Positions 1 through 64,000 of a stretch of 64,000 bases of DNA are shown piece by piece. Position 1 is the first letter of the stretch. The number at the start of each line of letters is the position of its first letter. The stretch comes from Actinopolyspora alba (GTDB lineage: Bacteria > Actinomycetota > Actinomycetes > Mycobacteriales > Pseudonocardiaceae): assembly GCF_900112765.1 (NCBI RefSeq), contig NZ_FOMZ01000004.1, positions 235,446 through 299,445 of the forward strand, written 5' to 3'. The notes under the pieces were generated by a model that worked only from the letters and a program-made list of their open reading frames with translations, was not told the origin of the DNA and did no database searches. A program made the position numbers and the translations under genes.

Positions 1-1
1 C

Positions 2-313
2 GATCCCACGGCCCATGCCGAGACGCTGGCGTTGCGTGCGGCGGCGGCCGCCTACGGCGACGGTTGGCGGCTGGGGGGATGCACCCTGGCCGTGACCGTC
101 GAGCCGTGCACGATGTGCGCCGGGGCACTGGTGCTGTCGCGGATCTCCAGACTGGTCTTCGGCAGCTGGGAGCCCCGTACCGGGGCGGTCGGTTCGCTGT
201 GGGACGTCGTCCGGGACGACAGGCTCAATCATCGGCCCGAGGTGGTCGGCGGTGTGCTCGACCGCGAGTGCGCCGCGTTGCTGGCGGAGTTCTTCGGCGA
301 GCATCGGATGTGA
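2..313 (+). CDS. tadA: tRNA-specific adenosine deaminase TadA (3' part)
   Basis: This is the C-terminal part of the zinc-dependent deaminase that converts A34 to inosine in tRNA-Arg(ACG). The reading frame is already open at base 2, so the start lies outside the window. The first visible residues are DPTAHAE, containing the His-Ala-Glu motif that supplies one zinc ligand and the proton-shuttling Glu. About 30 residues later PCTMCAGA gives the two zinc-binding Cys. The rest (GSLWDVVRD, then a C-terminal helix) fits the family, with about 104 residues visible of the usual 150 or so. The frame ends at TGA just before the csbD-like gene. Identity is secure from the motifs; the N-terminus cannot be assessed. 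Confidence 0.93.
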   Translation, partial: DPTAHAETLALRAAAAAYGDGWRLGGCTLAVTVEPCTMCAGALVLSRISRLVFGSWEPRTGAVGSLWDVVRDDRLNHRPEVVGGVLDRECAALLAEFFGEHRM

Positions 314-386
314 CTTGAGTCACTATCGCGTGATTCGGTGGAGTTGCCGGGTATGCAGCGGGAGCAATCGGCAACAGGAGGTCGCG

Positions 387-656
387 ATGAGTACGTTCGA
401 CAAGGTCAAGCACCAGGCGCAGCAGCTCGCGGGCAAGGCCAAGGAGGCGACCGGCCGCGCGACCGGTAACCGGGAGATGAAGGATGCGGGCAAGCGGGAC
501 CGCCTCGAGGGCGAGGCCAAGGAGTCCGGCCAGGACATGAAGGACCGCGCCGCGGGGGCGGCCGAGGACATCAAGGACAAGCTGCGCGGCGACCAGAGCG
601 GTGACCAGCGCAGCGACCAGGGCGGAAACCGGGAAGGCGGCGAGGACCGGCGCTGA
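387..656 (+). CDS. CsbD-family stress-response protein
   Basis: An 89-residue, very hydrophilic protein made of Lys/Glu/Asp/Gly-rich helical repeats (KVKHQAQQLAGKAKEATG, then KDAGKRDRLEGEAKESGQ). This is the pattern of CsbD-like proteins, small general-stress proteins of unknown biochemical role that are induced by stationary phase, osmotic or phosphate stress. The tail is Gln/Gly/Asp/Arg-rich and probably disordered. The ATG at 387 has AGGAG 6 nt upstream, which favours it over an in-frame start at 252 that would run through tadA. It is a single gene between tadA and a tRNA gene. The family call is firm; the function is not known. Confidence 0.88.
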   Translation: MSTFDKVKHQAQQLAGKAKEATGRATGNREMKDAGKRDRLEGEAKESGQDMKDRAAGAAEDIKDKLRGDQSGDQRSDQGGNREGGEDRR

Positions 657-840
657 GGGGCCCTCGGGTCGGAACGTCGGTTTCGGTCGATCGGGGCGTC
701 CCGGGAGTGGCGCGGGGTCGCGCCCGCCCCGAGCGCTCCGGTGCTCCGCGGCAGGACGTCAGCGGCGCGCTGCGCGGGAGAAATCGATTCCCTCGACCCC
801 CGTGCTCCATTCGTGAGGGCCGTTCGTTAGGCTTGTTCGC

Positions 841-925
841 GGTAGCGTGTCCGAGCGGCCTAAGGAGCGCGACTCGAAATCGCGTGAGGTGAGAGCCTCC
901 GTGGGTTCGAATCCCACCGCTACCG
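841..925 (+). tRNA. tRNA-Ser(CGA)
   Basis: The cloverleaf can be folded by eye. The acceptor stem GGTAGCG (841-847) pairs with CGCTACC (918-924), with discriminator G925. The anticodon stem CGCGA/TCGCG carries the loop CTCGAAA with anticodon CGA at 875-877. There is a long class II variable arm, then a T arm GTGGG-TTCGAAT-CCCAC at 901-917. It reads UCG codons. CCA is not encoded. Confidence 0.97.
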
Positions 926-935
926 CGCGTGGACG

Positions 936-978
936 AGAGCGGCGCCGGATCCCCGAGGGGAACCGGCGCCGCTCTTTC
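936..978 (+). terminator. Terminator after tRNA-Ser(CGA)
   Basis: A perfect 13-bp inverted repeat AGAGCGGCGCCGG (936-948) / CCGGCGCCGCTCT (963-975) encloses a CCCCGAGGGG loop and is followed by TTT. It lies 10 nt after the tRNA gene. Confidence 0.8.
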
Positions 979-1026
979 GTGTCGGGCCAGGTCGGCACCG
1001 GGCTGCCCATGTCGGTCTCGGCCGGG

Positions 1027-1620
1027 TCAGCAGTTGGCGGGCTTCGACTCCACCCTGGTCTGCCACGCGGGGTTGTCCTGCGGGCCGTCGACCGTCACGT
1101 CGTGCACGTACCAGTAGTAGTGCCCGTAGTACGGATCACCGAAGTGCAGTTCGTAGGTTCCGGTGACCTTCTGCCGCATCGGCGCGGCGTAGATGTTCAC
1201 GGCCTGGTTCGGTCCCAGCTCGTGCCGGATCTCGTCGGACTTGGTGGTGCTCCAGCTCCACTGCCGTTCGTAACTGGTCTCGAAACCCGCCTCGAACACC
1301 TCGCCCAGCGTGACGCCCGCACTGATGGTCACGCTCACGTTGGTGGTGGTGCTCCTGGAAGACTGCCAGCTGATGATTCGGGTGGAGGTTCCCTCGGAGC
1401 AGTTCGTGGCCCCGCCGACCAGCTCGTAGGAGCCGCGGTGCGTTTCCGGCGGCCCGGAGGGGTGAAACTCGCAGAGATCGGTGTTGCCGTTCTCGCACTG
1501 CTGCAGCAGCTGCCGCACCGTGGGGTCGGCGTCGGTCGTGGCGCTCGCGGGCGCGGCCAGTCCGGTCATTGCCAGCGCGGCGGCGCTCAGGCCGACGGCC
1601 AGTCGATTGCGCGACTTCAT
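1027..1620 (-). CDS. Secreted protein, possibly aerolysin/ETX-like beta fold
   Basis: A 197-residue exported protein. A Sec signal peptide with a basic start (MKSRNR), an Ala/Leu core and an APASA site near residue 27 precedes the mature chain. Residues about 80-160 have long stretches of alternating polar and hydrophobic residues rich in Ser/Thr (STTTNVSVTISAGVTLG), a variable middle, a second Ser/Thr strand (QWSWSTTKSDEIRHEL), and then a GPNQAVNIYAAP turn and GTYELHF strand. That order resembles the paired amphipathic hairpin of aerolysin/ETX-MTX2 pore formers. Four Cys (residues about 42, 50, 74 and the C-terminal residue) could form two disulfides. The gene starts 13 nt after the crystallin-like gene and probably shares its mRNA. 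The fold assignment is inference; no database family was recognised. Confidence 0.6.
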   Translation of the reverse strand: MKSRNRLAVGLSAAALAMTGLAAPASATTDADPTVRQLLQQCENGNTDLCEFHPSGPPETHRGSYELVGGATNCSEGTSTRIISWQSSRSTTTNVSVTISAGVTLGEVFEAGFETSYERQWSWSTTKSDEIRHELGPNQAVNIYAAPMRQKVTGTYELHFGDPYYGHYYWYVHDVTVDGPQDNPAWQTRVESKPANC

Positions 1621-1633
1621 TCTTCGTCCTCGC

Positions 1634-2137
1634 TCAGCTCAGTCCGACGGTCACTGTTCGGTCGTTGATGTAGCCGCCCACGTCGGGGTGGTTCTCCTTG
1701 TAGGGGCCCGCGCGGTCACCCGAGTCCGGGTAGAGCCAGACCCAGCAGGTGGACCAGGCCTGTACCGAGGAGATCCGGTTCTGCCAGTAGTCGTCCAGAT
1801 CGAGCCAGAAGTCCACTTCGTCGTTCTTGGGGCACGGTTCCGGTACAGTGATCGTCAGTGAGGAGCCGCCGTACTCGACGTCCTCGAAGACGGTGGCGCC
1901 GATGAGCTCACCGGTGGTGTCGGCGATTCGCCGCCCCTGCTGTCGGGCCTCGGCCAACGTCTCGTAGCAGGTGTGGTCCCGGGTGGAGGCGTCCAGCACG
2001 CAGTGTTCGTCCGTTTCGGACGCCTGGGCCGCCTGCGTGGTGGTCGCCGTCAGTCCCGCGGCCATCGCGCAGCTCGCCAGAGCCACCGCGGCGGTCCTGG
2101 TGCGGAGCCGTCCGGTTCCGGTCTTGGCTCTTGCCAA
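1634..2137 (-). CDS. Secreted betagamma-crystallin / peptidase inhibitor I36-like protein
   Basis: A 167-residue secreted protein beginning at a TTG with GGAG 7 nt upstream; longer in-frame starts are unlikely because they lack this site. Basic residues plus an Ala-rich core form a signal peptide ending near TQAAQAS. The mature part has the Greek-key signature of betagamma-crystallins and I36 inhibitors: VFEDVEYGGSSLTI, then DDYWQNRISSVQAW, then VWLYPDSGDRAGPY. Four Cys suggest disulfides. The family includes extracellular Ca-binding proteins and protease inhibitors (for example Streptomyces SMI-type). It heads an operon with the 197-residue secreted protein. The domain call is good; whether it inhibits a protease, binds calcium or acts as a partner of the next protein is not known. 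Confidence 0.75.
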   Translation of the reverse strand: MARAKTGTGRLRTRTAAVALASCAMAAGLTATTTQAAQASETDEHCVLDASTRDHTCYETLAEARQQGRRIADTTGELIGATVFEDVEYGGSSLTITVPEPCPKNDEVDFWLDLDDYWQNRISSVQAWSTCWVWLYPDSGDRAGPYKENHPDVGGYINDRTVTVGLS

Positions 2138-2345
2138 TTCCGTTCTCCTCTCCTCTTCCGGCGGGCGGGTTCGCCGCCTCGGCGGAATCGGTTTAGCGGA
2201 TTGCACGCGCACTATCGGGGGAGCCGGAAGGTGAGATCCAGGGTCGCGACGCGATTGCCTACGAATGCGGAAGTGCCGGGAGCAACGCGTTACTGCTTTC
2301 GTGCTCGTGTCGTCCCCCCGATGGGGCCAAACACCCCCGATCGGC

Positions 2346-2403
2346 CCAGCGACCTGAGGGGGCCAGCGACCTGAGGGGCCAGTGACCTGAGGGGCCAGTG
2401 AGG
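2346..2403. repeat. Short tandem repeat, about 16 bp x 3.5
   Basis: CCAGYGACCTGAGGGG is repeated head to tail at 2346, 2363, 2379 and (partial) 2395 in the upstream region of the secreted-protein operon. It is non-coding and may be slippage-prone or hold binding sites. Confidence 0.8.
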
Positions 2404-2573
2404 ACGAGGTGGCGGCGCGATCCGGGGCGGAGCGGTACCGCTGTCGGTGGGGGCGGGCGCGAGCCCGCTGCGAACGCGCCGAAGGGCCGTCGAACGGGTA
2501 ACCGCGAACACCGAGGCGGCGGGCCGCCGCGGGGCTGACGGGGCCGTGGACGGGAAGGCCGGGCGAACGAGAA

Positions 2574-2604
2574 CGGGCCGGGCGTGGAGTCCACGCCCGG
2601 CCCG
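2574..2604 (-). terminator. Terminator after tRNA-Ser(GGA)
   Basis: A perfect 14-bp inverted repeat CGGGCCGGGCGTGG / CCACGCCCGGCCCG with a 3-nt loop lies directly downstream (on the minus strand) of the tRNA gene. Confidence 0.7.
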
Positions 2605-2611
2605 TCACCGG

Positions 2612-2697
2612 CGGAGGATGCGGGATTCGAACCCGCGAGGGCTGTTAACCCAACACGAATTCCAGTCGTGCGCCTTAGGCCGCTCGGCCAATCCTCC
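2612..2697 (-). tRNA. tRNA-Ser(GGA)
   Basis: Read on the minus strand, the acceptor stem GGAGGAT/ATCCTCC (2697-2691 and 2619-2613) has discriminator G at 2612. The anticodon arm is CACGA-CTGGAAT-TCGTG with anticodon GGA. A long class II variable arm precedes the T arm GCGGG-TTCGAAT-CCCGC. It reads UCC/UCU. It faces tRNA-Ser(CGA) across the secreted-protein operon. Confidence 0.97.
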
Positions 2698-2913
2698 GCG
2701 AAAAAGTGTACGTGACGGTTTCCGCCGATCTCGCGGCCCCCCTCCGGAACCGCTCGGCGGGTGGGCTGCCCCGCGTTGTTTCGGTCCCGCGCTGAGTCGG
2801 GGCGCCCCACCGCTCCCCGGGCCGCCCCGCGCTTGTTCTTCGAGACCTCCGCGCTGTCTCCCGGACGATGGCGGGGGGTCGGTTCACCGCGGCGGCGGCC
2901 CGTTACACTGAAC

Positions 2914-3004
2914 GCGGACTCCGCGCGGCGTCATCCTGTGAACTCCCCCAGGGCCGGAAGGCAGCAAGGGTAAGCGGGCTCTGGCGGGTGCGCGGGGTCC
3001 CCTT
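2914..3004 (+). ncRNA. ffs: Signal recognition particle RNA (4.5S-type)
   Basis: The conserved SRP domain IV core GGCCGGAAGGCAGCAAGGG is at 2952-2970, with the GGAAG apical loop and the asymmetric AGCA side that bind Ffh. The ends pair: GGACTCCGCGC (2916-2926) with GCGCGGGGTCC (2990-3000). A CCTTTT tract follows at 3001-3006 as a terminator. The RNA is short (about 85-90 nt), as usual for actinobacterial SRP RNA, and lies upstream of dnaX as in related genomes. It guides membrane-protein mRNAs to the Sec translocon. Exact ends are estimated from the stem. Confidence 0.93.
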
Positions 3005-3119
3005 TTGTCTCCGGGTCCCGTAACGCTGCGGCGCGCCTCGACCGGCGATCCAGACCACCTCCCCGCCGTCGTCGCTCCCGATGCCGAACTCGTCGGTGGT
3101 GGCACGTATCGTTGCCGGT

Positions 3120-5660
3120 GTGGCGCTCGCGCTCTATCGCAAGTATCGACCGGCGACCTTCGGCGAGGTCGTGGGACAGTCACACGTTACGCAACCGCTG
3201 CGAACCGCGCTGGCCGCACAGCGGATCAACCACGCCTACCTGTTCTCCGGGCCCCGTGGCTGCGGCAAGACCTCCAGTGCGCGGATCCTCGCGCGTTCGC
3301 TGAACTGCGCCCAGGGCCCCACGGACGAGCCGTGCGGCGAATGCGACTCCTGCGTCGCGCTGGCTCCGGACGGTTCGGGCAGCGTCGACGTCGTCGAGAT
3401 GGACGCCGCCAGTCACGGTGGCGTGGACGACGCGCGTGAACTGCGCGATCGGGCGGTGTTCGCCCCGGCGCAGTCGCGTTACCGGATCTTCGTCATCGAC
3501 GAGGCCCACATGGTCACTCAGCAGGGGTTCAACGCCCTGCTCAAGATCGTGGAGGAGCCGCCCGACCACCTCGTCTTCGTGTTCGCCACCACCGAGCCGG
3601 ACAAGGTGCTGACCACCATCAGGTCCCGCACCCACCACTACCCGTTCCGGTTGATCCCACCGGGTGAACTCCGCGAGCTGCTGGAGCGGATCTGCGCCGA
3701 GGAAGGCGTCAGCGTGGACCCGGCGGTGTATCCGCTGGCGATCAGCGCCGGGGGAGGCTCCGCCCGTGACGCGCTGAGCGTGCTGGACCAACTGGTAGCC
3801 GGTGCCGGTGCGGAGGGGATCACCTACGAGCGCGCCGTGGCGCTGCTCGGGGTCACCGACGTCGCCCTGATAGACGCGATGGTGGACGCGCTGGCCGCGA
3901 ACGATCCGGCCACCGTCTACGGCACGGTGGATCGGGTCGTGGAGGCCGGTCACGATCCCCGCAGGTTCGCCTCCGACCTGCTGGAGCGGTTGCGCGACCT
4001 CGTGTTGCTGCAGTCGGTGCCGGACGCGGCGGAGCGCGGTCTCATCCAGAACGCCGGTGACGGGATCGGCAGGATGCGCGAGCAGGCCGAGAAACTCGGG
4101 ACGGCCACGCTGACCCGGTTCGCCGAGATCGTGCACGCCGGGCTGTCCGAGATGCGCGGTGCCACCGCGCCCCGCTTGTTGCTGGAGTTGTTGTGCGCCC
4201 GCATGATGCTGCCCGCCGCTTCCGGGGACGAGGCGGCGGTGCTGCAGCGCATCGAGCGGGTCGAGCGACGCATGACGGTGGCCCCGCCGACTTCCGGTGG
4301 CGGTGCGGAAACCGCCCCGGCGACGCCCGCACCGGCCGCGCGGAGTGCCGCTCCGAGTGAACCGGACGGCGGTTCGCCCTCGCCGGTCGCGGCGCCGGAG
4401 CGTGCCGAGACGGCACCCCCGGTCCGGGATTCCGGGTCCGAACGGGAGGCCGAGGCCGTGCGGGACGGCGCCGCCGACGCGGGGCAGCCTGCCGAGCGGC
4501 CGGCGGGCGGCGATCGTGCCGCGCCACCTCCCGGGGGACACGTCCAACGGGAGCAGCCGGCGCGGCAGAGCTCTCCCGAACCGGTGGAGGACGACTCGCG
4601 TGCGGGAGGCGGCAGGCCCGCCGCCGAGCTGCGCCAGGTGTGGAACGACCTGCTGCGCGCCGTGGCGGAGCGCAACCGACCGACCCAGGCGCTGCTGCTG
4701 AACGCCTCGCTGGTGGATCTGCGGGACAACACGCTGGTGCTGTCGATGCCGACCGCCGGACTGCGCAAGCAGTTCATGCAGGCTCGCCGCATCGACTACG
4801 TGCGGGAGGCGATGCGCGCGGTCGTCGGGGGCGATTGGGAGCTGGAGTGCCTCGTCGAGGGTGAGGAGCGGTCCACTCGCGCACCGGCCGCGACGCCGCA
4901 ACCGCGACCCGGGCGGACCGAGGCGGCTCCCGCTTCGGAGCGGTCCGCCGCCCCGAACGCACAACCGGCCGCCCCGAGCGCGGCGACGGAACGGGCTCCC
5001 GAGCCGGAGACCCCTTCGGAGGAACCGGAGGACACTCCGCCCGCGGCTGCTCCCACCGCCGCGGCTCCGGCCGTGTCGGGCTCCCCGGGCACTTCCGAAT
5101 CCCCCGTAGCGCCCGAGCCCCCAGCAGCCGCCGAGTCAAGCGTGGCGGCCGAACCTCCCACGGCAGCCGAGCCACCCGCCGCACTCGGGAGGCCGGGCGT
5201 TCCCGCGTCATCGGAATCGCCGGAACCGCCCCTGCCGCCGGAACCGCCTCCCGAATCGGATCCCGAACCGCCCGAGTGGGAGGACGTCGAGCCCGGTCCG
5301 CCACCGGAGCCGGACTTCGCGGCTTCGTCCCGTTCCGAACCACCGGGGTCCGAGTCCGCGGGGAACGAACCCCCCGGCTCCGGACCGCCGGATTCCCGCC
5401 CCGCGTCCTCCCGACCATCCCCCGAATCCTCGGCTGCCCCGGGGCACCGGGCCGGTTCGGCGGATTCCGAAACCTCCCGACCGGGCAGTGCCGGTTCGGG
5501 GGCGGCGGGGCCGCCGGCTGGGAAGTACGCCGCTCCGGCCGGATCGACCGCCGCGAGCGCTGCCGAAGCCGCACCGCGTGAGGGCTCGGTCGAACGCGAT
5601 CCCGACGACGAGGCGGTCGAGTTACTGGTCAGCGAGCTCGGCGCGCGCAGACTCGACTAG
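3120..5660 (+). CDS. dnaX: DNA polymerase III subunit gamma/tau
   Basis: The clamp-loader ATPase that couples the replicative polymerase to the beta clamp and helicase. The GTG at 3120 gives the family start [14 protein letters not shown]; an ATG at 3081 would add 13 non-conserved residues and has no SD. Visible motifs are Walker [10 protein letters not shown], a four-Cys zinc site (CAQG...CGECDSC), Walker B VIDEAH, sensor 1 TTEPDK and [12 protein letters not shown]+ domains I-III span residues about 1-370. A Pro/Ala/Glu-rich linker follows, then a globular tau-type domain (about 500-600; [20 protein letters not shown]). An extra acidic Pro/Ser/Glu-rich tail of about 240 residues ends the protein (846 aa in total), which is longer than usual. 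First gene of a likely dnaX-ybaB-recR unit. Confidence 0.96.
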
Positions 5661-5779
5661 TGGGATCCGGTCCGCCCGGCCGGGCGCCCGCCACCGTCGC
5701 GGATCGACGACTACGCTGGACGGCAGGAGATGCCTCGCTCGAACAGGTGAGCTCAGCCGGAACCGGGAGAGGAGCCACG

Positions 5780-6139
5780 GTGCAACCAGGCGGTCAGCAA
5801 CCCGACATGCAGGAAATCATGAAGCAGGCGCAGGAGATGCAGCAGCAGCTCATGAATGCGCAGCAGGAACTCGCCGAGACGGAGGTGACCGGCACCGCCG
5901 GGGGCGGCATGGTCACCGCCACGGTTACCGGCGCGGGAGAGTTGCAGTCCATGAGCATCGACCCCAAGGTCGTCGATCCCACGGACACCGAGACGCTGTC
6001 GGACATGGTCGTCGCGGCCGTCCGGGACGCCAACCGCGCCGCGCAACAGATGCAGGCGGACAAGATGGGGCCGTTGACCAACGCGCTGGGTGGCCAGGGC
6101 GGCACGGACATGGGCGGACTCGGTCTGCCGGGGATGTGA
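5780..6139 (+). CDS. ybaB: YbaB/EbfC-family nucleoid-associated protein
   Basis: A 119-residue DNA-binding protein of the YbaB/EbfC family, which forms dimers shaped like tweezers and coats DNA. The GTG at 5780 has GGAG 6 nt upstream; the long frame open from 5660 has no SD and a non-conserved N-terminus. An N-terminal Met/Gln-rich helix ([18 protein letters not shown]) is followed by the conserved [20 protein letters not shown] sheet and a second helix region. The C-terminus is Gly/Met-rich. It sits between dnaX and recR, the standard bacterial order, and only 10 nt separate its stop from recR. Confidence 0.93.
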
Positions 6140-6149
6140 CGGTAGCCGC

Positions 6150-6746
6150 GTGTACGAGGGGCCAGTACAGGATCTGATCGACGAGCTCGGCAGGTTGCCG
6201 GGGATCGGTCCGAAGGGTGCGCAGCGCATCGCCTTTCACCTGCTCTCCGCCGAGCCCGCCGACGTCACCCGGCTGCAGGACGCGCTGCAGCGGGTGAAGG
6301 AAGGCGTGGTGTTCTGCGAGGTCTGTGGCAACGTCTCCGAGCGGACGCGCTGCAGGATCTGCCAGGACACCAGGCGTGACCCGCGGTTGGTGTGCGTGGT
6401 CGAGGAGCCCAAGGACGTGCTGGCCGTCGAGCGCACCCGCGAGTTCCGGGGGCGTTACCACGTGCTCGGTGGTGCGCTGGATCCGCTCTCCGGGGTCGGG
6501 CCGGACCAGTTGCGGATCCGCGATCTGGTCAGTCGGATCGGGACCGACGAGGTGACCGAGATCATCATCGCCACGGACCCCAACACCGAGGGGGAGGCGA
6601 CGGCCACCTACCTCGTCCGGCTGTTGCAGGACTTTCCGGGGCTGAGCGTGACACGGCTCGCGTCCGGTCTGCCGATGGGAGGCGATCTCGAGTTCGCGGA
6701 CGAGCTCACCCTCGGCAGGGCGTTGTCCGGAAGGCGCTCGGTTTGA
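6150..6746 (+). CDS. recR: Recombination mediator RecR
   Basis: RecR (198 aa) forms a ring clamp that with RecO loads RecA at gaps in the RecF pathway. The GTG at 6150 gives [20 protein letters not shown], the normal RecR N-terminus with its helix-hairpin-helix; the upstream ATG at 6090 lies inside ybaB. The zinc finger is [16 protein letters not shown]. The Toprim domain starts at [13 protein letters not shown] and the Walker-like C-terminal segment is present. Length matches the family. Translation is probably coupled to ybaB. Confidence 0.96.
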
Positions 6747-6789
6747 GCCGGTTGAGTCGTTTGGTCGCTGCCACCGGAGCGGTCCTCCG

Positions 6790-7476
6790 GTGAGCCGCTC
6801 GGTGGCGGGAGCCGCCGTTCGACCGGAACGAGGCCACGGCGGTCGGGGGCGCCCTGCCGGCCGCTCCCGCCCCGTGGCCCCCGGTTCACCGGTCGTGCGG
6901 CCGCCGCGCGCGGCTGACTCCGAAACAGCGGCCTCGTTGGTGCACCGGGTGGGGCGCAGCGCGTCCCGTCTCGGTCCGGTGCGGTTGGTCGCGGTGGACG
7001 GTCCTTCCGGTGCGGGGAAGTCGACGTTCGCCCGCGTGCTGCTGTCCGCCCTGTCCACGGCGGGGATCGACGCTGCGCTGCTCGGCACCGACGACTTCGC
7101 CACCTGGCGGGAACCGGTGGGCTGGTGGCCCCGGTTGCGCGAGGGTGTGCTGGATCCGTTGTCGCGGGGGCGTGCCGGTCGCTACCGGCGCACCGAGTGG
7201 CCCGGCGGAGTGCCGGTGCCCGGGGCGCTGATCGACGTCCCGGTTCCGGAGGTGCTGCTGCTCGAAGGGGTCTCGTCGGGCAGACGTTCGGTCGCGAGTC
7301 GCCTTTCGGCGCTGATCTGGATGGAGCCGCCCGACTCGGCCACCCGGCTGGAGCGCGCGGTGCTGCGGGACGGTGCGGAGACCCGTCCCGAACTACTCCG
7401 CTGGCAGCGGTTCGAACGGGTGTGGTTCCGCTCGGATCGCACCGGACAGCGTGCCGACTTCGTGCTGCGGGGCTGA
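6790..7476 (+). CDS. Uridine kinase-like P-loop kinase
   Basis: A 228-residue P-loop protein. About 55 poorly conserved, Arg/Pro/Gly-rich residues precede a Walker A motif GPSGAGKST (near residue 74-82), which is followed by the D-D pair of nucleoside/phosphoribulokinase-type kinases (LLGTDDFATW) and a late LLLEGVSSGR Walker B-like strand. The DFATW...RLREGVLDPL arrangement resembles uridine kinase-like proteins of actinobacteria annotated only by homology. The GTG at 6790 is the first in-frame start after recR; the real start may be further inside, because the N-terminal segment looks non-globular. Substrate unknown. It lies 43 nt after recR. Confidence 0.75.
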   Translation: MSRSVAGAAVRPERGHGGRGRPAGRSRPVAPGSPVVRPPRAADSETAASLVHRVGRSASRLGPVRLVAVDGPSGAGKSTFARVLLSALSTAGIDAALLGTDDFATWREPVGWWPRLREGVLDPLSRGRAGRYRRTEWPGGVPVPGALIDVPVPEVLLLEGVSSGRRSVASRLSALIWMEPPDSATRLERAVLRDGAETRPELLRWQRFERVWFRSDRTGQRADFVLRG

Positions 7477-7703
7477 CGAACCGCCCCGCGACTCCTGATG
7501 ATCTTCGAAAATCCACTCGTTCGAGTGAGCCGTGTTACGTATTATCTCCGGCTTTGACCAGGATTTTCACAAATTTTTCCCAGATTTGCCGAATGTTAGG
7601 CCGAACGTTGTAGCCGAATCGTAATCCTGTGACCCTGATCCGGATACATTCCTCGGGTTACCGTCTCTCTCACTTTGCGAGACGTGAGTTGCCGAGGTGA
7701 GTG

Positions 7704-9389
7704 ATGGGTGCAGCCGCCGGGCCGGGGTTCCGGTTATCGAGAGTGGGGCGCAGGCTTGTGACGGTCGGGCTGACCGCCGTGCTTGCCACGTCCCTGTCCG
7801 CGTGCGTGCAGTCGCAGCGCGGTGAGGACAGCGGGCAGACCATGGTTTTCGGAGCGCCGGGAGCTCCGGCCCTGTTCGACCCGTTCTACGCCTCCGACGG
7901 CGAGACCTTCCGGGTCACCCGACAGATGATGGAGGGGCTCGTCGGGTTCGAGGCGGGGGGAGTCAAGGTCGAGCCCGAACTGGCCACCGACTGGAAGTCC
8001 TCGGAGGACGGTACGAAGTGGACCTTCCAGCTCCGCGAGGGCGTGAAGTTCCACGACGGCACCGACTTCAACGCCGAGGCCGTCTGCGCCAACTTCGAAC
8101 GCTGGTACAACCAGACCGGCACCGGGCAGAGCTCCGCGCTGTCGTACTACTGGATCGAGACCTTCGGTGGATTCGCCGGTGACGACGAGCCCTCGCTGTT
8201 CTCCTCCTGCGAGGCGCAGGACCCCACCACCGCGGTGATCAACCTGACCCGCGCGACCTCCAAGTTCCCCGCCGCGCTCGGGCTGGACTCGTTCAGCATG
8301 CAGTCGCCCACGGCGATGGAGAAGTACGAGGCCGACAAGGTCGTGGCCAAGGGGTCCGGTTTCGAGTACTCCGAGTACGCCAGGAAACACCCCACCGGTA
8401 CGGGGCCGTTCCAGTTCGACTCCTACGACCAGAACAACCAGTCCGTGGTGTTGCGTCGCAACGACGACTACTGGGGTGACAAGGCCAAGCTCGATCGGCT
8501 CATCTTCAAGGTGATCTCCGACGAGTCGGTTCGCAAGCAGGAGCTGCTCTCCGGCGGGATCGACGGCTACGACTTCCCGAACCCGGCCGACCTGGACTCG
8601 CTGCGGCAGCAGGACTTCAACGTGCAGGTCCGCGAGCCGTTCAACGTGCTGTACCTGGGCATGTCGCAGAAGAAGAACCCGGCGCTGCGCAAGCTGAAGG
8701 TCCGCAAGGCGCTGGCCTACGCGGTCAACCGCGAGAACCTGGTCAACGCCAACCTGCCGGACGGCGCCGAGGTCGCCAACCTGTTCTACCCGTCCAGCGT
8801 GGACGGATACACCGAGGACGTGGCGAAGTACTCCTACGACCCGGAGAAGGCCAAGCGACTCCTGAACGAGGCGGGACACTCCGACCTCACCATCGAATTC
8901 TGGTGGCCCACCCAGGTGACGCGGCCCTACATGCCCGACCCGCGCGGCATCTTCAACTCGCTGGCCGGGGACATGCGCAAGGCCGGCATCACCGTCAAGC
9001 CGGTCAGCAAACCCTGGAACGGCGGTTACATCTCCGACGTGAACAAGGGCGACGCCGAGGTCTTCCTGCTCGGCTGGACCGGTGACTACAACTCCCCGGA
9101 CAACTTCATCGGCACCTTCTTCGGCTCGACGGAGAACCAGTTCTACACCAAGCCCGCACCCTGGGGCGAGAAGCTGGCCAACCGGTTGGACGCCGCGGAC
9201 AAGGAACCGGATCCGACCAAGCGGGAGCGGATGTACACCGAGATCAACCGCGACCTGAAGTCGAAGTACCTGCCCGCCGTGCCGCTGTCGCACTCGCCGC
9301 CCGCGATCGTGACCGCCCCGCACGTCGAGGGACTGGTCACCTCGCCGCTGACCGCCGAGGAGTTCGCCTCGGTGAGCATCGAGAAGTAG
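7704..9389 (+). CDS. dppA: ABC oligopeptide/dipeptide-binding lipoprotein
   Basis: The extracytoplasmic receptor of an ATP-driven peptide importer (SBP_bac_5 family), 561 aa. A basic N-terminus and hydrophobic segment lead to the lipobox LSAC, so the mature protein is anchored by a lipidated Cys near residue 34. Family regions follow: FDPFYASDGETFRVTRQM, LREGVKFHDGTDFNAEAV, GTGPFQFDSY and the C-terminal LLGWTGDYNSPDNFIG. ATG 7704 is chosen for its GAGG at 6-nt spacing; GTG 7701 is an alternative. It opens a five-gene operon and is preceded by a relatively AT-rich 220-bp stretch that should hold the promoter. The actual peptide or other ligand cannot be read from the sequence. Confidence 0.9.
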   Translation: MGAAAGPGFRLSRVGRRLVTVGLTAVLATSLSACVQSQRGEDSGQTMVFGAPGAPALFDPFYASDGETFRVTRQMMEGLVGFEAGGVKVEPELATDWKSSEDGTKWTFQLREGVKFHDGTDFNAEAVCANFERWYNQTGTGQSSALSYYWIETFGGFAGDDEPSLFSSCEAQDPTTAVINLTRATSKFPAALGLDSFSMQSPTAMEKYEADKVVAKGSGFEYSEYARKHPTGTGPFQFDSYDQNNQSVVLRRNDDYWGDKAKLDRLIFKVISDESVRKQELLSGGIDGYDFPNPADLDSLRQQDFNVQVREPFNVLYLGMSQKKNPALRKLKVRKALAYAVNRENLVNANLPDGAEVANLFYPSSVDGYTEDVAKYSYDPEKAKRLLNEAGHSDLTIEFWWPTQVTRPYMPDPRGIFNSLAGDMRKAGITVKPVSKPWNGGYISDVNKGDAEVFLLGWTGDYNSPDNFIGTFFGSTENQFYTKPAPWGEKLANRLDAADKEPDPTKRERMYTEINRDLKSKYLPAVPLSHSPPAIVTAPHVEGLVTSPLTAEEFASVSIEK

Positions 9390-9438
9390 TTCCAGGGCAG
9401 CGCCCAGGTTTTTCCGTCGAGAACGTAAGGATCCCGGT

Positions 9439-10449
9439 TTGCTTCGTTACACGGTCCGGCGACTCGGCCAGCTGTTGATCGTCACGGTCGTGCTGTCGGT
9501 CCTGCTGTTCGGATGGCTGCGGGCGCTGCCGGGTGGCCCGGTCTCCGCACTCCTCGGTGAGCGTGCCACCGAGGAGTCCCGAGCCCGACTGGTACAGCAG
9601 CTCGGGCTCGACCAACCGCTGTACGTGCAGTACTGGAAGTTCGTGCAGCGGGCGATCACGGGCGATTTCGGCGTCTCCACCGGGGTGCAGCCGGGCACCC
9701 CGGCCATGGAGGTGTTCCTGCAGCGCATGCCTGCCACGCTCGAACTCTCGGTGCTGGCGCTGCTGCTCGCGGTCGCCGTGGGCATCCCGCTGGGCTACTT
9801 CGCGGCCCGCAGGCAGGGCGGCTGGCTGGACAACCTCAGCATCACCTGGTCGCTGATCGGCGTGGCTGTGCCGGTGTTCTTCCTCGCCTTCCTGCTCAAG
9901 TACGTCTTCGCCATAGAGTTCGGCGTACTGCCCGCCTCGGGAAGACAGGCGGCCGGAATCGACGCCACCCACGCCACCGGCTTCTTCGTCCTCGACGGGC
10001 TGCTCACCACGGAGTGGGACGCGGCGTGGAACGCCCTGGTCCACCTGCTGCTGCCCGCGGTCGCGCTGTCCACGATCCCGTTCGCGGTGATCTTCCGGCT
10101 CACCCGGGCATCGGTGCTCGACGTGGTCGAGGAGGACTACGTGCGCACCGCCCGCTCCAAGGGGCTCGGGGCGATGGTGGTGCGCGGCAGGCACATCCTG
10201 CGCAACGCGATGCTCCCCGTGGTCACCACCATCGGGTTGCAGACCGGCGCGCTGCTCTCCGGTGCGGTGCTGACCGAGCAGGTCTTCAACATTCCCGGGA
10301 TCGGACAGGCACTCTCGCTGGGTTTCCAACGGCAGGACTACGCCGTGCTGCAAGTGGTGATCCTGGCCACCGCGATGGTCTACGTGCTGGTCAACCTGCT
10401 CGTCGACCTCGCCTACGCGGCGATCGACCCGAGACTCCGGACACGCTGA
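9439..10449 (+). CDS. dppB: ABC peptide transporter permease, DppB type
   Basis: A 336-residue inner-membrane permease with about six membrane segments. The first is right at the N-terminus (QLLIVTVVLSVLLFGW), as in DppB/OppB. The cytoplasmic EAA-type loop that docks the ATPases is visible as RTARSKGLGAMVVRGRHILRNAML. The TTG start at 9439 has AAGGA at a good distance. A periplasmic loop rich in small residues sits between segments 3 and 4 (LPASGRQAAGIDATHATG). It lies 49 nt after the binding protein and forms the heterodimeric channel with the next gene's product. Confidence 0.9.
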   Translation: MLRYTVRRLGQLLIVTVVLSVLLFGWLRALPGGPVSALLGERATEESRARLVQQLGLDQPLYVQYWKFVQRAITGDFGVSTGVQPGTPAMEVFLQRMPATLELSVLALLLAVAVGIPLGYFAARRQGGWLDNLSITWSLIGVAVPVFFLAFLLKYVFAIEFGVLPASGRQAAGIDATHATGFFVLDGLLTTEWDAAWNALVHLLLPAVALSTIPFAVIFRLTRASVLDVVEEDYVRTARSKGLGAMVVRGRHILRNAMLPVVTTIGLQTGALLSGAVLTEQVFNIPGIGQALSLGFQRQDYAVLQVVILATAMVYVLVNLLVDLAYAAIDPRLRTR

Positions 10450-10516
10450 TCGAAGCGTGGTGCTCGCCACCGGGCCTGCCAACACGACGGAAAGTATCAG
10501 TGAGAGGTCGCGCACA

Positions 10517-11452
10517 GTGCTGGGTACACAACGCAAGGAGCGCATCGACGGGCTGGCCGAGTCCGGTGGGGACACCACCGCGGGTGTCAGCCTGGCGGCC
10601 TCGGCATGGCGACGGTTGCGTCGCAGCCCGACGTTTCTCGTGGGCGCGGGGATCATCTGCGCCTTCGTGCTGCTCGCCCTGGTGTCGCCGATACTGGCGC
10701 AACACGATCCCGCCCTGCGGCTGCTGGAGGAGCAGGTCTCCCGCGCGGACAACCGAATACCCGCCCCACAGCCCGGCTTCCCGCTGGGTGGCGACCAGTA
10801 CGGGCGGCCGCTGCTGTCCCGGGTGCTGCTCGGCTCACAGCAGACACTGCTGGTCGCGCTGCTGGCCACGGTGATCGGCCTGGGCGGCGGCCTGACCCTG
10901 GGCATCCTGGCGGGCGCCTTCGGCGGCTGGGTCGACACCCTGGTGATGCGCGTGGTCGACGTGATGCTCTCGGTGCCCTCGCTGCTGCTGGCCGTCTCCA
11001 TCGGAGCGCTGTTCCAGCAGCAGTCCCAGTTCACCGTGATCATCGCGGTCGCGACGGTGCAGATACCGATATTCGGCAGGCTGCTGCGCGGCACCATGCT
11101 CGCCCAGCGGGCGAGCGATCACGTGCTGGCCGCCCGCGCGCTGGGGGTGCGCCAGCGCTCCATCGTCTTCCGACACATGCTTCCCAACGCGCTCGGCCCG
11201 GTGATCGTGCAGGCCACGCTGATGCTCGCGGTGGCCATCATCGACGCCGCGGCGCTGTCCTTCCTCGGCCTGGGAGCGGCCGATACCTCGACACCCGAAT
11301 GGGGGCAGATGCTCGGCTCGGCGCAGAACTTCTTCGACACCCACCCGCACCTGGCCTTCTGGCCCGCCGGCTGCATCATCGTCGTCGCGCTCGGTTTCAC
11401 GCTCGTCGGTGAGTCGATGCGGGACGCCCTCGACCCGAAGAAGCGGCGGTGA
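10517..11452 (+). CDS. dppC: ABC peptide transporter permease, DppC type
   Basis: The second permease of the importer. GTG 10517 is preferred because GAGAGG lies 9 nt upstream; a GTG at 10457 would add 20 residues without an SD. The product (311 aa) has a cytoplasmic N-terminal stretch, a first membrane helix (FLVGAGIICAFVLLALVSPI), a periplasmic loop with the DppC-type GGDQYGRPLLSR motif, then the transport domain. The EAA loop is AARALGVRQRSIVFRHMLPN. The stop overlaps or abuts the next gene, so the two are likely translated together. Confidence 0.88.
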   Translation: MLGTQRKERIDGLAESGGDTTAGVSLAASAWRRLRRSPTFLVGAGIICAFVLLALVSPILAQHDPALRLLEEQVSRADNRIPAPQPGFPLGGDQYGRPLLSRVLLGSQQTLLVALLATVIGLGGGLTLGILAGAFGGWVDTLVMRVVDVMLSVPSLLLAVSIGALFQQQSQFTVIIAVATVQIPIFGRLLRGTMLAQRASDHVLAARALGVRQRSIVFRHMLPNALGPVIVQATLMLAVAIIDAAALSFLGLGAADTSTPEWGQMLGSAQNFFDTHPHLAFWPAGCIIVVALGFTLVGESMRDALDPKKRR

Positions 11453-11460
11453 ACGGCGAC

Positions 11461-12456
11461 ATGGCATTGCTGGAAGTGCGCGACCTGTCCGTGCGGTTCG
11501 TCCGCAAGAGCGAACCGACGGTCTCGGCGGTGGACGGCGTCTCGTTCGACGTGCACCCCGGAAGCACCGTGGGGCTCGTTGGCGAGTCCGGATGCGGCAA
11601 GTCCGTCACCTCGCTCGCGATCATGGGACTGCTCCCCGGGCGCGGAACCGAGGTGTCCGGCTCGGTGAACCTGGAAGGCAGCGAACTGCTGCGGCTCTCC
11701 CAGCGGGAGTTCGACCGGCGCAGGGGCAAGGACCTCGGCATGGTCTTCCAGGATCCGCTGACCTCACTCAATCCCGTGGTGCCCATCGGGCTGCAGGTTT
11801 CCGAGGTCATCGAACGCCACCGCGGGCTCTCGCGCCGCGACGCGTCCCGCGAGGCCGCTAGGCTGCTGGACCGGGTCGGCATCCCGGACCCGGACCGCAG
11901 GCTCAAGGAGTACTCGCACCAGCTCTCCGGCGGAATGCGGCAGCGCGCCCTGATAGCCATGGCGCTGGCCTGCGAACCGAGGCTGCTGATAGCCGACGAG
12001 CCCACCACCGCCCTCGACGTGACCATCCAGGCGCAGATCCTGACCCTGCTCAAGGAGCTCGTCGCCGAGACCGGGACAGCGTTGATCATGATCACCCACG
12101 ACCTGGGAGTGGTCGCGGGGATGTGCGACGAGGTCAACGTGCTCTACGCCGGGCGGATCGTGGAACGCGCCCAGCGGCACGAGCTGTTCTCCCGGCCGCG
12201 GCACCCCTACACCGCCGGGTTGATGGCCTCGGTGCCGCGGCTGGACTCCCCGCGAGGGCAGCGACTGGCTCCGATCGAGGGGTCGGTGGCCGACAACATT
12301 CCCTGGGAAGGGGGATGCGCCTTCAGCCCGCGCTGCGGCAACGCCCTCGCGGTGTGCGGCGAACGCGCGCCCGAACTCGAAACCATCGAGCAGGGCAGGC
12401 TGCTGCGCTGCCACAACCCGATCGGTGCCGCGGAACTGGAGCGTGCCCATGACTGA
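11461..12456 (+). CDS. dppD: ABC peptide transporter ATPase, DppD type
   Basis: First of two motor ATPases (331 aa). Walker [10 protein letters not shown]-loop [12 protein letters not shown], signature LSGGMRQR, Walker B LLIADEPT and the H-loop ITHD are all present. The C-terminal oligopeptide-transporter domain carries the Cys-rich [14 protein letters not shown] segment that in some DppD/OppD proteins holds an iron-sulfur cluster. The ATG at 11461 gives the usual [11 protein letters not shown] start; a GTG at 11449 overlapping the dppC stop is possible. The overlap with dppF suggests coupled translation. Confidence 0.92.
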
Positions 12457-13540
12457 TTCGAGCCGCACCATCACGGGTTCCGAGACCTCGCCCGTCGGTA
12501 CGGACCCGTCGGACCCGGCGGCGGACTCCCTGCTGGAGATCGACGACCTGCGGGTGCACTTCCCGATCAAGCGGGGAATCGTGCTGGATCGCACCGTGGG
12601 CCACGTCTACGCGGTGGACGGGGTATCGCTGCGCGTCGGTCGCGGCGAGACCTACGGACTGGTGGGGGAGTCCGGTTGCGGCAAGTCCACCCTGGGCAAG
12701 GCGGTGCTCCGGCTGGAACGGCCCACCGGCGGTTCGATCCGCTTCGACGGTACGGACATGGCCGGGATGTCGGGTGAACCGCTGCGGCGGATGCGGCGGC
12801 GAATGCAGATGGTCTTCCAGGACACGCTGTCCTCGCTGGACCCGAGGCAGTCCGTCGAATCGCTGCTCGTGGAGGGGATGCGGGCGCACGGACTCGACAA
12901 GGGAGGGGAGAGCACCGAACGCGAACTGCGCGAGCTGCTCTCATCCGTCGGGCTGCCGTCCTCGGCGCTGCGCAAGTACCCGCACGAGTTCTCGGGCGGT
13001 CAGCGGCAGCGCATCGGTATCGCCCGGGCGCTGGCCGTGCGCCCGGACCTCGTGGTCGCGGACGAGCCGGTCTCCGCGCTGGACGTCTCGGTGCAGGCCC
13101 AGGTGCTGAACCTGCTGGAGGACCTGCAGGAGGAGTTCGGCCTCACCTACCTGGTGATCGCGCACGATCTCGCCGTGGTGCGGCACGTGGCACGGCGTAT
13201 CGGGGTGATGTACCTGGGGGGTCTGGTCGAGGAGTCCGACTCGGACGTGCTGTACGAACAACCGCTGCACCCCTACACCAGGGCGCTGCTCTCCGCGGTG
13301 CCCGTTCCGGAACCGGAGGTCGAGGATCGGCGGGAGCGGATACTGCTGTCCGGGGACCTGCCGTCACCCGCCTCGCCGCCCACCGGGTGCCGGTTCCACA
13401 CCAGGTGCCCGTGGCGGCAGCCCACGCGCTGCGACTCCGAACGCCCCGAGCTGCGCGACGTCGGAGGTGGGCACCGGGTGGCCTGTCACTACGCCGAGGA
13501 AATCCGCGACGGAATCATCACCCCGAACTCGGGAGAGTAG
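12449..13540 (+). CDS. dppF: ABC peptide transporter ATPase, DppF type
   Basis: Second motor ATPase (363 aa), last gene of the operon. ATG 12449 overlaps the end of dppD by 8 nt and has GGAG 7 nt upstream. About 35 residues of Ser/Thr/Pro-rich leader precede the ATPase domain. Walker A is GESGCGKST, the signature FSGGQRQR, Walker [13 protein letters not shown], and the C-terminal domain has [15 protein letters not shown]. The gene is followed at once by a composite palindromic repeat rather than a simple terminator. M. tuberculosis, from memory, has one fused ATPase at this locus, whereas here there are two genes. Confidence 0.92.
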
Positions 13541-13573
13541 GGGTATCTCGGCTCGGTTCTCGTAGCTGGTGCT

Positions 13574-13830
13574 GTGGCGGAACCTCTCGCACGGCTCTCG
13601 CTGCGGGGAGGCCCGACATCGGGTGGCGACCTACACGACGTCGGGCCTTCCTCGCGAGAGCCGCACCGGAGAACCCGCGGCGGTGCCGACCGCGTGAGTG
13701 GTGGGAGTTCCCCCTGCGGGCGTGGTGGGAGCTCGGCCCTGCGTCGATGGCGCGGCGATTTCGCGAGAAATCGACGGAGGCCGGGGCCGCGCTGCCGCAC
13801 TGGCCCGGCGATTTCGCGAGAAATTGACAC
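13574..13830 (+). repeat. Composite palindromic element, copy 1
   Basis: The long-hairpin module covers about 13574-13694. Its arms GGCTCTCGC..GAGGCCCGAC and GTCGGGCCTTC..GCGAGAGCC enclose the loop ATCGGGTGGCGACCTACACGAC. Two 18-bp hairpin cores follow: CGATTTCGCGAGAAATCG at 13756-13773 and a one-base variant at 13809-13826, 53 bp apart. The same order recurs at 27746 and 40761, and inverted at 19250 and 55130. It begins 34 nt after the dppF stop and may end that operon's mRNA. Confidence 0.85.
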
Positions 13831-13976
13831 CTACCCGGGCCGGACCACCCCTTCGTGGTGGGGGTTCGGGATCGGAACGGTATCGATCATGTCCCCGTTG
13901 GGATGACGTACGTTGCTCGGACGTCTCGTACCGGATTGACTGTGCTGGTGCCGATCGACCCGAACGGAGGTGTGTG

Positions 13977-14195
13977 GTGTCCGAGCTCTCGGAAAGCGAC
14001 CGGCTCGATCCGGAGCGGTTGAGTTGGAGCGTGCCGTGCCTGGACTCCGAAGACGACGACGCCGCCGGGGAGGTGAAGGTGCTGGTGCTCGGTGACCGGG
14101 TCGCCCTGGTGCTGCCACCGGGCGAGACCCTGGTGTTCACACCGGACGAAGCCGGTGAGTTCGCCAAGCTGCTGGGCACCTCGACCGGGCAGTGA
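13977..14195 (+). CDS. Small acidic hypothetical protein
   Basis: A 72-residue acidic protein starting at a GTG with GGAGG 6 nt upstream. It reads VSELSESDRLDPERLSWSVP, then an Asp/Glu-rich turn, then two beta-like strands (EVKVLVLGDRVALVLPPG) and a C-terminal helix (FTPDEAGEFAKLLG). No signal peptide, membrane segment or Cys cluster is seen (one Cys only). The C-terminal strand-helix pattern is loosely like the end of DUF397 proteins common in actinobacteria, but the typical Trp/Ser core is not clear. Function unknown. Its upstream region has TTGACT at 13936-13941, a possible -35. Confidence 0.65.
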   Translation: MSELSESDRLDPERLSWSVPCLDSEDDDAAGEVKVLVLGDRVALVLPPGETLVFTPDEAGEFAKLLGTSTGQ

Positions 14196-14238
14196 GCCAC
14201 CTTCCACCGGATCGCCGAGCCGGACGGCCGGAGTGCGA

Positions 14239-14260
14239 GTCGGCGGAACGTCCCGCCGAC
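14239..14260. terminator. Hairpin between the small gene and leuA
   Basis: An 8-bp inverted repeat GTCGGCGG / CCGCCGAC lies between two convergent genes and could serve as a bidirectional terminator. There is no T-run. Confidence 0.45.
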
Positions 14261-14294
14261 CGAGCACCCCGACCTCCTGAACGGGACGGTCCGC

Positions 14295-16178
<1,884 letters not shown>

Positions 16179-16184
16179 TTACCT

Positions 16185-16221
16185 CCGCGACGAGGGGCCG
16201 GTCTAACTGACCCCGTCGCGG
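16185..16221 (-). promoter_or_regulatory. Probable leuA attenuator hairpin
   Basis: A strong hairpin: CCGCGACG pairs with CGTCGCGG at the two ends of 16185-16221, extended inward by a GGGG/CCCC pair. The 5' arm (in the mRNA) overlaps the last codons of the leader peptide, so a ribosome stalled at the Leu codons would change its folding. This is the layout of ribosome-mediated attenuation. No U-run is visible, as is common in high-GC hosts. Confidence 0.65.
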
Positions 16222-16247
16222 CGGCAAAGCAGGAGGCTGAAAGTCAC
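16203..16247 (-). CDS. leuL: leuA leader peptide (proposed)
   Basis: A 14-codon ORF upstream of leuA: V-T-F-S-L-L-L-C-R-R-D-G-V-S-stop, with three consecutive Leu codons CTC CTG CTT. Leader peptides of this kind precede leu and ilv genes in actinobacteria. The GTG start lies 6 nt after TAGGCT (16254-16259 on the minus strand), a good actinobacterial -10 element, so the mRNA may be leaderless. A weaker -35-like TTGCGT lies 19 nt further up. Low leucine should stall the ribosome on the Leu triplet and favour leuA expression. Proposed from sequence only. Confidence 0.7.
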   Translation of the reverse strand: MTFSLLLCRRDGVS

Positions 16248-16478
16248 GAGGACAGCCTAACCGCACCCGGTGTCCAGAACGCAACCGCCTGTTCCGAATG
16301 CTGGACACCACGTTGCCCTGCCGCCGGATCGTCGCTCCGCGTTCCCGGTGGCCCGATTCGGGCGGGAGCCTCGCCCGGTCCGCGAACGGTGCCGCGACGG
16401 GCCGAGCACGGCAGCCGATCCGGGGAATCTCGCTGAACTGATCGCGGGCCGGCTGTTCCGATGCGGCAGGCTGGTGCC

Positions 16479-16766
16479 ATGGCTGCGAAGAAGACCAGTT
16501 CCGGGTCGGCCCTGGCGACCCTGCTGCAGGGGATCGGTTTCCTGCTCGCCGTGGTGCTGATCGCCCACACCGTGTTCGTGTTGTTCGACTTCCAAGCGGA
16601 TGGGCAGCTCGCGCAATCGGTCGCGCGCGCCGCCGAACCGCTCGCGTTGTTCTTCCCTGGACTGATCGACGCGCCGAGTCACGTGCTGCAGGTGTTACTG
16701 GACTACGGGCTGGCCGCGATGTTCTGGATGCTGGCGGGAGGTCTGCTGGGGCGGATCTTCGGGTGA
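16479..16766 (+). CDS. Small membrane protein, paralogue of the next gene
   Basis: A 95-residue protein with two membrane helices: GIGFLLAVVLIAHTVFVLF near residues 18-36 and YGLAAMFWMLAGGLLGRIF at the C-terminus. Between them lies an amphipathic segment with LALFFPGLIDAPSHVLQVLL. The N-terminus is short and basic. ATG 16479 is used; ATG 16461 is an alternative, and neither has a strong SD. The layout and several positions (the Ala-His pair in helix 1, the VLL-Y-G-A motif before helix 2) match the protein encoded at 16923, so the two look like a tandem duplication. Function unknown. Confidence 0.72.
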   Translation: MAAKKTSSGSALATLLQGIGFLLAVVLIAHTVFVLFDFQADGQLAQSVARAAEPLALFFPGLIDAPSHVLQVLLDYGLAAMFWMLAGGLLGRIFG

Positions 16767-16922
16767 GAACCAGGGTGCGGGAGCCGTGGGCGAACGCCGG
16801 AAAAGCGGTGGGGAACCGGCTTTTCGGAAGCGGAGGTCGGGTGCGTGGCCTCCCGCGTTCCGTCGCGCCGATGTTCGGCTACCCGCTGGTAATTTGATCG
16901 TGTTTCGTGTCACACTGCCGTC

Positions 16923-17303
16923 ATGTCCGAAGACGTGGCGGATCCGACGCGCACCTCCGCGACCAGTGGGCACCGTCGCCGGAAGTCCTTCGACTTCGCG
17001 CGGTTGTGGTCTCGCACGTGCGGTTCGCTCGCCACCGTGGTGCGCTGGGGCTGCTCGTTGGCGGCCGCGCTGCTGACCGCGCACGTGGTGCTGACGGTCG
17101 GGGGCGCCAACCCGGAGAACGCGCTGACGCGTTTCGTGGCGGAATGGGCGCGGGCCTTGGCGTTCGGATTCCGCGACCTGTTCCTCAAACCCGAGCAACC
17201 GAAGCTCGAAGTGCTGCTCAACTACGGCATCGCGGCGATCTGCTGGTTGCTCGTCTCGGTACTTGTGGTGCGCCTGCTGCGCGCGCTGGGAGCCTCCCGC
17301 TGA
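16923..17303 (+). CDS. Small membrane protein, paralogue of the preceding gene
   Basis: A 126-residue protein: a cytoplasmic, Arg/Ser-rich N-terminus of about 40 residues, helix 1 (LAAALLTAHVVLTVGG), a loop with FVAEWARALAFGFRDLFLKP, and helix 2 (LLNYGIAAICWLLVSVLVV). The shared AH pair, the LA.F..LF segment and VLLNYGIAAICWL versus VLLDYGLAAMFWM show relation to the gene at 16479. ATG 16923 lies just after a region with a plausible promoter but no clear SD. It ends convergent to the lysR-family gene. Function unknown. Confidence 0.75.
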   Translation: MSEDVADPTRTSATSGHRRRKSFDFARLWSRTCGSLATVVRWGCSLAAALLTAHVVLTVGGANPENALTRFVAEWARALAFGFRDLFLKPEQPKLEVLLNYGIAAICWLLVSVLVVRLLRALGASR

Positions 17304-17378
17304 GCCGCGGGTGATTCCTCGCGGGATCCACGGCGACGTTCGGGGAGTAGTGCGTTCCCGAACGGGAGTCCGGGCCGC

Positions 17379-18344
17379 TCACCAGGATCCTGCCACCCGG
17401 AGCAGTTCCTGCCGCACCAACGTCACGTGGTGGTTCTCCGTCGCGTCCGCCCGCTGGGCGAGAAACAGGGTGTTGACGGGAGGAGCCGTCGGTTCCGGGA
17501 GATCCACCAACTCCCCGGCGGAGAGTTCGGACTCGCACAGGTAGCGGGGCAGCACCGTGAGTCCTGTCCCGGCCGCAACCGTCGCGAGCATCGCCCGCAG
17601 ATCGGGTACGACGATCCCGGCCCGCTCGGTGGGCCGGGTGCCGAAGACGTGGCGCCAGTAGTGCCGCGTGAGGGCCAGGTCCTCCGCGTAGGCGACCAGG
17701 GGAATGCCGTGCAGTGGCGTGGGGTCGCCGCCCCGCAGCCGCGTGCGGTCGACGTGTGCCGCGATCGCCGGTGCGCAGACCAGTACCAGCTCCTCGTCCG
17801 CCAGCGGGACCGCGTTGACGGCCCTCCCCCGGGGACGGGCGACCGAGAGCACCAGGTCGAACCTGCCGCTGCGCAGGCCGCCCAACAGGTCCTCGGCCAG
17901 GCCGAAGGTGGCCCTGATCCGGACTCCGCTCCCCAGCACCGGTGCCAATGAGGGCAGCACTCGAACACTCAGCAGTTCGGCGGGACCCGCCACGTGCACC
18001 GGTTCGATCGGTGCGGGCGGTTCGTTCCGGTCCGGTTCGGCCACCGAGGCCAGTTCGTCGAGCGGACCGGCCACTTCTGAGGCCAGCTCCGCTGCCGCGG
18101 TGGTCGAGGCGACACCCCGTGGCAGTCGTTCGAACAGGGGCGTGCCGAGCTGCTGTTCCAGCGCCCGGATCCGGGTGGTCACTGTGGACTGCGACAGTCC
18201 CAGCGCCCTGGCCGCCGCCGTGAGTGACCCGGCCCGGTGGACGGCCAGGAACGTCCGCAGCTGGGACAGCTCGAGCGGCGCATCGCCCGGTTTCCGGGTC
18301 ACGTCGAGCCGCCGGGACGAATCGCTACCCGAGTGGTGGAACAT
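17379..18344 (-). CDS. LysR-family transcriptional regulator
   Basis: A 321-residue regulator. The winged helix-turn-helix begins at LELSQLRTFLAVHRAGSLTA (about residue 26) and has the typical QSTVTTRIRALEQQLGTPLF recognition region. A periplasmic-binding-like effector domain follows (about 115-315). The ATG at 18344 gives a 25-residue leader before the HTH, longer than usual; a GTG at 18302 would shorten it to about 10. It lies downstream of a nitroreductase gene on the same strand (197 nt gap), so it may control that gene rather than being divergent from its target, as LysR genes often are. Effector unknown. Confidence 0.85.
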   Translation of the reverse strand: MFHHSGSDSSRRLDVTRKPGDAPLELSQLRTFLAVHRAGSLTAAARALGLSQSTVTTRIRALEQQLGTPLFERLPRGVASTTAAAELASEVAGPLDELASVAEPDRNEPPAPIEPVHVAGPAELLSVRVLPSLAPVLGSGVRIRATFGLAEDLLGGLRSGRFDLVLSVARPRGRAVNAVPLADEELVLVCAPAIAAHVDRTRLRGGDPTPLHGIPLVAYAEDLALTRHYWRHVFGTRPTERAGIVVPDLRAMLATVAAGTGLTVLPRYLCESELSAGELVDLPEPTAPPVNTLFLAQRADATENHHVTLVRQELLRVAGSW

Positions 18345-18541
18345 GGCGCAGAGACTATTGCGCGATCGGAGGAATTACTAACGCCTTTCGGGGACAGGCG
18401 TACCACGATTTGGGATGCGGTGTCATGCCTCGAAAGTGGAGTCCGGTGCCGGTGCGCTCCGGCGCGTCCGGTGGGAACAGCGGTTTCGACCGGCGGCGGG
18501 CCGATCGGTACCGCGAGTGCGCGGCACCGATCGGAGACCGA

Positions 18542-19129
18542 TCAGAAAGTTGGTTCCTGCCACGAGTCGCTGAACACGAACTCGGTGAGCGGGATGCGAC
18601 TGCGGGGTGCTGACTCCTTCTCGCGGAGTCGCTCGGGCAGCTGTTCGGCGTCGCCGGGGGCGCCGACGGCTATCACGACCATCGGTTCGTAATCGGCGGG
18701 AATACCGAACGCCTCCCGGGCGGCGTCCCGGTCGAACCCGGCCATCTGGTGCGCCACCAGTCCCTCGCCGACCGCCTGCAGCACCAGGTTCTCGGTGGCG
18801 AGCCCGAGACCGTACTCCCCGTAGGGAAGCGTCTCGCCGTCGTCGTTGGTCAGTTTGGTCACGCCGAGAACGAGGGCCGACGCGTTACCGGCCCAACCGT
18901 GATTGCCCCTGGAGAGCGTGCCGCGCAGTTTGTCGAAGGTCGACTCCCCTCGACGGCCCGCGATGTAGCGGGCGGGTTGCGTGTTGCCCCAGGACGGGGC
19001 CCAGCGTGCGGCTTCGAACAGTGCGGTGAACTGCTTGTCGGTCAGTTCGACCTCGGGATCCAGTGCGCGCGGGCTCCATCGCTCGGCCAGCAGCGGGTGG
19101 AGCGGGACTGACGAGTCGGCGGGTTTCAA
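18542..19129 (-). CDS. Nitroreductase-family FMN oxidoreductase
   Basis: A 195-residue FMN-dependent NAD(P)H oxidoreductase. The family pattern is seen in LLAERWSPRALDPEVELTD (FMN phosphate-binding Arg-Ser-Pro-Arg region), FEAARWAPSWGNTQPARYI, and the C-terminal GIPADYEPMVVIAVGAPGD. Such enzymes reduce nitro groups, quinones or enones, and the real substrate is open. TTG 19129 is preceded by GGAGG at 4 nt. A composite palindromic element lies immediately upstream (19250-19468), so its promoter must sit in the 120 nt between the two or beyond the element. Confidence 0.88.
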   Translation of the reverse strand: MKPADSSVPLHPLLAERWSPRALDPEVELTDKQFTALFEAARWAPSWGNTQPARYIAGRRGESTFDKLRGTLSRGNHGWAGNASALVLGVTKLTNDDGETLPYGEYGLGLATENLVLQAVGEGLVAHQMAGFDRDAAREAFGIPADYEPMVVIAVGAPGDAEQLPERLREKESAPRSRIPLTEFVFSDSWQEPTF

Positions 19130-19249
19130 GGTTCCTCCGTGGCCTCTCGGCGCTCACGTACCGCCCTCGATTCTCCCGAACTCGTCGCTACCCGACGTCG
19201 GGCACCCGCTCACGAGATGTCGAGTGGTTCCGTCCCGGCTTCGGAGCGG

Positions 19250-19468
19250 CGTCGATTTCTCGCGAAATCGCCGCGCCGCTGGGCGAGGGACCCGGTGCGT
19301 GAGGCGGTCCGGCCCGGGTGGCCGTCGATTTCTCGCGAAATCGCCGCGCCCTTGGCACCGCGATGCCGCACTCCGGCCACCCTCGCGATCGGCACCGCCG
19401 CGGGTTCTCCCGTGCGGCTCTCGCGAGGAAGCCGCAGACGTTGTGTAGGTCGCTACCCGGCACTGTCG
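19250..19468 (-). repeat. Composite palindromic element, copy 5 (inverted, one long arm missing)
   Basis: Read on the minus strand, a partial long-hairpin module (19468-19388) keeps one arm and the loop motif GTAGCGACCTAC, but the other arm is lost or diverged. Two hairpin cores CGATTTCGCGAGAAATCG follow at 19326-19343 and 19255-19272, 71 bp apart. It lies downstream of the glycosyltransferase gene that ends at 19642. Confidence 0.75.
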
Positions 19469-19507
19469 ATAACGAAGCGACTATCCGGGTAAGCAGCGCA
19501 CGAGTCC

Positions 19508-19608
19508 CCGGTGCGTGAGTCGGATGCATTGCAAGGCAGGGCCGCTCGCCGCGTAGGTCGCTACTCAAGAGCCGGCCCAACGCGGCAAGGCGCCGACTCA
19601 CGCACCGG
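19508..19608. repeat. Palindromic module T, copy 1
   Basis: Perfect 16-bp inverted repeats CCGGTGCGTGAGTCGG (19508-19523) and CCGACTCACGCACCGG (19593-19608) enclose a 69-bp interior containing GTAGGTCGCTAC, the same motif found in the loop of the long-hairpin module. A nearly identical copy is at 41042-41142 and half an arm at 53356-53373. Confidence 0.85.
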
Positions 19609-19641
19609 CTAACCGGCCCACTACCGAAGTGCCGGCAATAG

Positions 19642-20892
19642 CTAAAACGCGTAGGGCCAGACGGTGAGTGCGTACGCGCTGAACCAACTCCCGAAGCACA
19701 CGAAGATCCCCACCCCGGCGAGCATCACCGGTCGACGCCGCGCCGCGAGTCCCATGGCCAGCGGGAGCAGCAACGGGAAGGCGGGCAGCAACGCCCGTGG
19801 TTTGGCGAACATCAGCCCGTCGGTCCCCAGCACGAACACCACTGTCAGCAGCGCGTACAAGCCCAACGGCCAGGCGATCCGCCGATCCAGACAGCAGATC
19901 AGCAGCGCCACCGCGCCCAGCAGGATCCACGCGGCGAAGGTCACGAACGTCGACTCGTCGGTGGACAGGGCCTTTCCTATGAAGCGCGCGGTGGCGATCC
20001 CGCCGTCGGGCGAGGAGGACCAGCCGTCCTGCCGCACTTCGAAGTAGCCGTCGAACTCGCCGGTGCGCAGGCCCACCCAACCCAGGTAACCGAGCAGCCC
20101 GCACGGAGCCGCCAGCAACGCGACCAGCGGGCGGTTGCCCTCGCGTCGGTACAGCAGCGCCACGACGGCGGCCAGCATCACCACCGCGATCAGCGCCGCC
20201 CCCGTGTGCCGCACCGTCCCGGCCAGGGCGCAGGCCACGCCGACTTGGATCCACCGCCGTTCCAGTACTCCCAGCAGCGTCCAGACCGCCAGCGCGCAGA
20301 ACAGCGACTCGCTGTAGGGCATGGACAGCACGATCGACATCGGGGCTGCCGCGAACAGCGCGACCAGCACCAGACCGGTCCGTTGCGAGCCGCTCACGAT
20401 TCGCCCCAGCCTGGCCAGCCCGTAGGCGCACGCGAGTCCCGCCGCGAGGTTCACCAGCATCGCCGCGGTGGGCGGGTCGACACCGGGCAGGAACGCCACT
20501 CCGCGGGTGAGCATCGGGAAGCCGGGGAAGAACGCCAGCACGGATTGGGGGTCGGCTTCGCCGCTGCCGTTGAGTATCCGCTGCCCGGTGGGGGCGTACC
20601 CGCTCTCGGCGATCCGCAGGTACCAGTCCGAGTCCCAGGAGAAGAGGTGCTCGCTCGGCGACCGGTCGTGAATCCCGGACAACACGCCCAGCACCAGCAA
20701 TCCGACCAGCCTGACTATGACATATACCACAGCAGGCCCGGCTATTCGTGCCGGAGAAGGGCCTTCGTCGCCGCCCACGAGCGCTCGTGGGCGAATGCGA
20801 ACGAGATCTTTCACTCTTCGCGCGGCGGAAAATTCACTGCTTCCCCGCGGCACTGTCCCGATCGTTTCGTCGGTCGCGGACAAGTGGTGCAC
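19642..20892 (-). CDS. GT-C-type (PIG-V-like) membrane glycosyltransferase
   Basis: A 416-residue polytopic membrane protein with about ten helices. After a soluble N-terminus of about 50 residues and the first helix comes the outer-face motif FSWDSDWYLRIAESGY, typical of PIG-V/GT-C mannosyltransferases that use polyprenyl-phosphate sugars. Later FFPGFPMLTRG and the conserved AAPMSIVLSMPYSESLF segment also fit. The start is taken as GTG 20892; the first 45 residues are not family-like and a later start is possible. Donor, acceptor and linkage cannot be told. Monocistronic, followed by palindromic module T. Confidence 0.78.
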   Translation of the reverse strand: MHHLSATDETIGTVPRGSSEFSAARRVKDLVRIRPRALVGGDEGPSPARIAGPAVVYVIVRLVGLLVLGVLSGIHDRSPSEHLFSWDSDWYLRIAESGYAPTGQRILNGSGEADPQSVLAFFPGFPMLTRGVAFLPGVDPPTAAMLVNLAAGLACAYGLARLGRIVSGSQRTGLVLVALFAAAPMSIVLSMPYSESLFCALAVWTLLGVLERRWIQVGVACALAGTVRHTGAALIAVVMLAAVVALLYRREGNRPLVALLAAPCGLLGYLGWVGLRTGEFDGYFEVRQDGWSSSPDGGIATARFIGKALSTDESTFVTFAAWILLGAVALLICCLDRRIAWPLGLYALLTVVFVLGTDGLMFAKPRALLPAFPLLLPLAMGLAARRRPVMLAGVGIFVCFGSWFSAYALTVWPYAF

Positions 20893-21220
20893 CTTCTTCG
20901 TCGAGCCTGGATCGGCGCGGGTGCCGCGTCGTAGCCAGGCTAGTCACGCCAAACGGCTATCGGGCCGCGGGGGGCTGGTTCTGTAGGCTGGGCAGGCAGC
21001 GGAACGGCCTGGTGAAGGCACCCGACGAAGGTTCGTGACCAGTTCTTCGGACCTCGGGGCGCGGCGAGGTGTTCGGATCCCTAACACACGGCACGATCGA
21101 GTGATCACTGCCCGGGGACGCGGACGGCGTCACGCTGCCGGCTGCCCGGCCGTCCACCCGGTGTCAGTGCGGGGCCTCTCGCACCCGGGGCGTCCGCGCG
21201 GCTCGAGGAGGTTTGTTCAG
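20893..21220. other. Intergenic region upstream of ask
   Basis: 328 bp between divergent genes. TAGGCT at 20986-20991 is a candidate -10 for ask, implying a leader of over 200 nt. An AGGAGG lies at 21206-21211. I see no recognisable riboswitch, and the six-frame reading gives only an open extension of the ask frame. Confidence 0.4.
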
Positions 21221-22486
21221 GTGGCACTCGTCGTCCAGAAGTACGGCGGTTCCTCGCTCGAGAGTGCCGATCGAATCAAACGGGTCGCCGAGCGCATCGT
21301 GGAGACCCGTAAGGCGGGCAACGATGTCGTCGTGGTGTGCTCCGCGATGGGGGACACCACCGACGAGTTGCTGGATCTGGCCAACCAGGTCAACCCTGCT
21401 CCCCCGGAGCGGGAGCTCGACATGCTGCTCACCGCGGGTGAGCGCATCTCCAACGCGCTCGTGGCCATGGCGATCGAATCTCTCGGCGAGCAGGCTCGTT
21501 CGTTCTCCGGTTCGCAGGCCGGGGTCATCACCACTTCGGCACACCAGAACGCCCGGATCATGGACGTCACCCCCGATCGGGTTCGGCAGGCCCTGGACGA
21601 GGGCCGGATCGTGATGGTCGCGGGATTCCAGGGGGTCAGCCAGGACAGCAAGGACATCACCACGCTGGGGCGCGGCGGTTCGGACACCACGGCCGTCGCG
21701 GTGGCGGCGGCGATGCACGCCGATGTCTGCGAGATCTACACCGACGTGGACGGCGTCTACACCGCCGACCCCCGGATCGCGGGCGACGCCGAACACCTCG
21801 ACCGCGTCACCTACGAGGAAATGCTCGAACTCGCGGCCACCGGTGCCAAGGTGCTGCATCTGCGCGCGGTGGAGTACGCGCGCAGGTACGGTGTGCCGCT
21901 GCACGTCCGCTCGTCCTACTCGGCCAACCCCGGAACGATCGTGTCCGGATCAGTGGAGGACCTCCCCATGGAACAGGCCATGATCACCGGCGTGGCGCAC
22001 GACCGGTCGGAAGCGAAGGTCACCGTGCGCGGTGTTCCGGACACTCGCGGCGTGGCGGGGAGGATCTTCCGCGCCGTCGCCGATGCCGAGATCGACATCG
22101 ACATGGTGCTGCAGAACGTCTCGGGTGTGGCTTCCGGCCTCACCGACCTCACCTTCACCGTGGCCAAGAGCAACGGTGCCGTGGCCGTCGCCGAGCTGGA
22201 GAAGATCAGGGACGAGCTCGGCTTCCAGGAGGTCGTCTACGACGACGACGTCGGCAAGGTATCGCTGGTCGGTGCGGGTATGCGTTCGCACCCCGGGGTG
22301 ACCGCCTCCTTCTGCGAGGCGCTGGCCGAGGCGGGCGTGAACATCGAGATCATCAATACTTCCGAGATCCGCATTTCGGTGCTGGTCCGGGACGCGCAGC
22401 TCGACGACGCGGTGAGCGCGCTGCACGCCGCCTTCGAACTGGGCGGAGATGAAGAGGCCGTTGTCTATGCGGGGAGTGGTCGCTGA
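21221..22486 (+). CDS. ask: Aspartate kinase (alpha subunit)
   Basis: Phosphorylates aspartate, the entry step to lysine, methionine and threonine and to diaminopimelate for the cell wall. 421 aa. GTG 21221 with AGGAGG upstream gives [12 protein letters not shown], the standard start; the frame open from 21035 is not conserved. The kinase domain has [27 protein letters not shown] and [13 protein letters not shown]. Two ACT domains from about residue 265 bind lysine/threonine for feedback. An internal start at 21968 encodes the beta subunit. The asd ATG follows the stop directly, so the pair forms an operon. Confidence 0.96.
21968..22486 (+). CDS. Aspartate kinase beta subunit (internal start)
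   Basis: In Corynebacterium, Bacillus and Streptomyces the regulatory half of aspartate kinase is also made separately from an in-frame internal start, giving an alpha2beta2 enzyme. Here ATG 21968 ([17 protein letters not shown]) has GGAGG at 21955-21959, 8 nt upstream, inside the ask coding region. The product would be 172 residues holding both ACT domains and no kinase core. Supported by the SD and by the family precedent. Confidence 0.75.
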
Positions 22487-23563
22487 ATGAGTTCCGGACG
22501 TTTCCAGGCACCCACTGTCGCGATCGTGGGAGCCACCGGCGCGGTGGGCTCGGTCATGATCGAGATCATGAACTCGCGCGAGACCGTGCCGTGGGGCGAG
22601 GTGCGGCTGATCGCCTCGCCGCGTTCCGCCGGTAAGAAGATCGACGTCCGGGGTGTCGAGCACACCGTGGTCGCGCTCTCCCCGGAGGCGTTCGACGGCG
22701 TGGACATCGCGATGTTCGACGTGCCCGACGAGCTGTCCGCGGCCTGGGCTCCGGTGGCCGTCGAACGGGGTGCGGTCGCGGTCGACAACTCGGGGGCCTT
22801 TCGGATGGACCCCGAGGTGCCGCTGGTGGTTCCGGAGGTCAACGCGCACGAGGTGAACGAGCGACCGAAGGGGATCATCGCCAACCCCAACTGCACGACA
22901 CTGTCCATGATGGCCGCCCTCGGGGAGCTGAACCGCGAGTTCGGGCTGCGCGAGCTGGTGGTCTCCTCGTACCAGGCCGCCTCGGGCTCCGGTCAGGACG
23001 CCATCGACCGGCTGCGTGCCGAGATCGACGCCGTCGCGGGCAAGCAGCTCGGGGACCGTGCCGGTGACGTGGCCGAGGCGCTGGTGGCGGCCGGTCTCTC
23101 CGAGGAGACGCCGTTCAAGGCTCCGCTGGCGTTGAACGTCGTGCCGTGGTGCGGCTCCCGCAAGGAGGACGGCTGGACCTCGGAGGAGCTCAAGGTCCGC
23201 AACGAGTCGCGCAAGATCCTCGGGATCCCGGAGCTGAAGGTCTCGGCGACCTGCGTCCGGGTGCCGGTGGTGACCACGCACTCGTTGGCGGTGCACGCCA
23301 CGTTCGATCGCGAGGTCGGCGTGTCGGACGCGCACCGGGTTTTCGAGCGGGCGTCCTCGGTGGTGCTCCAGGACGACCCCGACGGGCCGGACTTCCCGAC
23401 TCCCGCCGGTGTCGTGGGGGGCGAGCCGACCTACGTGGGGCGCGTGCGCCAGGCCGTCGACTTCCCGAACACGCTGGACTTCTTCGTCTGCGGGGACAAC
23501 CTGCGCAAGGGTGCTGCCCTGAACACCTACGAGATCGCCGAGACGCTGGCGTCCAAGGCGTGA
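22487..23563 (+). CDS. asd: Aspartate-semialdehyde dehydrogenase
   Basis: Reduces aspartyl phosphate to the semialdehyde with NADPH. 358 aa. The Rossmann motif is [11 protein letters not shown] at the N-terminus, the catalytic Cys is in NPNCTT (near residue 137), and the active-site His region is seen late as [15 protein letters not shown]. Its ATG starts one base after the ask stop, so translation is coupled. A terminator-like hairpin related to the local repeat family lies 21 nt after its stop. Confidence 0.96.
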
Positions 23564-23584
23564 CCGCTTCACACTGAGCCGGGC

Positions 23585-23623
23585 GGTGGCGATTTCGCGC
23601 GAGATTCACGCGAGGTCGCCACC
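23585..23623. repeat. Hairpin repeat left of the Uma2 gene
   Basis: Outer arms GGTGGCGA / TCGCCACC enclose TTTCGCGCGAGATTCACGCGAGG. A second copy, one base different in the interior, is at 24282-24318. The GCGATTTCGCG segment is shared with the 18-bp core of the composite elements. It follows the asd stop and can act as its terminator. Confidence 0.75.
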
Positions 23624-23695
23624 CGAACGGATGGTAGTCCCGCCACAGGGGTATTGAGCCGGTCGGTAGATGTCGACACTGGAGGCATGACCGCG

Positions 23696-24265
23696 ATGTC
23701 CTGGCCCGATCACCTGCTGAGCCTGGAAGAGTTCGAGCGGTTGCCGGAAGACGATTCGCGTCGTTACGAGCTCCAGGAGGGCGTCCTCCACGTGACTCCC
23801 AAGGCCGCCGGTATCCATCAGCGCGTCGTCAAGCGCCTCACCTCGGTGCTCGATCGGCAGCTACCTCTGGAGTGGGAGGCGATACCGGACGTGGAAGTGG
23901 TGATCGTCTCCTCCTGGCCCCCGGTGGTTCGGGTCCCGGACGTGGTCGTGGCCACCGCCGCCCGGATCGACGAGAACCCGAATCGGTTGTACGCCCAGGA
24001 CCTCCTGCTCGCCGTCGAGGTGATCTCCCCCGGCTCGTCGCAGACCGATCGGGTGGTCAAGCGTCACGAGTACGCCAAGGCCGGTATACCCGGCTACTGG
24101 GTGCTCGATCTCGACGAGCCGGTCACCATCGCCGAGAACCGGCTGCACGACGGTGGTTACAAATCGCACTTCACCGAGGGTGGTGTGTTCCGAACCGGGG
24201 AGCCGTTCGAGTTCGAGGTGGAGCTGGAGTCCCTCGTGCGGCGGGGCGGCGCGGGTATCGAGTAG
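23696..24265 (+). CDS. Uma2-family (PD-(D/E)XK-fold) putative endonuclease
   Basis: A 189-residue DUF820/Uma2 protein. It starts with the usual MSWPDHLLSLEEFERLPEDD and RRYELQEGVLHV. Restriction-endonuclease-like catalytic positions can be picked out: the Asp in VRVPDVVV and the Glu in LLAVEVISPGS, followed by the KRHEYAKAGIPGYWVLD helix. ATG 23696 has GGAGG at 10 nt; ATG 23687 is too close to it. These proteins are abundant in actinobacteria and cyanobacteria and their biological role is unclear. It is a single gene bracketed by two copies of the same hairpin. Confidence 0.85.
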   Translation: MSWPDHLLSLEEFERLPEDDSRRYELQEGVLHVTPKAAGIHQRVVKRLTSVLDRQLPLEWEAIPDVEVVIVSSWPPVVRVPDVVVATAARIDENPNRLYAQDLLLAVEVISPGSSQTDRVVKRHEYAKAGIPGYWVLDLDEPVTIAENRLHDGGYKSHFTEGGVFRTGEPFEFEVELESLVRRGGAGIE

Positions 24266-24281
24266 CCGACCGACCCTGCGA

Positions 24282-24318
24282 GTGGCGATTTCGCGCGAGA
24301 TTCACGCGGGGTCGCCAC
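24282..24318. repeat. Hairpin repeat right of the Uma2 gene
   Basis: Direct copy of the element at 23585 (GTGGCGA ... TCGCCAC with the interior TTTCGCGCGAGATTCACGCG). It begins 16 nt after the Uma2 stop. Together the two copies frame the gene in direct orientation. Confidence 0.75.
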
Positions 24319-24443
24319 CGGCCGTTCCTCCGAACGGGTGCTCACCCCGACAGCCGCGTGCCGGAATCGAATCCGCTCCGTCGTCGTTGTGCCGTGTGTC
24401 TCGCTCGTCGGAACCAACTCGTTCGTGCGGATAGGTTGGGGGT

Positions 24444-25937
24444 ATGAGCGCAGCCGAGAAGGATGCGGTCGTCCTCGGCCTCGATCTCGGTACGACGACC
24501 ACCAAGGTCGTCGCCGCCGACCGCGACGGCACGGTGCTGCATCACGCCGAACGTGCGAACGAGATGCGCACCGAGCAGCCGGGTGAGGCCGTCCAGGACG
24601 CCACGGCAGTACGTGATTCCGCGATCGCGGCACTGGCCGAGTGCGTGGCCCGGGTGCGCGAGGCGGGACGCCCTGTGCGCGCGCTCTCGTTCAGCACGGC
24701 GATGCACACCCTGGTCGGCCTGGATACCGCGGGTGATCCCGTCACTCCCGCGTTCAACTGGGCCGACAGTCGTTGTGCCGACATCGCGGAGAAGTTCCGC
24801 GGTGAGTGGTCCACGGCGGCCGAGTTGCACCGCGCCACCGGAACACCGGTGCACCCGCAGTCGGTGATGGTCAAACTGGCCTGGCTGACCACGCAGCGTC
24901 GCGACCTGACCGAAGGAGTGGCTTACTGGTGCGCGCTGAAGGATTTCGTCTTCACCGCGTTCACCGAGGAGTTCGTCACCGATCAGTCGCTGGCCTCGGG
25001 AACCGGGCTGCAGGACATGGCGACGCTGGACTGGCACGACTCCGCGTTGCGCACGGCCGGGGTCGAGGTGACGCAGCTTCCCCGCATCGCCGCGCCGACC
25101 GACGCGTTCCCGCTGGGAGCGCGGGTGGCACGTGACACGGGGCTGCCCGAAGGGCTTCCCGTGGTGCTCGGTGCGGGCGACGGCCCGCTGGGCAATCTCG
25201 GGGTCGGCGCGATCAACACCGGAGTCGCCGGCCTCTCACTCGGCACCAGCGGGGCGTTGCGCGTGGTGCGCGACGAACCCGGCGTGGACGAGCGCTGCCG
25301 CACGTTCTGCTACTACCTGGCCGATGGTCTGTGGGTGGCGGGTGGTGCCGTCAGCAACGGGGCGGTGGTCGGCCAGTGGGCTGCCGAGTCGTTCGACACG
25401 GAGGTGGCGCGGCTGCTCGACGAGGCATCCGAGGTGCCGACCGGAGCGCGCGGCCTGGTCGCGTTGCCCTACCTGATGGGTGAACGGGCTCCCTGGTGGG
25501 AACCCGGACTGACCGGATCGCTGGTCGGGTTGCGGCGTATCCACGGGCGCGCCGAGATGACCCGCGCCCTGGTGGAGGGAGTCGCCCAGCAGCTCGCGCT
25601 CGTTCGGGACGCCGTGGTCGACACCGGCGCGCGGGTGCACGCCGTGCGCGCCACCGGCGGCGGTTTCCGCAGCCGGATCTGGGCCGAGGCGATAGCGGCG
25701 GCACTCGGTATCGAGCTGGAATTGGCGGAGGAAAGCGGTGGTTCGGCGGTGGGTGCGGTGCTGCTGGCCTGGCGCGCGTTGGGTGAGCTGGACTCGCTGG
25801 ACGAGGCCGCCGATCTGATACGACCCGCCCGAACCGTTCCGCCCGCTCCCGAAGCGGCCCGAATGATGCGTGCCCAGCGTCCCGGGCTGGAGCTGTTGCA
25901 CCGTGCGATAGCCGATCTGACCCCGATCGACTCGTAG
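24444..25937 (+). CDS. gntK: FGGY-family carbohydrate kinase, probably gluconokinase
   Basis: A 497-residue sugar kinase of the actin-like ATPase fold. The phosphate-1 loop is GLDLGTTTTKVV, and the adenosine-side motifs are seen at GAGDGPLGNLG, LSLGTSGALR and ATGGGFRSRIWAEAIAA. The substrate-side segment NWADSRCADI fits gluconate/xylulose kinases. The next gene on the same strand is a GntP-type gluconate permease, which makes gluconate (giving 6-phosphogluconate) the best guess. ATG 24444 is the first start after a clear non-coding gap. A terminator hairpin follows at 25995, so the permease probably has its own promoter. Confidence 0.82.
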   Translation: MSAAEKDAVVLGLDLGTTTTKVVAADRDGTVLHHAERANEMRTEQPGEAVQDATAVRDSAIAALAECVARVREAGRPVRALSFSTAMHTLVGLDTAGDPVTPAFNWADSRCADIAEKFRGEWSTAAELHRATGTPVHPQSVMVKLAWLTTQRRDLTEGVAYWCALKDFVFTAFTEEFVTDQSLASGTGLQDMATLDWHDSALRTAGVEVTQLPRIAAPTDAFPLGARVARDTGLPEGLPVVLGAGDGPLGNLGVGAINTGVAGLSLGTSGALRVVRDEPGVDERCRTFCYYLADGLWVAGGAVSNGAVVGQWAAESFDTEVARLLDEASEVPTGARGLVALPYLMGERAPWWEPGLTGSLVGLRRIHGRAEMTRALVEGVAQQLALVRDAVVDTGARVHAVRATGGGFRSRIWAEAIAAALGIELELAEESGGSAVGAVLLAWRALGELDSLDEAADLIRPARTVPPAPEAARMMRAQRPGLELLHRAIADLTPIDS

Positions 25938-25994
25938 AACTACCGGATCGTAGGACTTTGTTCACTCGGTAGAGCTCGAACAGTTTTTCGTGAG

Positions 25995-26037
25995 CGCTCC
26001 GCCGGAGTCCCCACCGGGGAGCTCCGGCGGAGCGTTT
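25995..26037 (+). terminator. Terminator after the carbohydrate kinase gene
   Basis: A perfect 13-bp inverted repeat CGCTCCGCCGGAG (25995-26007) / CTCCGGCGGAGCG (26022-26034) is followed by TTTC. Between it and the permease start (to 26298) the DNA is AT-richer, with a run of seven A at 26181-26187, and likely holds the permease promoter. Confidence 0.8.
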
Positions 26038-26298
26038 CGCTGTTCAGCGCGGGGAAGTTCGCGTGTTCGGTGCTCAGCCGTGCGAGTCGCGCCAGTGGCC
26101 GCTGAGCGAACAGCTCCCTTGATCGAATACGTGCTGTTATCAGCTGTCAGAGCTTTGTGTCAACAATGTGAACGCCATTGAAAAAAAGTATGACTGAAGC
26201 GATACAGAGCACTAGCGGTCGGGGCATTCGCCTTGTGAGGATTCTGCCCGTTCGGCATCCGTTCGGGTGATGCCCGGTATCGACAAAGGGGCAGATTC

Positions 26299-27708
26299 TT
26301 GCGAGGAGTAATCGCGGCGGCCGAGCCCGTCGCCCACTCCGCACTGGGGCCGGGGCTCACGCTGACCGTGGCCGCGGGCGCTGTCGCGGTTTTGCTGTTG
26401 CTGATCGTCTTCCTCAAGTTGCAGCCGATGATCGCGCTGCTGGCCGTCAGCATCGCGACAGCGCTGGTGTTGGGCATACCGCTCGACGAGGTGATGAGCA
26501 CCCTCAACGACGGTCTCGGGGGGACGCTCGCCGAAGTGGCCCTGATAGTCGGCTTCGGCGCGATGCTCGGGCGGATGCTGGAGATATCCGGCGGTGCCTC
26601 GGTGCTGGCCGAAGCGCTGGTACGTCGGTTCGGTGAGCGCCGGGCACCGCTCGCGCTCGGTATAGCCGCACTGCTGTTCGGGTTCCCGATCTTCCTCGAC
26701 GCCGGTGTGGTCATCTTCCTGCCCATCGTGTTCACGGTCGCCCGCAGGCTCGGTGGCTCTGTACTGCGATACGCGCTGCCGGTGGTCGGTGCTTTCGCCG
26801 TCATGCACGCCTTCGTCCCACCGCACCCCGGTCCGGTCTCGGCCGCCGGACTCATCGGGGCCAACACCGGCCTGCTGCTGCTGATCGGGCTCGTGGTCGG
26901 CATCCCGACCTGGCTCATCTCCGGTTACGCGTTCGGGCTCTGGAACGGCAGCCGGGTCTTCCTGCCCGTCCCGGAGAACTCCACCGCCTCGGGGCAGGAC
27001 ACCGCTCCGGACAGGCCGAGGCCGAGCATGGGGGCCGTCATCGGCCTCCTGCTGCTGCCGCTGGTGCTGATCTTCCTGCGCACCGGTCTGAACACGCTGG
27101 TCTCCGAGGACGTGGTCGACTCCGGGTCGCAGGTGGTGCAGGCCGCCATCCTCATCGGACAGAGCCCGGTCGCCCTGGCAGTGGCGGTGCTGGTGGCCTC
27201 GGTCGTGCTCGGCCTCAAGCGCGGTATGCGCGGCAAGGAGATCGAGAACGAGCTCACCGCCAGCCTCTCGACTATCGCCGCGGTCATCCTCATCACGGGC
27301 GCAGGCGGCATGTTCGGTGCGGTGCTCGCCAAGGCCGGGGTCGGTAACGCGTTGGCCGAAGGACTCAACAGCGCGGGGATCCCGCTGATCGTCGCCGCCT
27401 TCCTCATCGCCGTGGTGATGCGTGTGGCGCAGGGCTCCGCGACCGTCGCGCTGACCACCTCCGCGGGCTTCATCGCTCCCGCGGTCTCGGCCGCTTCCGG
27501 GCTGACCTCCATAGACCTGTGCCTGATCGTCATCGCCATCGCCTCGGGCGCGACCGTGCTCTCGCACGTCAACGACTCCGGCTTCTGGCTGGTCGGCAGG
27601 CTGCTCGGCATGGACGTGCCGACCACGCTCAAGACGTGGACGGTGATGGAGACGCTGATCGGTGTGGTCGGGTTCCTGATCGCGTGGACACTCTCCATCT
27701 TCCTCTGA
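26299..27708 (+). CDS. gntP: GntP-family gluconate:H+ symporter
   Basis: A 469-residue transporter with about 12-14 membrane helices. Family landmarks include FGFPIFLDAGVVIFLPI, HAFVPPHPGPVSAAG and ATVLSHVNDSGFWLVG. These segments carry the conserved acidic and His residues of the GntP/DsdX group, which imports gluconate or related hydroxy acids with protons. The TTG start at 26299 has AAAGGGG about 12 nt upstream, a long spacing, so the exact start is uncertain. Its pairing with the upstream FGGY kinase supports a gluconate uptake role. A composite palindromic element follows the stop. Confidence 0.88.
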   Translation: MRGVIAAAEPVAHSALGPGLTLTVAAGAVAVLLLLIVFLKLQPMIALLAVSIATALVLGIPLDEVMSTLNDGLGGTLAEVALIVGFGAMLGRMLEISGGASVLAEALVRRFGERRAPLALGIAALLFGFPIFLDAGVVIFLPIVFTVARRLGGSVLRYALPVVGAFAVMHAFVPPHPGPVSAAGLIGANTGLLLLIGLVVGIPTWLISGYAFGLWNGSRVFLPVPENSTASGQDTAPDRPRPSMGAVIGLLLLPLVLIFLRTGLNTLVSEDVVDSGSQVVQAAILIGQSPVALAVAVLVASVVLGLKRGMRGKEIENELTASLSTIAAVILITGAGGMFGAVLAKAGVGNALAEGLNSAGIPLIVAAFLIAVVMRVAQGSATVALTTSAGFIAPAVSAASGLTSIDLCLIVIAIASGATVLSHVNDSGFWLVGRLLGMDVPTTLKTWTVMETLIGVVGFLIAWTLSIFL

Positions 27709-27745
27709 TGGTGAGTGTGGTGACCCGGTTTGCTCGGGTGGTTGC

Positions 27746-28005
27746 TTGGCGGAACCTCGCGTGCGGCTCTCGCTGCGGGGAGGCCCGACGTCGTGTAGTA
27801 ACTACCCGATGTCGGGCCTCCCCGCAGCGAGAGCCGCACGGGAGAACCCGCCGTGGTGCCGACCGCGTGCGTGGTCGGAGTGCGGCTCGCGAGGGTGGTC
27901 GGAGTTCGCCCTGCGTCGAAGCGGCGCGGCGATTTCGCGAGAAATTGACGGCCACCCCAGGCCGGACCGCCGTACCGGGGTGTCAATTTCGCGAGAAATC
28001 GAGGC
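27746..28005 (+). repeat. Composite palindromic element, copy 2 (perfect 29-bp arms)
   Basis: The long hairpin has perfect 29-bp arms at 27761-27789 and 27811-27839 around a 21-nt loop (GTCGTGTAGTAACTACCCGAT). The 18-bp hairpin cores lie at 27930-27947 and 27984-28001, 54 bp apart. Relative to copies 1 and 3 the inner part (arm end plus loop) is inverted, as if flipped by recombination between the arms. Confidence 0.88.
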
Positions 28006-28210
28006 CGCCCGATCGGGGGGTAGGCCCCCACCACCGGGGAGCCGGGACCAAGGGCGAGCGCCCGGCCCCGAGGAAGCGCCGAAACCAGGCACAGCGCCGA
28101 AACCGGGCACAGCACCGACACCGGCCCTGCCCCGGTGCCTCGTGAACCGTGGCGGATGTCGCGTCCGTCACGGTTTTCGCACGATCGGTGGTCGTTCTTC
28201 GAATGTTTTC
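28006..28210. other. Non-coding stretch before the Fur-family gene
   Basis: Contains four imperfect copies of a GCGCCGAAACC-type repeat (28076-28125: CGCCGAAACCAGGCACAG, CGCCGAAACCGGGCACAG, CACCGACACCGG). No convincing gene is seen. Confidence 0.5.
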
Positions 28211-28241
28211 TTGACTTATTCCAATCTGTGCGTGGCATACT
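28211..28241 (+). promoter_or_regulatory. Candidate promoter of the fur-kat operon
   Basis: TTGACT (28211-28216) and CATACT (28236-28241) are spaced 19 bp, 10 nt before the ATG. The surrounding TTTTCTTGACTTATTCCAATC is unusually AT-rich for this genome, as Fur-family operators are; no clean palindrome is seen. Confidence 0.5.
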
Positions 28242-28250
28242 GACGTTGCT

Positions 28251-28703
28251 ATGACATCCAGTACGACATCCGGCGGTCAGGCGGCGGACAGTACGCGGGA
28301 ACGGCTGCGCGCCGCGGGGCTGCGCGCGACGGGCCCGCGTGTGGCCGTGCTCGGTTGGCTGTCCGACAATCCGCACTCCACCGCGGACCAGGTGGCGGGT
28401 GCCGTACGGCGGACTCTCGGCTCAGTTTCCACCCAAGCCGTCTACGACGTGCTGCACGCGTGTACTTCGGCCGGGCTGTTACGCAGGATCGAACCCGCCG
28501 GGCATCCGGCCAGGTTCGAATGCCGTACCGCCGACAACCATCATCATCTGGTGTGTCGGGCATGCGGCCGCGCCGAGGACGTGGACTGCGTCCACGGTTC
28601 GGCTCCGTGCCTGGTCCCGTCGTCGACGGCTGGTTACAGCATCGACGAGGCGGAGATCGTCTTCTGGGGTCTGTGCCCCGACTGCGCGTCCGCGACCGAT
28701 TAG
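28251..28703 (+). CDS. Fur-family redox/metal repressor (CatR/FurA-like)
   Basis: A 150-residue Fur-family regulator. A winged helix region (LRAAGLRATGPRVAVLGWL ... STQAVYDVLHACTSAGLLRR) precedes the dimerisation domain. That domain has the metal-binding HHH and Cys pair (NHHHLVCRACG) and a C-terminal CPDC pair, as expected for structural zinc. It is 39 nt upstream of a catalase gene on the same strand. This is the arrangement of FurA-katG and of Streptomyces CatR-catA, where the repressor is inactivated by peroxide. Autoregulation from the promoter at 28211 is likely. Confidence 0.88.
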   Translation: MTSSTTSGGQAADSTRERLRAAGLRATGPRVAVLGWLSDNPHSTADQVAGAVRRTLGSVSTQAVYDVLHACTSAGLLRRIEPAGHPARFECRTADNHHHLVCRACGRAEDVDCVHGSAPCLVPSSTAGYSIDEAEIVFWGLCPDCASATD

Positions 28704-28742
28704 TCGACGGACATCGAAATCACCACACAAGGAGGGACGCTC

Positions 28743-30188
28743 GTGAGTTCGCCACGGCCCACGACGACCAACGCCGGTATCCCGGTGGCAAGCGATGACC
28801 ACTCGCTGACGGCGGGCACCAACGGTCCCACGCTGCTGCAGGACCACTACCTGATCGAGAAGAACGCTCAGTTCAACCGCGAGCGGGTGCCCGAGCGCGT
28901 GGTGCACGCCAAGGGCGGCGGCGCCTTCGGTTTCTTCGAGACCACCGAGGACGTCAGCCAGTACACCAAGGCCGCGCTGTTCCAGCCGGGCGTGAAGACC
29001 GAGACCCTGATCCGGTTCTCCTCGGTCGCGGGCGAGCTGGGGTCCCCCGACACCTGGCGTGACCCGCGCGGTACCGCGATCAAGTTCTACACCTCCGAGG
29101 GCAACTACGACCTCGTCGGCAACAACACCCCGGTGTTCTTCATCAGGGACGCCATCAAGTTCCCGGACTTCATCCACTCCCAGAAGCGCCGGGCCGACAA
29201 CCACCTGCGTGACCACGACATGCAGTGGGACTTCTGGAGCCAGTGCCCCGAGTCGGCACACCAGGTGACCTGGCTGATGGGCGACCGGGGCATCCCGAAG
29301 ACCTGGCGGAACATGAACCTCTACGGTTCGCACACCTACCTGTGGGAGAACGCCAGGGGCGAGAAGTTCTGGGTCAAGTACCACTTCAAGACCGACCAGG
29401 GTCACGACTTCCTCACCCAGGAGGAGGCCGACCGGCTGGCCGGTGAGGACGGTGACGCCCACATCCGTGACCTGTGGACCAGCATCAAGTCGGGCAACAA
29501 CCCGAGCTGGACGCTGTACGTGCAGGTCATGCCGTACGAGGAGGCCGCGGACTACCGGTTCAACCCGTTCGACCTCACCAAGGTGTGGCCGCACGGCGAC
29601 TACCCGCTGATCAAGGTCGGCCGGTTCGTGCTCGATCGCAACCCGGACAACTACTTCGCGCAGATCGAGCAGTCCGCCTTCGAGCCGGCGAACACGGTGC
29701 CGGGCATCGGGCTTTCCCCGGACAAGATGCTGCAGGGCCGGTCGTTCGCCTACCCGGACGCCCACCGGTACCGGATCGGCCCGAACTACATGGAGCTGCC
29801 GGTCAACCGTCCGGTCTCGGAGGTGAACTCCTACTCCAAGGACGGCCCGATGCGGTTCGGCTACGGGCAGGACCCGGTGTACGCGCCGAACTCCTACGGC
29901 GGCCCGCACGCCGACACCCGCAACGGCAGCGAGGACACCGCCAGCGGAATCGAGCAGGAGGTCATCCGCTCGGCGTACCAGCTGCACTCCGAGGACGACG
30001 ACTTCGGCCAGGCCGGGACCATGGTCCGCGAGGTCTTCAGCGACGAGGAGCGGCAGCGCTTCGTGAACAACGTGGCGGGCCACCTGTCCAAGGGCGTCAG
30101 CCAGCCGATCCTCGAGCGTGCGCTGCAGTACTGGCGCAACGTGGACAAGGACACCGGCGACAAGATCGCCGAGAAGGTCCAGGGCTGA
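28743..30188 (+). CDS. katA: Monofunctional heme catalase
   Basis: A 481-residue clade 3-type small-subunit catalase that converts hydrogen peroxide to water and oxygen. The distal His is His55 ([12 protein letters not shown]) and the distal Asn is Asn128 (NNTPVFF). The proximal heme Tyr lies in [14 protein letters not shown]. The GTG at 28743 has AAGGAGG 9 nt upstream. No signal peptide, so it is cytosolic. It is cotranscribed with the Fur-family gene. A 17-bp perfect terminator stem follows at 30270. Confidence 0.95.
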
Positions 30189-30269
30189 GCTGCTCCTCGG
30201 CAGTCCGGTGACGGTCGCCCGTCCGCCGGGCGACGTCCACCCCGACCGCTGACCGCGGCCACCACCACC

Positions 30270-30309
30270 GAATCGGGCCCGGCGACCACCGCGTCGCCGG
30301 GCCCGATTC
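30270..30309 (+). terminator. Terminator after catalase
   Basis: A perfect 17-bp inverted repeat GAATCGGGCCCGGCGAC / GTCGCCGGGCCCGATTC with the 6-nt loop CACCGC, followed by TCGTCT. Confidence 0.82.
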
Positions 30310-30389
30310 TCGTCTGGAAACCGTTGGCGCGCTGGGATCTCTCGGATGCGGCCCTGGCGCGGACCGCGTTTGGGGTAGATTGTCGCTCG

Positions 30390-31703
30390 ATGCGGAGTGA
30401 TCGTACGGTTGTCGAGCGCGACTCCCAGGGCGTCCCAACTTCTCCGGAAAATGTGAGAACGAACACGAAACGGGGAAATTCTCGGGTGATTGTCTCGCTC
30501 GGGATCATCGCGTTGTCCGTCATCGCCCTCGGTTGGGAATTCTGGGCGTGGGTCTCGGCCCAGGACTACTGGCCGGATCACGGGGTCTATCGCTGGGCCG
30601 TCGAGTCCTGGCTCAACGGCTGGGACGTGATGCCCTCCGGAGCCACCGTGACCAACGAGGATCCCCTGCCCTGGGTGTATCCCCCGTTCGCGCTGTTGCC
30701 CCTGACTCCGCTGGCCGTGCTTCCGCTCAAGGTCGACATCGCGCTGCTCTACGCGCTGAACGCGGTCGCCCTGGTCACCACCTTCTACCTCGTGTTCCGG
30801 CGGACCTGGTCCCGCGGTGATCCGCTGCTGTGCTTCGCCTTTTCCGTGGCGCTGGCAAGGATCTCACTTTTTCTCGAACCGGTTTTCGGGTGTTTCGCGC
30901 AGGGGCAGATCAATATCCTGCTCATGGGGGTTGTAGCGGCGGATTGTCTCGTGCTTAATCCGCGTTGGCCGCGAGGAATGCTGGTGGGAATCGCCGCCGC
31001 GATCAAACTCGTCCCCGGTGCTTTCTTGTTGTTCTTTCTGCTGCGCAAGAATTTCAGGGCGGCGGGCACGGTGGTGCTTACCGCGTTCCTGGCGACACTG
31101 CTCGGTTTTCTGGTGGATTTCGAGGCCTCGGTCAAGTACTGGTTCACCCAGGGGCCTGCCGCCGCGGCCTTCGGCTCACCACTGCGCAGCAACCAGACCG
31201 TACTGGCGGTGCTGAGCCGGACCGATCTCTCCGGGCTCGCGCAGGTGTCGCTGTGGGTACTGATATGCGCGGTGCTGGGGGCCGCGACCGTCTACTGTGT
31301 CCGGAACGCGTCCGGCGCGCTGGCCTTGGCGATCATCGGGCTGGTGGCGTTGTTGGTCTCACCCACTTCCTGGTCCAACCACTGGGTGTGGCTCGCCCCC
31401 GCACTGCTGTTCATGGTGCTGTACGGGTTGCGCAGCCGTAGCAAGCTCTGGTTGGCCACGGCGGTGGTCTCGGTCAGCGTGACCCACTGGGCGCCGTTCG
31501 TGGAGTTGCCGCTGAACCGGCACCTGATGCTGCATCTCCCACCGGTGGACCAGGTCCGCGCCGCCTCGTTCGTGATCCTGGGCGTGTCGTTGGTCGTGCT
31601 GACGACGTTCTCGTTGCTGCGGTCCTCCCGTGGCGTGCCGGGACGCGAACCGAGCGCTCGTTACCTCGCTTCGCTGGTTCGTACCGGAGAACGGGCCGGC
31701 TGA
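30390..31703 (+). CDS. GT87/DUF2029 polyprenol-phosphate-mannose-type transferase
   Basis: A 437-residue polytopic membrane protein of the DUF2029/GT87 family, which includes mycobacterial PimE-like mannosyltransferases. About 35 soluble residues precede the first helix (VIVSLGIIALSVIALGWEF). The outer loop shows DYWPDHGVYRWAVESWLNG and LPWVYPPFALL, typical of the family. Around ten helices follow, with FAQGQINILLMG and SPTSWSNHWVWLAPAL as further landmarks. ATG 30390 is chosen: TAGATT (30376-30381) lies 8 nt before it, suggesting a near-leaderless mRNA. A GTG at 30453 is an alternative. Sugar and acceptor unknown. It ends convergent to the ini cluster. Confidence 0.78.
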   Translation: MRSDRTVVERDSQGVPTSPENVRTNTKRGNSRVIVSLGIIALSVIALGWEFWAWVSAQDYWPDHGVYRWAVESWLNGWDVMPSGATVTNEDPLPWVYPPFALLPLTPLAVLPLKVDIALLYALNAVALVTTFYLVFRRTWSRGDPLLCFAFSVALARISLFLEPVFGCFAQGQINILLMGVVAADCLVLNPRWPRGMLVGIAAAIKLVPGAFLLFFLLRKNFRAAGTVVLTAFLATLLGFLVDFEASVKYWFTQGPAAAAFGSPLRSNQTVLAVLSRTDLSGLAQVSLWVLICAVLGAATVYCVRNASGALALAIIGLVALLVSPTSWSNHWVWLAPALLFMVLYGLRSRSKLWLATAVVSVSVTHWAPFVELPLNRHLMLHLPPVDQVRAASFVILGVSLVVLTTFSLLRSSRGVPGREPSARYLASLVRTGERAG

Positions 31704-31782
31704 CGCCGGATCGGGTGGCCCCGAGATCGGCTGCCGCCGGATCGGATGACGTCGCGCTCGCTTGACTCCTGCGAGGTCCGGG

Positions 31783-33267
31783 CTACTGCCCGACGTTCGC
31801 GGCCAGCAACCGCTCACAACTGCGCAACACCGTCCACACCGCCTCCCGGTGGTCCCGGTCGCGCAGCGGATCGGCGGCCAGCACCCGCCACCGCCGTGCG
31901 GCCTCGCCCGCGCGTTCGGCGAGATCCCGCGCCCCCGCCCGGGGCGGAGCTCCCAGCCTCGCCACCGGCTGGTCGCCGTGCGCGCCGAGCAGTCGTTCCG
32001 CCTCCTCACGGAGCCTGCCGGGCAGCGACAACTGCCCGGACCACAGTCCGGACAACACCCGCAGCTCGTCCCACTCGTGCGCGTTGCTCAGCAGGCGATC
32101 CAGCTCGCCCTGCAACTGCCTGTCCCCGGAGCGGGGATTGGCCCGCAACGCCATGTCCACCGCGAGCAGGGTCGAGCGCGCCCGCAGCGCCTCCTGACGT
32201 TCGACGAACTGCAGGTGAACCGCTTCCTGCAGCTCGCCGATCCTGCTCTCGGCGAGCAGCTGACGCCGCAGTCTGCCGTGATCGATCCCACCCGCGGCGA
32301 GAGCGGTCAGCGCGCTGTGCACCCCGAACAGTCCGAAGCGGCGCAGCAGCTCCCGCCGCGTGCCGGGCTCGACGGACTCCGGGGTCGCGGAACTCGCGAA
32401 CCGGTCGGCGGACAGCAGCAGCTCGTCCAGTTGCTCGCGGGGCAGCGCGGCCAGTCGGGACAGCGCCTCGAACTCGGACTGTCCGAGAGTGCTGCCGCCC
32501 TGCGCCAGCAGCCCGGACACCGGCAGCACGTACTGCACGAAAGTGCGGAGCTTGGGGTCGTCCCGGTACGCGTTCGCCACTCTTCCGGCCGCTTCGACGG
32601 ATTCGTGGTCACCGCCGGCCACCTCGTCCGCCCGCGACAACGCGAGGATCGTGTTGATCGGCGCGCGCCGCGCCACCCGCAGTTCGTGCACCGATTCGAG
32701 GAACTGCACGTCGATCTGCTGCGGTTGTCTGGTCAGGTAGAGCACCGAGTCGGCCTCGGAGAGGATCTGCGCCAGTGCCGACCTGCCGGTCTCCTTGACC
32801 GCGGTGGAGGCCACTCCCGGCGTCTCGATCAGGGTGATCGCCTGCAGCCCGGGGGAGGGTGACTCGATGACCAGGCGCGCCACCTCGTCCGGACGCCAGC
32901 GTTGCAGATCCCGGATGGTGGCGGGGTCGAGCTCGTCCACCGGCATGTTCCGCTGCGCGCCGTGCGGGGTGTGCACCGTGATCCTGGGTTCGGGACCGTA
33001 GCGGAACACCGTGTTGACCTGGGTGCGTTCCTCCGGGTCGGTGGGGGCGAGTTCGGCCCCGACCAGCGCGTTGATCAGCGTGGACTTGCCGGACTTCACT
33101 CGCCCGGTCACCGCCATGCGCAGCGGTTCGGAGAGCCGCTCCAGCCGGGTCCGCAGCCAACCCGCCGTGCGGGGGTCGTCCCGGTAGAAGGTCATGGTCC
33201 GCAGCAGCAGCTCCCTGGCCTGGGAGAGCAGCGCGGTGGTCGGGCCGGTGTCGTGTGCCGTGGTCAT
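31783..33267 (-). CDS. iniC: Dynamin-like GTPase, IniC-like
   Basis: A 494-residue GTPase of the bacterial dynamin group, matching mycobacterial IniC (about 493 aa) in size and position. The P-loop is GRVKSGKST near residue 55, the switch/G3 region reads IETPGVAST (Glu instead of Asp in DxPG), and G4 is degenerate (SRADE). The C-terminal half is helical, as expected of a stalk. No membrane helix is seen, unlike the partner. The ATG overlaps the iniA-like stop by 4 nt (ATGA), so the two are translated together. Such pairs remodel or repair membranes; in mycobacteria they are induced by cell-wall inhibitors. Confidence 0.82.
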   Translation of the reverse strand: MTTAHDTGPTTALLSQARELLLRTMTFYRDDPRTAGWLRTRLERLSEPLRMAVTGRVKSGKSTLINALVGAELAPTDPEERTQVNTVFRYGPEPRITVHTPHGAQRNMPVDELDPATIRDLQRWRPDEVARLVIESPSPGLQAITLIETPGVASTAVKETGRSALAQILSEADSVLYLTRQPQQIDVQFLESVHELRVARRAPINTILALSRADEVAGGDHESVEAAGRVANAYRDDPKLRTFVQYVLPVSGLLAQGGSTLGQSEFEALSRLAALPREQLDELLLSADRFASSATPESVEPGTRRELLRRFGLFGVHSALTALAAGGIDHGRLRRQLLAESRIGELQEAVHLQFVERQEALRARSTLLAVDMALRANPRSGDRQLQGELDRLLSNAHEWDELRVLSGLWSGQLSLPGRLREEAERLLGAHGDQPVARLGAPPRAGARDLAERAGEAARRWRVLAADPLRDRDHREAVWTVLRSCERLLAANVGQ

Positions 33268-35120
33268 GCGGCCGCTATCCGGTTGGACGTCAGCGATCCC
33301 GCCCGTTTGCGCAGCGCGCCGAGCTCCTCCAGCTTCTTCTTGATCTCCCTGGCCCGGGCGTCGCGCTCCACCGCGCTCTGTTCGGCCATCCGTTTGGTCT
33401 CCTGGATAGAGCGGCTGATCCGGATCTGTGCCTGTTCGGTGATCCGGTTGCAGTGGTCGTGCAGCGTCTGGTGCGTGTTCCGGATGGCGTCGCGGGCCTC
33501 CTTGTTCACCTGGAAGACCACGTGCTCGACATAGCGCTGCACCGCTGCGCGCGCCTCGGTCTGCCTGCGTTTGAGCCGCGTGTCCTTCTCCTCGTTGAGG
33601 CTCTTGCTGCCCAGCAGCAGTCCCGCGGAGATGGAGATCACGTTCATCAGCGGCAGCCCGGCCATGCTCGTCATCAGGCCGAACATCAGCACCCCGCCGT
33701 AAGAACCGCGCAGTCCGGTCAGCATCTGGTCCCTGCGCGGGTAGCCCGCGTTCTTCGGTGCCTTCGGGGCGGGCACTCGTGACAGCGGGTCCGGGACGGG
33801 GATGGCTTCGCTGCTCGGCAGCGTCCGCACCTGCTCCCGCAGCAGTTCGTCGGCCACCTGCTCGGTGATCCGCTCCCGCCGTCGGTCCAGCCAGTCGAAG
33901 GTCTCGGCGATCGCCGTGTTCAGGCTGTCACGGAGCCATGCCTCGAACTCGTCCCAGTTGGTGTTCGGGTCGGCCTCGTCCAGGGTCTCGTTCGCCTGGT
34001 GCAGTACCGCCCAGCTTCGTTCCCGGAAGTCGTACTCGATGTCGGAGTAGAGCTCCTGCACCCCGTCGGACAGGGTTTTCTGCCAGCGCCCGGACAGTCG
34101 TTTGAGGTCCTCGGCACGACGTTGTGCCGTTTCCAGTTCCAGCAGCGTCTCGGTGGCGGTGCGCGGGCTCTGGTTGCCGAGTTCCTCCCGCAGCTCGCCG
34201 GTGATCGTGTCGATCGAGTCCGTGACGTTGTGGGCGACCAGCTTGCGGGTCAGCTGTTCGTGCGCCCCGGCCATCTCCTTGCGCAGGTAGTCCAGCAGCG
34301 CGGGAAACCCGGACTCGGTGTTGAGGTCCTTGCTCTTGTCACGGGTTGCCAGTGCGCGGATGCGGGCCGACACGGGGAAGATCCTGCCCGCGATGCCCGC
34401 GTTGGACAGGTGCTTGCGGTTGAGCTCGACGATGTGCCGCCACTCCGGCACCACGTCGGTCTTGGGCTGGACCAGCGCCACGTTGGGGCACAACGCGGTC
34501 GCGCGTCGCAGGAAGTTCAACTCGTTGGTGGTCAGTTCCTGGGTGGCGTCGGAGACCATGAGCAGCGCGTCGGCTTCGGCGACCGCTTCCTCGGTGACCG
34601 AGCCCAACGAGTTGGTGACTCCACCCACGGCGGGCGTGTCCATCAGCGCGAGTCCGTTCTCCAGCAGGGCGCGGGGGACTCCGACCTCGGTTCGGTTCAC
34701 CCGGTGGCCCGCCACAAGCGCGCGTTCCAGTTCCTCGCCCAGTGACTCGATGGGTACTCGGGAGCGGTTACCGCCCACCGGGCTCCGCGTCGTCTCCTGC
34801 TCGACGAGCTGCGCCGTGGGTTCGTCCGAGTGCCTCACCAGGCTGGGCACGCTCGTGCTGACGTTCTCACCGCTGCCGCACACCGGGGCGTTGACCAGCG
34901 AGTTGATCAGCTCGCTCTTGCCCTGGTCGGGCTCGCCCACCACAAGGACGAGCTGGTCGGGATCGAGCACCCGGTTGCGGATCCGCCGTAGTCGGTTTCC
35001 CAGATCCGTTCGTCCGGCTTCGGCGCATTCCGCTTCCGCGCTGTCGAGGAGTTCCACGAGTGCCGTTTCGATCACGATGGGATTGTGCACGTGCACACGA
35101 TCGGAGGTGAAGGCGGACAA
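33264..35120 (-). CDS. iniA: Dynamin-like GTPase, IniA-like
   Basis: A 618-residue dynamin-like protein comparable to IniA (640 aa), which mediates membrane fission in mycobacteria. The P-loop is GEPDQGKSELINSLV, G3 DTPAVGG and G4 PKTD. A long helical stalk follows, with a hydrophobic hairpin near residues 475-515 (GVLMFGLMTSMAGLPLMNVISIS) that would insert in the membrane, then a basic coiled C-terminal helix. The start is uncertain: TTG 35120 is given, but GTG 35096, 35090 or 35075 are equally possible and none has a clear SD. It is separated from iniB by two strong hairpins. Confidence 0.85.
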   Translation of the reverse strand: MSAFTSDRVHVHNPIVIETALVELLDSAEAECAEAGRTDLGNRLRRIRNRVLDPDQLVLVVGEPDQGKSELINSLVNAPVCGSGENVSTSVPSLVRHSDEPTAQLVEQETTRSPVGGNRSRVPIESLGEELERALVAGHRVNRTEVGVPRALLENGLALMDTPAVGGVTNSLGSVTEEAVAEADALLMVSDATQELTTNELNFLRRATALCPNVALVQPKTDVVPEWRHIVELNRKHLSNAGIAGRIFPVSARIRALATRDKSKDLNTESGFPALLDYLRKEMAGAHEQLTRKLVAHNVTDSIDTITGELREELGNQSPRTATETLLELETAQRRAEDLKRLSGRWQKTLSDGVQELYSDIEYDFRERSWAVLHQANETLDEADPNTNWDEFEAWLRDSLNTAIAETFDWLDRRRERITEQVADELLREQVRTLPSSEAIPVPDPLSRVPAPKAPKNAGYPRRDQMLTGLRGSYGGVLMFGLMTSMAGLPLMNVISISAGLLLGSKSLNEEKDTRLKRRQTEARAAVQRYVEHVVFQVNKEARDAIRNTHQTLHDHCNRITEQAQIRISRSIQETKRMAEQSAVERDARAREIKKKLEELGALRKRAGSLTSNRIAAA

Positions 35121-35160
35121 CGTAGTCGTGTCGGTCCGTGCGTTACCCGGGGAGCGGAAT

Positions 35161-35236
35161 CGCCGCCGCGAAGCGCGGACGCGGCGGCGATCGAGCCACC
35201 GGGGATCCGTGGAGAGAGGGGCATACGGATCCCCGG
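35161..35236 (-). terminator. Twin hairpins between iniB-like and iniA-like genes
   Basis: Two adjacent inverted repeats: CGCCGCCGCG / CGCGGCGGCG within 35161-35189, and CCGGGGATCCGT / ACGGATCCCCGG within 35199-35236. They lie in the 199-nt gap inside the presumed operon. They could reduce read-through to iniA or protect the 3' end of the iniB mRNA. Confidence 0.6.
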
Positions 35237-35319
35237 CGTGTCCGCCCGCTCAGGTAAGAGCACGTTCGACGGCAGTGCCGTCGTGTCGCACGGGCGCCGT
35301 GGTCATCGGCGCCGTCGCG

Positions 35320-36291
35320 TCACAGCAGGTCGAGCGGCAGGTCCGAGGTGACGCCCCCGACGACGTCCTCGGCCTGGCCCACGGTGTCGCCGACAGTGCC
35401 CGTGGCGCCGTCCAGAGTGCCCGCGGCACCCTCGGAGGCCATCCCGCCGGTGGCGTCACCGGCCACGCCCTCGACCGTGCTGGTCACGTCGTCGACCGGG
35501 AGGTCGCCCGCGGTGTCCAGCGCGGTGTCGGCGGCGCCCACGGCCACGTCGACACCGGTGTCCACGGTGCCGTCCACCGTGTCGGTGGCCTCGCCGACCG
35601 CGCCGTTGGCGGTGCCACCGACCGTGTTCACCGTGTTGTCAACGGTGTCGCCCACGCCGCCGACGGTGTTGCCGACCGCGCCGACGGTGTTGCCCACGGC
35701 ACCGACAGCGTTGCCCGCGACCTCGTTGCCGCTGGCGACGTCGTTGCCGCTGACGACGTCGTGCACGTTGACCAGGTTCTGCGAGTCCTGGTTGTCGATG
35801 TCGACGTTGGTCTCGGTCGTGTTGTTCTGCTCCATCTCCCTGTCGACGTCGCCGTCGGAGGAGTAGTTCGGCGTCGAGGAGAGGTTGCCCAACAGGCTCA
35901 TGTTCGTATCCGTCGCTTCCTGCGGCTCTGGAACTTGTGCGGGATCGAGTTGGTTGATCGCGACGTGCTGCGTGCTCGCGGCGAACGTGTCGATGCCGGG
36001 TTGCACCGTGCGTCCGTAGTCGGTCACGAGCTCGGCGGGTGCGTAGTCCAGCACCAGCGACGAGGCGTGCAGCACCTGTGTCGCGTTCAGTTCTCCGAGT
36101 CCGGCACTCTCCAGCGCGCCACGTGGATCGGCGTCGAAAGCCGAACGCGCTTCCGGATTGCCGACCAGACGTGTCAGGAATTCCTGCAGTGTCGGTTGTT
36201 CCGGCGTGGCCGTTGTTCGAGTGTCCGTCCCCGAGGTGGATAACCGGGCACCGTCTCGCCCGTCGGCCTGCTCCGGCTGTGCGTTCGGCAT
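35320..36291 (-). CDS. iniB: IniB-like protein with Gly/Val/Thr repeats
   Basis: A 323-residue protein with the N-terminal IniB domain at about residues 32-80: LQEFLTRLVGNPEARSAF, then DPRGALESAGLGELNATQV. A polar middle part is followed from about residue 170 by low-complexity repeats of the GAVGNTVGAVGNTVGGVGDT type, acidic overall, predicted as a beta-roll or disordered region. Mycobacterial IniB has the same plan with a Gly-rich tail. There is no signal peptide. The ATG at 36291 has AGGAGA about 9 nt upstream. It heads the iniBAC-like operon and is divergent from the Hsp70-like gene. Molecular function unknown in any organism as far as I know. Confidence 0.82.
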   Translation of the reverse strand: MPNAQPEQADGRDGARLSTSGTDTRTTATPEQPTLQEFLTRLVGNPEARSAFDADPRGALESAGLGELNATQVLHASSLVLDYAPAELVTDYGRTVQPGIDTFAASTQHVAINQLDPAQVPEPQEATDTNMSLLGNLSSTPNYSSDGDVDREMEQNNTTETNVDIDNQDSQNLVNVHDVVSGNDVASGNEVAGNAVGAVGNTVGAVGNTVGGVGDTVDNTVNTVGGTANGAVGEATDTVDGTVDTGVDVAVGAADTALDTAGDLPVDDVTSTVEGVAGDATGGMASEGAAGTLDGATGTVGDTVGQAEDVVGGVTSDLPLDLL

Positions 36292-36412
36292 CGCTGGCGT
36301 TCTCCTGAACTCAAGCCGTAGGTCTTCTCAAGCCGGGCGAGGGAATCGGTGTCCCCGCTCCTGATTGAAGAAGCTACGTGGCTGGCGGCCCCCACCCATC
36401 GGGAGCCACTCC

Positions 36413-36463
36413 TAGTTATTGATGAACCTGTTAGGGGGACTTTGATGTGTCACTCGTTAGGGG
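36413..36463 (-). promoter_or_regulatory. Candidate iniB promoter and IniR boxes
   Basis: On the minus strand, two direct copies of CCCCTAAC (36456-36463 and 36430-36437) start 26 bp apart, and a -10-like TAACTA lies at 36413-36418. The nearer box would overlap the -35 position, as activator sites of MalT-type regulators do. The neighbouring GGGGATCAATGG on the plus strand is loosely like the E. coli MalT box GGGGAKGAGG. Confidence 0.45.
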
Positions 36464-36547
36464 ATCAATGGAGCGGGTCACATCTTTGCGTAATCGAGTC
36501 CACGCTAGGTTGGACTGGCGGGCTTACCGTACGAACCCCGCGCGATC

Positions 36548-36573
36548 GCCCTGTGGCAAAGCCCTGTGGCAAA
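36548..36573. repeat. Tandem 13-bp repeat upstream of the Hsp70-like gene
   Basis: GCCCTGTGGCAAA occurs twice head to tail at 36548-36560 and 36561-36573, ending 33 nt before the Hsp70-like ATG, so it probably lies in the 5' untranslated region or promoter. Confidence 0.75.
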
Positions 36574-36606
36574 GCAAGTCCAACCAGGTAGGCCGGAAGG
36601 GATGGC

Positions 36607-38079
36607 ATGCCTTACGTTCTCGGGGTTCATCTGGGCGCGACCAGTACTTCGGCGGCAGTCGTCGCGCGTGACGGCGGGCAGTGGGCGCCCGCCGCGCCGT
36701 TCCCGCTGGGCAGCTCCCGCGCGGTGGTCCCCACTGCCCTGGGGCGGCTGCCGGACGGCTCCCGCCTGGCGGGCGAGACCGCCGCGAGCAGAGCAGCCGA
36801 ATCTCCCGAATGGGTGAGTACCGATTTCGTCGCGGAACTCGGCGAGGACACTCCGCTGCCGCTCGGTGGTGAACTCGTGGCCCCCCACCGCCTGGCTGCC
36901 GGCATGGTGGAGTGGGTGTCCGACCAGGTGGCGAACAGGCACGGTGGTCCCGCCGAGCACATCGCCGTGTCGCACAGCGCCACCTGGGGAACGCACCGGA
37001 CGCACCTGCTGCGACGCGCGCTGGCGGAACTCGGCCTGACCGATGTGACACTGCTGCCGGAACCGCTCGCGGTGGCCACCGACTACATCGCCAGACAGCC
37101 GGTCTCCGCGGGCGCCTCGATCGCCGTCGGCAACGTGGGCGGCAGCGGTGCCGATGCCACCGTGCTGCGCAGGCGCGAGTCGCACCGGCAGGACGACGGG
37201 GCGGGTGAGCACGGTGCCGACCTGGAACTTCGCGGCGTCACGGTGCACGGTCCGCGCCCGGCGGGCCGTGATCTCGACGACCTGATCCTCGGACAACTGC
37301 GGGACGAACTGGGCGGAGCGCTGTCCGGACTGGATCCCACCGACCCCCGCAACCGCGCGGCGGCCACCCGGATACGGGGGGAGTGCACCCGTGCGAGGGA
37401 GGAACTGTCCACCAGGGACATAGCAGGGGTGAACGTGGTGCTTCCCGGGGTCTCCCGGGAGGTCCAGCTCGCGCGGATACGCTACGAGCAGCTCGCCCGG
37501 CCGCATCTGGAACTGCTTCCCGAGAAGCTCTCGCAGGCGGTGCAGTCCGCCTCCCTCAGCCCGGGCGAGCTGGAAGCGGTGGTGCTGGCCGGTGGTCCGG
37601 CACGCACACCGCTGCTGCGCGAGCTGGTGCGGCAGCGCCTTCGCGAGCAACTCCCGGGCAGGGACGCCGAGGCGGTACCGGTACGCGTCGACGGCTTCCC
37701 CGAGCTGGTGGCGGCACGCGGAGCGGCGTGCCGCGCGGCCGAGGTGCTCGCCGCGGCCACCGACCGCGCCGCCGCGCGAGCCGAGACCAGTGTGCTGCTG
37801 CGAGTGGAGGACTCCATCGAGCACGAGGCCGTCGAGTACGGCTACGACCCGCTGGACGATCGGGGAGGGGCCGACTCCGAGGCCGTCCCGGACCGTTCGG
37901 CCCGGCCGCTCCGGCCGCCGGTGGAAGTCGAACCGATGCACATCGAACCGCCACGGAAACGGAAAGTGTTTAAGATCGTCAAATTGTCGCTCGCGGCAAT
38001 CTTGATCATTCTCGGGTTGGTAATGACCTTCGTACAGGGATTCGGCGGGCAACAGCCCGCGTTACCCGGCTTGCTGTGA
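36607..38079 (+). CDS. Hsp70-like ATPase-domain protein with C-terminal membrane helix
   Basis: A 490-residue protein carrying a diverged Hsp70/actin-like nucleotide-binding domain. The phosphate-1 loop reads LGVHLGATSTSAAVV, the phosphate-2 region GASIAVGNVGGSGADATVL, and the adenosine motif VVLAGGPARTPLLRELV. There is no substrate-binding domain. Instead a charged linker rich in Asp/Glu/Pro/Arg leads to one membrane helix near the end (VKLSLAAILIILGLVMTFV), so the ATPase domain is cytoplasmic and anchored. ATG 36607 follows GGAAGGG. It probably forms an operon with the LuxR-type gene (79 nt gap) and is divergent from iniB. I know of no counterpart in the mycobacterial iniBAC locus. Confidence 0.8.
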   Translation: MPYVLGVHLGATSTSAAVVARDGGQWAPAAPFPLGSSRAVVPTALGRLPDGSRLAGETAASRAAESPEWVSTDFVAELGEDTPLPLGGELVAPHRLAAGMVEWVSDQVANRHGGPAEHIAVSHSATWGTHRTHLLRRALAELGLTDVTLLPEPLAVATDYIARQPVSAGASIAVGNVGGSGADATVLRRRESHRQDDGAGEHGADLELRGVTVHGPRPAGRDLDDLILGQLRDELGGALSGLDPTDPRNRAAATRIRGECTRAREELSTRDIAGVNVVLPGVSREVQLARIRYEQLARPHLELLPEKLSQAVQSASLSPGELEAVVLAGGPARTPLLRELVRQRLREQLPGRDAEAVPVRVDGFPELVAARGAACRAAEVLAAATDRAAARAETSVLLRVEDSIEHEAVEYGYDPLDDRGGADSEAVPDRSARPLRPPVEVEPMHIEPPRKRKVFKIVKLSLAAILIILGLVMTFVQGFGGQQPALPGLL

Positions 38080-38157
38080 CAGGTCGAGATCCGACCTCTC
38101 CAGGGCGAAGCCGTTCCGCCGCGCCCACCGAACACCGCTCACCGATTGGGACCGCTC

Positions 38158-40728
38158 GTGAATCACCCCAGCGCCACACGGCCCGCGCCGGACGCGGGTT
38201 CAGCAGCCCGGCTGTGGGAGGTCGCACAACACCGCGAGGTCACGCGCCTGCGGCAGGAGATAGCCGCCAACCCGAACAAACCCCTCACCGCGGTGGTGCG
38301 CGGTCCCGGCGGGTACGGCAAGACGAGTCTGCTGAACCTGCTCGCCCGCACCTACCGCGAAGCGGGCACCACGGTGCGTGAATCGGCCGACTTCGACCCG
38401 GCGGAGATCCGTTCCGGCGCTGCCGCGCTGCTGCTCGACGACGCCCACCTGCTGCACCCCGCTACGTTGCGCGAGGTGGAGGCCCTGGCCGCCGCCGGTC
38501 CGGTACGCGTGATCCTTGCCTGCCGTCCCTGGCCGTTCCCGGAGGAACTGGCGCGGCTCTGCGCACGCTTCGCCACGGGCAGGCCGGTCGTGGACCTGCC
38601 CGAACTCGGCGTCACCGAGATCGCCGAAGTGCTCCGCGCGGTCCCCGGGGCGCCGGGCGACGCCGAGGCGGCGCAGCGGCTGCGGATGTTCACCGGCGGA
38701 GTTCCCGCCCTTGTGGGACGCGCGTTCGAGACGCTGGAGCCACGTGAGCTCGCCGCCGGTGGAGTGGAGCGCCTGCCGCGGTCCGCACTGGACAGGTTCG
38801 ACCACGAACTGTCCGCACTGGACCGAATCGCGCGCGGTTGCCTCACCGCGCTCGCTGTCGGCGCCGAACCACATCCCGCGCTGCTGGCCACCGTGCTCGA
38901 CGAGGAATCCCCCGAGATCACCGCCGCCGTGGCGGCACTGCGTTCCGCCGGTCTGCTGGACGACACCGACACGCCCCCGCCCATGGTCGCCCGTGCCGTG
39001 CTGGAACTGACCGACTGGCAACAACGACTGGCGGTGCTGCGCGTGCTGCTGCGCGTCCGGCTGGACCGGGGCGGCCCCGTGCTGCCGCTGCTGCGGCCGC
39101 TGCTGGGAACCGAGTCCGTCCTGCCGTGCGACGACACGCTGGCAGCCGCCTTCGACACCGCGGGCGGCCAGGCACTGAACGAGTCCCCGGAAGTGGCGGC
39201 TCGGATGTTCGACGCGGCCGTGACCACCGGTCTGCCCGCGTCCTCGGTCACCGCCCGCAAGGCGTGGGCGGTCGCGCTGACCGGACGGTTCGACGAGGCG
39301 CTGCGCCTCGCCGACCGGGTGATAGGCGACGAGACCGCTTCCGAGCGGGCCACCGCCATCCAGGTGGCTGCGGCGGTGCTGACACACCGCGGACTGCCCG
39401 AACGAGCCGCGGAGCTGTGCCGCTGGTCCGCCCGCCACGTCCGCTGGCCGGGGGACAGTTCCTGCGCCGTGCTCGGACTCATCTGCACCGGCAGGCTCGG
39501 CGAAGCCGTCGAACTGCTGCGTACGGAAGCCGAAGAAGCCCCCACCTCGGTGTCCGGGGCGAGCACCCAGCTCGCCTCCGGTCTGCACGAGTCGGTCGGC
39601 GGTGCGGCTTCGGAGGCGCTGAACACACTGGTCCGAGCCGCCTCGCTGGCCGAACCCGTCGGCGGGGCACTGCTCACCCCGGACACCCCGGCAGCTGTCG
39701 CGGCCACGGTCGCGCTGCACTGCGGGGAGCCCGACGTCGCCGACTCGGTGCTGCGGCGGGCCGTCACGGCCGACAGCGGCGGTCCGCTGTTCCGCACCAG
39801 GCACCGGTTGCTCGCCACCTGGTTACCGCTGCTGCGGGGTGACACCACGGTGGCCAAGCGGGAGCTCGCCGCACTGCTGTCCGAGGTGGACGAACTCAGC
39901 CCGCGTGATCGGCTGCACGCGGTGGCGATCGAGGCGGGTATCGCGAGCCGCGACAACGACATGGCGGCGTTGGGGGAGGCACGCACCAGGGCACGCCGGG
40001 CGACGGCCGAACACCCGGTGGACCTGTTCGCGTTGCTTCCGCTGGGCGAACTCGCCGTGGCCACCGCGAGGCTGCGGGACGGCGAGTGGCTGCTGCCGCA
40101 GCTGCGACAGGCACACGAACTGCTGGCGGCGCTCGGCGAACCCCCGCTGTGGGCGGCTCCGCTGCACTGGCGCGAGATGCAGGCCGCCATCGTGGTCGAG
40201 GAGTACGACCGGGCGTTCGAACACGCCGCCGTGCTCGAACGGATGGCGCGGCACAACCAGCTCGCCGCCGCGCTGGCAGCGGCGGGGGCGGTGTGGTCGC
40301 GCGTGCTCGAGAACGAGGTGGACCCGGCGGAGGTGGAAAGCGCGGCACGGACGCTGCACGCGGTCGGACTCGCCTGGGACGGCGCCGGACTGGCCGGACA
40401 GGCGGCGATCCGCACCACCGACCGGAACGCGATGCCCGCCCTGCTGGAATGCGCGCGTGGACTGAGCGGGAAGGGGAACCGTTCGCAGCGGCAGTCGGGC
40501 GGAACCGGCGGGGACATCGGTGCGGCGGGCGGTGAGGCGCAGCTGCTCAGCGACAGGGAACGGGAGGTGGCCGAGCTGGTGCTCGGCGGGATGACCTACA
40601 AGCAGGTCGGCCAACGGCTGTTCATCTCGGCCAAGACGGTCGAGCACCACATCGGCCGGATCAAGCAGCGGCTGGACTGCGCCGACAGGCAGCAACTCCT
40701 GGAGAAGCTCCGCTCGCTACTGGGGTGA
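38158..40728 (+). CDS. IniR/MalT-like STAND regulator with LuxR HTH
   Basis: An 856-residue regulator. N-terminal NTPase: Walker A GPGGYGKTSLL, Walker B ALLLDDAHLL and a following arginine-rich helix. The middle 500 residues are helical repeats of TPR/MalT type. The C-terminal LuxR HTH is LLSDREREVAELVLGGMTYK...SAKTVEHHIGRIKQRL. This is the architecture and size of mycobacterial IniR (832 aa, from memory), the MalT-like activator of iniBAC reported to respond to free trehalose. Its location next to an iniBAC-like operon supports the same role. GTG 38158 is preferred over TTG 38146; neither has a strong SD. The inducer here is unknown. Confidence 0.85.
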   Translation: MNHPSATRPAPDAGSAARLWEVAQHREVTRLRQEIAANPNKPLTAVVRGPGGYGKTSLLNLLARTYREAGTTVRESADFDPAEIRSGAAALLLDDAHLLHPATLREVEALAAAGPVRVILACRPWPFPEELARLCARFATGRPVVDLPELGVTEIAEVLRAVPGAPGDAEAAQRLRMFTGGVPALVGRAFETLEPRELAAGGVERLPRSALDRFDHELSALDRIARGCLTALAVGAEPHPALLATVLDEESPEITAAVAALRSAGLLDDTDTPPPMVARAVLELTDWQQRLAVLRVLLRVRLDRGGPVLPLLRPLLGTESVLPCDDTLAAAFDTAGGQALNESPEVAARMFDAAVTTGLPASSVTARKAWAVALTGRFDEALRLADRVIGDETASERATAIQVAAAVLTHRGLPERAAELCRWSARHVRWPGDSSCAVLGLICTGRLGEAVELLRTEAEEAPTSVSGASTQLASGLHESVGGAASEALNTLVRAASLAEPVGGALLTPDTPAAVAATVALHCGEPDVADSVLRRAVTADSGGPLFRTRHRLLATWLPLLRGDTTVAKRELAALLSEVDELSPRDRLHAVAIEAGIASRDNDMAALGEARTRARRATAEHPVDLFALLPLGELAVATARLRDGEWLLPQLRQAHELLAALGEPPLWAAPLHWREMQAAIVVEEYDRAFEHAAVLERMARHNQLAAALAAAGAVWSRVLENEVDPAEVESAARTLHAVGLAWDGAGLAGQAAIRTTDRNAMPALLECARGLSGKGNRSQRQSGGTGGDIGAAGGEAQLLSDREREVAELVLGGMTYKQVGQRLFISAKTVEHHIGRIKQRLDCADRQQLLEKLRSLLG

Positions 40729-40760
40729 TTGGTTCGGCTCGCTTTCCATAGTTGGTCGCG

Positions 40761-40990
40761 TGGCGGAACCTCTCGCACGGCTCTCGCTGCGGTGCCCCGA
40801 CATCGGGTAGCGATCTACACAACGTCGGGGCCGTCCTCGCGAGAGCCGCACGCGAGAACCCGCGGCGGTGCCGACTGCGAGGGTGGTCGGAGTTCGGACT
40901 GCGTCGATGGCCCGGCGATTTCGCGAGAAATCGACGCCAGCTGGGGCCACACCGCCGCACTGGGGCGTCAATTTCGCGAGAAATCGACGC
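40761..40990 (+). repeat. Composite palindromic element, copy 3
   Basis: The long hairpin at about 40774-40852 has arms GCACGGCTCTCGCTGCGG.. and ..CCTCGCGAGAGCCGC, with loop ATCGGGTAGCGATCTACACAAC. Hairpin cores are at 40916-40933 and 40969-40986, 53 bp apart. It starts 33 nt after the luxR-family stop. Confidence 0.85.
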
Positions 40991-41041
40991 CCCAGTATCA
41001 CCCCTCGGGAAGTGACCATGAGCGACGCAGCGGGATCGTCC

Positions 41042-41142
41042 CCGGTGCGTGAGTCGGATGCATCGCGAGGCAGGGCCGCTCGCCGCGTAGGTCGCTACTC
41101 AAGAGCCGGCCCAACGCCGCAAGGCGCCGACTCACGTGCCGG
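41042..41142. repeat. Palindromic module T, copy 2
   Basis: CCGGTGCGTGAGTCGG (41042-41057) pairs with CCGACTCACGTGCCGG (41127-41142). The interior contains GTAGGTCGCTAC at 41087-41098 and is nearly identical to copy 1 at 19508. A minus-strand fragment of the long-hairpin module (outer arm plus GAGAGGTTCCGCC) follows at 41181-41209. Confidence 0.85.
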
Positions 41143-41243
41143 CTAACCGACCACCGCGCCAGAGCGGCCGAACCAGTAACGCAGCGAGAGCCGTACGAGA
41201 GGTTCCGCCGAGCGACCAGCTACGCACGCCGCGCCCGGGAGCT

Positions 41244-42326
41244 CTAACCTCCGGAGTGGAGGGAGAGTCCGGCTCGCAGTTCTCCGACGATCTCGAACAT
41301 CGCCTCCCGCAGCCTGGGGCTGGCTCCGAACAGGTTCGCGAAACCGTGGATGAGGTCGGGGAACCTGCGGGAGATGACCGGCACACCGGCCTCGGACAGC
41401 CGCCTGCCGTACTCCTCGCCCTCGTCCCGCAGCGGGTCGAAGCCCGCCGTGATCAGCACCGTGGGGGCCAGCCCGGTGAGGTCCTCGTTGCGCAGTACCG
41501 AGAGCCGCTGGTCGTTCCGCGCGGAGACCTCGGGCTGGTACATGTCCATGAACCAGTCCATGTCCCCGTCGGTGAGCAGGAAGCCGTTCCCGAACAGCTC
41601 ACGGGAGCGGCGCCGGGTACCGGCGTCCGTGGCCGGATACAGCAGCAGTTGCAGCACGGGGCTCTTGAGCCCGTTGGCGGTGGCGTGCTGCGAGACCACG
41701 GCCGCCAGGTTGCCTCCCGCGCTGTCCCCGCCCACCGCGATCGAGTCGGCGCTGGAACCGAGGTCCTCGGCGTTCTCCAGCACGTACTGGTACGCGTCGA
41801 CCGCGTCCTCGGCCGCCGCGGGGAACGGGTGCTCGGGCGCCAGTCGGTAGTCCACCGAGAGCACCCTGATGTCGGCGTGCTTGGCGAGGAACCGGCACAG
41901 CTCGTCGTGGGTGTCGAGGTCCCCCACGACCCAACCACCGCCGTGGTAGAAGACGAGCAACGTGCTCGGTTCGGTGCGTCCCTCCGGGCGATACAGCCTG
42001 GCGGGCAGTTCGCCCGAGCCCGCGGACACGGTGCGCTTGCTCACCTGGACCCCGGAAACTCCCGAACCGCGGACGACCTCGATGCCCTGCGCCATGCCCG
42101 CGCGGGCCCTCTCCGGGGTGTCGGCGGCCATGCGTTCCTGGCCTGCCAGTGCCTGCAACCGCAGCAGTGCTTGTACTTCCAGCGCCAGCTCCTGGCCGTC
42201 GACCCGCGTGGGCGGTCCGGCGATACGCCGCAGCAGCGGGCGTGGGAGCCGGAGCAGGCTCAGCAGTACGGCTGACTGGGCACGTTGTTGTACCGAGGCG
42301 GGGATGGCATCGAGAACCTTGGACAC
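41244..42326 (-). CDS. Alpha/beta-hydrolase esterase, hormone-sensitive-lipase family
   Basis: A 360-residue esterase/lipase. The oxyanion-hole motif is YHGGGWVVGDLDTHD and the nucleophile elbow GDSAGGNLA. The acid-His pair is seen at FDPLRDEG and PDLIHGF. The first 90 residues form a cap domain. There is no signal peptide, so it is likely cytosolic, acting on small acyl esters. GTG 42326 has GGAAAGG 7 nt upstream. Divergent from the FMN reductase gene, with an inverted repeat GCACTAC/GTAGTGC in between. Confidence 0.88.
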   Translation of the reverse strand: MSKVLDAIPASVQQRAQSAVLLSLLRLPRPLLRRIAGPPTRVDGQELALEVQALLRLQALAGQERMAADTPERARAGMAQGIEVVRGSGVSGVQVSKRTVSAGSGELPARLYRPEGRTEPSTLLVFYHGGGWVVGDLDTHDELCRFLAKHADIRVLSVDYRLAPEHPFPAAAEDAVDAYQYVLENAEDLGSSADSIAVGGDSAGGNLAAVVSQHATANGLKSPVLQLLLYPATDAGTRRRSRELFGNGFLLTDGDMDWFMDMYQPEVSARNDQRLSVLRNEDLTGLAPTVLITAGFDPLRDEGEEYGRRLSEAGVPVISRRFPDLIHGFANLFGASPRLREAMFEIVGELRAGLSLHSGG

Positions 42327-42363
42327 GGCTGGACCTTTCCACGGAACAGTTACTGTGTGATGT

Positions 42364-42394
42364 GCACTACGCGGAGGCTACCGATGGGTAGTGC
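42364..42394. promoter_or_regulatory. Inverted repeat in a divergent promoter region
   Basis: GCACTAC (42364-42370) and GTAGTGC (42388-42394), 17 bp apart, lie between the esterase and FMN reductase starts, close to TTGACC at 42420-42425, a possible -35. It may be an operator. Confidence 0.35.
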
Positions 42395-42577
42395 GTGGTG
42401 CGAGACACGCGGTGGACAATTGACCTCGACTGCACTTCAACTTTTACCGTTGCGGGGCTGGTCGCTCCCGGGAGGGCGACCGATCGTGTAAGGGTGCTTG
42501 CCGATGTGGTGACATCAGGTAATCGATCGCGTGGTTCACGGGGGCGGGCTGTGCACCCGTGCGGGTGAGGAAGGATT

Positions 42578-43138
42578 GTGTCGATGGCTGTGACCGTAGT
42601 GGGGATCGGTGGTTCGGTCCGGGCCGACTCGCAATCCGAACGTGCGCTGCAGGCCGTGTTGGCGGGCGCCAGGGACAGCGGCGCCAAGGTGCAGGCCATA
42701 ACCGGTGACGAGCTGATCATGCCGTTCTTCGACACGTCGGTGTCCGAGCGGACCCCCAACGCCCGGGCACTGGTGCGAGCTCTCCGCGGTGCTGACGGGG
42801 TGGTGCTCGCCTCGCCCGGTTACCACGGCACCGTTTCCGGACTGGTGAAGAACGCCCTCGACTACGCGGAGGACCTGCGCGAGGACGAGCGCCCGTATCT
42901 GCAGGGACGTGCCGTCGGCTGCGTCGGTATCGCGTACGGCTGGCAGGCGACCGTGACCACGTTGCAGGCGTTACGTTCGGTGGCCCACGCGCTGCGGGGG
43001 TGGCCGACCCCGTTGGGTGCGGCCGTGAACTCGGCCGAGACCGGGCTCGGTCCCGGCGGCGAGTGTGCCGATGCCAAGGTCGCCTCGACACTGCACACCA
43101 TCGGGGAGCAGGTGGCGGAGTTCGCTCTCGGAAACTGA
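42578..43138 (+). CDS. NADPH-dependent FMN reductase family protein
   Basis: A 186-residue flavodoxin-fold reductase. N-terminal VVGIGGSVRADSQSERAL is the FMN phosphate loop region (the family GS-R-S-S pattern), and SPGYHGTVSGLVKNALDYAED is the second conserved flavin/active-site segment. Such proteins reduce quinones, azo dyes or chromate, or supply FMNH2 to monooxygenases. GAGGAAGG lies upstream; GTG 42578 and ATG 42584 are both well placed. It stands before a dps gene and may belong to an oxidative-stress group, although 150 nt separate them. Confidence 0.86.
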   Translation: MSMAVTVVGIGGSVRADSQSERALQAVLAGARDSGAKVQAITGDELIMPFFDTSVSERTPNARALVRALRGADGVVLASPGYHGTVSGLVKNALDYAEDLREDERPYLQGRAVGCVGIAYGWQATVTTLQALRSVAHALRGWPTPLGAAVNSAETGLGPGGECADAKVASTLHTIGEQVAEFALGN

Positions 43139-43288
43139 CGCGGTTCTTCCCGTCGCGCCGTTTCGCTGTCGTTCGTCGATCCCGACGAAAAGCTCCACGA
43201 ACCGTTTCGGTACGGGAACCTCCGGGTACGCCTCGTGCAGCCCCCCATATCCAATGTCGCACCGGGGGCTACGAGGAGGTACGACGAA

Positions 43289-43774
43289 ATGGCCGAGAAG
43301 GGTCCGATCACCAGTCCGTTGGCCGAAGCCGAGCGCGATATCACCGCCAAGTCTCTCCAGGCCACCCTGGTTGACCTCGTCGACCTGCATCTGGTTGCCA
43401 AACAGGCGCATTGGAACGTGGTGGGCGGCGATTTCCGCAGTGTTCATCTGCAGCTGGACGAGCTGGTCAGCAACGCCAGGGAGTTCGCCGACAGCGTCGC
43501 CGAACGTGCGGCGACGATCGGCGTCCCACCCGACGCGCGGGCGGGCACCGTGGCCGAGAGCTCGGGCGTGCCGGAGTTCGACTCGGGTTGGCGCCAGGAC
43601 CACGAAGTGATCGCGGCGATCGTCGAGATCCTCGGGAAGTTGATCAGGCGGTTGCGCGCGCGGATCGACGAGACCGACAAGACCGACCTGGTAACGCAGG
43701 ACCTGCTGATCTCGGTCGCCGCCAAGTTGGAGGAGGCGCACTGGATGTGGCAGGCCAAGCTCTCGGGTAGCTGA
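43289..43774 (+). CDS. dps: Dps-family DNA-binding ferritin-like protein
   Basis: A 161-residue miniferritin. The intersubunit ferroxidase ligands are visible in LVDLHLVAKQAHWNVVG (His) and VHLQLDELV (His, Asp, Glu), after which helices C and D follow normally. Dps dodecamers oxidise iron with peroxide and protect DNA. ATG 43289 has GAGGAGG 8 nt upstream; the frame is open further upstream but without an SD. The N-terminus has few Lys, so DNA binding may rest on other surfaces. The DUF1059 gene follows after 28 nt and is likely cotranscribed. Confidence 0.92.
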   Translation: MAEKGPITSPLAEAERDITAKSLQATLVDLVDLHLVAKQAHWNVVGGDFRSVHLQLDELVSNAREFADSVAERAATIGVPPDARAGTVAESSGVPEFDSGWRQDHEVIAAIVEILGKLIRRLRARIDETDKTDLVTQDLLISVAAKLEEAHWMWQAKLSGS

Positions 43775-43802
43775 TTTCCGTCACACATCGAGTGTGGAGG
43801 CG

Positions 43803-44006
43803 ATGACGGTGCGAAAGATCGCCGATTGCAGGGAAACCCCCAGCGTCATGAACTGCACGCTGACGATCACCGGTGAGGAGAACGAGGTGGTGCGGGCCGC
43901 GGCCGAGCACGCGGTCTCGGTGCACGGCCACGAGGACAGCGAGGACCTCCGCGAGATGATTCGCGGTTCGCTCAAGGACGAACGGAGCTCCACCGCCACC
44001 GGCTGA
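43803..44006 (+). CDS. DUF1059 small protein
   Basis: A 67-residue DUF1059 protein. The pattern is clear: KIADCRE near the start, MNCTLTITGEENEVVRAAAEHA, then VHGHEDSEDLREMIRGSLKDE. The two Cys and the conserved HxxxxHG could bind a metal, but no activity is known for the family. ATG 43803 has TGGAGG just upstream. The last 78 bp of this gene (43929-44006) are duplicated at 46965-47042 on the far side of an ABC transporter cluster. Confidence 0.88.
   Translation: MTVRKIADCRETPSVMNCTLTITGEENEVVRAAAEHAVSVHGHEDSEDLREMIRGSLKDERSSTATG
43929..44006 (+). repeat. 78-bp direct repeat, left copy (3' end of the DUF1059 gene)
   Basis: Compared base by base with 46965-47042 it differs at five positions of 78. 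The similarity fades over about 16 bp beyond the stop codon. The two copies are in direct orientation and enclose about 2.96 kb. Confidence 0.9.
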
Positions 44007-44079
44007 CGTCCGGAGCGGCGCCGAGCCCGCGAACACCCCTGGGGAGGGGCCGGAATCCCGCACGGATCCGGTAGGGGAC

Positions 44080-44129
44080 GGGCGGTGGCGTCGCTGTGCG
44101 GAGCTCCCGTACACGCGACGCCACCGCCC
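44080..44129 (+). terminator. Terminator after the dps-DUF1059 unit
   Basis: Perfect 15-bp inverted repeat GGGCGGTGGCGTCGC (44080-44094) / GCGACGCCACCGCCC (44115-44129) with a 20-nt loop, between convergent genes. Confidence 0.7.
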
Positions 44130-44195
44130 AGTTCTCGATTTCGAGAGCGGAGGAAACGGTCCGGTACCTTCCCGTCGGCTGTTCCTGATGCCCGC

Positions 44196-44831
44196 TCACG
44201 TTCCGCTGTTGCGTTCGAGCCGGTATGCCCAGGAGCTGAGTCCTCGAGTTACGAAGTGCACAGCCAACGCGGTGGGCACCAGACACAGGGCGGGAACCCA
44301 CTTTCCGTGCTGCGCCGGGTACATCGCCAGGGGAAGATATGGTTCGACGTTGGGGAACAGATTGTCGGTGAGCGCCAGGGCGAAGTATCCGGCGATACTC
44401 ACAGCCCCGCCGAGCGGGGGGCCCAGCAACGCCGACAGCAGCAGCGTGAACCCGCCCATCGTGAGCGTGTTCGGCAGTATCCACCAGAGGTCGACTCCGG
44501 CGGGCATCGTGTGCTTTCCGACGAGTGCGGGTAGCACCGGCAGTGCGATGGCCGTCGCGGCCAGCACGACAGCGAGCAGTCTGACCCTGATTCCACCCAG
44601 CCGCTCCCACTCCCAACAGCGTGGTCGCAGTATCGCGCTCGCCAGTACGCCTGTGACCACGGCGATCAGTTCAGGAGTGGGGATCTTGTGCGGGCGGGCG
44701 AACGGATTCACACCGAGATCGACGTTGATGGCAGTGCGGTAGAACGCATATGACACGCCTGTTACGGCGACGACGAGCAGCAGGAGCATAGGTACCCGTC
44801 GCGCGAGCAGGACAAGCCGTAATGTCGTCAT
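44196..44831 (-). CDS. Membrane protein of an ABC exporter cluster
   Basis: A 211-residue integral membrane protein with about five helices (MLLLLVVAVTGVSYAF; LIAVVTGVLASAIL; LLAVVLAATAIALPVLPALV; and two more). The ATG at 44831 overlaps the stop of the preceding permease gene by 4 nt (ATGA), so it is translated with it; a GTG or ATG at 44852 would lie inside that gene. No family was recognised. By position it is likely a second permease or accessory subunit of the ATPase encoded at 46147. Confidence 0.7.
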   Translation of the reverse strand: MTTLRLVLLARRVPMLLLLVVAVTGVSYAFYRTAINVDLGVNPFARPHKIPTPELIAVVTGVLASAILRPRCWEWERLGGIRVRLLAVVLAATAIALPVLPALVGKHTMPAGVDLWWILPNTLTMGGFTLLLSALLGPPLGGAVSIAGYFALALTDNLFPNVEPYLPLAMYPAQHGKWVPALCLVPTALAVHFVTRGLSSWAYRLERNSGT

Positions 44832-46150
44832 GGTCTGCTGTCCAGCGCGCATTCGGTGATTCGCCGTTCGTGAGCGGCGAGCCAGGTTCGGACCTCCTGC
44901 TTCGAGGCAGTGCCGAAAGCCGGAATGTCGGAGATCCTAGGGCGCAAGCCGCTGGTCTGTTCGGCACGGCCCGCCAGCCAGTAGGACAGCTCAGTGGCGA
45001 TGTCCGCCGGGTGTCGGGATTCGAGCACGGTACGAGCCATGTCGGGTTGGGCACGCTCGGGGAACCGAACCGCGCAGGCGGGGGAACCGGCCAGCCCGTA
45101 AGCGATCTGCCGTTGCAGGCTCCTCTTAGAGCCGGCCATATCAGTGCGGACTCTGATTCCGACACCCACGATGCCATCGGGTCTCGAGTCAGCCCGGGAT
45201 CCGCCCAGCAGCGCACTGTCCCAGACTTGTTCACCGTGCGTGGGCACGTTGCCGTAGGCCTGATATACCGGTTCAGCGGCAGCGATCAATTCGTCGAGCT
45301 CCGGCTGGTGGGCCTGATGTACGCAGTAGCGGACCCCCGCCTCGGTCCGGCAGGTTCGTGGTGGTTCGGAAGCCGCTTCGGCGAGTCGGGGATCAGTGCC
45401 GAGCGGCGCCAGCAACATCGCGAGCACCAGCACGATCAGTCCCCCCGTGCTCCAGGACGGGATCTTCCATCGGCGTGAGCGTGCCAGTGCGCGGGAGGCC
45501 ATGAGGCTTGTTGCGGTCGTGACCAGCAACAGGAACGCCAGGCGGTAGCCGACAACGGACAGATTGGCGGTCTGTCCCACCCCCGCGCCGTCGTACGTGA
45601 CCGGGACGATCGCGCGGAAATTACCCGAGCTGGCCATGTTGAGCTGGATCGCCAGAAAACCGAGCACCAATATCAACGGGCTGACCCACGCTGTGGTCGC
45701 CAGCACACCGGCGAAGTACCCGACCGCGGTGGCGGTGAACACGCTCAACAGGCCGGTGAGTACTGGGAGCGGGCCAGGACCTCCCGCATGAGCTGTCAGA
45801 GTCGTCAGCACCACCAGCGGGACCATGCCCAATACGTAGCTGCCGGTGAAAACACCACCGAGCAAACCGAGCTGGCGGATCGCGATCGGTGCGCCGCTGC
45901 GGAGCGAGCTGGCCAGATTGGTGATCCGGTCCGGACCGGTCAGACGTCCCGCGGCGTAGGCCGCGGCAGCGGCGCTGAGCGGTACCGCGAAGATCAACGG
46001 TTCGGAGACGAATTGCTGCGAGGTGCGCGCCCACACCTGGTAAGGCCAGGAAAACATCTCCAATGTTTGTGAGAACACCGCCAGGGTGATCGATATCGCC
46101 GGCAGCAGTAGCGGCAGCGAACCCAGTGGCCAGCGGGAGGGGCGGATCAT
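44828..46150 (-). CDS. ABC-2-type permease with extracytoplasmic C-terminal domain
   Basis: A 440-residue protein. The N-terminal 250 residues contain about six membrane helices in an ABC-2-like layout (LPLLLPAISITLAVF; PLSAAAAAYAAGRL; LGMVPLVVLTTLTAHAG; and others). After the last helix (GGLIVLVLAMLLAPLG) the remaining 170 residues are soluble and probably outside the membrane, with Cys pairs (CRTEAGVRYC; a CAV; a C near the end) and a Trp-rich stretch. The ATG overlaps the end of the ATPase gene by 4 nt. Substrate unknown. Confidence 0.72.
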   Translation of the reverse strand: MIRPSRWPLGSLPLLLPAISITLAVFSQTLEMFSWPYQVWARTSQQFVSEPLIFAVPLSAAAAAYAAGRLTGPDRITNLASSLRSGAPIAIRQLGLLGGVFTGSYVLGMVPLVVLTTLTAHAGGPGPLPVLTGLLSVFTATAVGYFAGVLATTAWVSPLILVLGFLAIQLNMASSGNFRAIVPVTYDGAGVGQTANLSVVGYRLAFLLLVTTATSLMASRALARSRRWKIPSWSTGGLIVLVLAMLLAPLGTDPRLAEAASEPPRTCRTEAGVRYCVHQAHQPELDELIAAAEPVYQAYGNVPTHGEQVWDSALLGGSRADSRPDGIVGVGIRVRTDMAGSKRSLQRQIAYGLAGSPACAVRFPERAQPDMARTVLESRHPADIATELSYWLAGRAEQTSGLRPRISDIPAFGTASKQEVRTWLAAHERRITECALDSRP

Positions 46151-46914
46151 TCGGACACCCCCAGGCTGTTCACCAGCGCGTCATAGGCACGTTCGAACGG
46201 GGAACCCAATGCCGATGAGGTCGACTCCGGGGCGTTGGCTTCCAGGAGTCCGTGGAACTCCTCGTTACCGCCCGCGAAAGCGAGGCGTCCCGCGGCGAGA
46301 ACGGCGACGGTCCCGCACAGTTGCGCGATGTCCTCGAGCAGATGGCTGGACAGCAGGACGGTTCGTTGCTCGCCGAGTTCGCCGAGCAGCTCCCGCAGCC
46401 GTAGTCGCTGTCCCGGATCCAGGCCCACTGTGGGTTCGTCCAGCACGAGGACAGATGGATCGTGCACCAAAGCGGCCGCGAGACCGAGACGTTGCCGTTG
46501 GCCGCCGGAGAGCTTTCGTACCCGTAGGTGTGCGTATTCGGACAGCGATACCGATTCCAGAGCGCGTTCCGCGGCGGGTAGACATTCCGCGTCGGGCAGA
46601 CCGTTGATCCATCCCGCGTAGGCGACCGTGTCACGGGTCCGCATCTCGGAGGCGAGCGAGAACCGCTGTGGGACGTAACCGAGCAGTTTTCGCGCTGCCG
46701 TGCGGCCCTGCGAGGTGCCCAAGTCGTTCCCGCTCAGCAGTATTCGTCCTTCGGAAGGAAGGGAAACGGTGGTGAGCAGCGAGAGCAAAGTCGTCTTACC
46801 GGCGCCGTTCGGCCCCAGTAAGCCGTTGACTCCCTTCCCGAAGGTCCACGAGACGTCGTGCAACGCGGTGTGCCGTCCGTACCGGAAAGTCACCCGGTCC
46901 AGCTCCACGTCCAA
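46147..46914 (-). CDS. ABC transporter ATPase
   Basis: A 255-residue ABC ATPase of the exporter (DrrA/CcmA-like) type. Walker A GPNGAGKTT, Q-loop YVPQRFSL, signature LSGGQRQRLGLA, Walker B VLVLDEPTVGLD and switch His (SSHLLEDIAQL) are all present. First gene of a three-gene operon with overlapping stops and starts. The whole operon lies between two direct copies of the DUF1059 gene end, and by eye its third codon positions are slightly less GC-biased than its neighbours, which suggests acquisition. Confidence 0.9.
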   Translation of the reverse strand: MDVELDRVTFRYGRHTALHDVSWTFGKGVNGLLGPNGAGKTTLLSLLTTVSLPSEGRILLSGNDLGTSQGRTAARKLLGYVPQRFSLASEMRTRDTVAYAGWINGLPDAECLPAAERALESVSLSEYAHLRVRKLSGGQRQRLGLAAALVHDPSVLVLDEPTVGLDPGQRLRLRELLGELGEQRTVLLSSHLLEDIAQLCGTVAVLAAGRLAFAGGNEEFHGLLEANAPESTSSALGSPFERAYDALVNSLGVSE

Positions 46915-46958
46915 GCGGTACAGCCCCTTTGAATCTGTTGATCACCCCGGCGGTCCGA

Positions 46959-47042
46959 GTGTGTCACGAGGACAGCGAGAACCGCCGCGAGATGATTCGT
47001 GGTTCGCTCAAGGACGAACGGAGCTCCACCGCTACCGACTGA
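46959..47042 (+). pseudogene. 3' remnant of a DUF1059 gene
   Basis: 28 codons in frame: VCHEDSENRREMIRGSLKDE and then RSSTATD-stop. They match the last codons of the intact gene at 43803 (5 base changes in the final 78). The first two thirds of the gene are absent. It has no start signal and is probably not translated. Confidence 0.88.
46965..47042 (+). repeat. 78-bp direct repeat, right copy
   Basis: Right-hand copy of the repeat at 43929-44006. It marks the far boundary of the inserted ABC transporter segment. Confidence 0.9.
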
Positions 47043-47050
47043 TGTTCGAA

Positions 47051-47092
47051 GCGGTGCCTCGTACATTTCGCGAGAAATGTACGAGGCACCGC
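47051..47092 (-). terminator. Long perfect hairpin with GCGA loop
   Basis: 19-bp perfect stem GCGGTGCCTCGTACATTTC / GAAATGTACGAGGCACCGC around GCGA (47070-47073). It sits 39 nt past the end of the flavin oxidoreductase gene and shares the ATTTC-GCGA-GAAAT centre with the composite elements, while the outer stem is unrelated. Confidence 0.8.
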
Positions 47093-47130
47093 TCCGGCAT
47101 CGTGCCGGTGTCCGGCCGGTGGGGTGGCGG

Positions 47131-48192
47131 TCAGCGCGCCGCCCGCTCGTACTGCTTCGGCCAGGGCGAGTCGGCCCGCAGCCGGTCGGCCGCGTGCAGC
47201 GGCCAGTGCGGGTTGCGCAGCAGTTCGCGCGCGAGCAGCACCGCGTCGGCCGAGCCCGAGGCCACGATCTCCTCGGCCTGCTCCGGGGAAGTGATCATCC
47301 CCACGGCCCCGGTGGATACCTTCCCCTCCTGGCGGATCCGGCGCGCGTAGGGCACCTGGAAACCGGGCCCGACCGGGATGGAAACCCCGGGTTCGATTCC
47401 GCCCGAGGACGCGTCGATCAGGTCCACGCCGCGCTCGGCCAGCAGCTCGGCCAGCCGCACCGAGTCGTCGCCGGTCCAACCGCCCTCGACCCAGTCGGTG
47501 GCCGAGAGCCGGGCGAACAGCGGTTTGCCCGCGGGCCACACCGCGCGTACCGCCTCGGCGATCTCCAGCGCCAGCCGTGTCCTGCCCTCGAAGTCGCCGC
47601 CGTACTCGTCGGCGCGGTCGTTGGCCAGCGGGGAGCAGAACTGGTGCACCAGGTAGCCGTGCGCGAAGTGCAGCTCGATCACGTCGAAGCCCGCCTCGTC
47701 GGCCCGCCGGGCCGCGGCGGCGAAGTCGGCGGGCAGCGCCGCGACCTCCTCGGTGCGCAGCGCGCGCGGCGCGGCCAGCTCACCGAACGCCCGGTCGGTG
47801 GAACTCACCGTCGGCCATCCGCCCGCCGCTTCGGGCACGGCGTCGTCGCCGTTCCAGGGAGCGTTCGCCGAGGCCTTGCGACCGGCGTGGGCCAGTTGCA
47901 CGCCCGGCGTGGCGCCCTGCGCACGCAGGAAGTCGGTGATCCTGCGCCACGCGGCGACCTGTTCGTCGTTGTACAGGCCGGTGTCGGCGGGGCTGATCCT
48001 GCCTTCCGGGACCACGGCGGTCGCCTCGCTCAACACCAGCCCGGCCCCTCCGGTGGCGAACTGCCCCAGATGAACCAGGTGCCAGTCGTTCGGGACACCT
48101 TCGGTGGCCGAGTACTGACACATGGGGGCGACCCAGGCGCGGTTCCTGATTTCGATGTCGCGGAACTTGATCGGTTCGAACAGCATGCTCAC
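47131..48192 (-). CDS. Old yellow enzyme family NADH:flavin oxidoreductase (YqjM type)
   Basis: A 353-residue FMN-dependent ene-reductase. The thermophilic-like YqjM subclass is indicated by the redox Cys in VAPMCQYSA. QLAHAGRKAS binds the flavin and the active-site pair lies in ELHFAHGYLVHQF (His-x4-His). SVRLAELLAERGVDLIDASSGG and the late GMITSPEQAEEIV segment belong to the barrel. GTG 48192 and ATG 48186 are both possible; no strong SD. It probably reduces activated C=C bonds, with an unknown natural substrate. Confidence 0.92.
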   Translation of the reverse strand: MSMLFEPIKFRDIEIRNRAWVAPMCQYSATEGVPNDWHLVHLGQFATGGAGLVLSEATAVVPEGRISPADTGLYNDEQVAAWRRITDFLRAQGATPGVQLAHAGRKASANAPWNGDDAVPEAAGGWPTVSSTDRAFGELAAPRALRTEEVAALPADFAAAARRADEAGFDVIELHFAHGYLVHQFCSPLANDRADEYGGDFEGRTRLALEIAEAVRAVWPAGKPLFARLSATDWVEGGWTGDDSVRLAELLAERGVDLIDASSGGIEPGVSIPVGPGFQVPYARRIRQEGKVSTGAVGMITSPEQAEEIVASGSADAVLLARELLRNPHWPLHAADRLRADSPWPKQYERAAR

Positions 48193-48289
48193 GACTGTTG
48201 GGACAGCACGACGGAACGGAGTATTCCGCTACGTCGCCCGTGTCGTCCTCGTCACTCCGGAACCGCGCCGGGCTCAGGCCGTTCCGGGC

Positions 48290-49216
48290 TCACGGCATCG
48301 AGCTCGCCACACGTCCGAACGCCTCGGTGAGCAGGTCCCAGAAAGCACGCTGGTCGAGCGCGGTGGCCACCAGCGCGTTGTGGTCGGCTTCCGGGGCGAA
48401 GTCGGTGACCGTCATCCCCGAGGTGAACCGACCGGAGGTCTCCACATCCACCCGGGCGCGCACCGTGGTGAACAGTTCCGGCGCGATCACGTGCGCCACC
48501 GCGCACGCGTCGTGGATGGCGGGCCCCTCGTCCCGGTACTGCCGATTGCTGCCGTAGAAGTCCAGGCAGGGGGAGAGCAGTTCCTCCTGCAACTTCCCCA
48601 GCCCGACGAAGCGTTGCCTGACCTCGGCGGTCGCCCTCGCCTGGTGCGTCAGGTCGAGCCCGAACATCACCGGCTCCCACGGCGCGTCGAAGACCACGCC
48701 GGCCGCCTCCGGGTCGGCCCCGATGTTGAACTCGGCCGCCGGGGTGAGGTTGCCACGCGTGTAGGAACCACCCATGACGACGAACTCGCGCACCCACTCG
48801 GCCAGCCTGGGTTCCTTGCGCAGCGCCAGTGCGACGTTGGTCAGCGGCCCCACGGCCACCAGGCTGATCTCGCCGGGGGACGCCGCGACCGTGTCGATGA
48901 TGAAGTCCACCGCGTGCCGCGTATCAGGCTCGGACTTCGCCGTGGGCAGCACCACGTCGCCCAGGCCGGTGGCACCGTGCACGGTGGAGGCCGTGTCCGG
49001 CGCGCGCAGCAGCGGTCGGTCGGCACCGCGAGCCACCGGCACGTCCATGCCGTAGAACTCGGTCAGGCTCAGCGCGTTCGGCGTGGTGTGCTCCAGCCCC
49101 ACGTTGCCCGCCACCGTGGTTATCCCCGCGACCTCCAGCCCGGGCGAACCGTGCGCCAGGGCTATCGCCAGCGCGTCGTCGATGCCGGGATCGCAGTCCA
49201 GCAGGACCCGTTTCAA
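48290..49216 (-). CDS. Inosine-uridine-preferring nucleoside hydrolase
   Basis: A 308-residue nucleoside N-ribohydrolase. The calcium-binding signature DCDPGIDDA starts at residue 8. Also seen are AVGPLTNVALAL, FVVMGGSY, AEFNIGADPEAA and the C-terminal DACAVAHVIAPELF with its Asp ligand. It splits ribonucleosides to base and ribose in salvage. The TTG start at 49216 has AAGGG 8 nt upstream. It follows the Fic-like gene by 43 nt on the same strand and may be cotranscribed. Confidence 0.92.
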   Translation of the reverse strand: MKRVLLDCDPGIDDALAIALAHGSPGLEVAGITTVAGNVGLEHTTPNALSLTEFYGMDVPVARGADRPLLRAPDTASTVHGATGLGDVVLPTAKSEPDTRHAVDFIIDTVAASPGEISLVAVGPLTNVALALRKEPRLAEWVREFVVMGGSYTRGNLTPAAEFNIGADPEAAGVVFDAPWEPVMFGLDLTHQARATAEVRQRFVGLGKLQEELLSPCLDFYGSNRQYRDEGPAIHDACAVAHVIAPELFTTVRARVDVETSGRFTSGMTVTDFAPEADHNALVATALDQRAFWDLLTEAFGRVASSMP

Positions 49217-49259
49217 CCTCTCAACCCTTCGTCTCCTGGTACGACTTCGCCACCCCGGA

Positions 49260-50018
49260 TCACCCGACGGAGTCGGCGATCGACTTCGCCTCCTTGGAAC
49301 CGGTCTCCAACGAGCGGCAGCAGTACACGATCCAGGCGGTCACGCCATCGCTCTCACCCGAGGCGAACCCCGCCGCGGCCGAAGCATACTCCTGCTGCCT
49401 GCGAAAATGGGCCACTTCCGGGACGACGAGTCCCTTGGGGTCCAGGCCGCTGCCGATCACGGTCAGGCGCGCCGCCGCTCGCGCGATCACCCCGTCGACC
49501 TCACCGAAGGGGGCCAGCGCCAGCAGTTCCCCGTGCACCACGGCGGCCTGCACCGGACCGGGCACGGTGCCCTGCGCCTGCCCGCCGAGCTCGGTGATCA
49601 TCCTGGCCAGCAGGTCCAGCCGTGTCGAGACCTCCGGGTCGGCGCGCGGACGCCCGAGGCGTTCCTGCTCGTCCACCCCCACGAGATCGGCCGCGGCCAG
49701 CACGTGCAGCCGGGCCAGGGCCTGCAGCGGTGCGCGTTGCCAGGTCGGCAACAGCGGCCCCAGGGCTTCCGCCACCCGCAGTGAGCCCGCCAGCAGCGGA
49801 TCGGTGACCTCGCCGCCCTCGGGGATCTCGGTGGCTCCACCGGCCACCGCCGCGGAGGCACGCGCCGCACGCACCGAAGCCTCCGCCGCCGTGGTCGCCC
49901 AACCCCTGCGGTTCGTCGGGTGTTCGTGGACCTCGTCGATCGCGGCCCTCGCCGCGTCGACGGCCTCCGACACACCAGGGAGCCCCACCAGCGGACGTAG
50001 CGATTCCTGCGCGTTCAC
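49260..50018 (-). CDS. Fic-fold protein with degenerate active site
   Basis: A 252-residue, Ala-rich helical protein. Near residues 168-179 the sequence APFGEVDGVIAR lines up with the Fic motif HPFx(D/E)GNGRxxR: Pro, Phe, the acidic residue, the second Gly and the last Arg are kept, but the catalytic His is Ala, Asn is Asp and the first Arg is Val. The following ARLTVIGSGLDPKGLVVPE fits the next Fic helices. The N-terminal (S/T)xxxE inhibitory helix is also changed (RASAAVAGG). AMP transfer therefore looks unlikely. Homologues are often labelled simply oxidoreductase, which the sequence does not support. Upstream of the nucleoside hydrolase gene. Confidence 0.65.
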   Translation of the reverse strand: MNAQESLRPLVGLPGVSEAVDAARAAIDEVHEHPTNRRGWATTAAEASVRAARASAAVAGGATEIPEGGEVTDPLLAGSLRVAEALGPLLPTWQRAPLQALARLHVLAAADLVGVDEQERLGRPRADPEVSTRLDLLARMITELGGQAQGTVPGPVQAAVVHGELLALAPFGEVDGVIARAAARLTVIGSGLDPKGLVVPEVAHFRRQQEYASAAAGFASGESDGVTAWIVYCCRSLETGSKEAKSIADSVG

Positions 50019-50148
50019 GGGTCCAGACGCTACCCGTCCGTTCGGACGACGCCGTACCCCTCCGTGCCGCTGCTCACCAGCGGCCTTCGATAAGAGGAAC
50101 TCGTCCCGGCACGAGTCCCCGGCAGACGGGCCCGTGCACTGTCGCGCG

Positions 50149-50712
50149 CTATGAGCCCACCAGTTCGAGCAGCTTCGACACCGTGTTCCAGTTCCGGGTG
50201 GTCGCGACGGTGTTCCCCAACACGGCCGGCCGGGTCAGGGCGTCGGCGAGCCCGGATCTGCCGATGCCGTCCGGAAGGTACATGTAGATCACCCGGTCGC
50301 CGAGCCGGAACCGCTCGGGGTGGAAGCCCGCCGGGTCGATCGTGGTTGTCCGTTCCTCCGGAAGCCGATGGGACAGGAAGCTCGCGTGCAGGAGTTTTCC
50401 GTGTCCCGCGGCCTCCGGGAAGGGATTGCCCGCCACGACCTCCCGCAGATAGCCGGCTTCGCGGACCAGGCACGACACGTGCGCCCCGAACCGTCGTTCG
50501 ATCCCGCGTTCCAGCAGTTCGCCCAGGGCCGATTCGTCGCCCGAGTCGTGGCTGAACACGAGGTTGCCGCTGTTGAGGTGGCTGCGCACTTCCTCGAGGC
50601 CCAGCTCCAGGGCGAGTTCCCGCAGTCCCGCCATGTCGACCCTGGTTCGCCCGCCGACGTTCACACCGCGCAACAGCGCGACGTAGCGGGTGTTCGTTCC
50701 GGTGGTGCTCAC
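50149..50712 (-). CDS. DUF1697 family protein
   Basis: A 187-residue DUF1697 protein. The family start is YVALLRGVNVGGRTRVDMAG, followed by LELGLEEVRSHLNSGNLVF and the C-terminal TTRNWNTVSKLLEL. Function unknown for the family; the fold is a small alpha/beta domain. GTG 50712 is used. It is divergent from acs across a long spacer. Confidence 0.88.
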   Translation of the reverse strand: MSTTGTNTRYVALLRGVNVGGRTRVDMAGLRELALELGLEEVRSHLNSGNLVFSHDSGDESALGELLERGIERRFGAHVSCLVREAGYLREVVAGNPFPEAAGHGKLLHASFLSHRLPEERTTTIDPAGFHPERFRLGDRVIYMYLPDGIGRSGLADALTRPAVLGNTVATTRNWNTVSKLLELVGS

Positions 50713-51326
50713 GCTCGCACCGTATCCCGAGGGGCCGACTTCGCCGGGGCTTCGAGGTCCGTGTGCCTACGGGGAGTTCCGCGATTTCACGGTGAGTTAC
50801 GTGGCTCCACCGGGATCCGGGCTCCACCGGGATCCGACGAGTGTCGTGGAAGTTCGGACGGGGCGCGACAGCGGTGCACGAGCAGTGTTCTCGTCTTGCT
50901 CTTCTCCGGGCATACTCACCTGAACGTGGGTAATTGTTCCGAGTGAGCATGTATCACTCGGTGACGTCCGTTTCAGGGGGTTCCGGTTCGCCGTGCGTGG
51001 CTAGGCCGAAGGGGATCACGCGCTCGTGCGCTACTCGTGCGGGGTATTCACAGTTGCCGTCACAGCGGCCAGAATCGTGGCGACAGCGGATGATCGGTGC
51101 CGTTCACGTGCGACTGATGTAGTGCGTTTCGCATTCGTGCGGCTTAGGATCGACACGCGGAGGCGATGCCGCCCCGGTCTTTCGAGGAACGTCTCCGGGG
51201 AGACTGGATCCCCCCGGAAAAATTGGTCTCAACCTTTGCTCGATTCCCTCTATCGAATTAAGCCGAATCCCACTACGGTTCGGCTACAGACAGAGCTGTA
51301 GCAGCAGCGACGGAGGTTCGACACCG
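50713..51326. other. Long intergenic region upstream of acs
   Basis: 614 bp without a convincing gene. It contains an 8-bp palindrome CCGAGTGA / TCACTCGG (50939-50946 and 50954-50961, 7-nt gap) and a small hairpin GCCGAA / TTCGGC (51262-51267 and 51279-51284) just before the acs SD. The palindrome is CRP-like in half-site (GTGA..TCAC) but has 7 rather than 6 central bases. The distance suggests regulated expression of acs. Confidence 0.5.
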
Positions 51327-53306
<1,980 letters not shown>

Positions 53307-53355
53307 GAGCGGGACCGCGTCGGCTCGGTCGGAGTAGCGGCGCGGCCTCGCGATG

Positions 53356-53373
53356 CATCCGACTCACGCACCG
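53356..53373 (-). repeat. Half copy of palindromic module T
   Basis: ATCCGACTCACGCACCGG matches one arm of the T module (19593-19608), with GCGATGC before it as in the T interior. The other arm and the interior are missing. Confidence 0.7.
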
Positions 53374-53384
53374 GGTTCCCCGGC

Positions 53385-53426
53385 GCAGTGGCGCGGCGAT
53401 TTCCCACGAAATCGCCGCGCCACTGC
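53385..53426 (+). terminator. Terminator after acs (19-bp perfect stem)
   Basis: GCAGTGGCGCGGCGATTTC pairs perfectly with GAAATCGCCGCGCCACTGC around the loop CCAC. The CGATTTC..GAAATCG centre is that of the repeat family, with a different loop and a stem extended on both sides. Confidence 0.85.
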
Positions 53427-53861
53427 CGTGCCGGCGGCTGAGCGGTAGGGCAGGTCCGATTCCGTCGGGGTCCGATAAGTGCCGTCGGGGCGGTTAGTCC
53501 CGATTCGGGCTCGCGTCGCCGAGCGGGGTGGAGCCCCCGGAGTGCCTTCCGCGACAGGCGATCCCGGATGCCGCTCGATTTTTCTCACATCCCGGATGTT
53601 CATCCGCCTACCCCCGAATGGTTGCTCCAGGGGACCGCATTGGAGCGATCCACCGAAATCCCAGTTCACAGCGGGTTCAGTTGTGGATTAACAACTTTTT
53701 CTTCGGTTGGCAACCCCCGGCCCCGTCGCCGGCCCGCCGGCGTCGCCATGCCGGTCTCGATGGGGCGGAACGGACCTTTTCCCGTGTTAAGCTCAGCCGC
53801 GGGGCGAGCCGGAAAACGGTCATTGTGGAGTACGTGACGTAACAATCTCAGGAGCACCTCC
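53427..53861. other. nhaA upstream region
   Basis: 435 bp without a gene. Near the nhaA start an inverted repeat TACGT-G-ACGTA (53831-53841) lies within ATTGT..ACAAT outer arms (53822-53826, 53842-53846), ending just before the SD (AGGAG, 53850-53854). It could be an operator or a 5' UTR hairpin. The stretch at 53680-53710 is AT-rich. Confidence 0.45.
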
Positions 53862-55085
53862 GTGGCGAAATCGCAGCGCAACCGATCACAACGGTCCGGC
53901 GCCCCGGAGGCTCGGGGGTTCGACTTCGGTTCGTACCTGCGAAACGAAACCGTCGGTGGCATGTTCATGCTCGCCGCCACGGTGATCGCGCTGGTGGCCG
54001 CCAACTCCCCGGCATCGCACCTTTACGCGGCGGTTCGTGACTTCACGATCGGTCCGCACTTCCTGCACCTTGACCTCACCGTGGGGGAGTGGGCCAAGGA
54101 CGGTCTGCTGGTCATCTTCTTCTTCGTGGCAGGACTGGAGCTCAAGCGCGAGCTGGTCCTGGGGGACCTGGCCGACCGCAAGAAGGCCACGCTTCCGGTG
54201 CTCGCCGCGCTCGGCGGCATGATCGTGCCCGCCGTGCTGGCTGTCGCCATCGGACACGGTGCGCCCGGCGCCGCCCAGGCGTGGGCGATCCCGGTGGCCA
54301 CCGACATCGCCTTCGCGCTCGGTGTGCTCTCCCTGACAGCCTCGGCCATGCCCACCACCGCCCGCGTCTTTCTGCTCAGCCTCGCCGTGGTGGACGACCT
54401 GGGGGCCATCATCGTCATCGCGGTGCTGTTCACCAGCGGGATGAATCTGATCGCGCTGCTGGTGGCGGTGCTGCTCTGCGTCGGTTACTGGTACGCCCAG
54501 CACCGCCGCATTCGGACCTCGTGGCTCTACGTGCCGCTGGCTGTGGCCACCTGGGTCGCGGTGCACAGCAGCGGAGTGCACGCCACGATCGCCGGTGTGG
54601 CGCTCGGCCTGCTCACCAGGGTTCGTCCCGATCCCTACGAACATGCCTCGCCCTCGATGCGGCTGGAACACCGGTTGCAGCCGTGGTCGGCCGCCCTGGT
54701 GGTGCCCGTGTTCGCGCTGTTCGCCGCCGGTGTTCCGGTCGGGCTGGACGCGCTCAGCAGCGTCTTCCAGGACCGGATCGCGATCGCGGTCATGGTCGGG
54801 CTGGTGGTCGGCAAGCTGATCGGGATCTTCGGTACCTCGTTCGTCGCCATCAAGCTCGGGTTCGGCAGTCCACCGCAGGGGGTAACCTGGAATGACCTGT
54901 TCGCGCTGGCGATGCTGGGTGGTGTCGGCTTCACCGTCAGTCTGCTGATCGCCGATCTCTCGCTGGCGGGAGCGGCGGCCGATCGGGCCAAGGCAGCCGT
55001 GCTGATCGCCTCCGCGTTCGCCTCGATCGTGGCCACGTTGATGCTGGTCTTCCGCAAGCAGCACAGCTCAACGCACACGACCTGA
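53862..55085 (+). CDS. nhaA: Na+/H+ antiporter NhaA
   Basis: A 407-residue antiporter with about 12 helices, exporting sodium in exchange for protons. The ion-binding Asp-Asp pair is in LAVVDDLGAIIV, and the assembly of discontinuous helices is seen around VATDIAFALGVLSL and LGGVGFTVSLLIADL. The N-terminal 25 residues are basic and cytoplasmic. GTG 53862 has AGGAG 7 nt upstream. Monocistronic; a composite palindromic element follows its stop. Confidence 0.95.
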   Translation: MAKSQRNRSQRSGAPEARGFDFGSYLRNETVGGMFMLAATVIALVAANSPASHLYAAVRDFTIGPHFLHLDLTVGEWAKDGLLVIFFFVAGLELKRELVLGDLADRKKATLPVLAALGGMIVPAVLAVAIGHGAPGAAQAWAIPVATDIAFALGVLSLTASAMPTTARVFLLSLAVVDDLGAIIVIAVLFTSGMNLIALLVAVLLCVGYWYAQHRRIRTSWLYVPLAVATWVAVHSSGVHATIAGVALGLLTRVRPDPYEHASPSMRLEHRLQPWSAALVVPVFALFAAGVPVGLDALSSVFQDRIAIAVMVGLVVGKLIGIFGTSFVAIKLGFGSPPQGVTWNDLFALAMLGGVGFTVSLLIADLSLAGAAADRAKAAVLIASAFASIVATLMLVFRKQHSSTHTT

Positions 55086-55129
55086 GCTTCTGGTTTTTCC
55101 CAGTCGTTTCGCGTGGCGATGCTGGTGGC

Positions 55130-55436
55130 GTCGATTTCTCGCGAAATCGCCGCGCCGGTGCGGCGATGCGCTCCTGCGGGCGTCGATTTCTCGCGAAATT
55201 GACACCCTCGAGCAGCGGGAGCGCTCCGGCTCCGTCGATTTCTCGCGAAATCGCCGCGCCGCTTCGACGCGGGCCGAGCTCCCGCCAACCCCGCAAGATG
55301 AACTCAGGCCACTTACGCAGTCGGTACCGCCGCGGGTTCTCCGGTGCGGCTCTCGCGAGGACGCCGGAGACGTTGTGTAGGTCGCTACCCGATGTCGCCG
55401 GACCCGCAGCGAGAGCCGTGCCAGAGGTTCCGCCAC
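55130..55436 (-). repeat. Composite palindromic element, copy 4 (inverted, three hairpin cores)
   Basis: Hairpin cores (as CGATTTCTCGCGAAATCG on the plus strand) at 55132-55149, 55184-55201 and 55236-55253, exactly 52 bp apart. The long-hairpin module follows in inverse orientation at about 55318-55435, with loop motif GTAGGTCGCTAC at 55377-55388. This copy follows nhaA but points toward it, unlike the other four, which are oriented away from their upstream gene. Confidence 0.87.
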
Positions 55437-55522
55437 CAGCACCGCCAGGCAAACCGAGCTAGCACAGTCCCGCAGGGCGCGTCACTGCGTGGGTGTTGGT
55501 CGCTCGTGGCACGATAACGAGC

Positions 55523-56029
55523 GTGAACAGCTCCCAGAACAAACAACACGACGGGGCCGGCAACACCGCCGAGTCGGCCGTGACCTCGATTCCACTGTCC
55601 GAAGAGGGCACCGGTTCCGGAGGCGAGCAGTCCATCGGCGCCCTGGGGCGGGACGTCGCCACGCATCTGTCCTCGTTGGTGCGTGGCGAGCTGGAGCTGG
55701 CCAAGGCCGAGATCTCGAGTGAGGCCCGCAAGGCCCTCAAGGGCAGTGTCTACTTCGTCCTGGCACTGACGGTGCTGGCCTTCAGCAGCTTTTTCCTGTT
55801 CTTCACCCTCGCCGAGGGGCTCCACGCGCTCGGACTGTGGCGCTGGGCCTCCTTCGGCATCGTGTTCCTGGTCATGCTGCTGGTGACCATCGTGCTGGCC
55901 CTGTTCGGCTATCGGCGCGTGCGCAAGATATCGGCCCCCAGGCGAACGATGGACTCGTTGCGCGAGACCGCGCAGCTGCGCCACCGGCACTCGCAGGACT
56001 CCGCCGAGCGGCCCCAGCCCTCCGAGTGA
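55523..56029 (+). CDS. Phage-holin-superfamily-like membrane protein
   Basis: A 168-residue actinobacterial holin-like protein (Phage_holin_3_6 / Actino Holin-X type). A polar N-terminus of about 45 residues leads to an amphipathic helix (VATHLSSLVRGELELAKAEI) and two membrane helices (YFVLALTVLAFSSFFLFFTL; WASFGIVFLVMLLVTIVLALF). The C-terminus is basic and polar. Despite the family name this is a chromosomal housekeeping-type protein; no phage genes are nearby. GTG 55523 is taken, while the frame is open from 55493; GATAAC at 55513-55518 may be a -10 for a leaderless mRNA. Role unknown. Confidence 0.78.
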   Translation: MNSSQNKQHDGAGNTAESAVTSIPLSEEGTGSGGEQSIGALGRDVATHLSSLVRGELELAKAEISSEARKALKGSVYFVLALTVLAFSSFFLFFTLAEGLHALGLWRWASFGIVFLVMLLVTIVLALFGYRRVRKISAPRRTMDSLRETAQLRHRHSQDSAERPQPSE

Positions 56030-56113
56030 GGTCCGCCGCGCGTGGCCCGTGTCCGTCCGGAGACGGGCGCACACGCGGGGCGATCGCCCCGCGGCCCGGC
56101 GCGGCCCTCCGGG

Positions 56114-57301
56114 TCACTCGGTGCAAACACCGGTCGGCACCTCCGACGACAGGGTGGGTGCCGCTGCCACCTCGTCGGCCACCTCGGACGCGGTCAGCGC
56201 GAACCCGGTATTCGGGTCGTCGACGGCGGCGCCGAACACCAGGCCGACCACTTCACCGTCCGGGTTGATGAGTGGACCTCCGGAGTTGCCGCTCTGCACC
56301 TGGGCCCGCACGGTGTACACATCGCGCGTCACCGTGTCCTCGCCGTAGATGTTCGGTCCGCGCAGGTCGATCCGCTCCCGGACCCTGCCCGCCGAGGCGG
56401 TGTAGGGGCCGTCCAGCGGGTAACCGAGCACGATCACGTTCGTGCCGGAGCTCGCGGGCTGTGAGACGAACTCCATCGGTTCCGCGTCCAGCGCGGGAAC
56501 GGACAGCACGGCCACGTCCTCCTCCTCGTCGAAGAGCACCACGTTGGCCGCGAAGCGCCCCCGTCCGATCTCCACGAACACGCTGTCGGTGCCCGCGACC
56601 ACGTGGGCGTTGGTGACCACTCTGTTCGGGGCCACGACGAAGCCGGTCCCCTCCAGTGCGCGTCCGCAGTCCGGTGCCCTGCCGCGTATCTTGACGATGC
56701 TGGAACGGACCTCCCGCACCACCTCGCTGCGCGCCAGCGCCGGGTTCGGTGCCTCGATGCGGGCCACCGGTGTGCGGGAGAACGGTTGCAGCGCCTCCGG
56801 GAACCCGCTGACCCCCAGTACCTCCCGCAGTTCGGACGGCAGCTCGCGCGCGGCGTCCGGCATCATCGAGTCCACGGTGCGCAGCACGCTCGACCTGCTG
56901 ACACTGCCCGCGAGCCCCGGCAGCGCGGAGGCGGAGGTCAGTGGCAGCGCCACCAGCCAGGCCACCACGAACACCGCCACGCCCTGCAGCAGGGCACCCA
57001 GCGTGTTGTCGACGCCGATCAGTCTCCGGTGTCCGGTGATCCGCTCCCGAAGTTGGTGGCCCGCCCACATGCCCGCTGTCTCGCCCAGCGCCACGAGCAG
57101 TACGACGATGCCGATCCCGAATCCGATTCGGGCAGCCGCGCTGTCGAGCTGTTCGAGCAGCAGCGGTGCCGAGCGCACCCCGACGATCGCACCGGCGAGT
57201 ACTCCGATGAACGACAGTGCCGCGGTGACCATGCCGTGGCGCGCGCCGGACGCGGCGGCCAGCACCGCCAGCGCCACCACGAGCAAGTCGACCCAGTTCA
57301 C
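56114..57301 (-). CDS. marP: MarP-like membrane-anchored serine protease
   Basis: A 395-residue protein with a CvpA-like four-helix membrane part (residues 1-130) and a periplasmic trypsin-like domain. The catalytic triad is readable: His in VVTNAHVVAG, Asp in EEEDVAVLSV and Ser in QSGNSGGPL. Two Cys (APDCGRAL and the penultimate VCTE) match the disulfide known in mycobacterial MarP that controls activity. MarP keeps the cytoplasm neutral in acid in M. tuberculosis. The neighbouring order marP, nudix, tlpA-like, nth is conserved with mycobacteria (from memory). Confidence 0.92.
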   Translation of the reverse strand: MNWVDLLVVALAVLAAASGARHGMVTAALSFIGVLAGAIVGVRSAPLLLEQLDSAAARIGFGIGIVVLLVALGETAGMWAGHQLRERITGHRRLIGVDNTLGALLQGVAVFVVAWLVALPLTSASALPGLAGSVSRSSVLRTVDSMMPDAARELPSELREVLGVSGFPEALQPFSRTPVARIEAPNPALARSEVVREVRSSIVKIRGRAPDCGRALEGTGFVVAPNRVVTNAHVVAGTDSVFVEIGRGRFAANVVLFDEEEDVAVLSVPALDAEPMEFVSQPASSGTNVIVLGYPLDGPYTASAGRVRERIDLRGPNIYGEDTVTRDVYTVRAQVQSGNSGGPLINPDGEVVGLVFGAAVDDPNTGFALTASEVADEVAAAPTLSSEVPTGVCTE

Positions 57302-57520
57302 CGGTCACCTCGGCTTTCGTTCCTCGGAAGTTGTCCGCGAGTTCGTCTCCCGTTCGGGTGCCCGGCCCGGTGGGCCGGAGCCCGGTGGTCGTTTCGGACG
57401 CGCGGCAGGACGGGGAGGCACGGGACGGCTATCCGAAGTGCCCTCCACCGTCGGTGACGCGCCGAATCGGCCGCCGGTTCGGCGTGCGGGGGAACCAAGG
57501 TTCCCAGACCGGCACCGGGA

Positions 57521-58231
57521 TCATTGTCCGAACCCGGGATCGTCGATGTCGACAGCGGCCTGCCAGGCTTCGCTCAGTTCCCGCACGTCTCCACGGTTCC
57601 ACCCTCGTGACCAACCCGCGAGGTCGAGCACGCCGTCCAGCAGCCCGCCGGTGAATCCCCAGACCAGCATGCTCGGTACGAGGAAGGCCGGGGTGGTCCT
57701 GCCGCCGATGCGGACGTTGAGCCGGTTGCCCGGTCGCGTCAGCATCGAGATCGGCACGCGTGCCACGGCCGCAGTTTCCGCCGGGTCCACCGCTTCGACC
57801 GGACCGGGATCGTGCCAGTGGGCCAGTACCGGGGTCACCCGGAAGGCACTGTGCGCGAGGTAGAGCTCGGGCAGCGTCGCGACCGGGGTGATTCCCGAGG
57901 GCAGCACGCCGACCTCCTCGATCGCCTCCCGCAGTGCGGTGTCGACCGGTCCCTCGTCCCCGTCGTCGGTGGCACCACCGGGAAAGGCCACCTGTCCGGG
58001 ATGCGAGTTCAGGCTGTCCGCGCGGCGCAGCAGCAGCACGTCGGGGTCGCCGTCCCGACCGGGGTCCTCGCCGAACAGGATCAGCACCGCGGCGGGGCGG
58101 ACGTCCTCGCGATCGGGCGGACGCAGCCACCCCAGGGAACTCGCGTCCACATCGGCGGTGCGCTCCACCAGTGGCCGCAGCCAGGCCGGTAACTCGTTCG
58201 GCTCGATCAGCGGTCCGTGTTCCTCGTTCAC
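57521..58231 (-). CDS. NUDIX hydrolase, CoA pyrophosphatase-like
   Basis: A 236-residue NUDIX enzyme. The box is GGATDDGDEGPVDTALREAI followed by EEVG. The preceding LLRRADSLNSHPGQVAFPGG is the UPF0035 signature of coenzyme A diphosphatases (NUDT7/NudL). GTG 58231 overlaps the stop of the tlpA-like gene by 4 nt; a longer frame to 58678 exists but lies inside that gene. Translation is coupled to the upstream gene. Expected to hydrolyse CoA or its derivatives; not proven. Confidence 0.9.
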   Translation of the reverse strand: MNEEHGPLIEPNELPAWLRPLVERTADVDASSLGWLRPPDREDVRPAAVLILFGEDPGRDGDPDVLLLRRADSLNSHPGQVAFPGGATDDGDEGPVDTALREAIEEVGVLPSGITPVATLPELYLAHSAFRVTPVLAHWHDPGPVEAVDPAETAAVARVPISMLTRPGNRLNVRIGGRTTPAFLVPSMLVWGFTGGLLDGVLDLAGWSRGWNRGDVRELSEAWQAAVDIDDPGFGQ

Positions 58232-58881
58232 CGCGCCTCCAGTTTCCGCTGTACCGCCGAGGCGACCTCGTCCGCGGACTCGAACACTTCGACGGGCATT
58301 CGCTCGACCTCTCCCGAAGGAGTGACGAGGTAGCTGGCGGGAAGCGGTTTCGGCACCCGCAGTCCACGGGAGAGCTCTCCCCGCGTGTCGTGGATCATCG
58401 GCAGCCGCACGTCGAGCTCGCGCAGCAGCCGCAGCCCGCTCTCGGGGGTGCTGCGTACCTGCACACCGAGCACGCGCACTTCGTCCTGCCGCTCGGCGTA
58501 GTCCCGCAGCGCGGGCAGTTCCTCGCGGCACGGCGCGCACCAGCTCGCCCAGACGTTGATCAGGGTGGTTCCCGAGGCCGTCAGCTCGCCCAGGTCGGCC
58601 CGGGAACCGTCGCCCAGGCAGCTGCCCGCGGCTCCCCGCAGCCGCGGGGGCGGCTCGCCGCCCTCGGTCGGTTCGCAACCGGGGAGCCCGGCGTCCGCGC
58701 GCAGGGCCGCGAGGTCACCGGTGGTTCGGTTCGTGCCGGTGGGTGCGGGGCTCTCCGGTGGCGTCGGGGTTCGATCCCGTGGCCACAGCGCGACCACGGC
58801 CAGCGCCGCCACCGTCAGCACGATCAGGGTCCACCTGAGTTCGCTGCCGAACCGGAACCGTTTCGAGCGCTCCGGAGTCAT
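58228..58881 (-). CDS. TlpA/ResA-type membrane-anchored thioredoxin-like protein
   Basis: A 217-residue protein with a single N-terminal membrane helix ([16 protein letters not shown]) and an extracytoplasmic thioredoxin domain. The active site is WCAPC in [17 protein letters not shown]. An extra Cys pair ([13 protein letters not shown]) precedes the domain. It probably handles disulfides outside the cell, and its neighbour MarP depends on a disulfide. The ATG overlaps the nth stop by 4 nt. Confidence 0.88.
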
Positions 58882-59729
58882 CCCGCCGACTCCCGTGCGG
58901 CCGGGTCACCGGCACGCTCATCCGTGGCGGTTTCGGTCGTGGAACCGGTGCTCACCCCCGCGAGCTGCAGCAGCCGGTCGGCTTCCGAACCGCTCACGAG
59001 TTCGGCGGCCGTCCCCGGATCGGTGGGACCCGTGCCGTACGAGGGGCAGTCCTTGGCCAGCAGGCAGGCGCCGCAGGCAGGCTTGCGCGAGTGGCACACC
59101 CGTCGGCCGTGGAAGATCACCCGGTGCGAGAGCATCGTCCACTCCGAGCGAGGGATGAGCTCGCCGACCGCGCTCTCCACCTTGACCGGGTCCTCCTCGG
59201 TGGTCCAACCCCACCGGCGGACGAGCCTGCCGAAGTGCGTGTCCACCGTCAGCCCCGGGACGTCGAAGGCGTTGCCCAGGATCACGTTCGCGGTCTTGCG
59301 GCCGATCCCCGGCAGCTTGACCAGCTCGGGCAACGTGGCGGGCACCTCGCCGTCGTGCCGCTCCACCAGTGCGGCTCCCAGGCCCAGCAGCGAGTTGGCC
59401 TTGTTGCGGTAGAAGCCGGTGGGGCGGATCAGCTCCTCCAGCTCGGCGCGGTCGGCCCCGGCGTAGTCGGCCGCGGTCGGGTAGCGGGCGAACAGCCCGG
59501 GCGTGACCTCGTTGACGCGTTTGTCGGTGCACTGCGCCGACAGGATGGTGGCCACCGTCAGCTCTAGCGGCGTCTCGAAGTTCAGCTCGCAGTGCGCGTC
59601 CGGATAGGCGTCGGCGAGCGCACGCATGATCCTGCGTGCCCGTCGCACCAGGCCGAGCCGGGTCTCGCCGGTGCGCCTCCGCTTCGGTTCGGTGTCGTGC
59701 TCTGGGCGGTCTGGAACTGGTTCGGACAC
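58878..59729 (-). CDS. nth: Endonuclease III (DNA glycosylase/AP lyase)
   Basis: A 283-residue base-excision repair enzyme for oxidised pyrimidines. The helix-hairpin-helix [13 protein letters not shown] holds the catalytic Lys, and the Asp is in TVDTHFGRL. Four Cys at C-x6-C-x2-C-x5-C ([17 protein letters not shown]) bind the 4Fe-4S cluster. A 45-residue C-terminal extension and a 25-residue N-terminal tail are acidic and probably disordered. First gene of the nth-tlpA-nudix-marP run. Confidence 0.95.
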
Positions 59730-59888
59730 CCCCCTAGCTTACGGATCGCGAGTCCCGTCGGGTCCCCAACCGGTCGGCGGAGGGGAACGTCCGGTGATTC
59801 CGGTGCCCGATAGATTCGGTTGCGTCCGGCAGCTGCTCCCACGACGTGGGCCGCTGTCAAGCACCCCGGTTGCGGAACGCACCGACGG

Positions 59889-60164
59889 ATGAGCGAAGAT
59901 TGGGTCACAATGACTGCCTGGTTCGTGATCGTCGTACCGCTTGTGATCATGTTTTTCACGCTCTTCATGGAGCGTGTCGAAGCCCGGCTTCGGCATGTCG
60001 CGGTGCAGGAGAACGAGGTGGAGGAGCTGCTGGAGAACGCCCGGCCCGACGAGGTTCGGGCGCTGTTCCGGCAGGGAATTGGACGTGCGCTGGAGCTGTT
60101 CCAGCTTCGCAGGGTGGGACGCGCCGGCAGACTACGAACCCGCCGTTCGCGTGACCGGTCGTAG
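59889..60164 (+). CDS. Small membrane protein, Rv3675-like by position
   Basis: A 91-residue protein with one N-terminal membrane helix (AWFVIVVPLVIMFFTLFM) and a charged cytoplasmic helix (RHVAVQENEVEELLENARPD) followed by a basic tail. It lies between nth (minus) and crp (plus), exactly where M. tuberculosis has the small membrane gene Rv3675 (from memory). ATG 59889 is given; ATG 59910 begins right at the helix and is equally plausible. Function unknown. Confidence 0.68.
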   Translation: MSEDWVTMTAWFVIVVPLVIMFFTLFMERVEARLRHVAVQENEVEELLENARPDEVRALFRQGIGRALELFQLRRVGRAGRLRTRRSRDRS

Positions 60165-60260
60165 ACTGGTCGGTGGTGATAGGCGGCACACGCCGGTACC
60201 GCATCGAGTGACGGTGCCGGTGTCGAGAGCAGCCGCCGCGTCTCAACATGGAGGGACGAG

Positions 60261-60935
60261 GTGGACGAGACCCTGTCGCGGGCCGGCATCTTCCAGGGTG
60301 TGGAGCCGGCCGCCGCGGAGGCACTTACGCAATCGCTGGAACCGGTGGAGTTCTCGCGGGGACACGTGATTTTCGCCGAGGGGGAGCCGGGGGATCGCCT
60401 CTACATCCTCCAGTCCGGCAAGGTCAAGCTGGGCAGGAAATCCCCGGACGGTCGGGAGAACCTGCTCGCGATCATGGGCCCCTCGGACATGTTCGGGGAG
60501 CTGTCCATCTTCGATCCGGGACCGCGGACATCGACCGCCACGACGGTGACCGACGTGCGGGCGTTGACCATGGACCGCAGTGCGCTGCGGCAGTGGATCG
60601 GAACTCGGCCGGAGATCGCCGAACAGCTGCTCCGGGTCGTGGCCCGCAGGCTGCGCCGGACGAACGGCATGCTCGCTGATCTGATCTTCACGGACGTCCC
60701 CGGTCGGGTCGCCAAGGCGTTGTTGCAGCTCGCGCAACGTTTCGGCAGCCAGGAGTCCGGTCTGCTGCGGGTCACGCACGATCTGACCCAGGAGGAGATC
60801 GCGCAGTACGTCGGGGCTTCCCGGGAAACCGTCAACAAGGCGTTGGCCGACTTCGCGCATCGCGGATGGCTGCGGCTCGAGGGCAAGAGCGTGCTGATCC
60901 TCGATCCCGAGCGGCTGGCGCGCCGTGCCCGCTGA
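60261..60935 (+). CDS. crp: CRP/FNR-family cAMP receptor regulator (Crp/GlxR-like)
   Basis: A 224-residue global regulator. The N-terminal cyclic-nucleotide-binding domain has [18 protein letters not shown] and the phosphate-binding cassette [18 protein letters not shown]. The HTH is [23 protein letters not shown] 60261 has GGAGG 8 nt upstream. By position it is the orthologue of M. tuberculosis Crp (Rv3676) and corynebacterial GlxR, which control carbon and energy genes, often including acs. Confidence 0.94.
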
Positions 60936-61095
60936 TTCCGTTCGCGGAGAGCGGGACCTCGCGTAGTCGACGCCGGTTTCGGCGTCCGCGACACACCGAC
61001 CGCCCACTGCTTCGCGCCTGACGGGCGCGGTTGGAGCGGCCGGTGCGTATCAACATGTCCGCACACCTTCGGTGCTAGCGGTACTTCACGTGGGA

Positions 61096-61121
61096 CGGCC
61101 GGCCCCGAGCGGGGGCCGGCC
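61096..61121 (+). terminator. GC-rich hairpin after crp
   Basis: CGGCCGGCCCC (61096-61106) pairs with GGGGGCCGGCC (61111-61121), about 160 nt past the crp stop. A tandem 18-bp repeat CCCCGCGTGTCCGGAGTG (61120-61137, 61138-61155) follows. Confidence 0.55.
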
Positions 61122-61155
61122 CCGCGTGTCCGGAGTGCCCCGCGTGTCCGGAGTG

Positions 61156-61650
61156 TTCGCAACGCTCCCACTGTTCGGGAAGCCTGATCCGGCACGGCCC
61201 CCACATACCGGTGCGCACAAAAAGAAGGAACCGGGCGCCACCCCCGACGCGGCGCTCCGGCTCCCTCTTCTCGCGTGGTCCGTCCCCCGACCAACCACGC
61301 TTTTTCCCCGATCCCTCGATGGTCGGCCCCGAACCAACGCATCGAAGGCTTGTTCTTCGGTTCTCCCGCCGTCGAGTCGACCGCGGTGCGGCTCTGACGA
61401 CCGGTTCCCGATGGCTACGCCGAGTGTTCTCACGATCACTCGTGCGTTGCACACTCTCAGCTTGCGCCATTCGAGCCGTCTTGCCAAGCCCTTTCACTCA
61501 TGAAGACGTATCGGAAGCGCCCGGGGTTGCGTGTCGGTCCCGAATTTTTCGGTTCTTTTTCGGCGGGTCCACTTGATCGGGCTGACCTGCGAATTCGTTT
61601 CGTGTCGCGTCCGGGTAGCCGGTCGGATGGTGAGCGGGATAACGCGAAAA
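61156..61650. other. Non-coding region between crp and the MFS gene
   Basis: About 500 bp of lower GC than the surroundings, with runs such as CACAAAAAGAAGG and TTTTTCGG. Overlapping frames on both strands are Arg/Pro-rich and unconvincing. No RNA gene was recognised. Confidence 0.4.
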
Positions 61651-61652
61651 CC

Positions 61653-61672
61653 AGTGGTACTGCCGTACCACT
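61653..61672. promoter_or_regulatory. Perfect inverted repeat just before the MFS gene
   Basis: AGTGGTAC-TGCC-GTACCACT (8-bp arms, 4-nt centre) ends 3 nt before GTG 61676. GATAAC at 61639-61644 could be the -10, which would place the repeat at the transcript start. It looks like a repressor operator or start-blocking hairpin. Confidence 0.5.
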
Positions 61673-61675
61673 TTC

Positions 61676-62935
61676 GTGATACTGGCACGCGTGTCCCACT
61701 CCGTCTCACTGGCCGACTACCGCGCGGCGCTGCGTACCAGAGGTGCCGCCGCTCCCGTACTGACCTCGTTGCTCGCCAGGCTGCCCGTTGCGATGATCGG
61801 ACTGGCCCTGTTGCTCTATGTGCAACGAGTGACCGGTTCCTTCGGCGTGGCCGGACTGGTCTCGGCGGGCAACCTCGTGGGCGTGGCCGTCGGTTCGGTG
61901 GTGCAGGGGCGGATCATGGATCGGCTGGGGCCCACCCGGCCGCTGCTCGTGGTATCCGCGGTGTTCACCGGTTTCGTCGCCGCCGAGATCGCGGCCGTCG
62001 AGCTGGGCGGGGCAGCGGTACCGATGATCGTGCTCGCCGTGGCCGTCGGACTGAGCGAGCCGATGACGGGTCCCGCATCGCGGGCGCTCTGGACCCGGCT
62101 GCTCCCGCCGGGCCGCACCAGGGACGCCGCCTACTCCTACGAGGCCATCAGCATGGAGGTGTTCTTCATCCTGGGGCCGGGCATAGCAGGCCTGCTGGTC
62201 AACATGCCCTGGGCCGGTACCGGACTCCTCGTCGGGGCGTGCTGCATGGTCACGGGCAGCACCGGATTCGCGCTCACCCCGGCGGCCCGGCGACACCGAC
62301 CGGTGGACCGTGCCGACGCCGTCGGCTCCCTCCTGGGTGCGCTCGCCGCCCCCGGGATGCGCACCGTCGCGCTGGCGGCGTTCGGGTTCGGCGCGCTGCT
62401 GGGCATGGTGGAGGTCGCGGTTCCGGCCGCCGCCGAACGCGCGGGCCACGCCGCGCTCGGCGGCCTGCTGCTCAGCGTGCTGTCCGTGAGCTCGGTCGTG
62501 GTCGGCGTGCTCTACGGGATGCGTCCCTGGCCGCGACCCATGTACCTGCGGCTGCCCGCGCTGCTCTCGGTGTTCGCGGTGCTCATAGCGCTGCTGGCGT
62601 TGCCGGAGACCCTACTCGGGCTGACGGTGGCACTGCTGGTGGCGGGCACGCTGATAACTCCGCAGTCGACCGCTCACTCCGTCGCGCTGGAGGGTGCCGC
62701 GCCTCCCGGCACGGCAACCGAGGCGTTCAGCTGGGTCATCACGGCGGTGACGCTGGGCTCTGCCTTCGGGCAGTCCGTGAGCGGACAGCTCGTGGAGATG
62801 GCCGCGCCGCCCACGGCCTTCCTGGTGGCCAGCGGTATCGGGCTGGTGCTCGGTGCGCTGCTCTGGTTCCGCCGCCGCACCCTGCTCACCGAGGACGATC
62901 CACGCCCGGTGCCGAGCTTCGCCGAAACCCGCTGA
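61676..62935 (+). CDS. MFS transporter
   Basis: A 419-residue major facilitator with about 12 helices. The loop 2-3 motif is GRIMDRLGPTRPLL (the family GxxxDrxGxR), and the second half repeats the pattern weakly. The loop near EPMTGPASRALWTRLLPPG resembles drug- or sugar-efflux members of actinobacteria. GTG 61676 is given; GTG 61691 is an alternative with no better SD. Substrate unknown. The operator-like repeat directly upstream suggests ligand-controlled expression. Confidence 0.85.
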   Translation: MILARVSHSVSLADYRAALRTRGAAAPVLTSLLARLPVAMIGLALLLYVQRVTGSFGVAGLVSAGNLVGVAVGSVVQGRIMDRLGPTRPLLVVSAVFTGFVAAEIAAVELGGAAVPMIVLAVAVGLSEPMTGPASRALWTRLLPPGRTRDAAYSYEAISMEVFFILGPGIAGLLVNMPWAGTGLLVGACCMVTGSTGFALTPAARRHRPVDRADAVGSLLGALAAPGMRTVALAAFGFGALLGMVEVAVPAAAERAGHAALGGLLLSVLSVSSVVVGVLYGMRPWPRPMYLRLPALLSVFAVLIALLALPETLLGLTVALLVAGTLITPQSTAHSVALEGAAPPGTATEAFSWVITAVTLGSAFGQSVSGQLVEMAAPPTAFLVASGIGLVLGALLWFRRRTLLTEDDPRPVPSFAETR

Positions 62936-63099
62936 CCGGACTGCTCCGGCCGGGTGCTCCCGCGCGGGAGTGCCCGACCGGAGCGAGCGAAGGTGGGAGT
63001 GTTCTCCGGGCTCGGGACACCGGAGCGGGAACGAGCGGTGGGTTCCGCCGGTGAGCATCCGAGATTCGAACGGAGGTTGGACCGAGTCGGTGACACGGA

Positions 63100-63957
63100 T
63101 CAGTCGAGCTCGCCGAGTTCGCGCAGGTGGTTCAGCTGTGCCCGCACGGTGCTCTCGGCGGCGGGCCGCACGGCCGGGTCCACCTCCGCGTAGACGATGT
63201 CCACCACCTCGCCGGGGTCCACCACCTCGCCCGGGTCGCCGCTGCCGCCGAGCTTCCGCAGCGCCGCCCGCACCTGGTCCAGCCGTTGTCGCCGGTGGTC
63301 CAGGTAGTTCGCGGCGGCCTGCCGCGCGTCCGGTTGCTCCGGACCGTGCCCGGGAAGCAGCCAGGTGCTCCCGGCGAGTTCGGTCAACCTGCGCAGCGAT
63401 TCCAGGTACGAGCCCAGGTCACCGTCCTCTGCCGCGACCACCGTCGTCCCACGACCGAGGATGCTGTCACCGGAGAACAGCGCCGCCACGCCGTCGTGCT
63501 CGGTGTGCAGGCACAGCGAGTCCGCGGTGTGGCCGGGAGTCGCCATGACCCGCAGCCGCACGCCCGCGGCGTCGATCGTCTCGCCCTCGCGCAGCGGTCC
63601 CGAGCCGAATCCCTCCGCTGGCGTGGTGCCCGCCACGCACAGCTCCGGGTCCAGCGCGCGCACCGGTGCGCCGGTGAGCTCGGCGAACTCCGCCACGCCC
63701 TCGGTGTGATCGGGGTGGTGGTGGGTGAGCAGCACCCCGGTGATCCGGGCCTGCTCCCGTAACTTCCGCAGGTGCTCCCGTTCCGAGGGACCGGGGTCGA
63801 TCACTATCCGTTCGTCGGATTCGGGCGCACCCACCAGCCAGGTGTTCGTGCCGTCCAGTGTCATCGCGTTCGGGTTCCGCGCCAGCAGCACGGTCGCGAA
63901 GTCGAGCACCCGACGCGGGGTGCCGGGGGCGGGATGCCGCAACGTCGACGAGGTCAA
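63100..63957 (-). CDS. Metallo-beta-lactamase-fold hydrolase
   Basis: A 285-residue MBL-fold enzyme close to the LACTB2/glyoxalase II-like group. The zinc motif is LLTHHHPDHTEG. Further ligands are His in VMATPGHTADSL, Asp in LFSGDSILG and His in LPGHGPEQ. A C-terminal helical part follows, containing a tandem in-frame duplication (DPGEVV twice). The TTG start has AAAGGA 6 nt upstream. It matches by position Rv3677c, next to crp in mycobacteria. Substrate unknown; it might be a nuclease or thioesterase. Confidence 0.88.
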   Translation of the reverse strand: MTSSTLRHPAPGTPRRVLDFATVLLARNPNAMTLDGTNTWLVGAPESDERIVIDPGPSEREHLRKLREQARITGVLLTHHHPDHTEGVAEFAELTGAPVRALDPELCVAGTTPAEGFGSGPLREGETIDAAGVRLRVMATPGHTADSLCLHTEHDGVAALFSGDSILGRGTTVVAAEDGDLGSYLESLRRLTELAGSTWLLPGHGPEQPDARQAAANYLDHRRQRLDQVRAALRKLGGSGDPGEVVDPGEVVDIVYAEVDPAVRPAAESTVRAQLNHLRELGELD

Positions 63958-64000
63958 CTCGTGTCCTTTCCTGCTCGTCCGAGGCCGAGGCCGGGGTCGG

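Follow-up and report, generated by a model that had tools for sequence, protein, structure and literature searches.

A REP-like intergenic repeat family in Actinopolyspora with a probable protein-binding core

The palindromic repeats found behind genes in Actinopolyspora alba are real, and they make up a REP-like family whose core is probably bound by a protein. They were first noticed in a stretch of 64,000 nucleotides (contig NZ_FOMZ01000004.1, positions 235,446 to 299,445), here called the window. The best explanation, which we hold tentatively and with somewhat less than even confidence, is that a 22-bp near-palindromic site spread in the manner of a REP and would be kept by selection for a dimeric host DNA-binding protein. 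That the reader of the site would be a protein, that it would be a dimer, and which protein it might be are points that we infer from sequence comparisons.

Results

An 18-bp core search of the window returned 11 copies with at most one mismatch on the motif strand, all in the five elements described by the first-pass annotation (0.02 copies expected by chance; 0 of 100 shuffles as high). They lie at 13756, 13809, 27930, 27984, 40916, and 40969 on the plus strand and at 19253, 19326, 55132, 55184, and 55236 on the minus strand, with one additional variant core at 53397. The full core is a 22-bp inverted repeat of the half-site GKCRATTTCKC. In the first element, long hairpin module A with the start of a spacer (13574 to 13700, plus strand) is followed by plus-strand cores at 13754 to 13775 and, 53 bp after it, at 13807 to 13828; the 53-bp unit of the latter is absent from genomes G180 and G200. 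The second element carries minus-strand cores at 19251 to 19272 and 19324 to 19345, part of module A (family D12; 19370 to 19459, minus strand), and module C, a second long hairpin family (D7; 19493 to 19618). In the third, module A (I11; 27746 to 27852, plus strand) has arms at 27748 to 27799 and 27801 to 27852 that are 88% complementary, in agreement with the long-hairpin module described earlier, and plus-strand cores follow at 27928 to 27949 and 27982 to 28003, spaced 54 bp apart. The fourth consists of module A (40761 to 40863, plus strand), plus-strand cores at 40914 to 40935 and 40967 to 40988 with a spacing of 53 bp, a module C copy (D7; 41027 to 41152), and a lone module A arm (I10; 41180 to 41209, minus strand); G180 has one core unit fewer here. 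The fifth has minus-strand cores at 55130 to 55151, 55182 to 55203, and 55234 to 55255, each 52 bp from the next, and module A at 55302 to 55435 (minus strand). The spacings in the first, third, fourth, and fifth elements are those reported initially, and that of the second, given then as 71 bp, measured 73 bp (19253 to 19326).

The variant core (53395 to 53416, minus strand) has GTGG in place of the GCGA centre and adjoins a partial module C at 53336 to 53386. At 53343, G180 carries a 157-bp A module that is missing from the window, the surrounding DNA otherwise matching. Additionally, the same 14-bp centre with other outer bases occurs at 47061 to 47082 (plus strand) in a different, longer hairpin (47051 to 47092). 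An upstream gene had been named for every element; Pfam backed four of these names (oligopeptide ABC ATPase, GntP, LuxR-type, and NhaA), and the fifth gene, script-called at 19642 to 20730 on the minus strand, had no Pfam match at 1e-8.

The 14-bp core centre occurs in 310 exact copies in the genome (reversed control, 0), confirming that the family extends well beyond the window. Exact cores were found in 6 of 10 Actinopolyspora genomes and in 0 of 395 sampled genomes from elsewhere in the phylum; the family is thus confined to Actinopolyspora within the genomes sampled. There was no match either in Rfam for the window or among plasmids and phages for one element (window 13560 to 13850). The composite architecture given in the first-pass annotation, a long hairpin followed by two or three cores, holds for the five window elements and proved to be one arrangement among several. 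Among 66 elements in 724 kb, 49 had one core, 16 had two, and 1 had three, and 34 had no long hairpin (A or C) within 300 bp, so we rejected the composite layout as a general rule. Of the two-core clusters, 15 of 16 were direct (head to tail).

The elements could also be pieces of a MITE, with hairpin A as the ends and the cores as cargo, a reading that we consider very unlikely. It would account for the 27 of 35 hairpin A loci with a core within 300 bp, for the covariation that keeps A paired (810 of 844 cells, 0.96 versus 0.89 when shuffled), and for the 157-bp A module of G180. However, the 34 elements lacking A or C nearby speak against it, the core-containing indels examined were mostly at short internal repeats, and no transposase with A ends was encountered, although the search for one was not systematic. 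Seven of 41 comparable elements were absent from G251. Of 18 core-containing indel rows, none was a clean solo-core insertion accompanied by a target duplication; one 154-bp indel (C20:143932), bounded by a 7-bp repeat and carrying apparently coding DNA, we read as a probable deletion in the other genomes.

Elements were intergenic in 65 of 66 cases in the 724 kb, and copies inside genes, which would have spoken against the original description, were thus nearly absent. The neighboring genes were tandem for 36 elements, convergent for 20, divergent for 9, and overlapping for 1. Convergent placement was more frequent among the 65 intergenic elements than the 16% expected (20/65; P = 0.0035) and divergent placement less frequent than the 22% expected (9/65; P = 0.08); with approximate cores included, the P values were 0.0017 and 0.035, respectively. 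Tandem elements lay closer to the upstream stop than to the downstream start in 33 of 44 cases, which bears out the proposed bias. Elements therefore favor gene 3' ends, as REPs do: the core is a high-copy intergenic palindrome within the 20- to 40-bp size range of REPs, and the elements sit between unidirectional or convergent genes near 3' ends, where REPs are described to lie in the accessible part of PMC3733652.

REP/BIME elements had been put forward as the closest known concept, with a search for a RAYT as the check. Location and mosaic build agree with that concept; the RAYT does not. A six-frame Y1 search of the genome (E up to 0.001) gave a single match and no RAYT, the match being an IS200/IS605 TnpA that scored 146 bits on the IS200 model and 30.8 on REP_Tyr_transpos (cut-off, 80). 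Y1 matches and cores were also uncoupled across the genus: G062 had 28 exact cores but lacked a Y1 match, and G104 had seven Y1 matches but lacked an exact core. Mobilization by a RAYT is thus unsupported. A variant core about 1 kb downstream of the IS200/IS605 TnpA we take to be a separate copy. Compared with GTAG REPs, REPINs, and BIMEs that have a RAYT, the elements are likewise mosaic intergenic repeats with regular spacing, but the core has no GTAG foot and cores are not inversely paired as a rule.

An ordinary REP family near the CGTC-tagged kind, a palindrome that some transposase, unknown or borrowed, has spread and that is tolerated behind genes with no host role, is possible, though we doubt it. 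Of 84 exact copies read on the opposite strand, 63 start with CGTC and 6 with TGTC (69/84 for either tag), the loop of 4 fits, and the family shares with CGTC REPs the short palindrome, high copy number, and intergenic, 3'-end placement. No dedicated transposase was found here, and none is reported for CGTC REPs in the accessible part of Di Nocera et al. 2013 (PMC3733652). As defined there, CGTC REPs have CGTC, TGTC, or CCTC at one end, a stem of 8 to 9 bp, AT at the first and second positions, a loop of 4 to 5, a CCA tail, and mostly HH dimers. In contrast, the stem here is about 6 to 7 bp, there is one extra base between the tag and AT, the tail is GCCG, and pairs run head to tail, an orientation that the same source calls negligible, at 52 or 53 bp. 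The absence of clean solo-core insertions also counts against an ordinary REP. The host here is actinobacterial, and the accessible text of PMC3733652 makes no mention of Actinobacteria; a search of open-access literature by listings found no actinobacterial REP family and no Actinopolyspora repeats.

Hard to explain for inert repeats is that the core is conserved above its flanks at orthologous sites. At 15 solo sites compared between G251 and G180, the 14-bp centre differed at 2 of 210 positions and the flanks at 79 of 956 (P = 1.7e-5), among sites left by filters that removed orthologues with a largely lost core. A second comparison of 20 sites had the same direction (core, 5/280; flanks, 173/1977), as did a third. 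Position 14 of the core was nearly randomized between species, and for this reason copying between loci was considered as the cause of conservation; it was dropped, since the variable positions -3, -1, and 8 changed at only 0 to 2 compared sites. Nor was there a generally hypermutable TCGA/AAATCGA context behind position 14: the C/T difference at TYGA was 0.7% between the A. alba genome and G251, and outside cores AAATYGA differed at 2 of 22 places, compared with 13 of 29 within them (2/16 versus 9/26 with G200). A core that stays fixed while the surrounding DNA drifts suggests that something, perhaps a chromosome-organizing protein, reads it.

The two arms of the core varied independently. 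Double changes numbered 6 against 6.8 expected, with no compensatory excess, and the R positions were independent (Fisher P = 1.0), while tolerance was mirrored between the half-sites (rho, 0.68; P = 0.02). Together with core conservation, this is more in keeping with a dimer that reads the site as double-stranded DNA than with an RNA hairpin. The first-pass annotation had described a GNRA-capped hairpin; the motif does have the same sense as the upstream gene in four of five window elements, but the hairpin reading is weakened by the independent arms and by solo cores that lack an outer stem. An RNA element at transcript 3' ends that stabilizes or ends mRNAs appears quite unlikely. Closeness to stop codons (the 33 of 44 tandem elements) agrees with it, and the 22-mer folds better on the motif strand (mean, -7.0 versus -5.3 kcal/mol), where G.T outnumbered A.C by 54 to 13, 47 of the G.T pairs falling at a single position. 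Over all 136 sites, none of 200 permuted sets folded as well as the real flank pairs, and it is the 79 clustered copies that account for this; outer-stem pairing exceeded permutation in clustered copies (0/2000 as high) but was absent at 57 solo sites (911/2000 as high). Furthermore, the sense preference in tandem elements was weak (23 versus 13; P = 0.13), the counts were 27 versus 17 with approximate cores and, for elements no more than 100 nt from the stop, 13 versus 12, and nine elements lie between divergent genes.

Elements thinned out with distance from dnaA. In G251, successive fifths held 41, 54, 32, 14, and 2, the fifth opposite dnaA thus having 2 of the 143 listed. Hairpin A followed the same course, with 6, 5, 3, 1, and 0 of 15 in G250 and 16, 20, 10, 2, and 1 of 49 in G251, where the places were hand-picked, one near dnaA (3846153) was left out, and a few correspond to that part of the query which is spacer or hairpin C. 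Because hairpin A shares the gradient, it may reflect the region, for example, young DNA opposite the origin.

The core resembles the Noc-binding site, a likeness noticed after the fact. Against the consensus in the accessible part of PMC7383237, a 16-bp palindrome, TATTTCCC-GGGAAATA, the half-site agrees at 6 of 8 positions (the first and seventh differ), and the spacing from ATTTC to GAAAT is 4 bp in both. Shared with Noc sites are the ATTTC-N4-GAAAT arms, the inner C in both halves, the wide spread, and the loss opposite the origin, in which hairpin A behaves alike. The core differs in its centre (GCGA, not CCGG), its longer conserved flanks, and its large number of almost exclusively intergenic copies; no Noc-type protein was found in 3.5 Mb, and noc genes are said in the same source to be confined to Firmicutes. 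With parS, given there as TGTTTCAC-GTGAAACA, the core shares TTTC-N4-GAAA arms but has A, not G, as the second base of the half-site and is spread out. Five exact GTTTCACGTGAAAC parS sites surround parB near dnaA in G251, and this locus was the only one of 250 with exact parS; no ParB paralogue beyond ParB itself appeared in 3.5 Mb of partly redundant DNA.

Discussion

Our preferred explanation, a REP-like repeat with a selected site for a dimeric protein, would work as follows. Repeat amplification would scatter the 22-bp site between genes, and selection would then keep those sites that the protein reads as double-stranded DNA, while the long hairpins and the tandem units of 24 bp and 52/53 bp around them would make up a mosaic of the REP/BIME kind, gaining and losing length between short repeats. 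A chromosome-organizing protein is a likelier reader than a gene regulator because the sites lie behind genes, not at promoters, and thin out from the origin. The first candidate would be a ParB/Noc-like protein. The Noc reading is speculative, and it is unlikely that the 22-mer is a ParB/Noc-type binding site serving a nucleoid-occlusion or chromosome-domain system in Actinopolyspora, outside Firmicutes, with sites distributed as REPs.

Several observations weigh against the preferred explanation: the gradient common to hairpin A, the 4 of 10 congeners with no exact core, the better folding of flank pairs over all 136 sites, the failure to find a ParB paralogue in the 3.5 Mb searched, the removal of core-lost orthologues by the filters alongside the elements absent from G251, and, for the Noc site, a likeness seen only afterwards.

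REPs are often regarded as selfish or structural. In this REP-like repeat the core holds its sequence at orthologous sites even as the DNA beside it drifts, and its function is therefore directly testable by asking what binds the core. Actinobacteria are described in the accessible part of PMC3989709 as regulating division without recognizable Min and Noc homologues. If the binder were ParB/Noc-like, the core would offer a lead on how chromosome and septum are coordinated in actinobacteria. The family is also an example, within one genus, of a repeat that spreads candidate binding sites over a chromosome.

Copy number and taxonomic range

The five composite elements of the window (13574, 19250, 27746, 40761, and 55130) comprised eleven cores, as first described, against a chance expectation of 0.02 matches, and the long hairpins ascribed to them were present. 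The core spacings in the first-pass annotation were also borne out, except that the 19250 element has a spacing of 73 bp and not 71 bp. A scan of the window with Rfam at gathering thresholds returned only the SRP RNA and one tRNA, with no repeat match. Elsewhere in the window, a long hairpin at 47051-47092 carried the same 14-bp centre as the cores with different outer bases, and another genome of the genus (G200) had other sequence at that place. A pair of 94-bp copies with 90% identity (43929-44022 and 46965-47058) spanned reading-frame ends.

In the A. alba assembly (5.24 Mb, 42 contigs), ATTTCGCGAGAAAT occurred 310 times without mismatch (144 and 166 copies on the two strands), and its reversed control had 0 copies. 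When as many as 4 mismatches were tolerated in the 22-bp near-palindromic core, 136 copies were counted in 864 kb and 0 for the reversed control. At the order level, ATTTCGCGAGAAAT was found in 4 of 249 sampled genomes including A. alba, all four from one genus, and at the phylum level the 22-letter pattern was found in 1 of 396 genomes, A. alba itself. A scan of named genomes gave at least 64 stretches, and among the matches listed all were from Actinopolyspora (righensis, mzabensis, and one xinjiangensis). Within the genus, 6 of 10 genomes carried exact cores, with copy numbers of 310, 237, 219, 161, 28, and 28, followed by four zeros. The looser pattern GATTTCNNNNGAAATY added variant copies in G250 and G062, two places in G104, and one in G196, and had no match in G249 and G208. 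One variant core with the centre CCGC was located at 2840-2900 of A. alba locus L034, about 1 kb downstream of the only Y1 transposase match of this genome. The repeat family is genuine, REP-like, and restricted to the genus within the sample.

Element anatomy and genomic context

In 724 kb of the A. alba genome, 84 exact cores formed 66 elements (49 single, 16 double, and 1 triple). Among the 18 core spacings, 52 bp occurred six times and 53 bp four times, and 15 of the 16 two-core clusters were in direct orientation. Two families of long hairpins accompanied the cores over the same 724 kb: A, with 35 loci, of which 27 had a core at 300 bp or less, and C, with 15 loci, of which 12 were near a core; 34 of the 66 elements had neither hairpin within 300 bp. 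Hairpin A showed covariation, with pairing maintained in 810 of 844 cells (0.96, versus 0.89 when shuffled, with a shuffle maximum of 0.91), and covariation in hairpin C did not exceed the shuffles. Hairpin C reads GTGCGTGAGTCGG...CCGACTCACG, with window copies at 19493-19618, 41027-41152, and 53336-53386, and its apex GTAGGTCGCTAC is similar to that of hairpin A.

According to gene calls from a purpose-written script, 65 of the 66 elements were intergenic and one overlapped a gene, while 79% of random positions fell within genes. Convergent gaps were preferred (20 of 65 elements versus 16% expected; p = 0.0035), and divergent gaps held fewer elements than expected (9 of 65 versus 22%; p = 0.08). 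The 80 approximate-core elements were tandem in 44 cases, convergent in 24, divergent in 10, and overlapping in 2, and 33 of the 44 tandem cases were closer to the stop of the upstream gene than to the start of the downstream gene. Core orientation relative to the upstream gene was not significantly biased (23 versus 13; p = 0.13). CGTC REPs share their tag and location with the core but differ from it in stem, tail, and dimer orientation, and no dedicated transposase is reported for them (PMC3733652).

Distribution along the chromosome

The chromosome of G251, a congeneric genome, is a single contig of 5.03 Mb with dnaA at 3.594 Mb. We mapped 151 of its 237 exact copies, the subset preceded by CGGCG, which corresponded to 143 elements. 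By fifths of the distance from dnaA, these 143 listed elements numbered 41, 54, 32, 14, and 2, with the farthest fifth depleted (p = 9e-12). Listed cores and A hairpins were almost missing from about 0.65 to 1.65 Mb of contig 1, opposite dnaA. With the terminus assigned by geometry as the pole facing dnaA, the motif strand followed the replication direction so defined in 97 of 151 listed cores (p = 0.0006). All 28 exact cores of G250 were distributed as 8, 12, 2, 5, and 1. Hairpin A followed the same gradient among the best matches listed, which were hand-picked (15 in G250 and 49 in G251). The gradient therefore belongs to the repeats or to the region rather than to the core alone.

Noc sites share their arms and their absence near the terminus with the core (PMC7383237, PMC8429893), and noc genes are described as restricted to Firmicutes (PMC7383237). 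The origin region of G251 contained five exact parS sites around one parB gene, whose product scored 221.5 bits with the Noc model (cut-off, 315) and 209.7 bits with the ParB model (cut-off, 58.45) and was therefore taken as the usual ParB. A search of 3.5 Mb of partly overlapping DNA, far less than whole-genome coverage, revealed no second ParB relative.

Conservation at orthologous sites

We surveyed 52 A. alba elements from three regions, one of which was covered for 120 of 180 kb in G251. G251 had 30 of them intact and 4 in degraded form and lacked 7, whereas 9 could not be anchored and 2 were rearranged; the corresponding numbers in a second congener, G180, were 34, 3, 7, 6, and 2. Most comparable elements were thus inherited rather than recently inserted. 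Most of the 18 core-containing differences listed either added or removed a core unit of 51 to 53 bp or were more extensive changes located between short repeats. Beside the gntP element (28008-28121 of the window), G180 had about 3 kb of additional DNA, also found at the same place in G251.

A three-genome comparison could use 20 of the 66 exact A. alba cores in these regions, after removal of 27 without an alignable orthologue, 14 with core gaps, and 5 with poor flanks. Lineage-specific changes at these 20 sites affected 5 of 280 centre positions versus 173 of 1,977 flank positions (p = 5e-6). At solo sites with good flanks in two of the three regions, A. alba differed from G251 at 3 of 182 centre versus 78 of 674 flank positions (n = 13), from G180 at 4 of 224 versus 75 of 829 (n = 16), and from G200 at 2 of 56 versus 33 of 208 (n = 4), comparisons biased because sites were selected for an exact A. 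alba core. The bias is far smaller between G251 and G180, where sites with the core lost in both genomes are uncounted, and at solo sites with good flanks this pair differed at 2 of 210 centre versus 79 of 956 flank positions (n = 15; p = 1.7e-5). Best supported among the additions to the first description is a constraint on the core of a kind suggestive of a protein site.

Of the 84 exact copies, 83 carried C or T at core position 14, the Y that follows GAAAT (for instance, at 13772 and 13825 of the window). This position flipped between C and T at 11 of 20 solo sites between A. alba and G251 and differed from G180 at 8 of 23, while flank divergence was 12% and 9%, respectively. Position 14 therefore changes far above flank divergence although it lies within an otherwise near-invariant core.

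Hairpin or protein site

An important hairpin would be expected to show changes in one arm matched by changes in the opposite arm. Compensatory changes between arms showed no excess (6 double changes versus 6.8 expected for independent arms), and the two R positions were independent (73, 47, 10, and 6; Fisher p = 1.0). By contrast, real flanks at all 136 sites folded better than each of 200 permuted sets. Pairing beyond the 22-mer showed no excess at the 57 solo cores, where 911 of 2,000 flank permutations were as high, and was above permuted flanks at the 79 clustered cores (0 of 2,000 as high); this flank pairing may reflect inheritance, because clustered copies are related to each other. 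Variability was mirrored between the two halves of the core (rho = 0.68; p = 0.02). Taken together, the evidence leans towards a pair of equivalent half-sites, GKCRATTTCKC, that are putatively read as double-stranded DNA.
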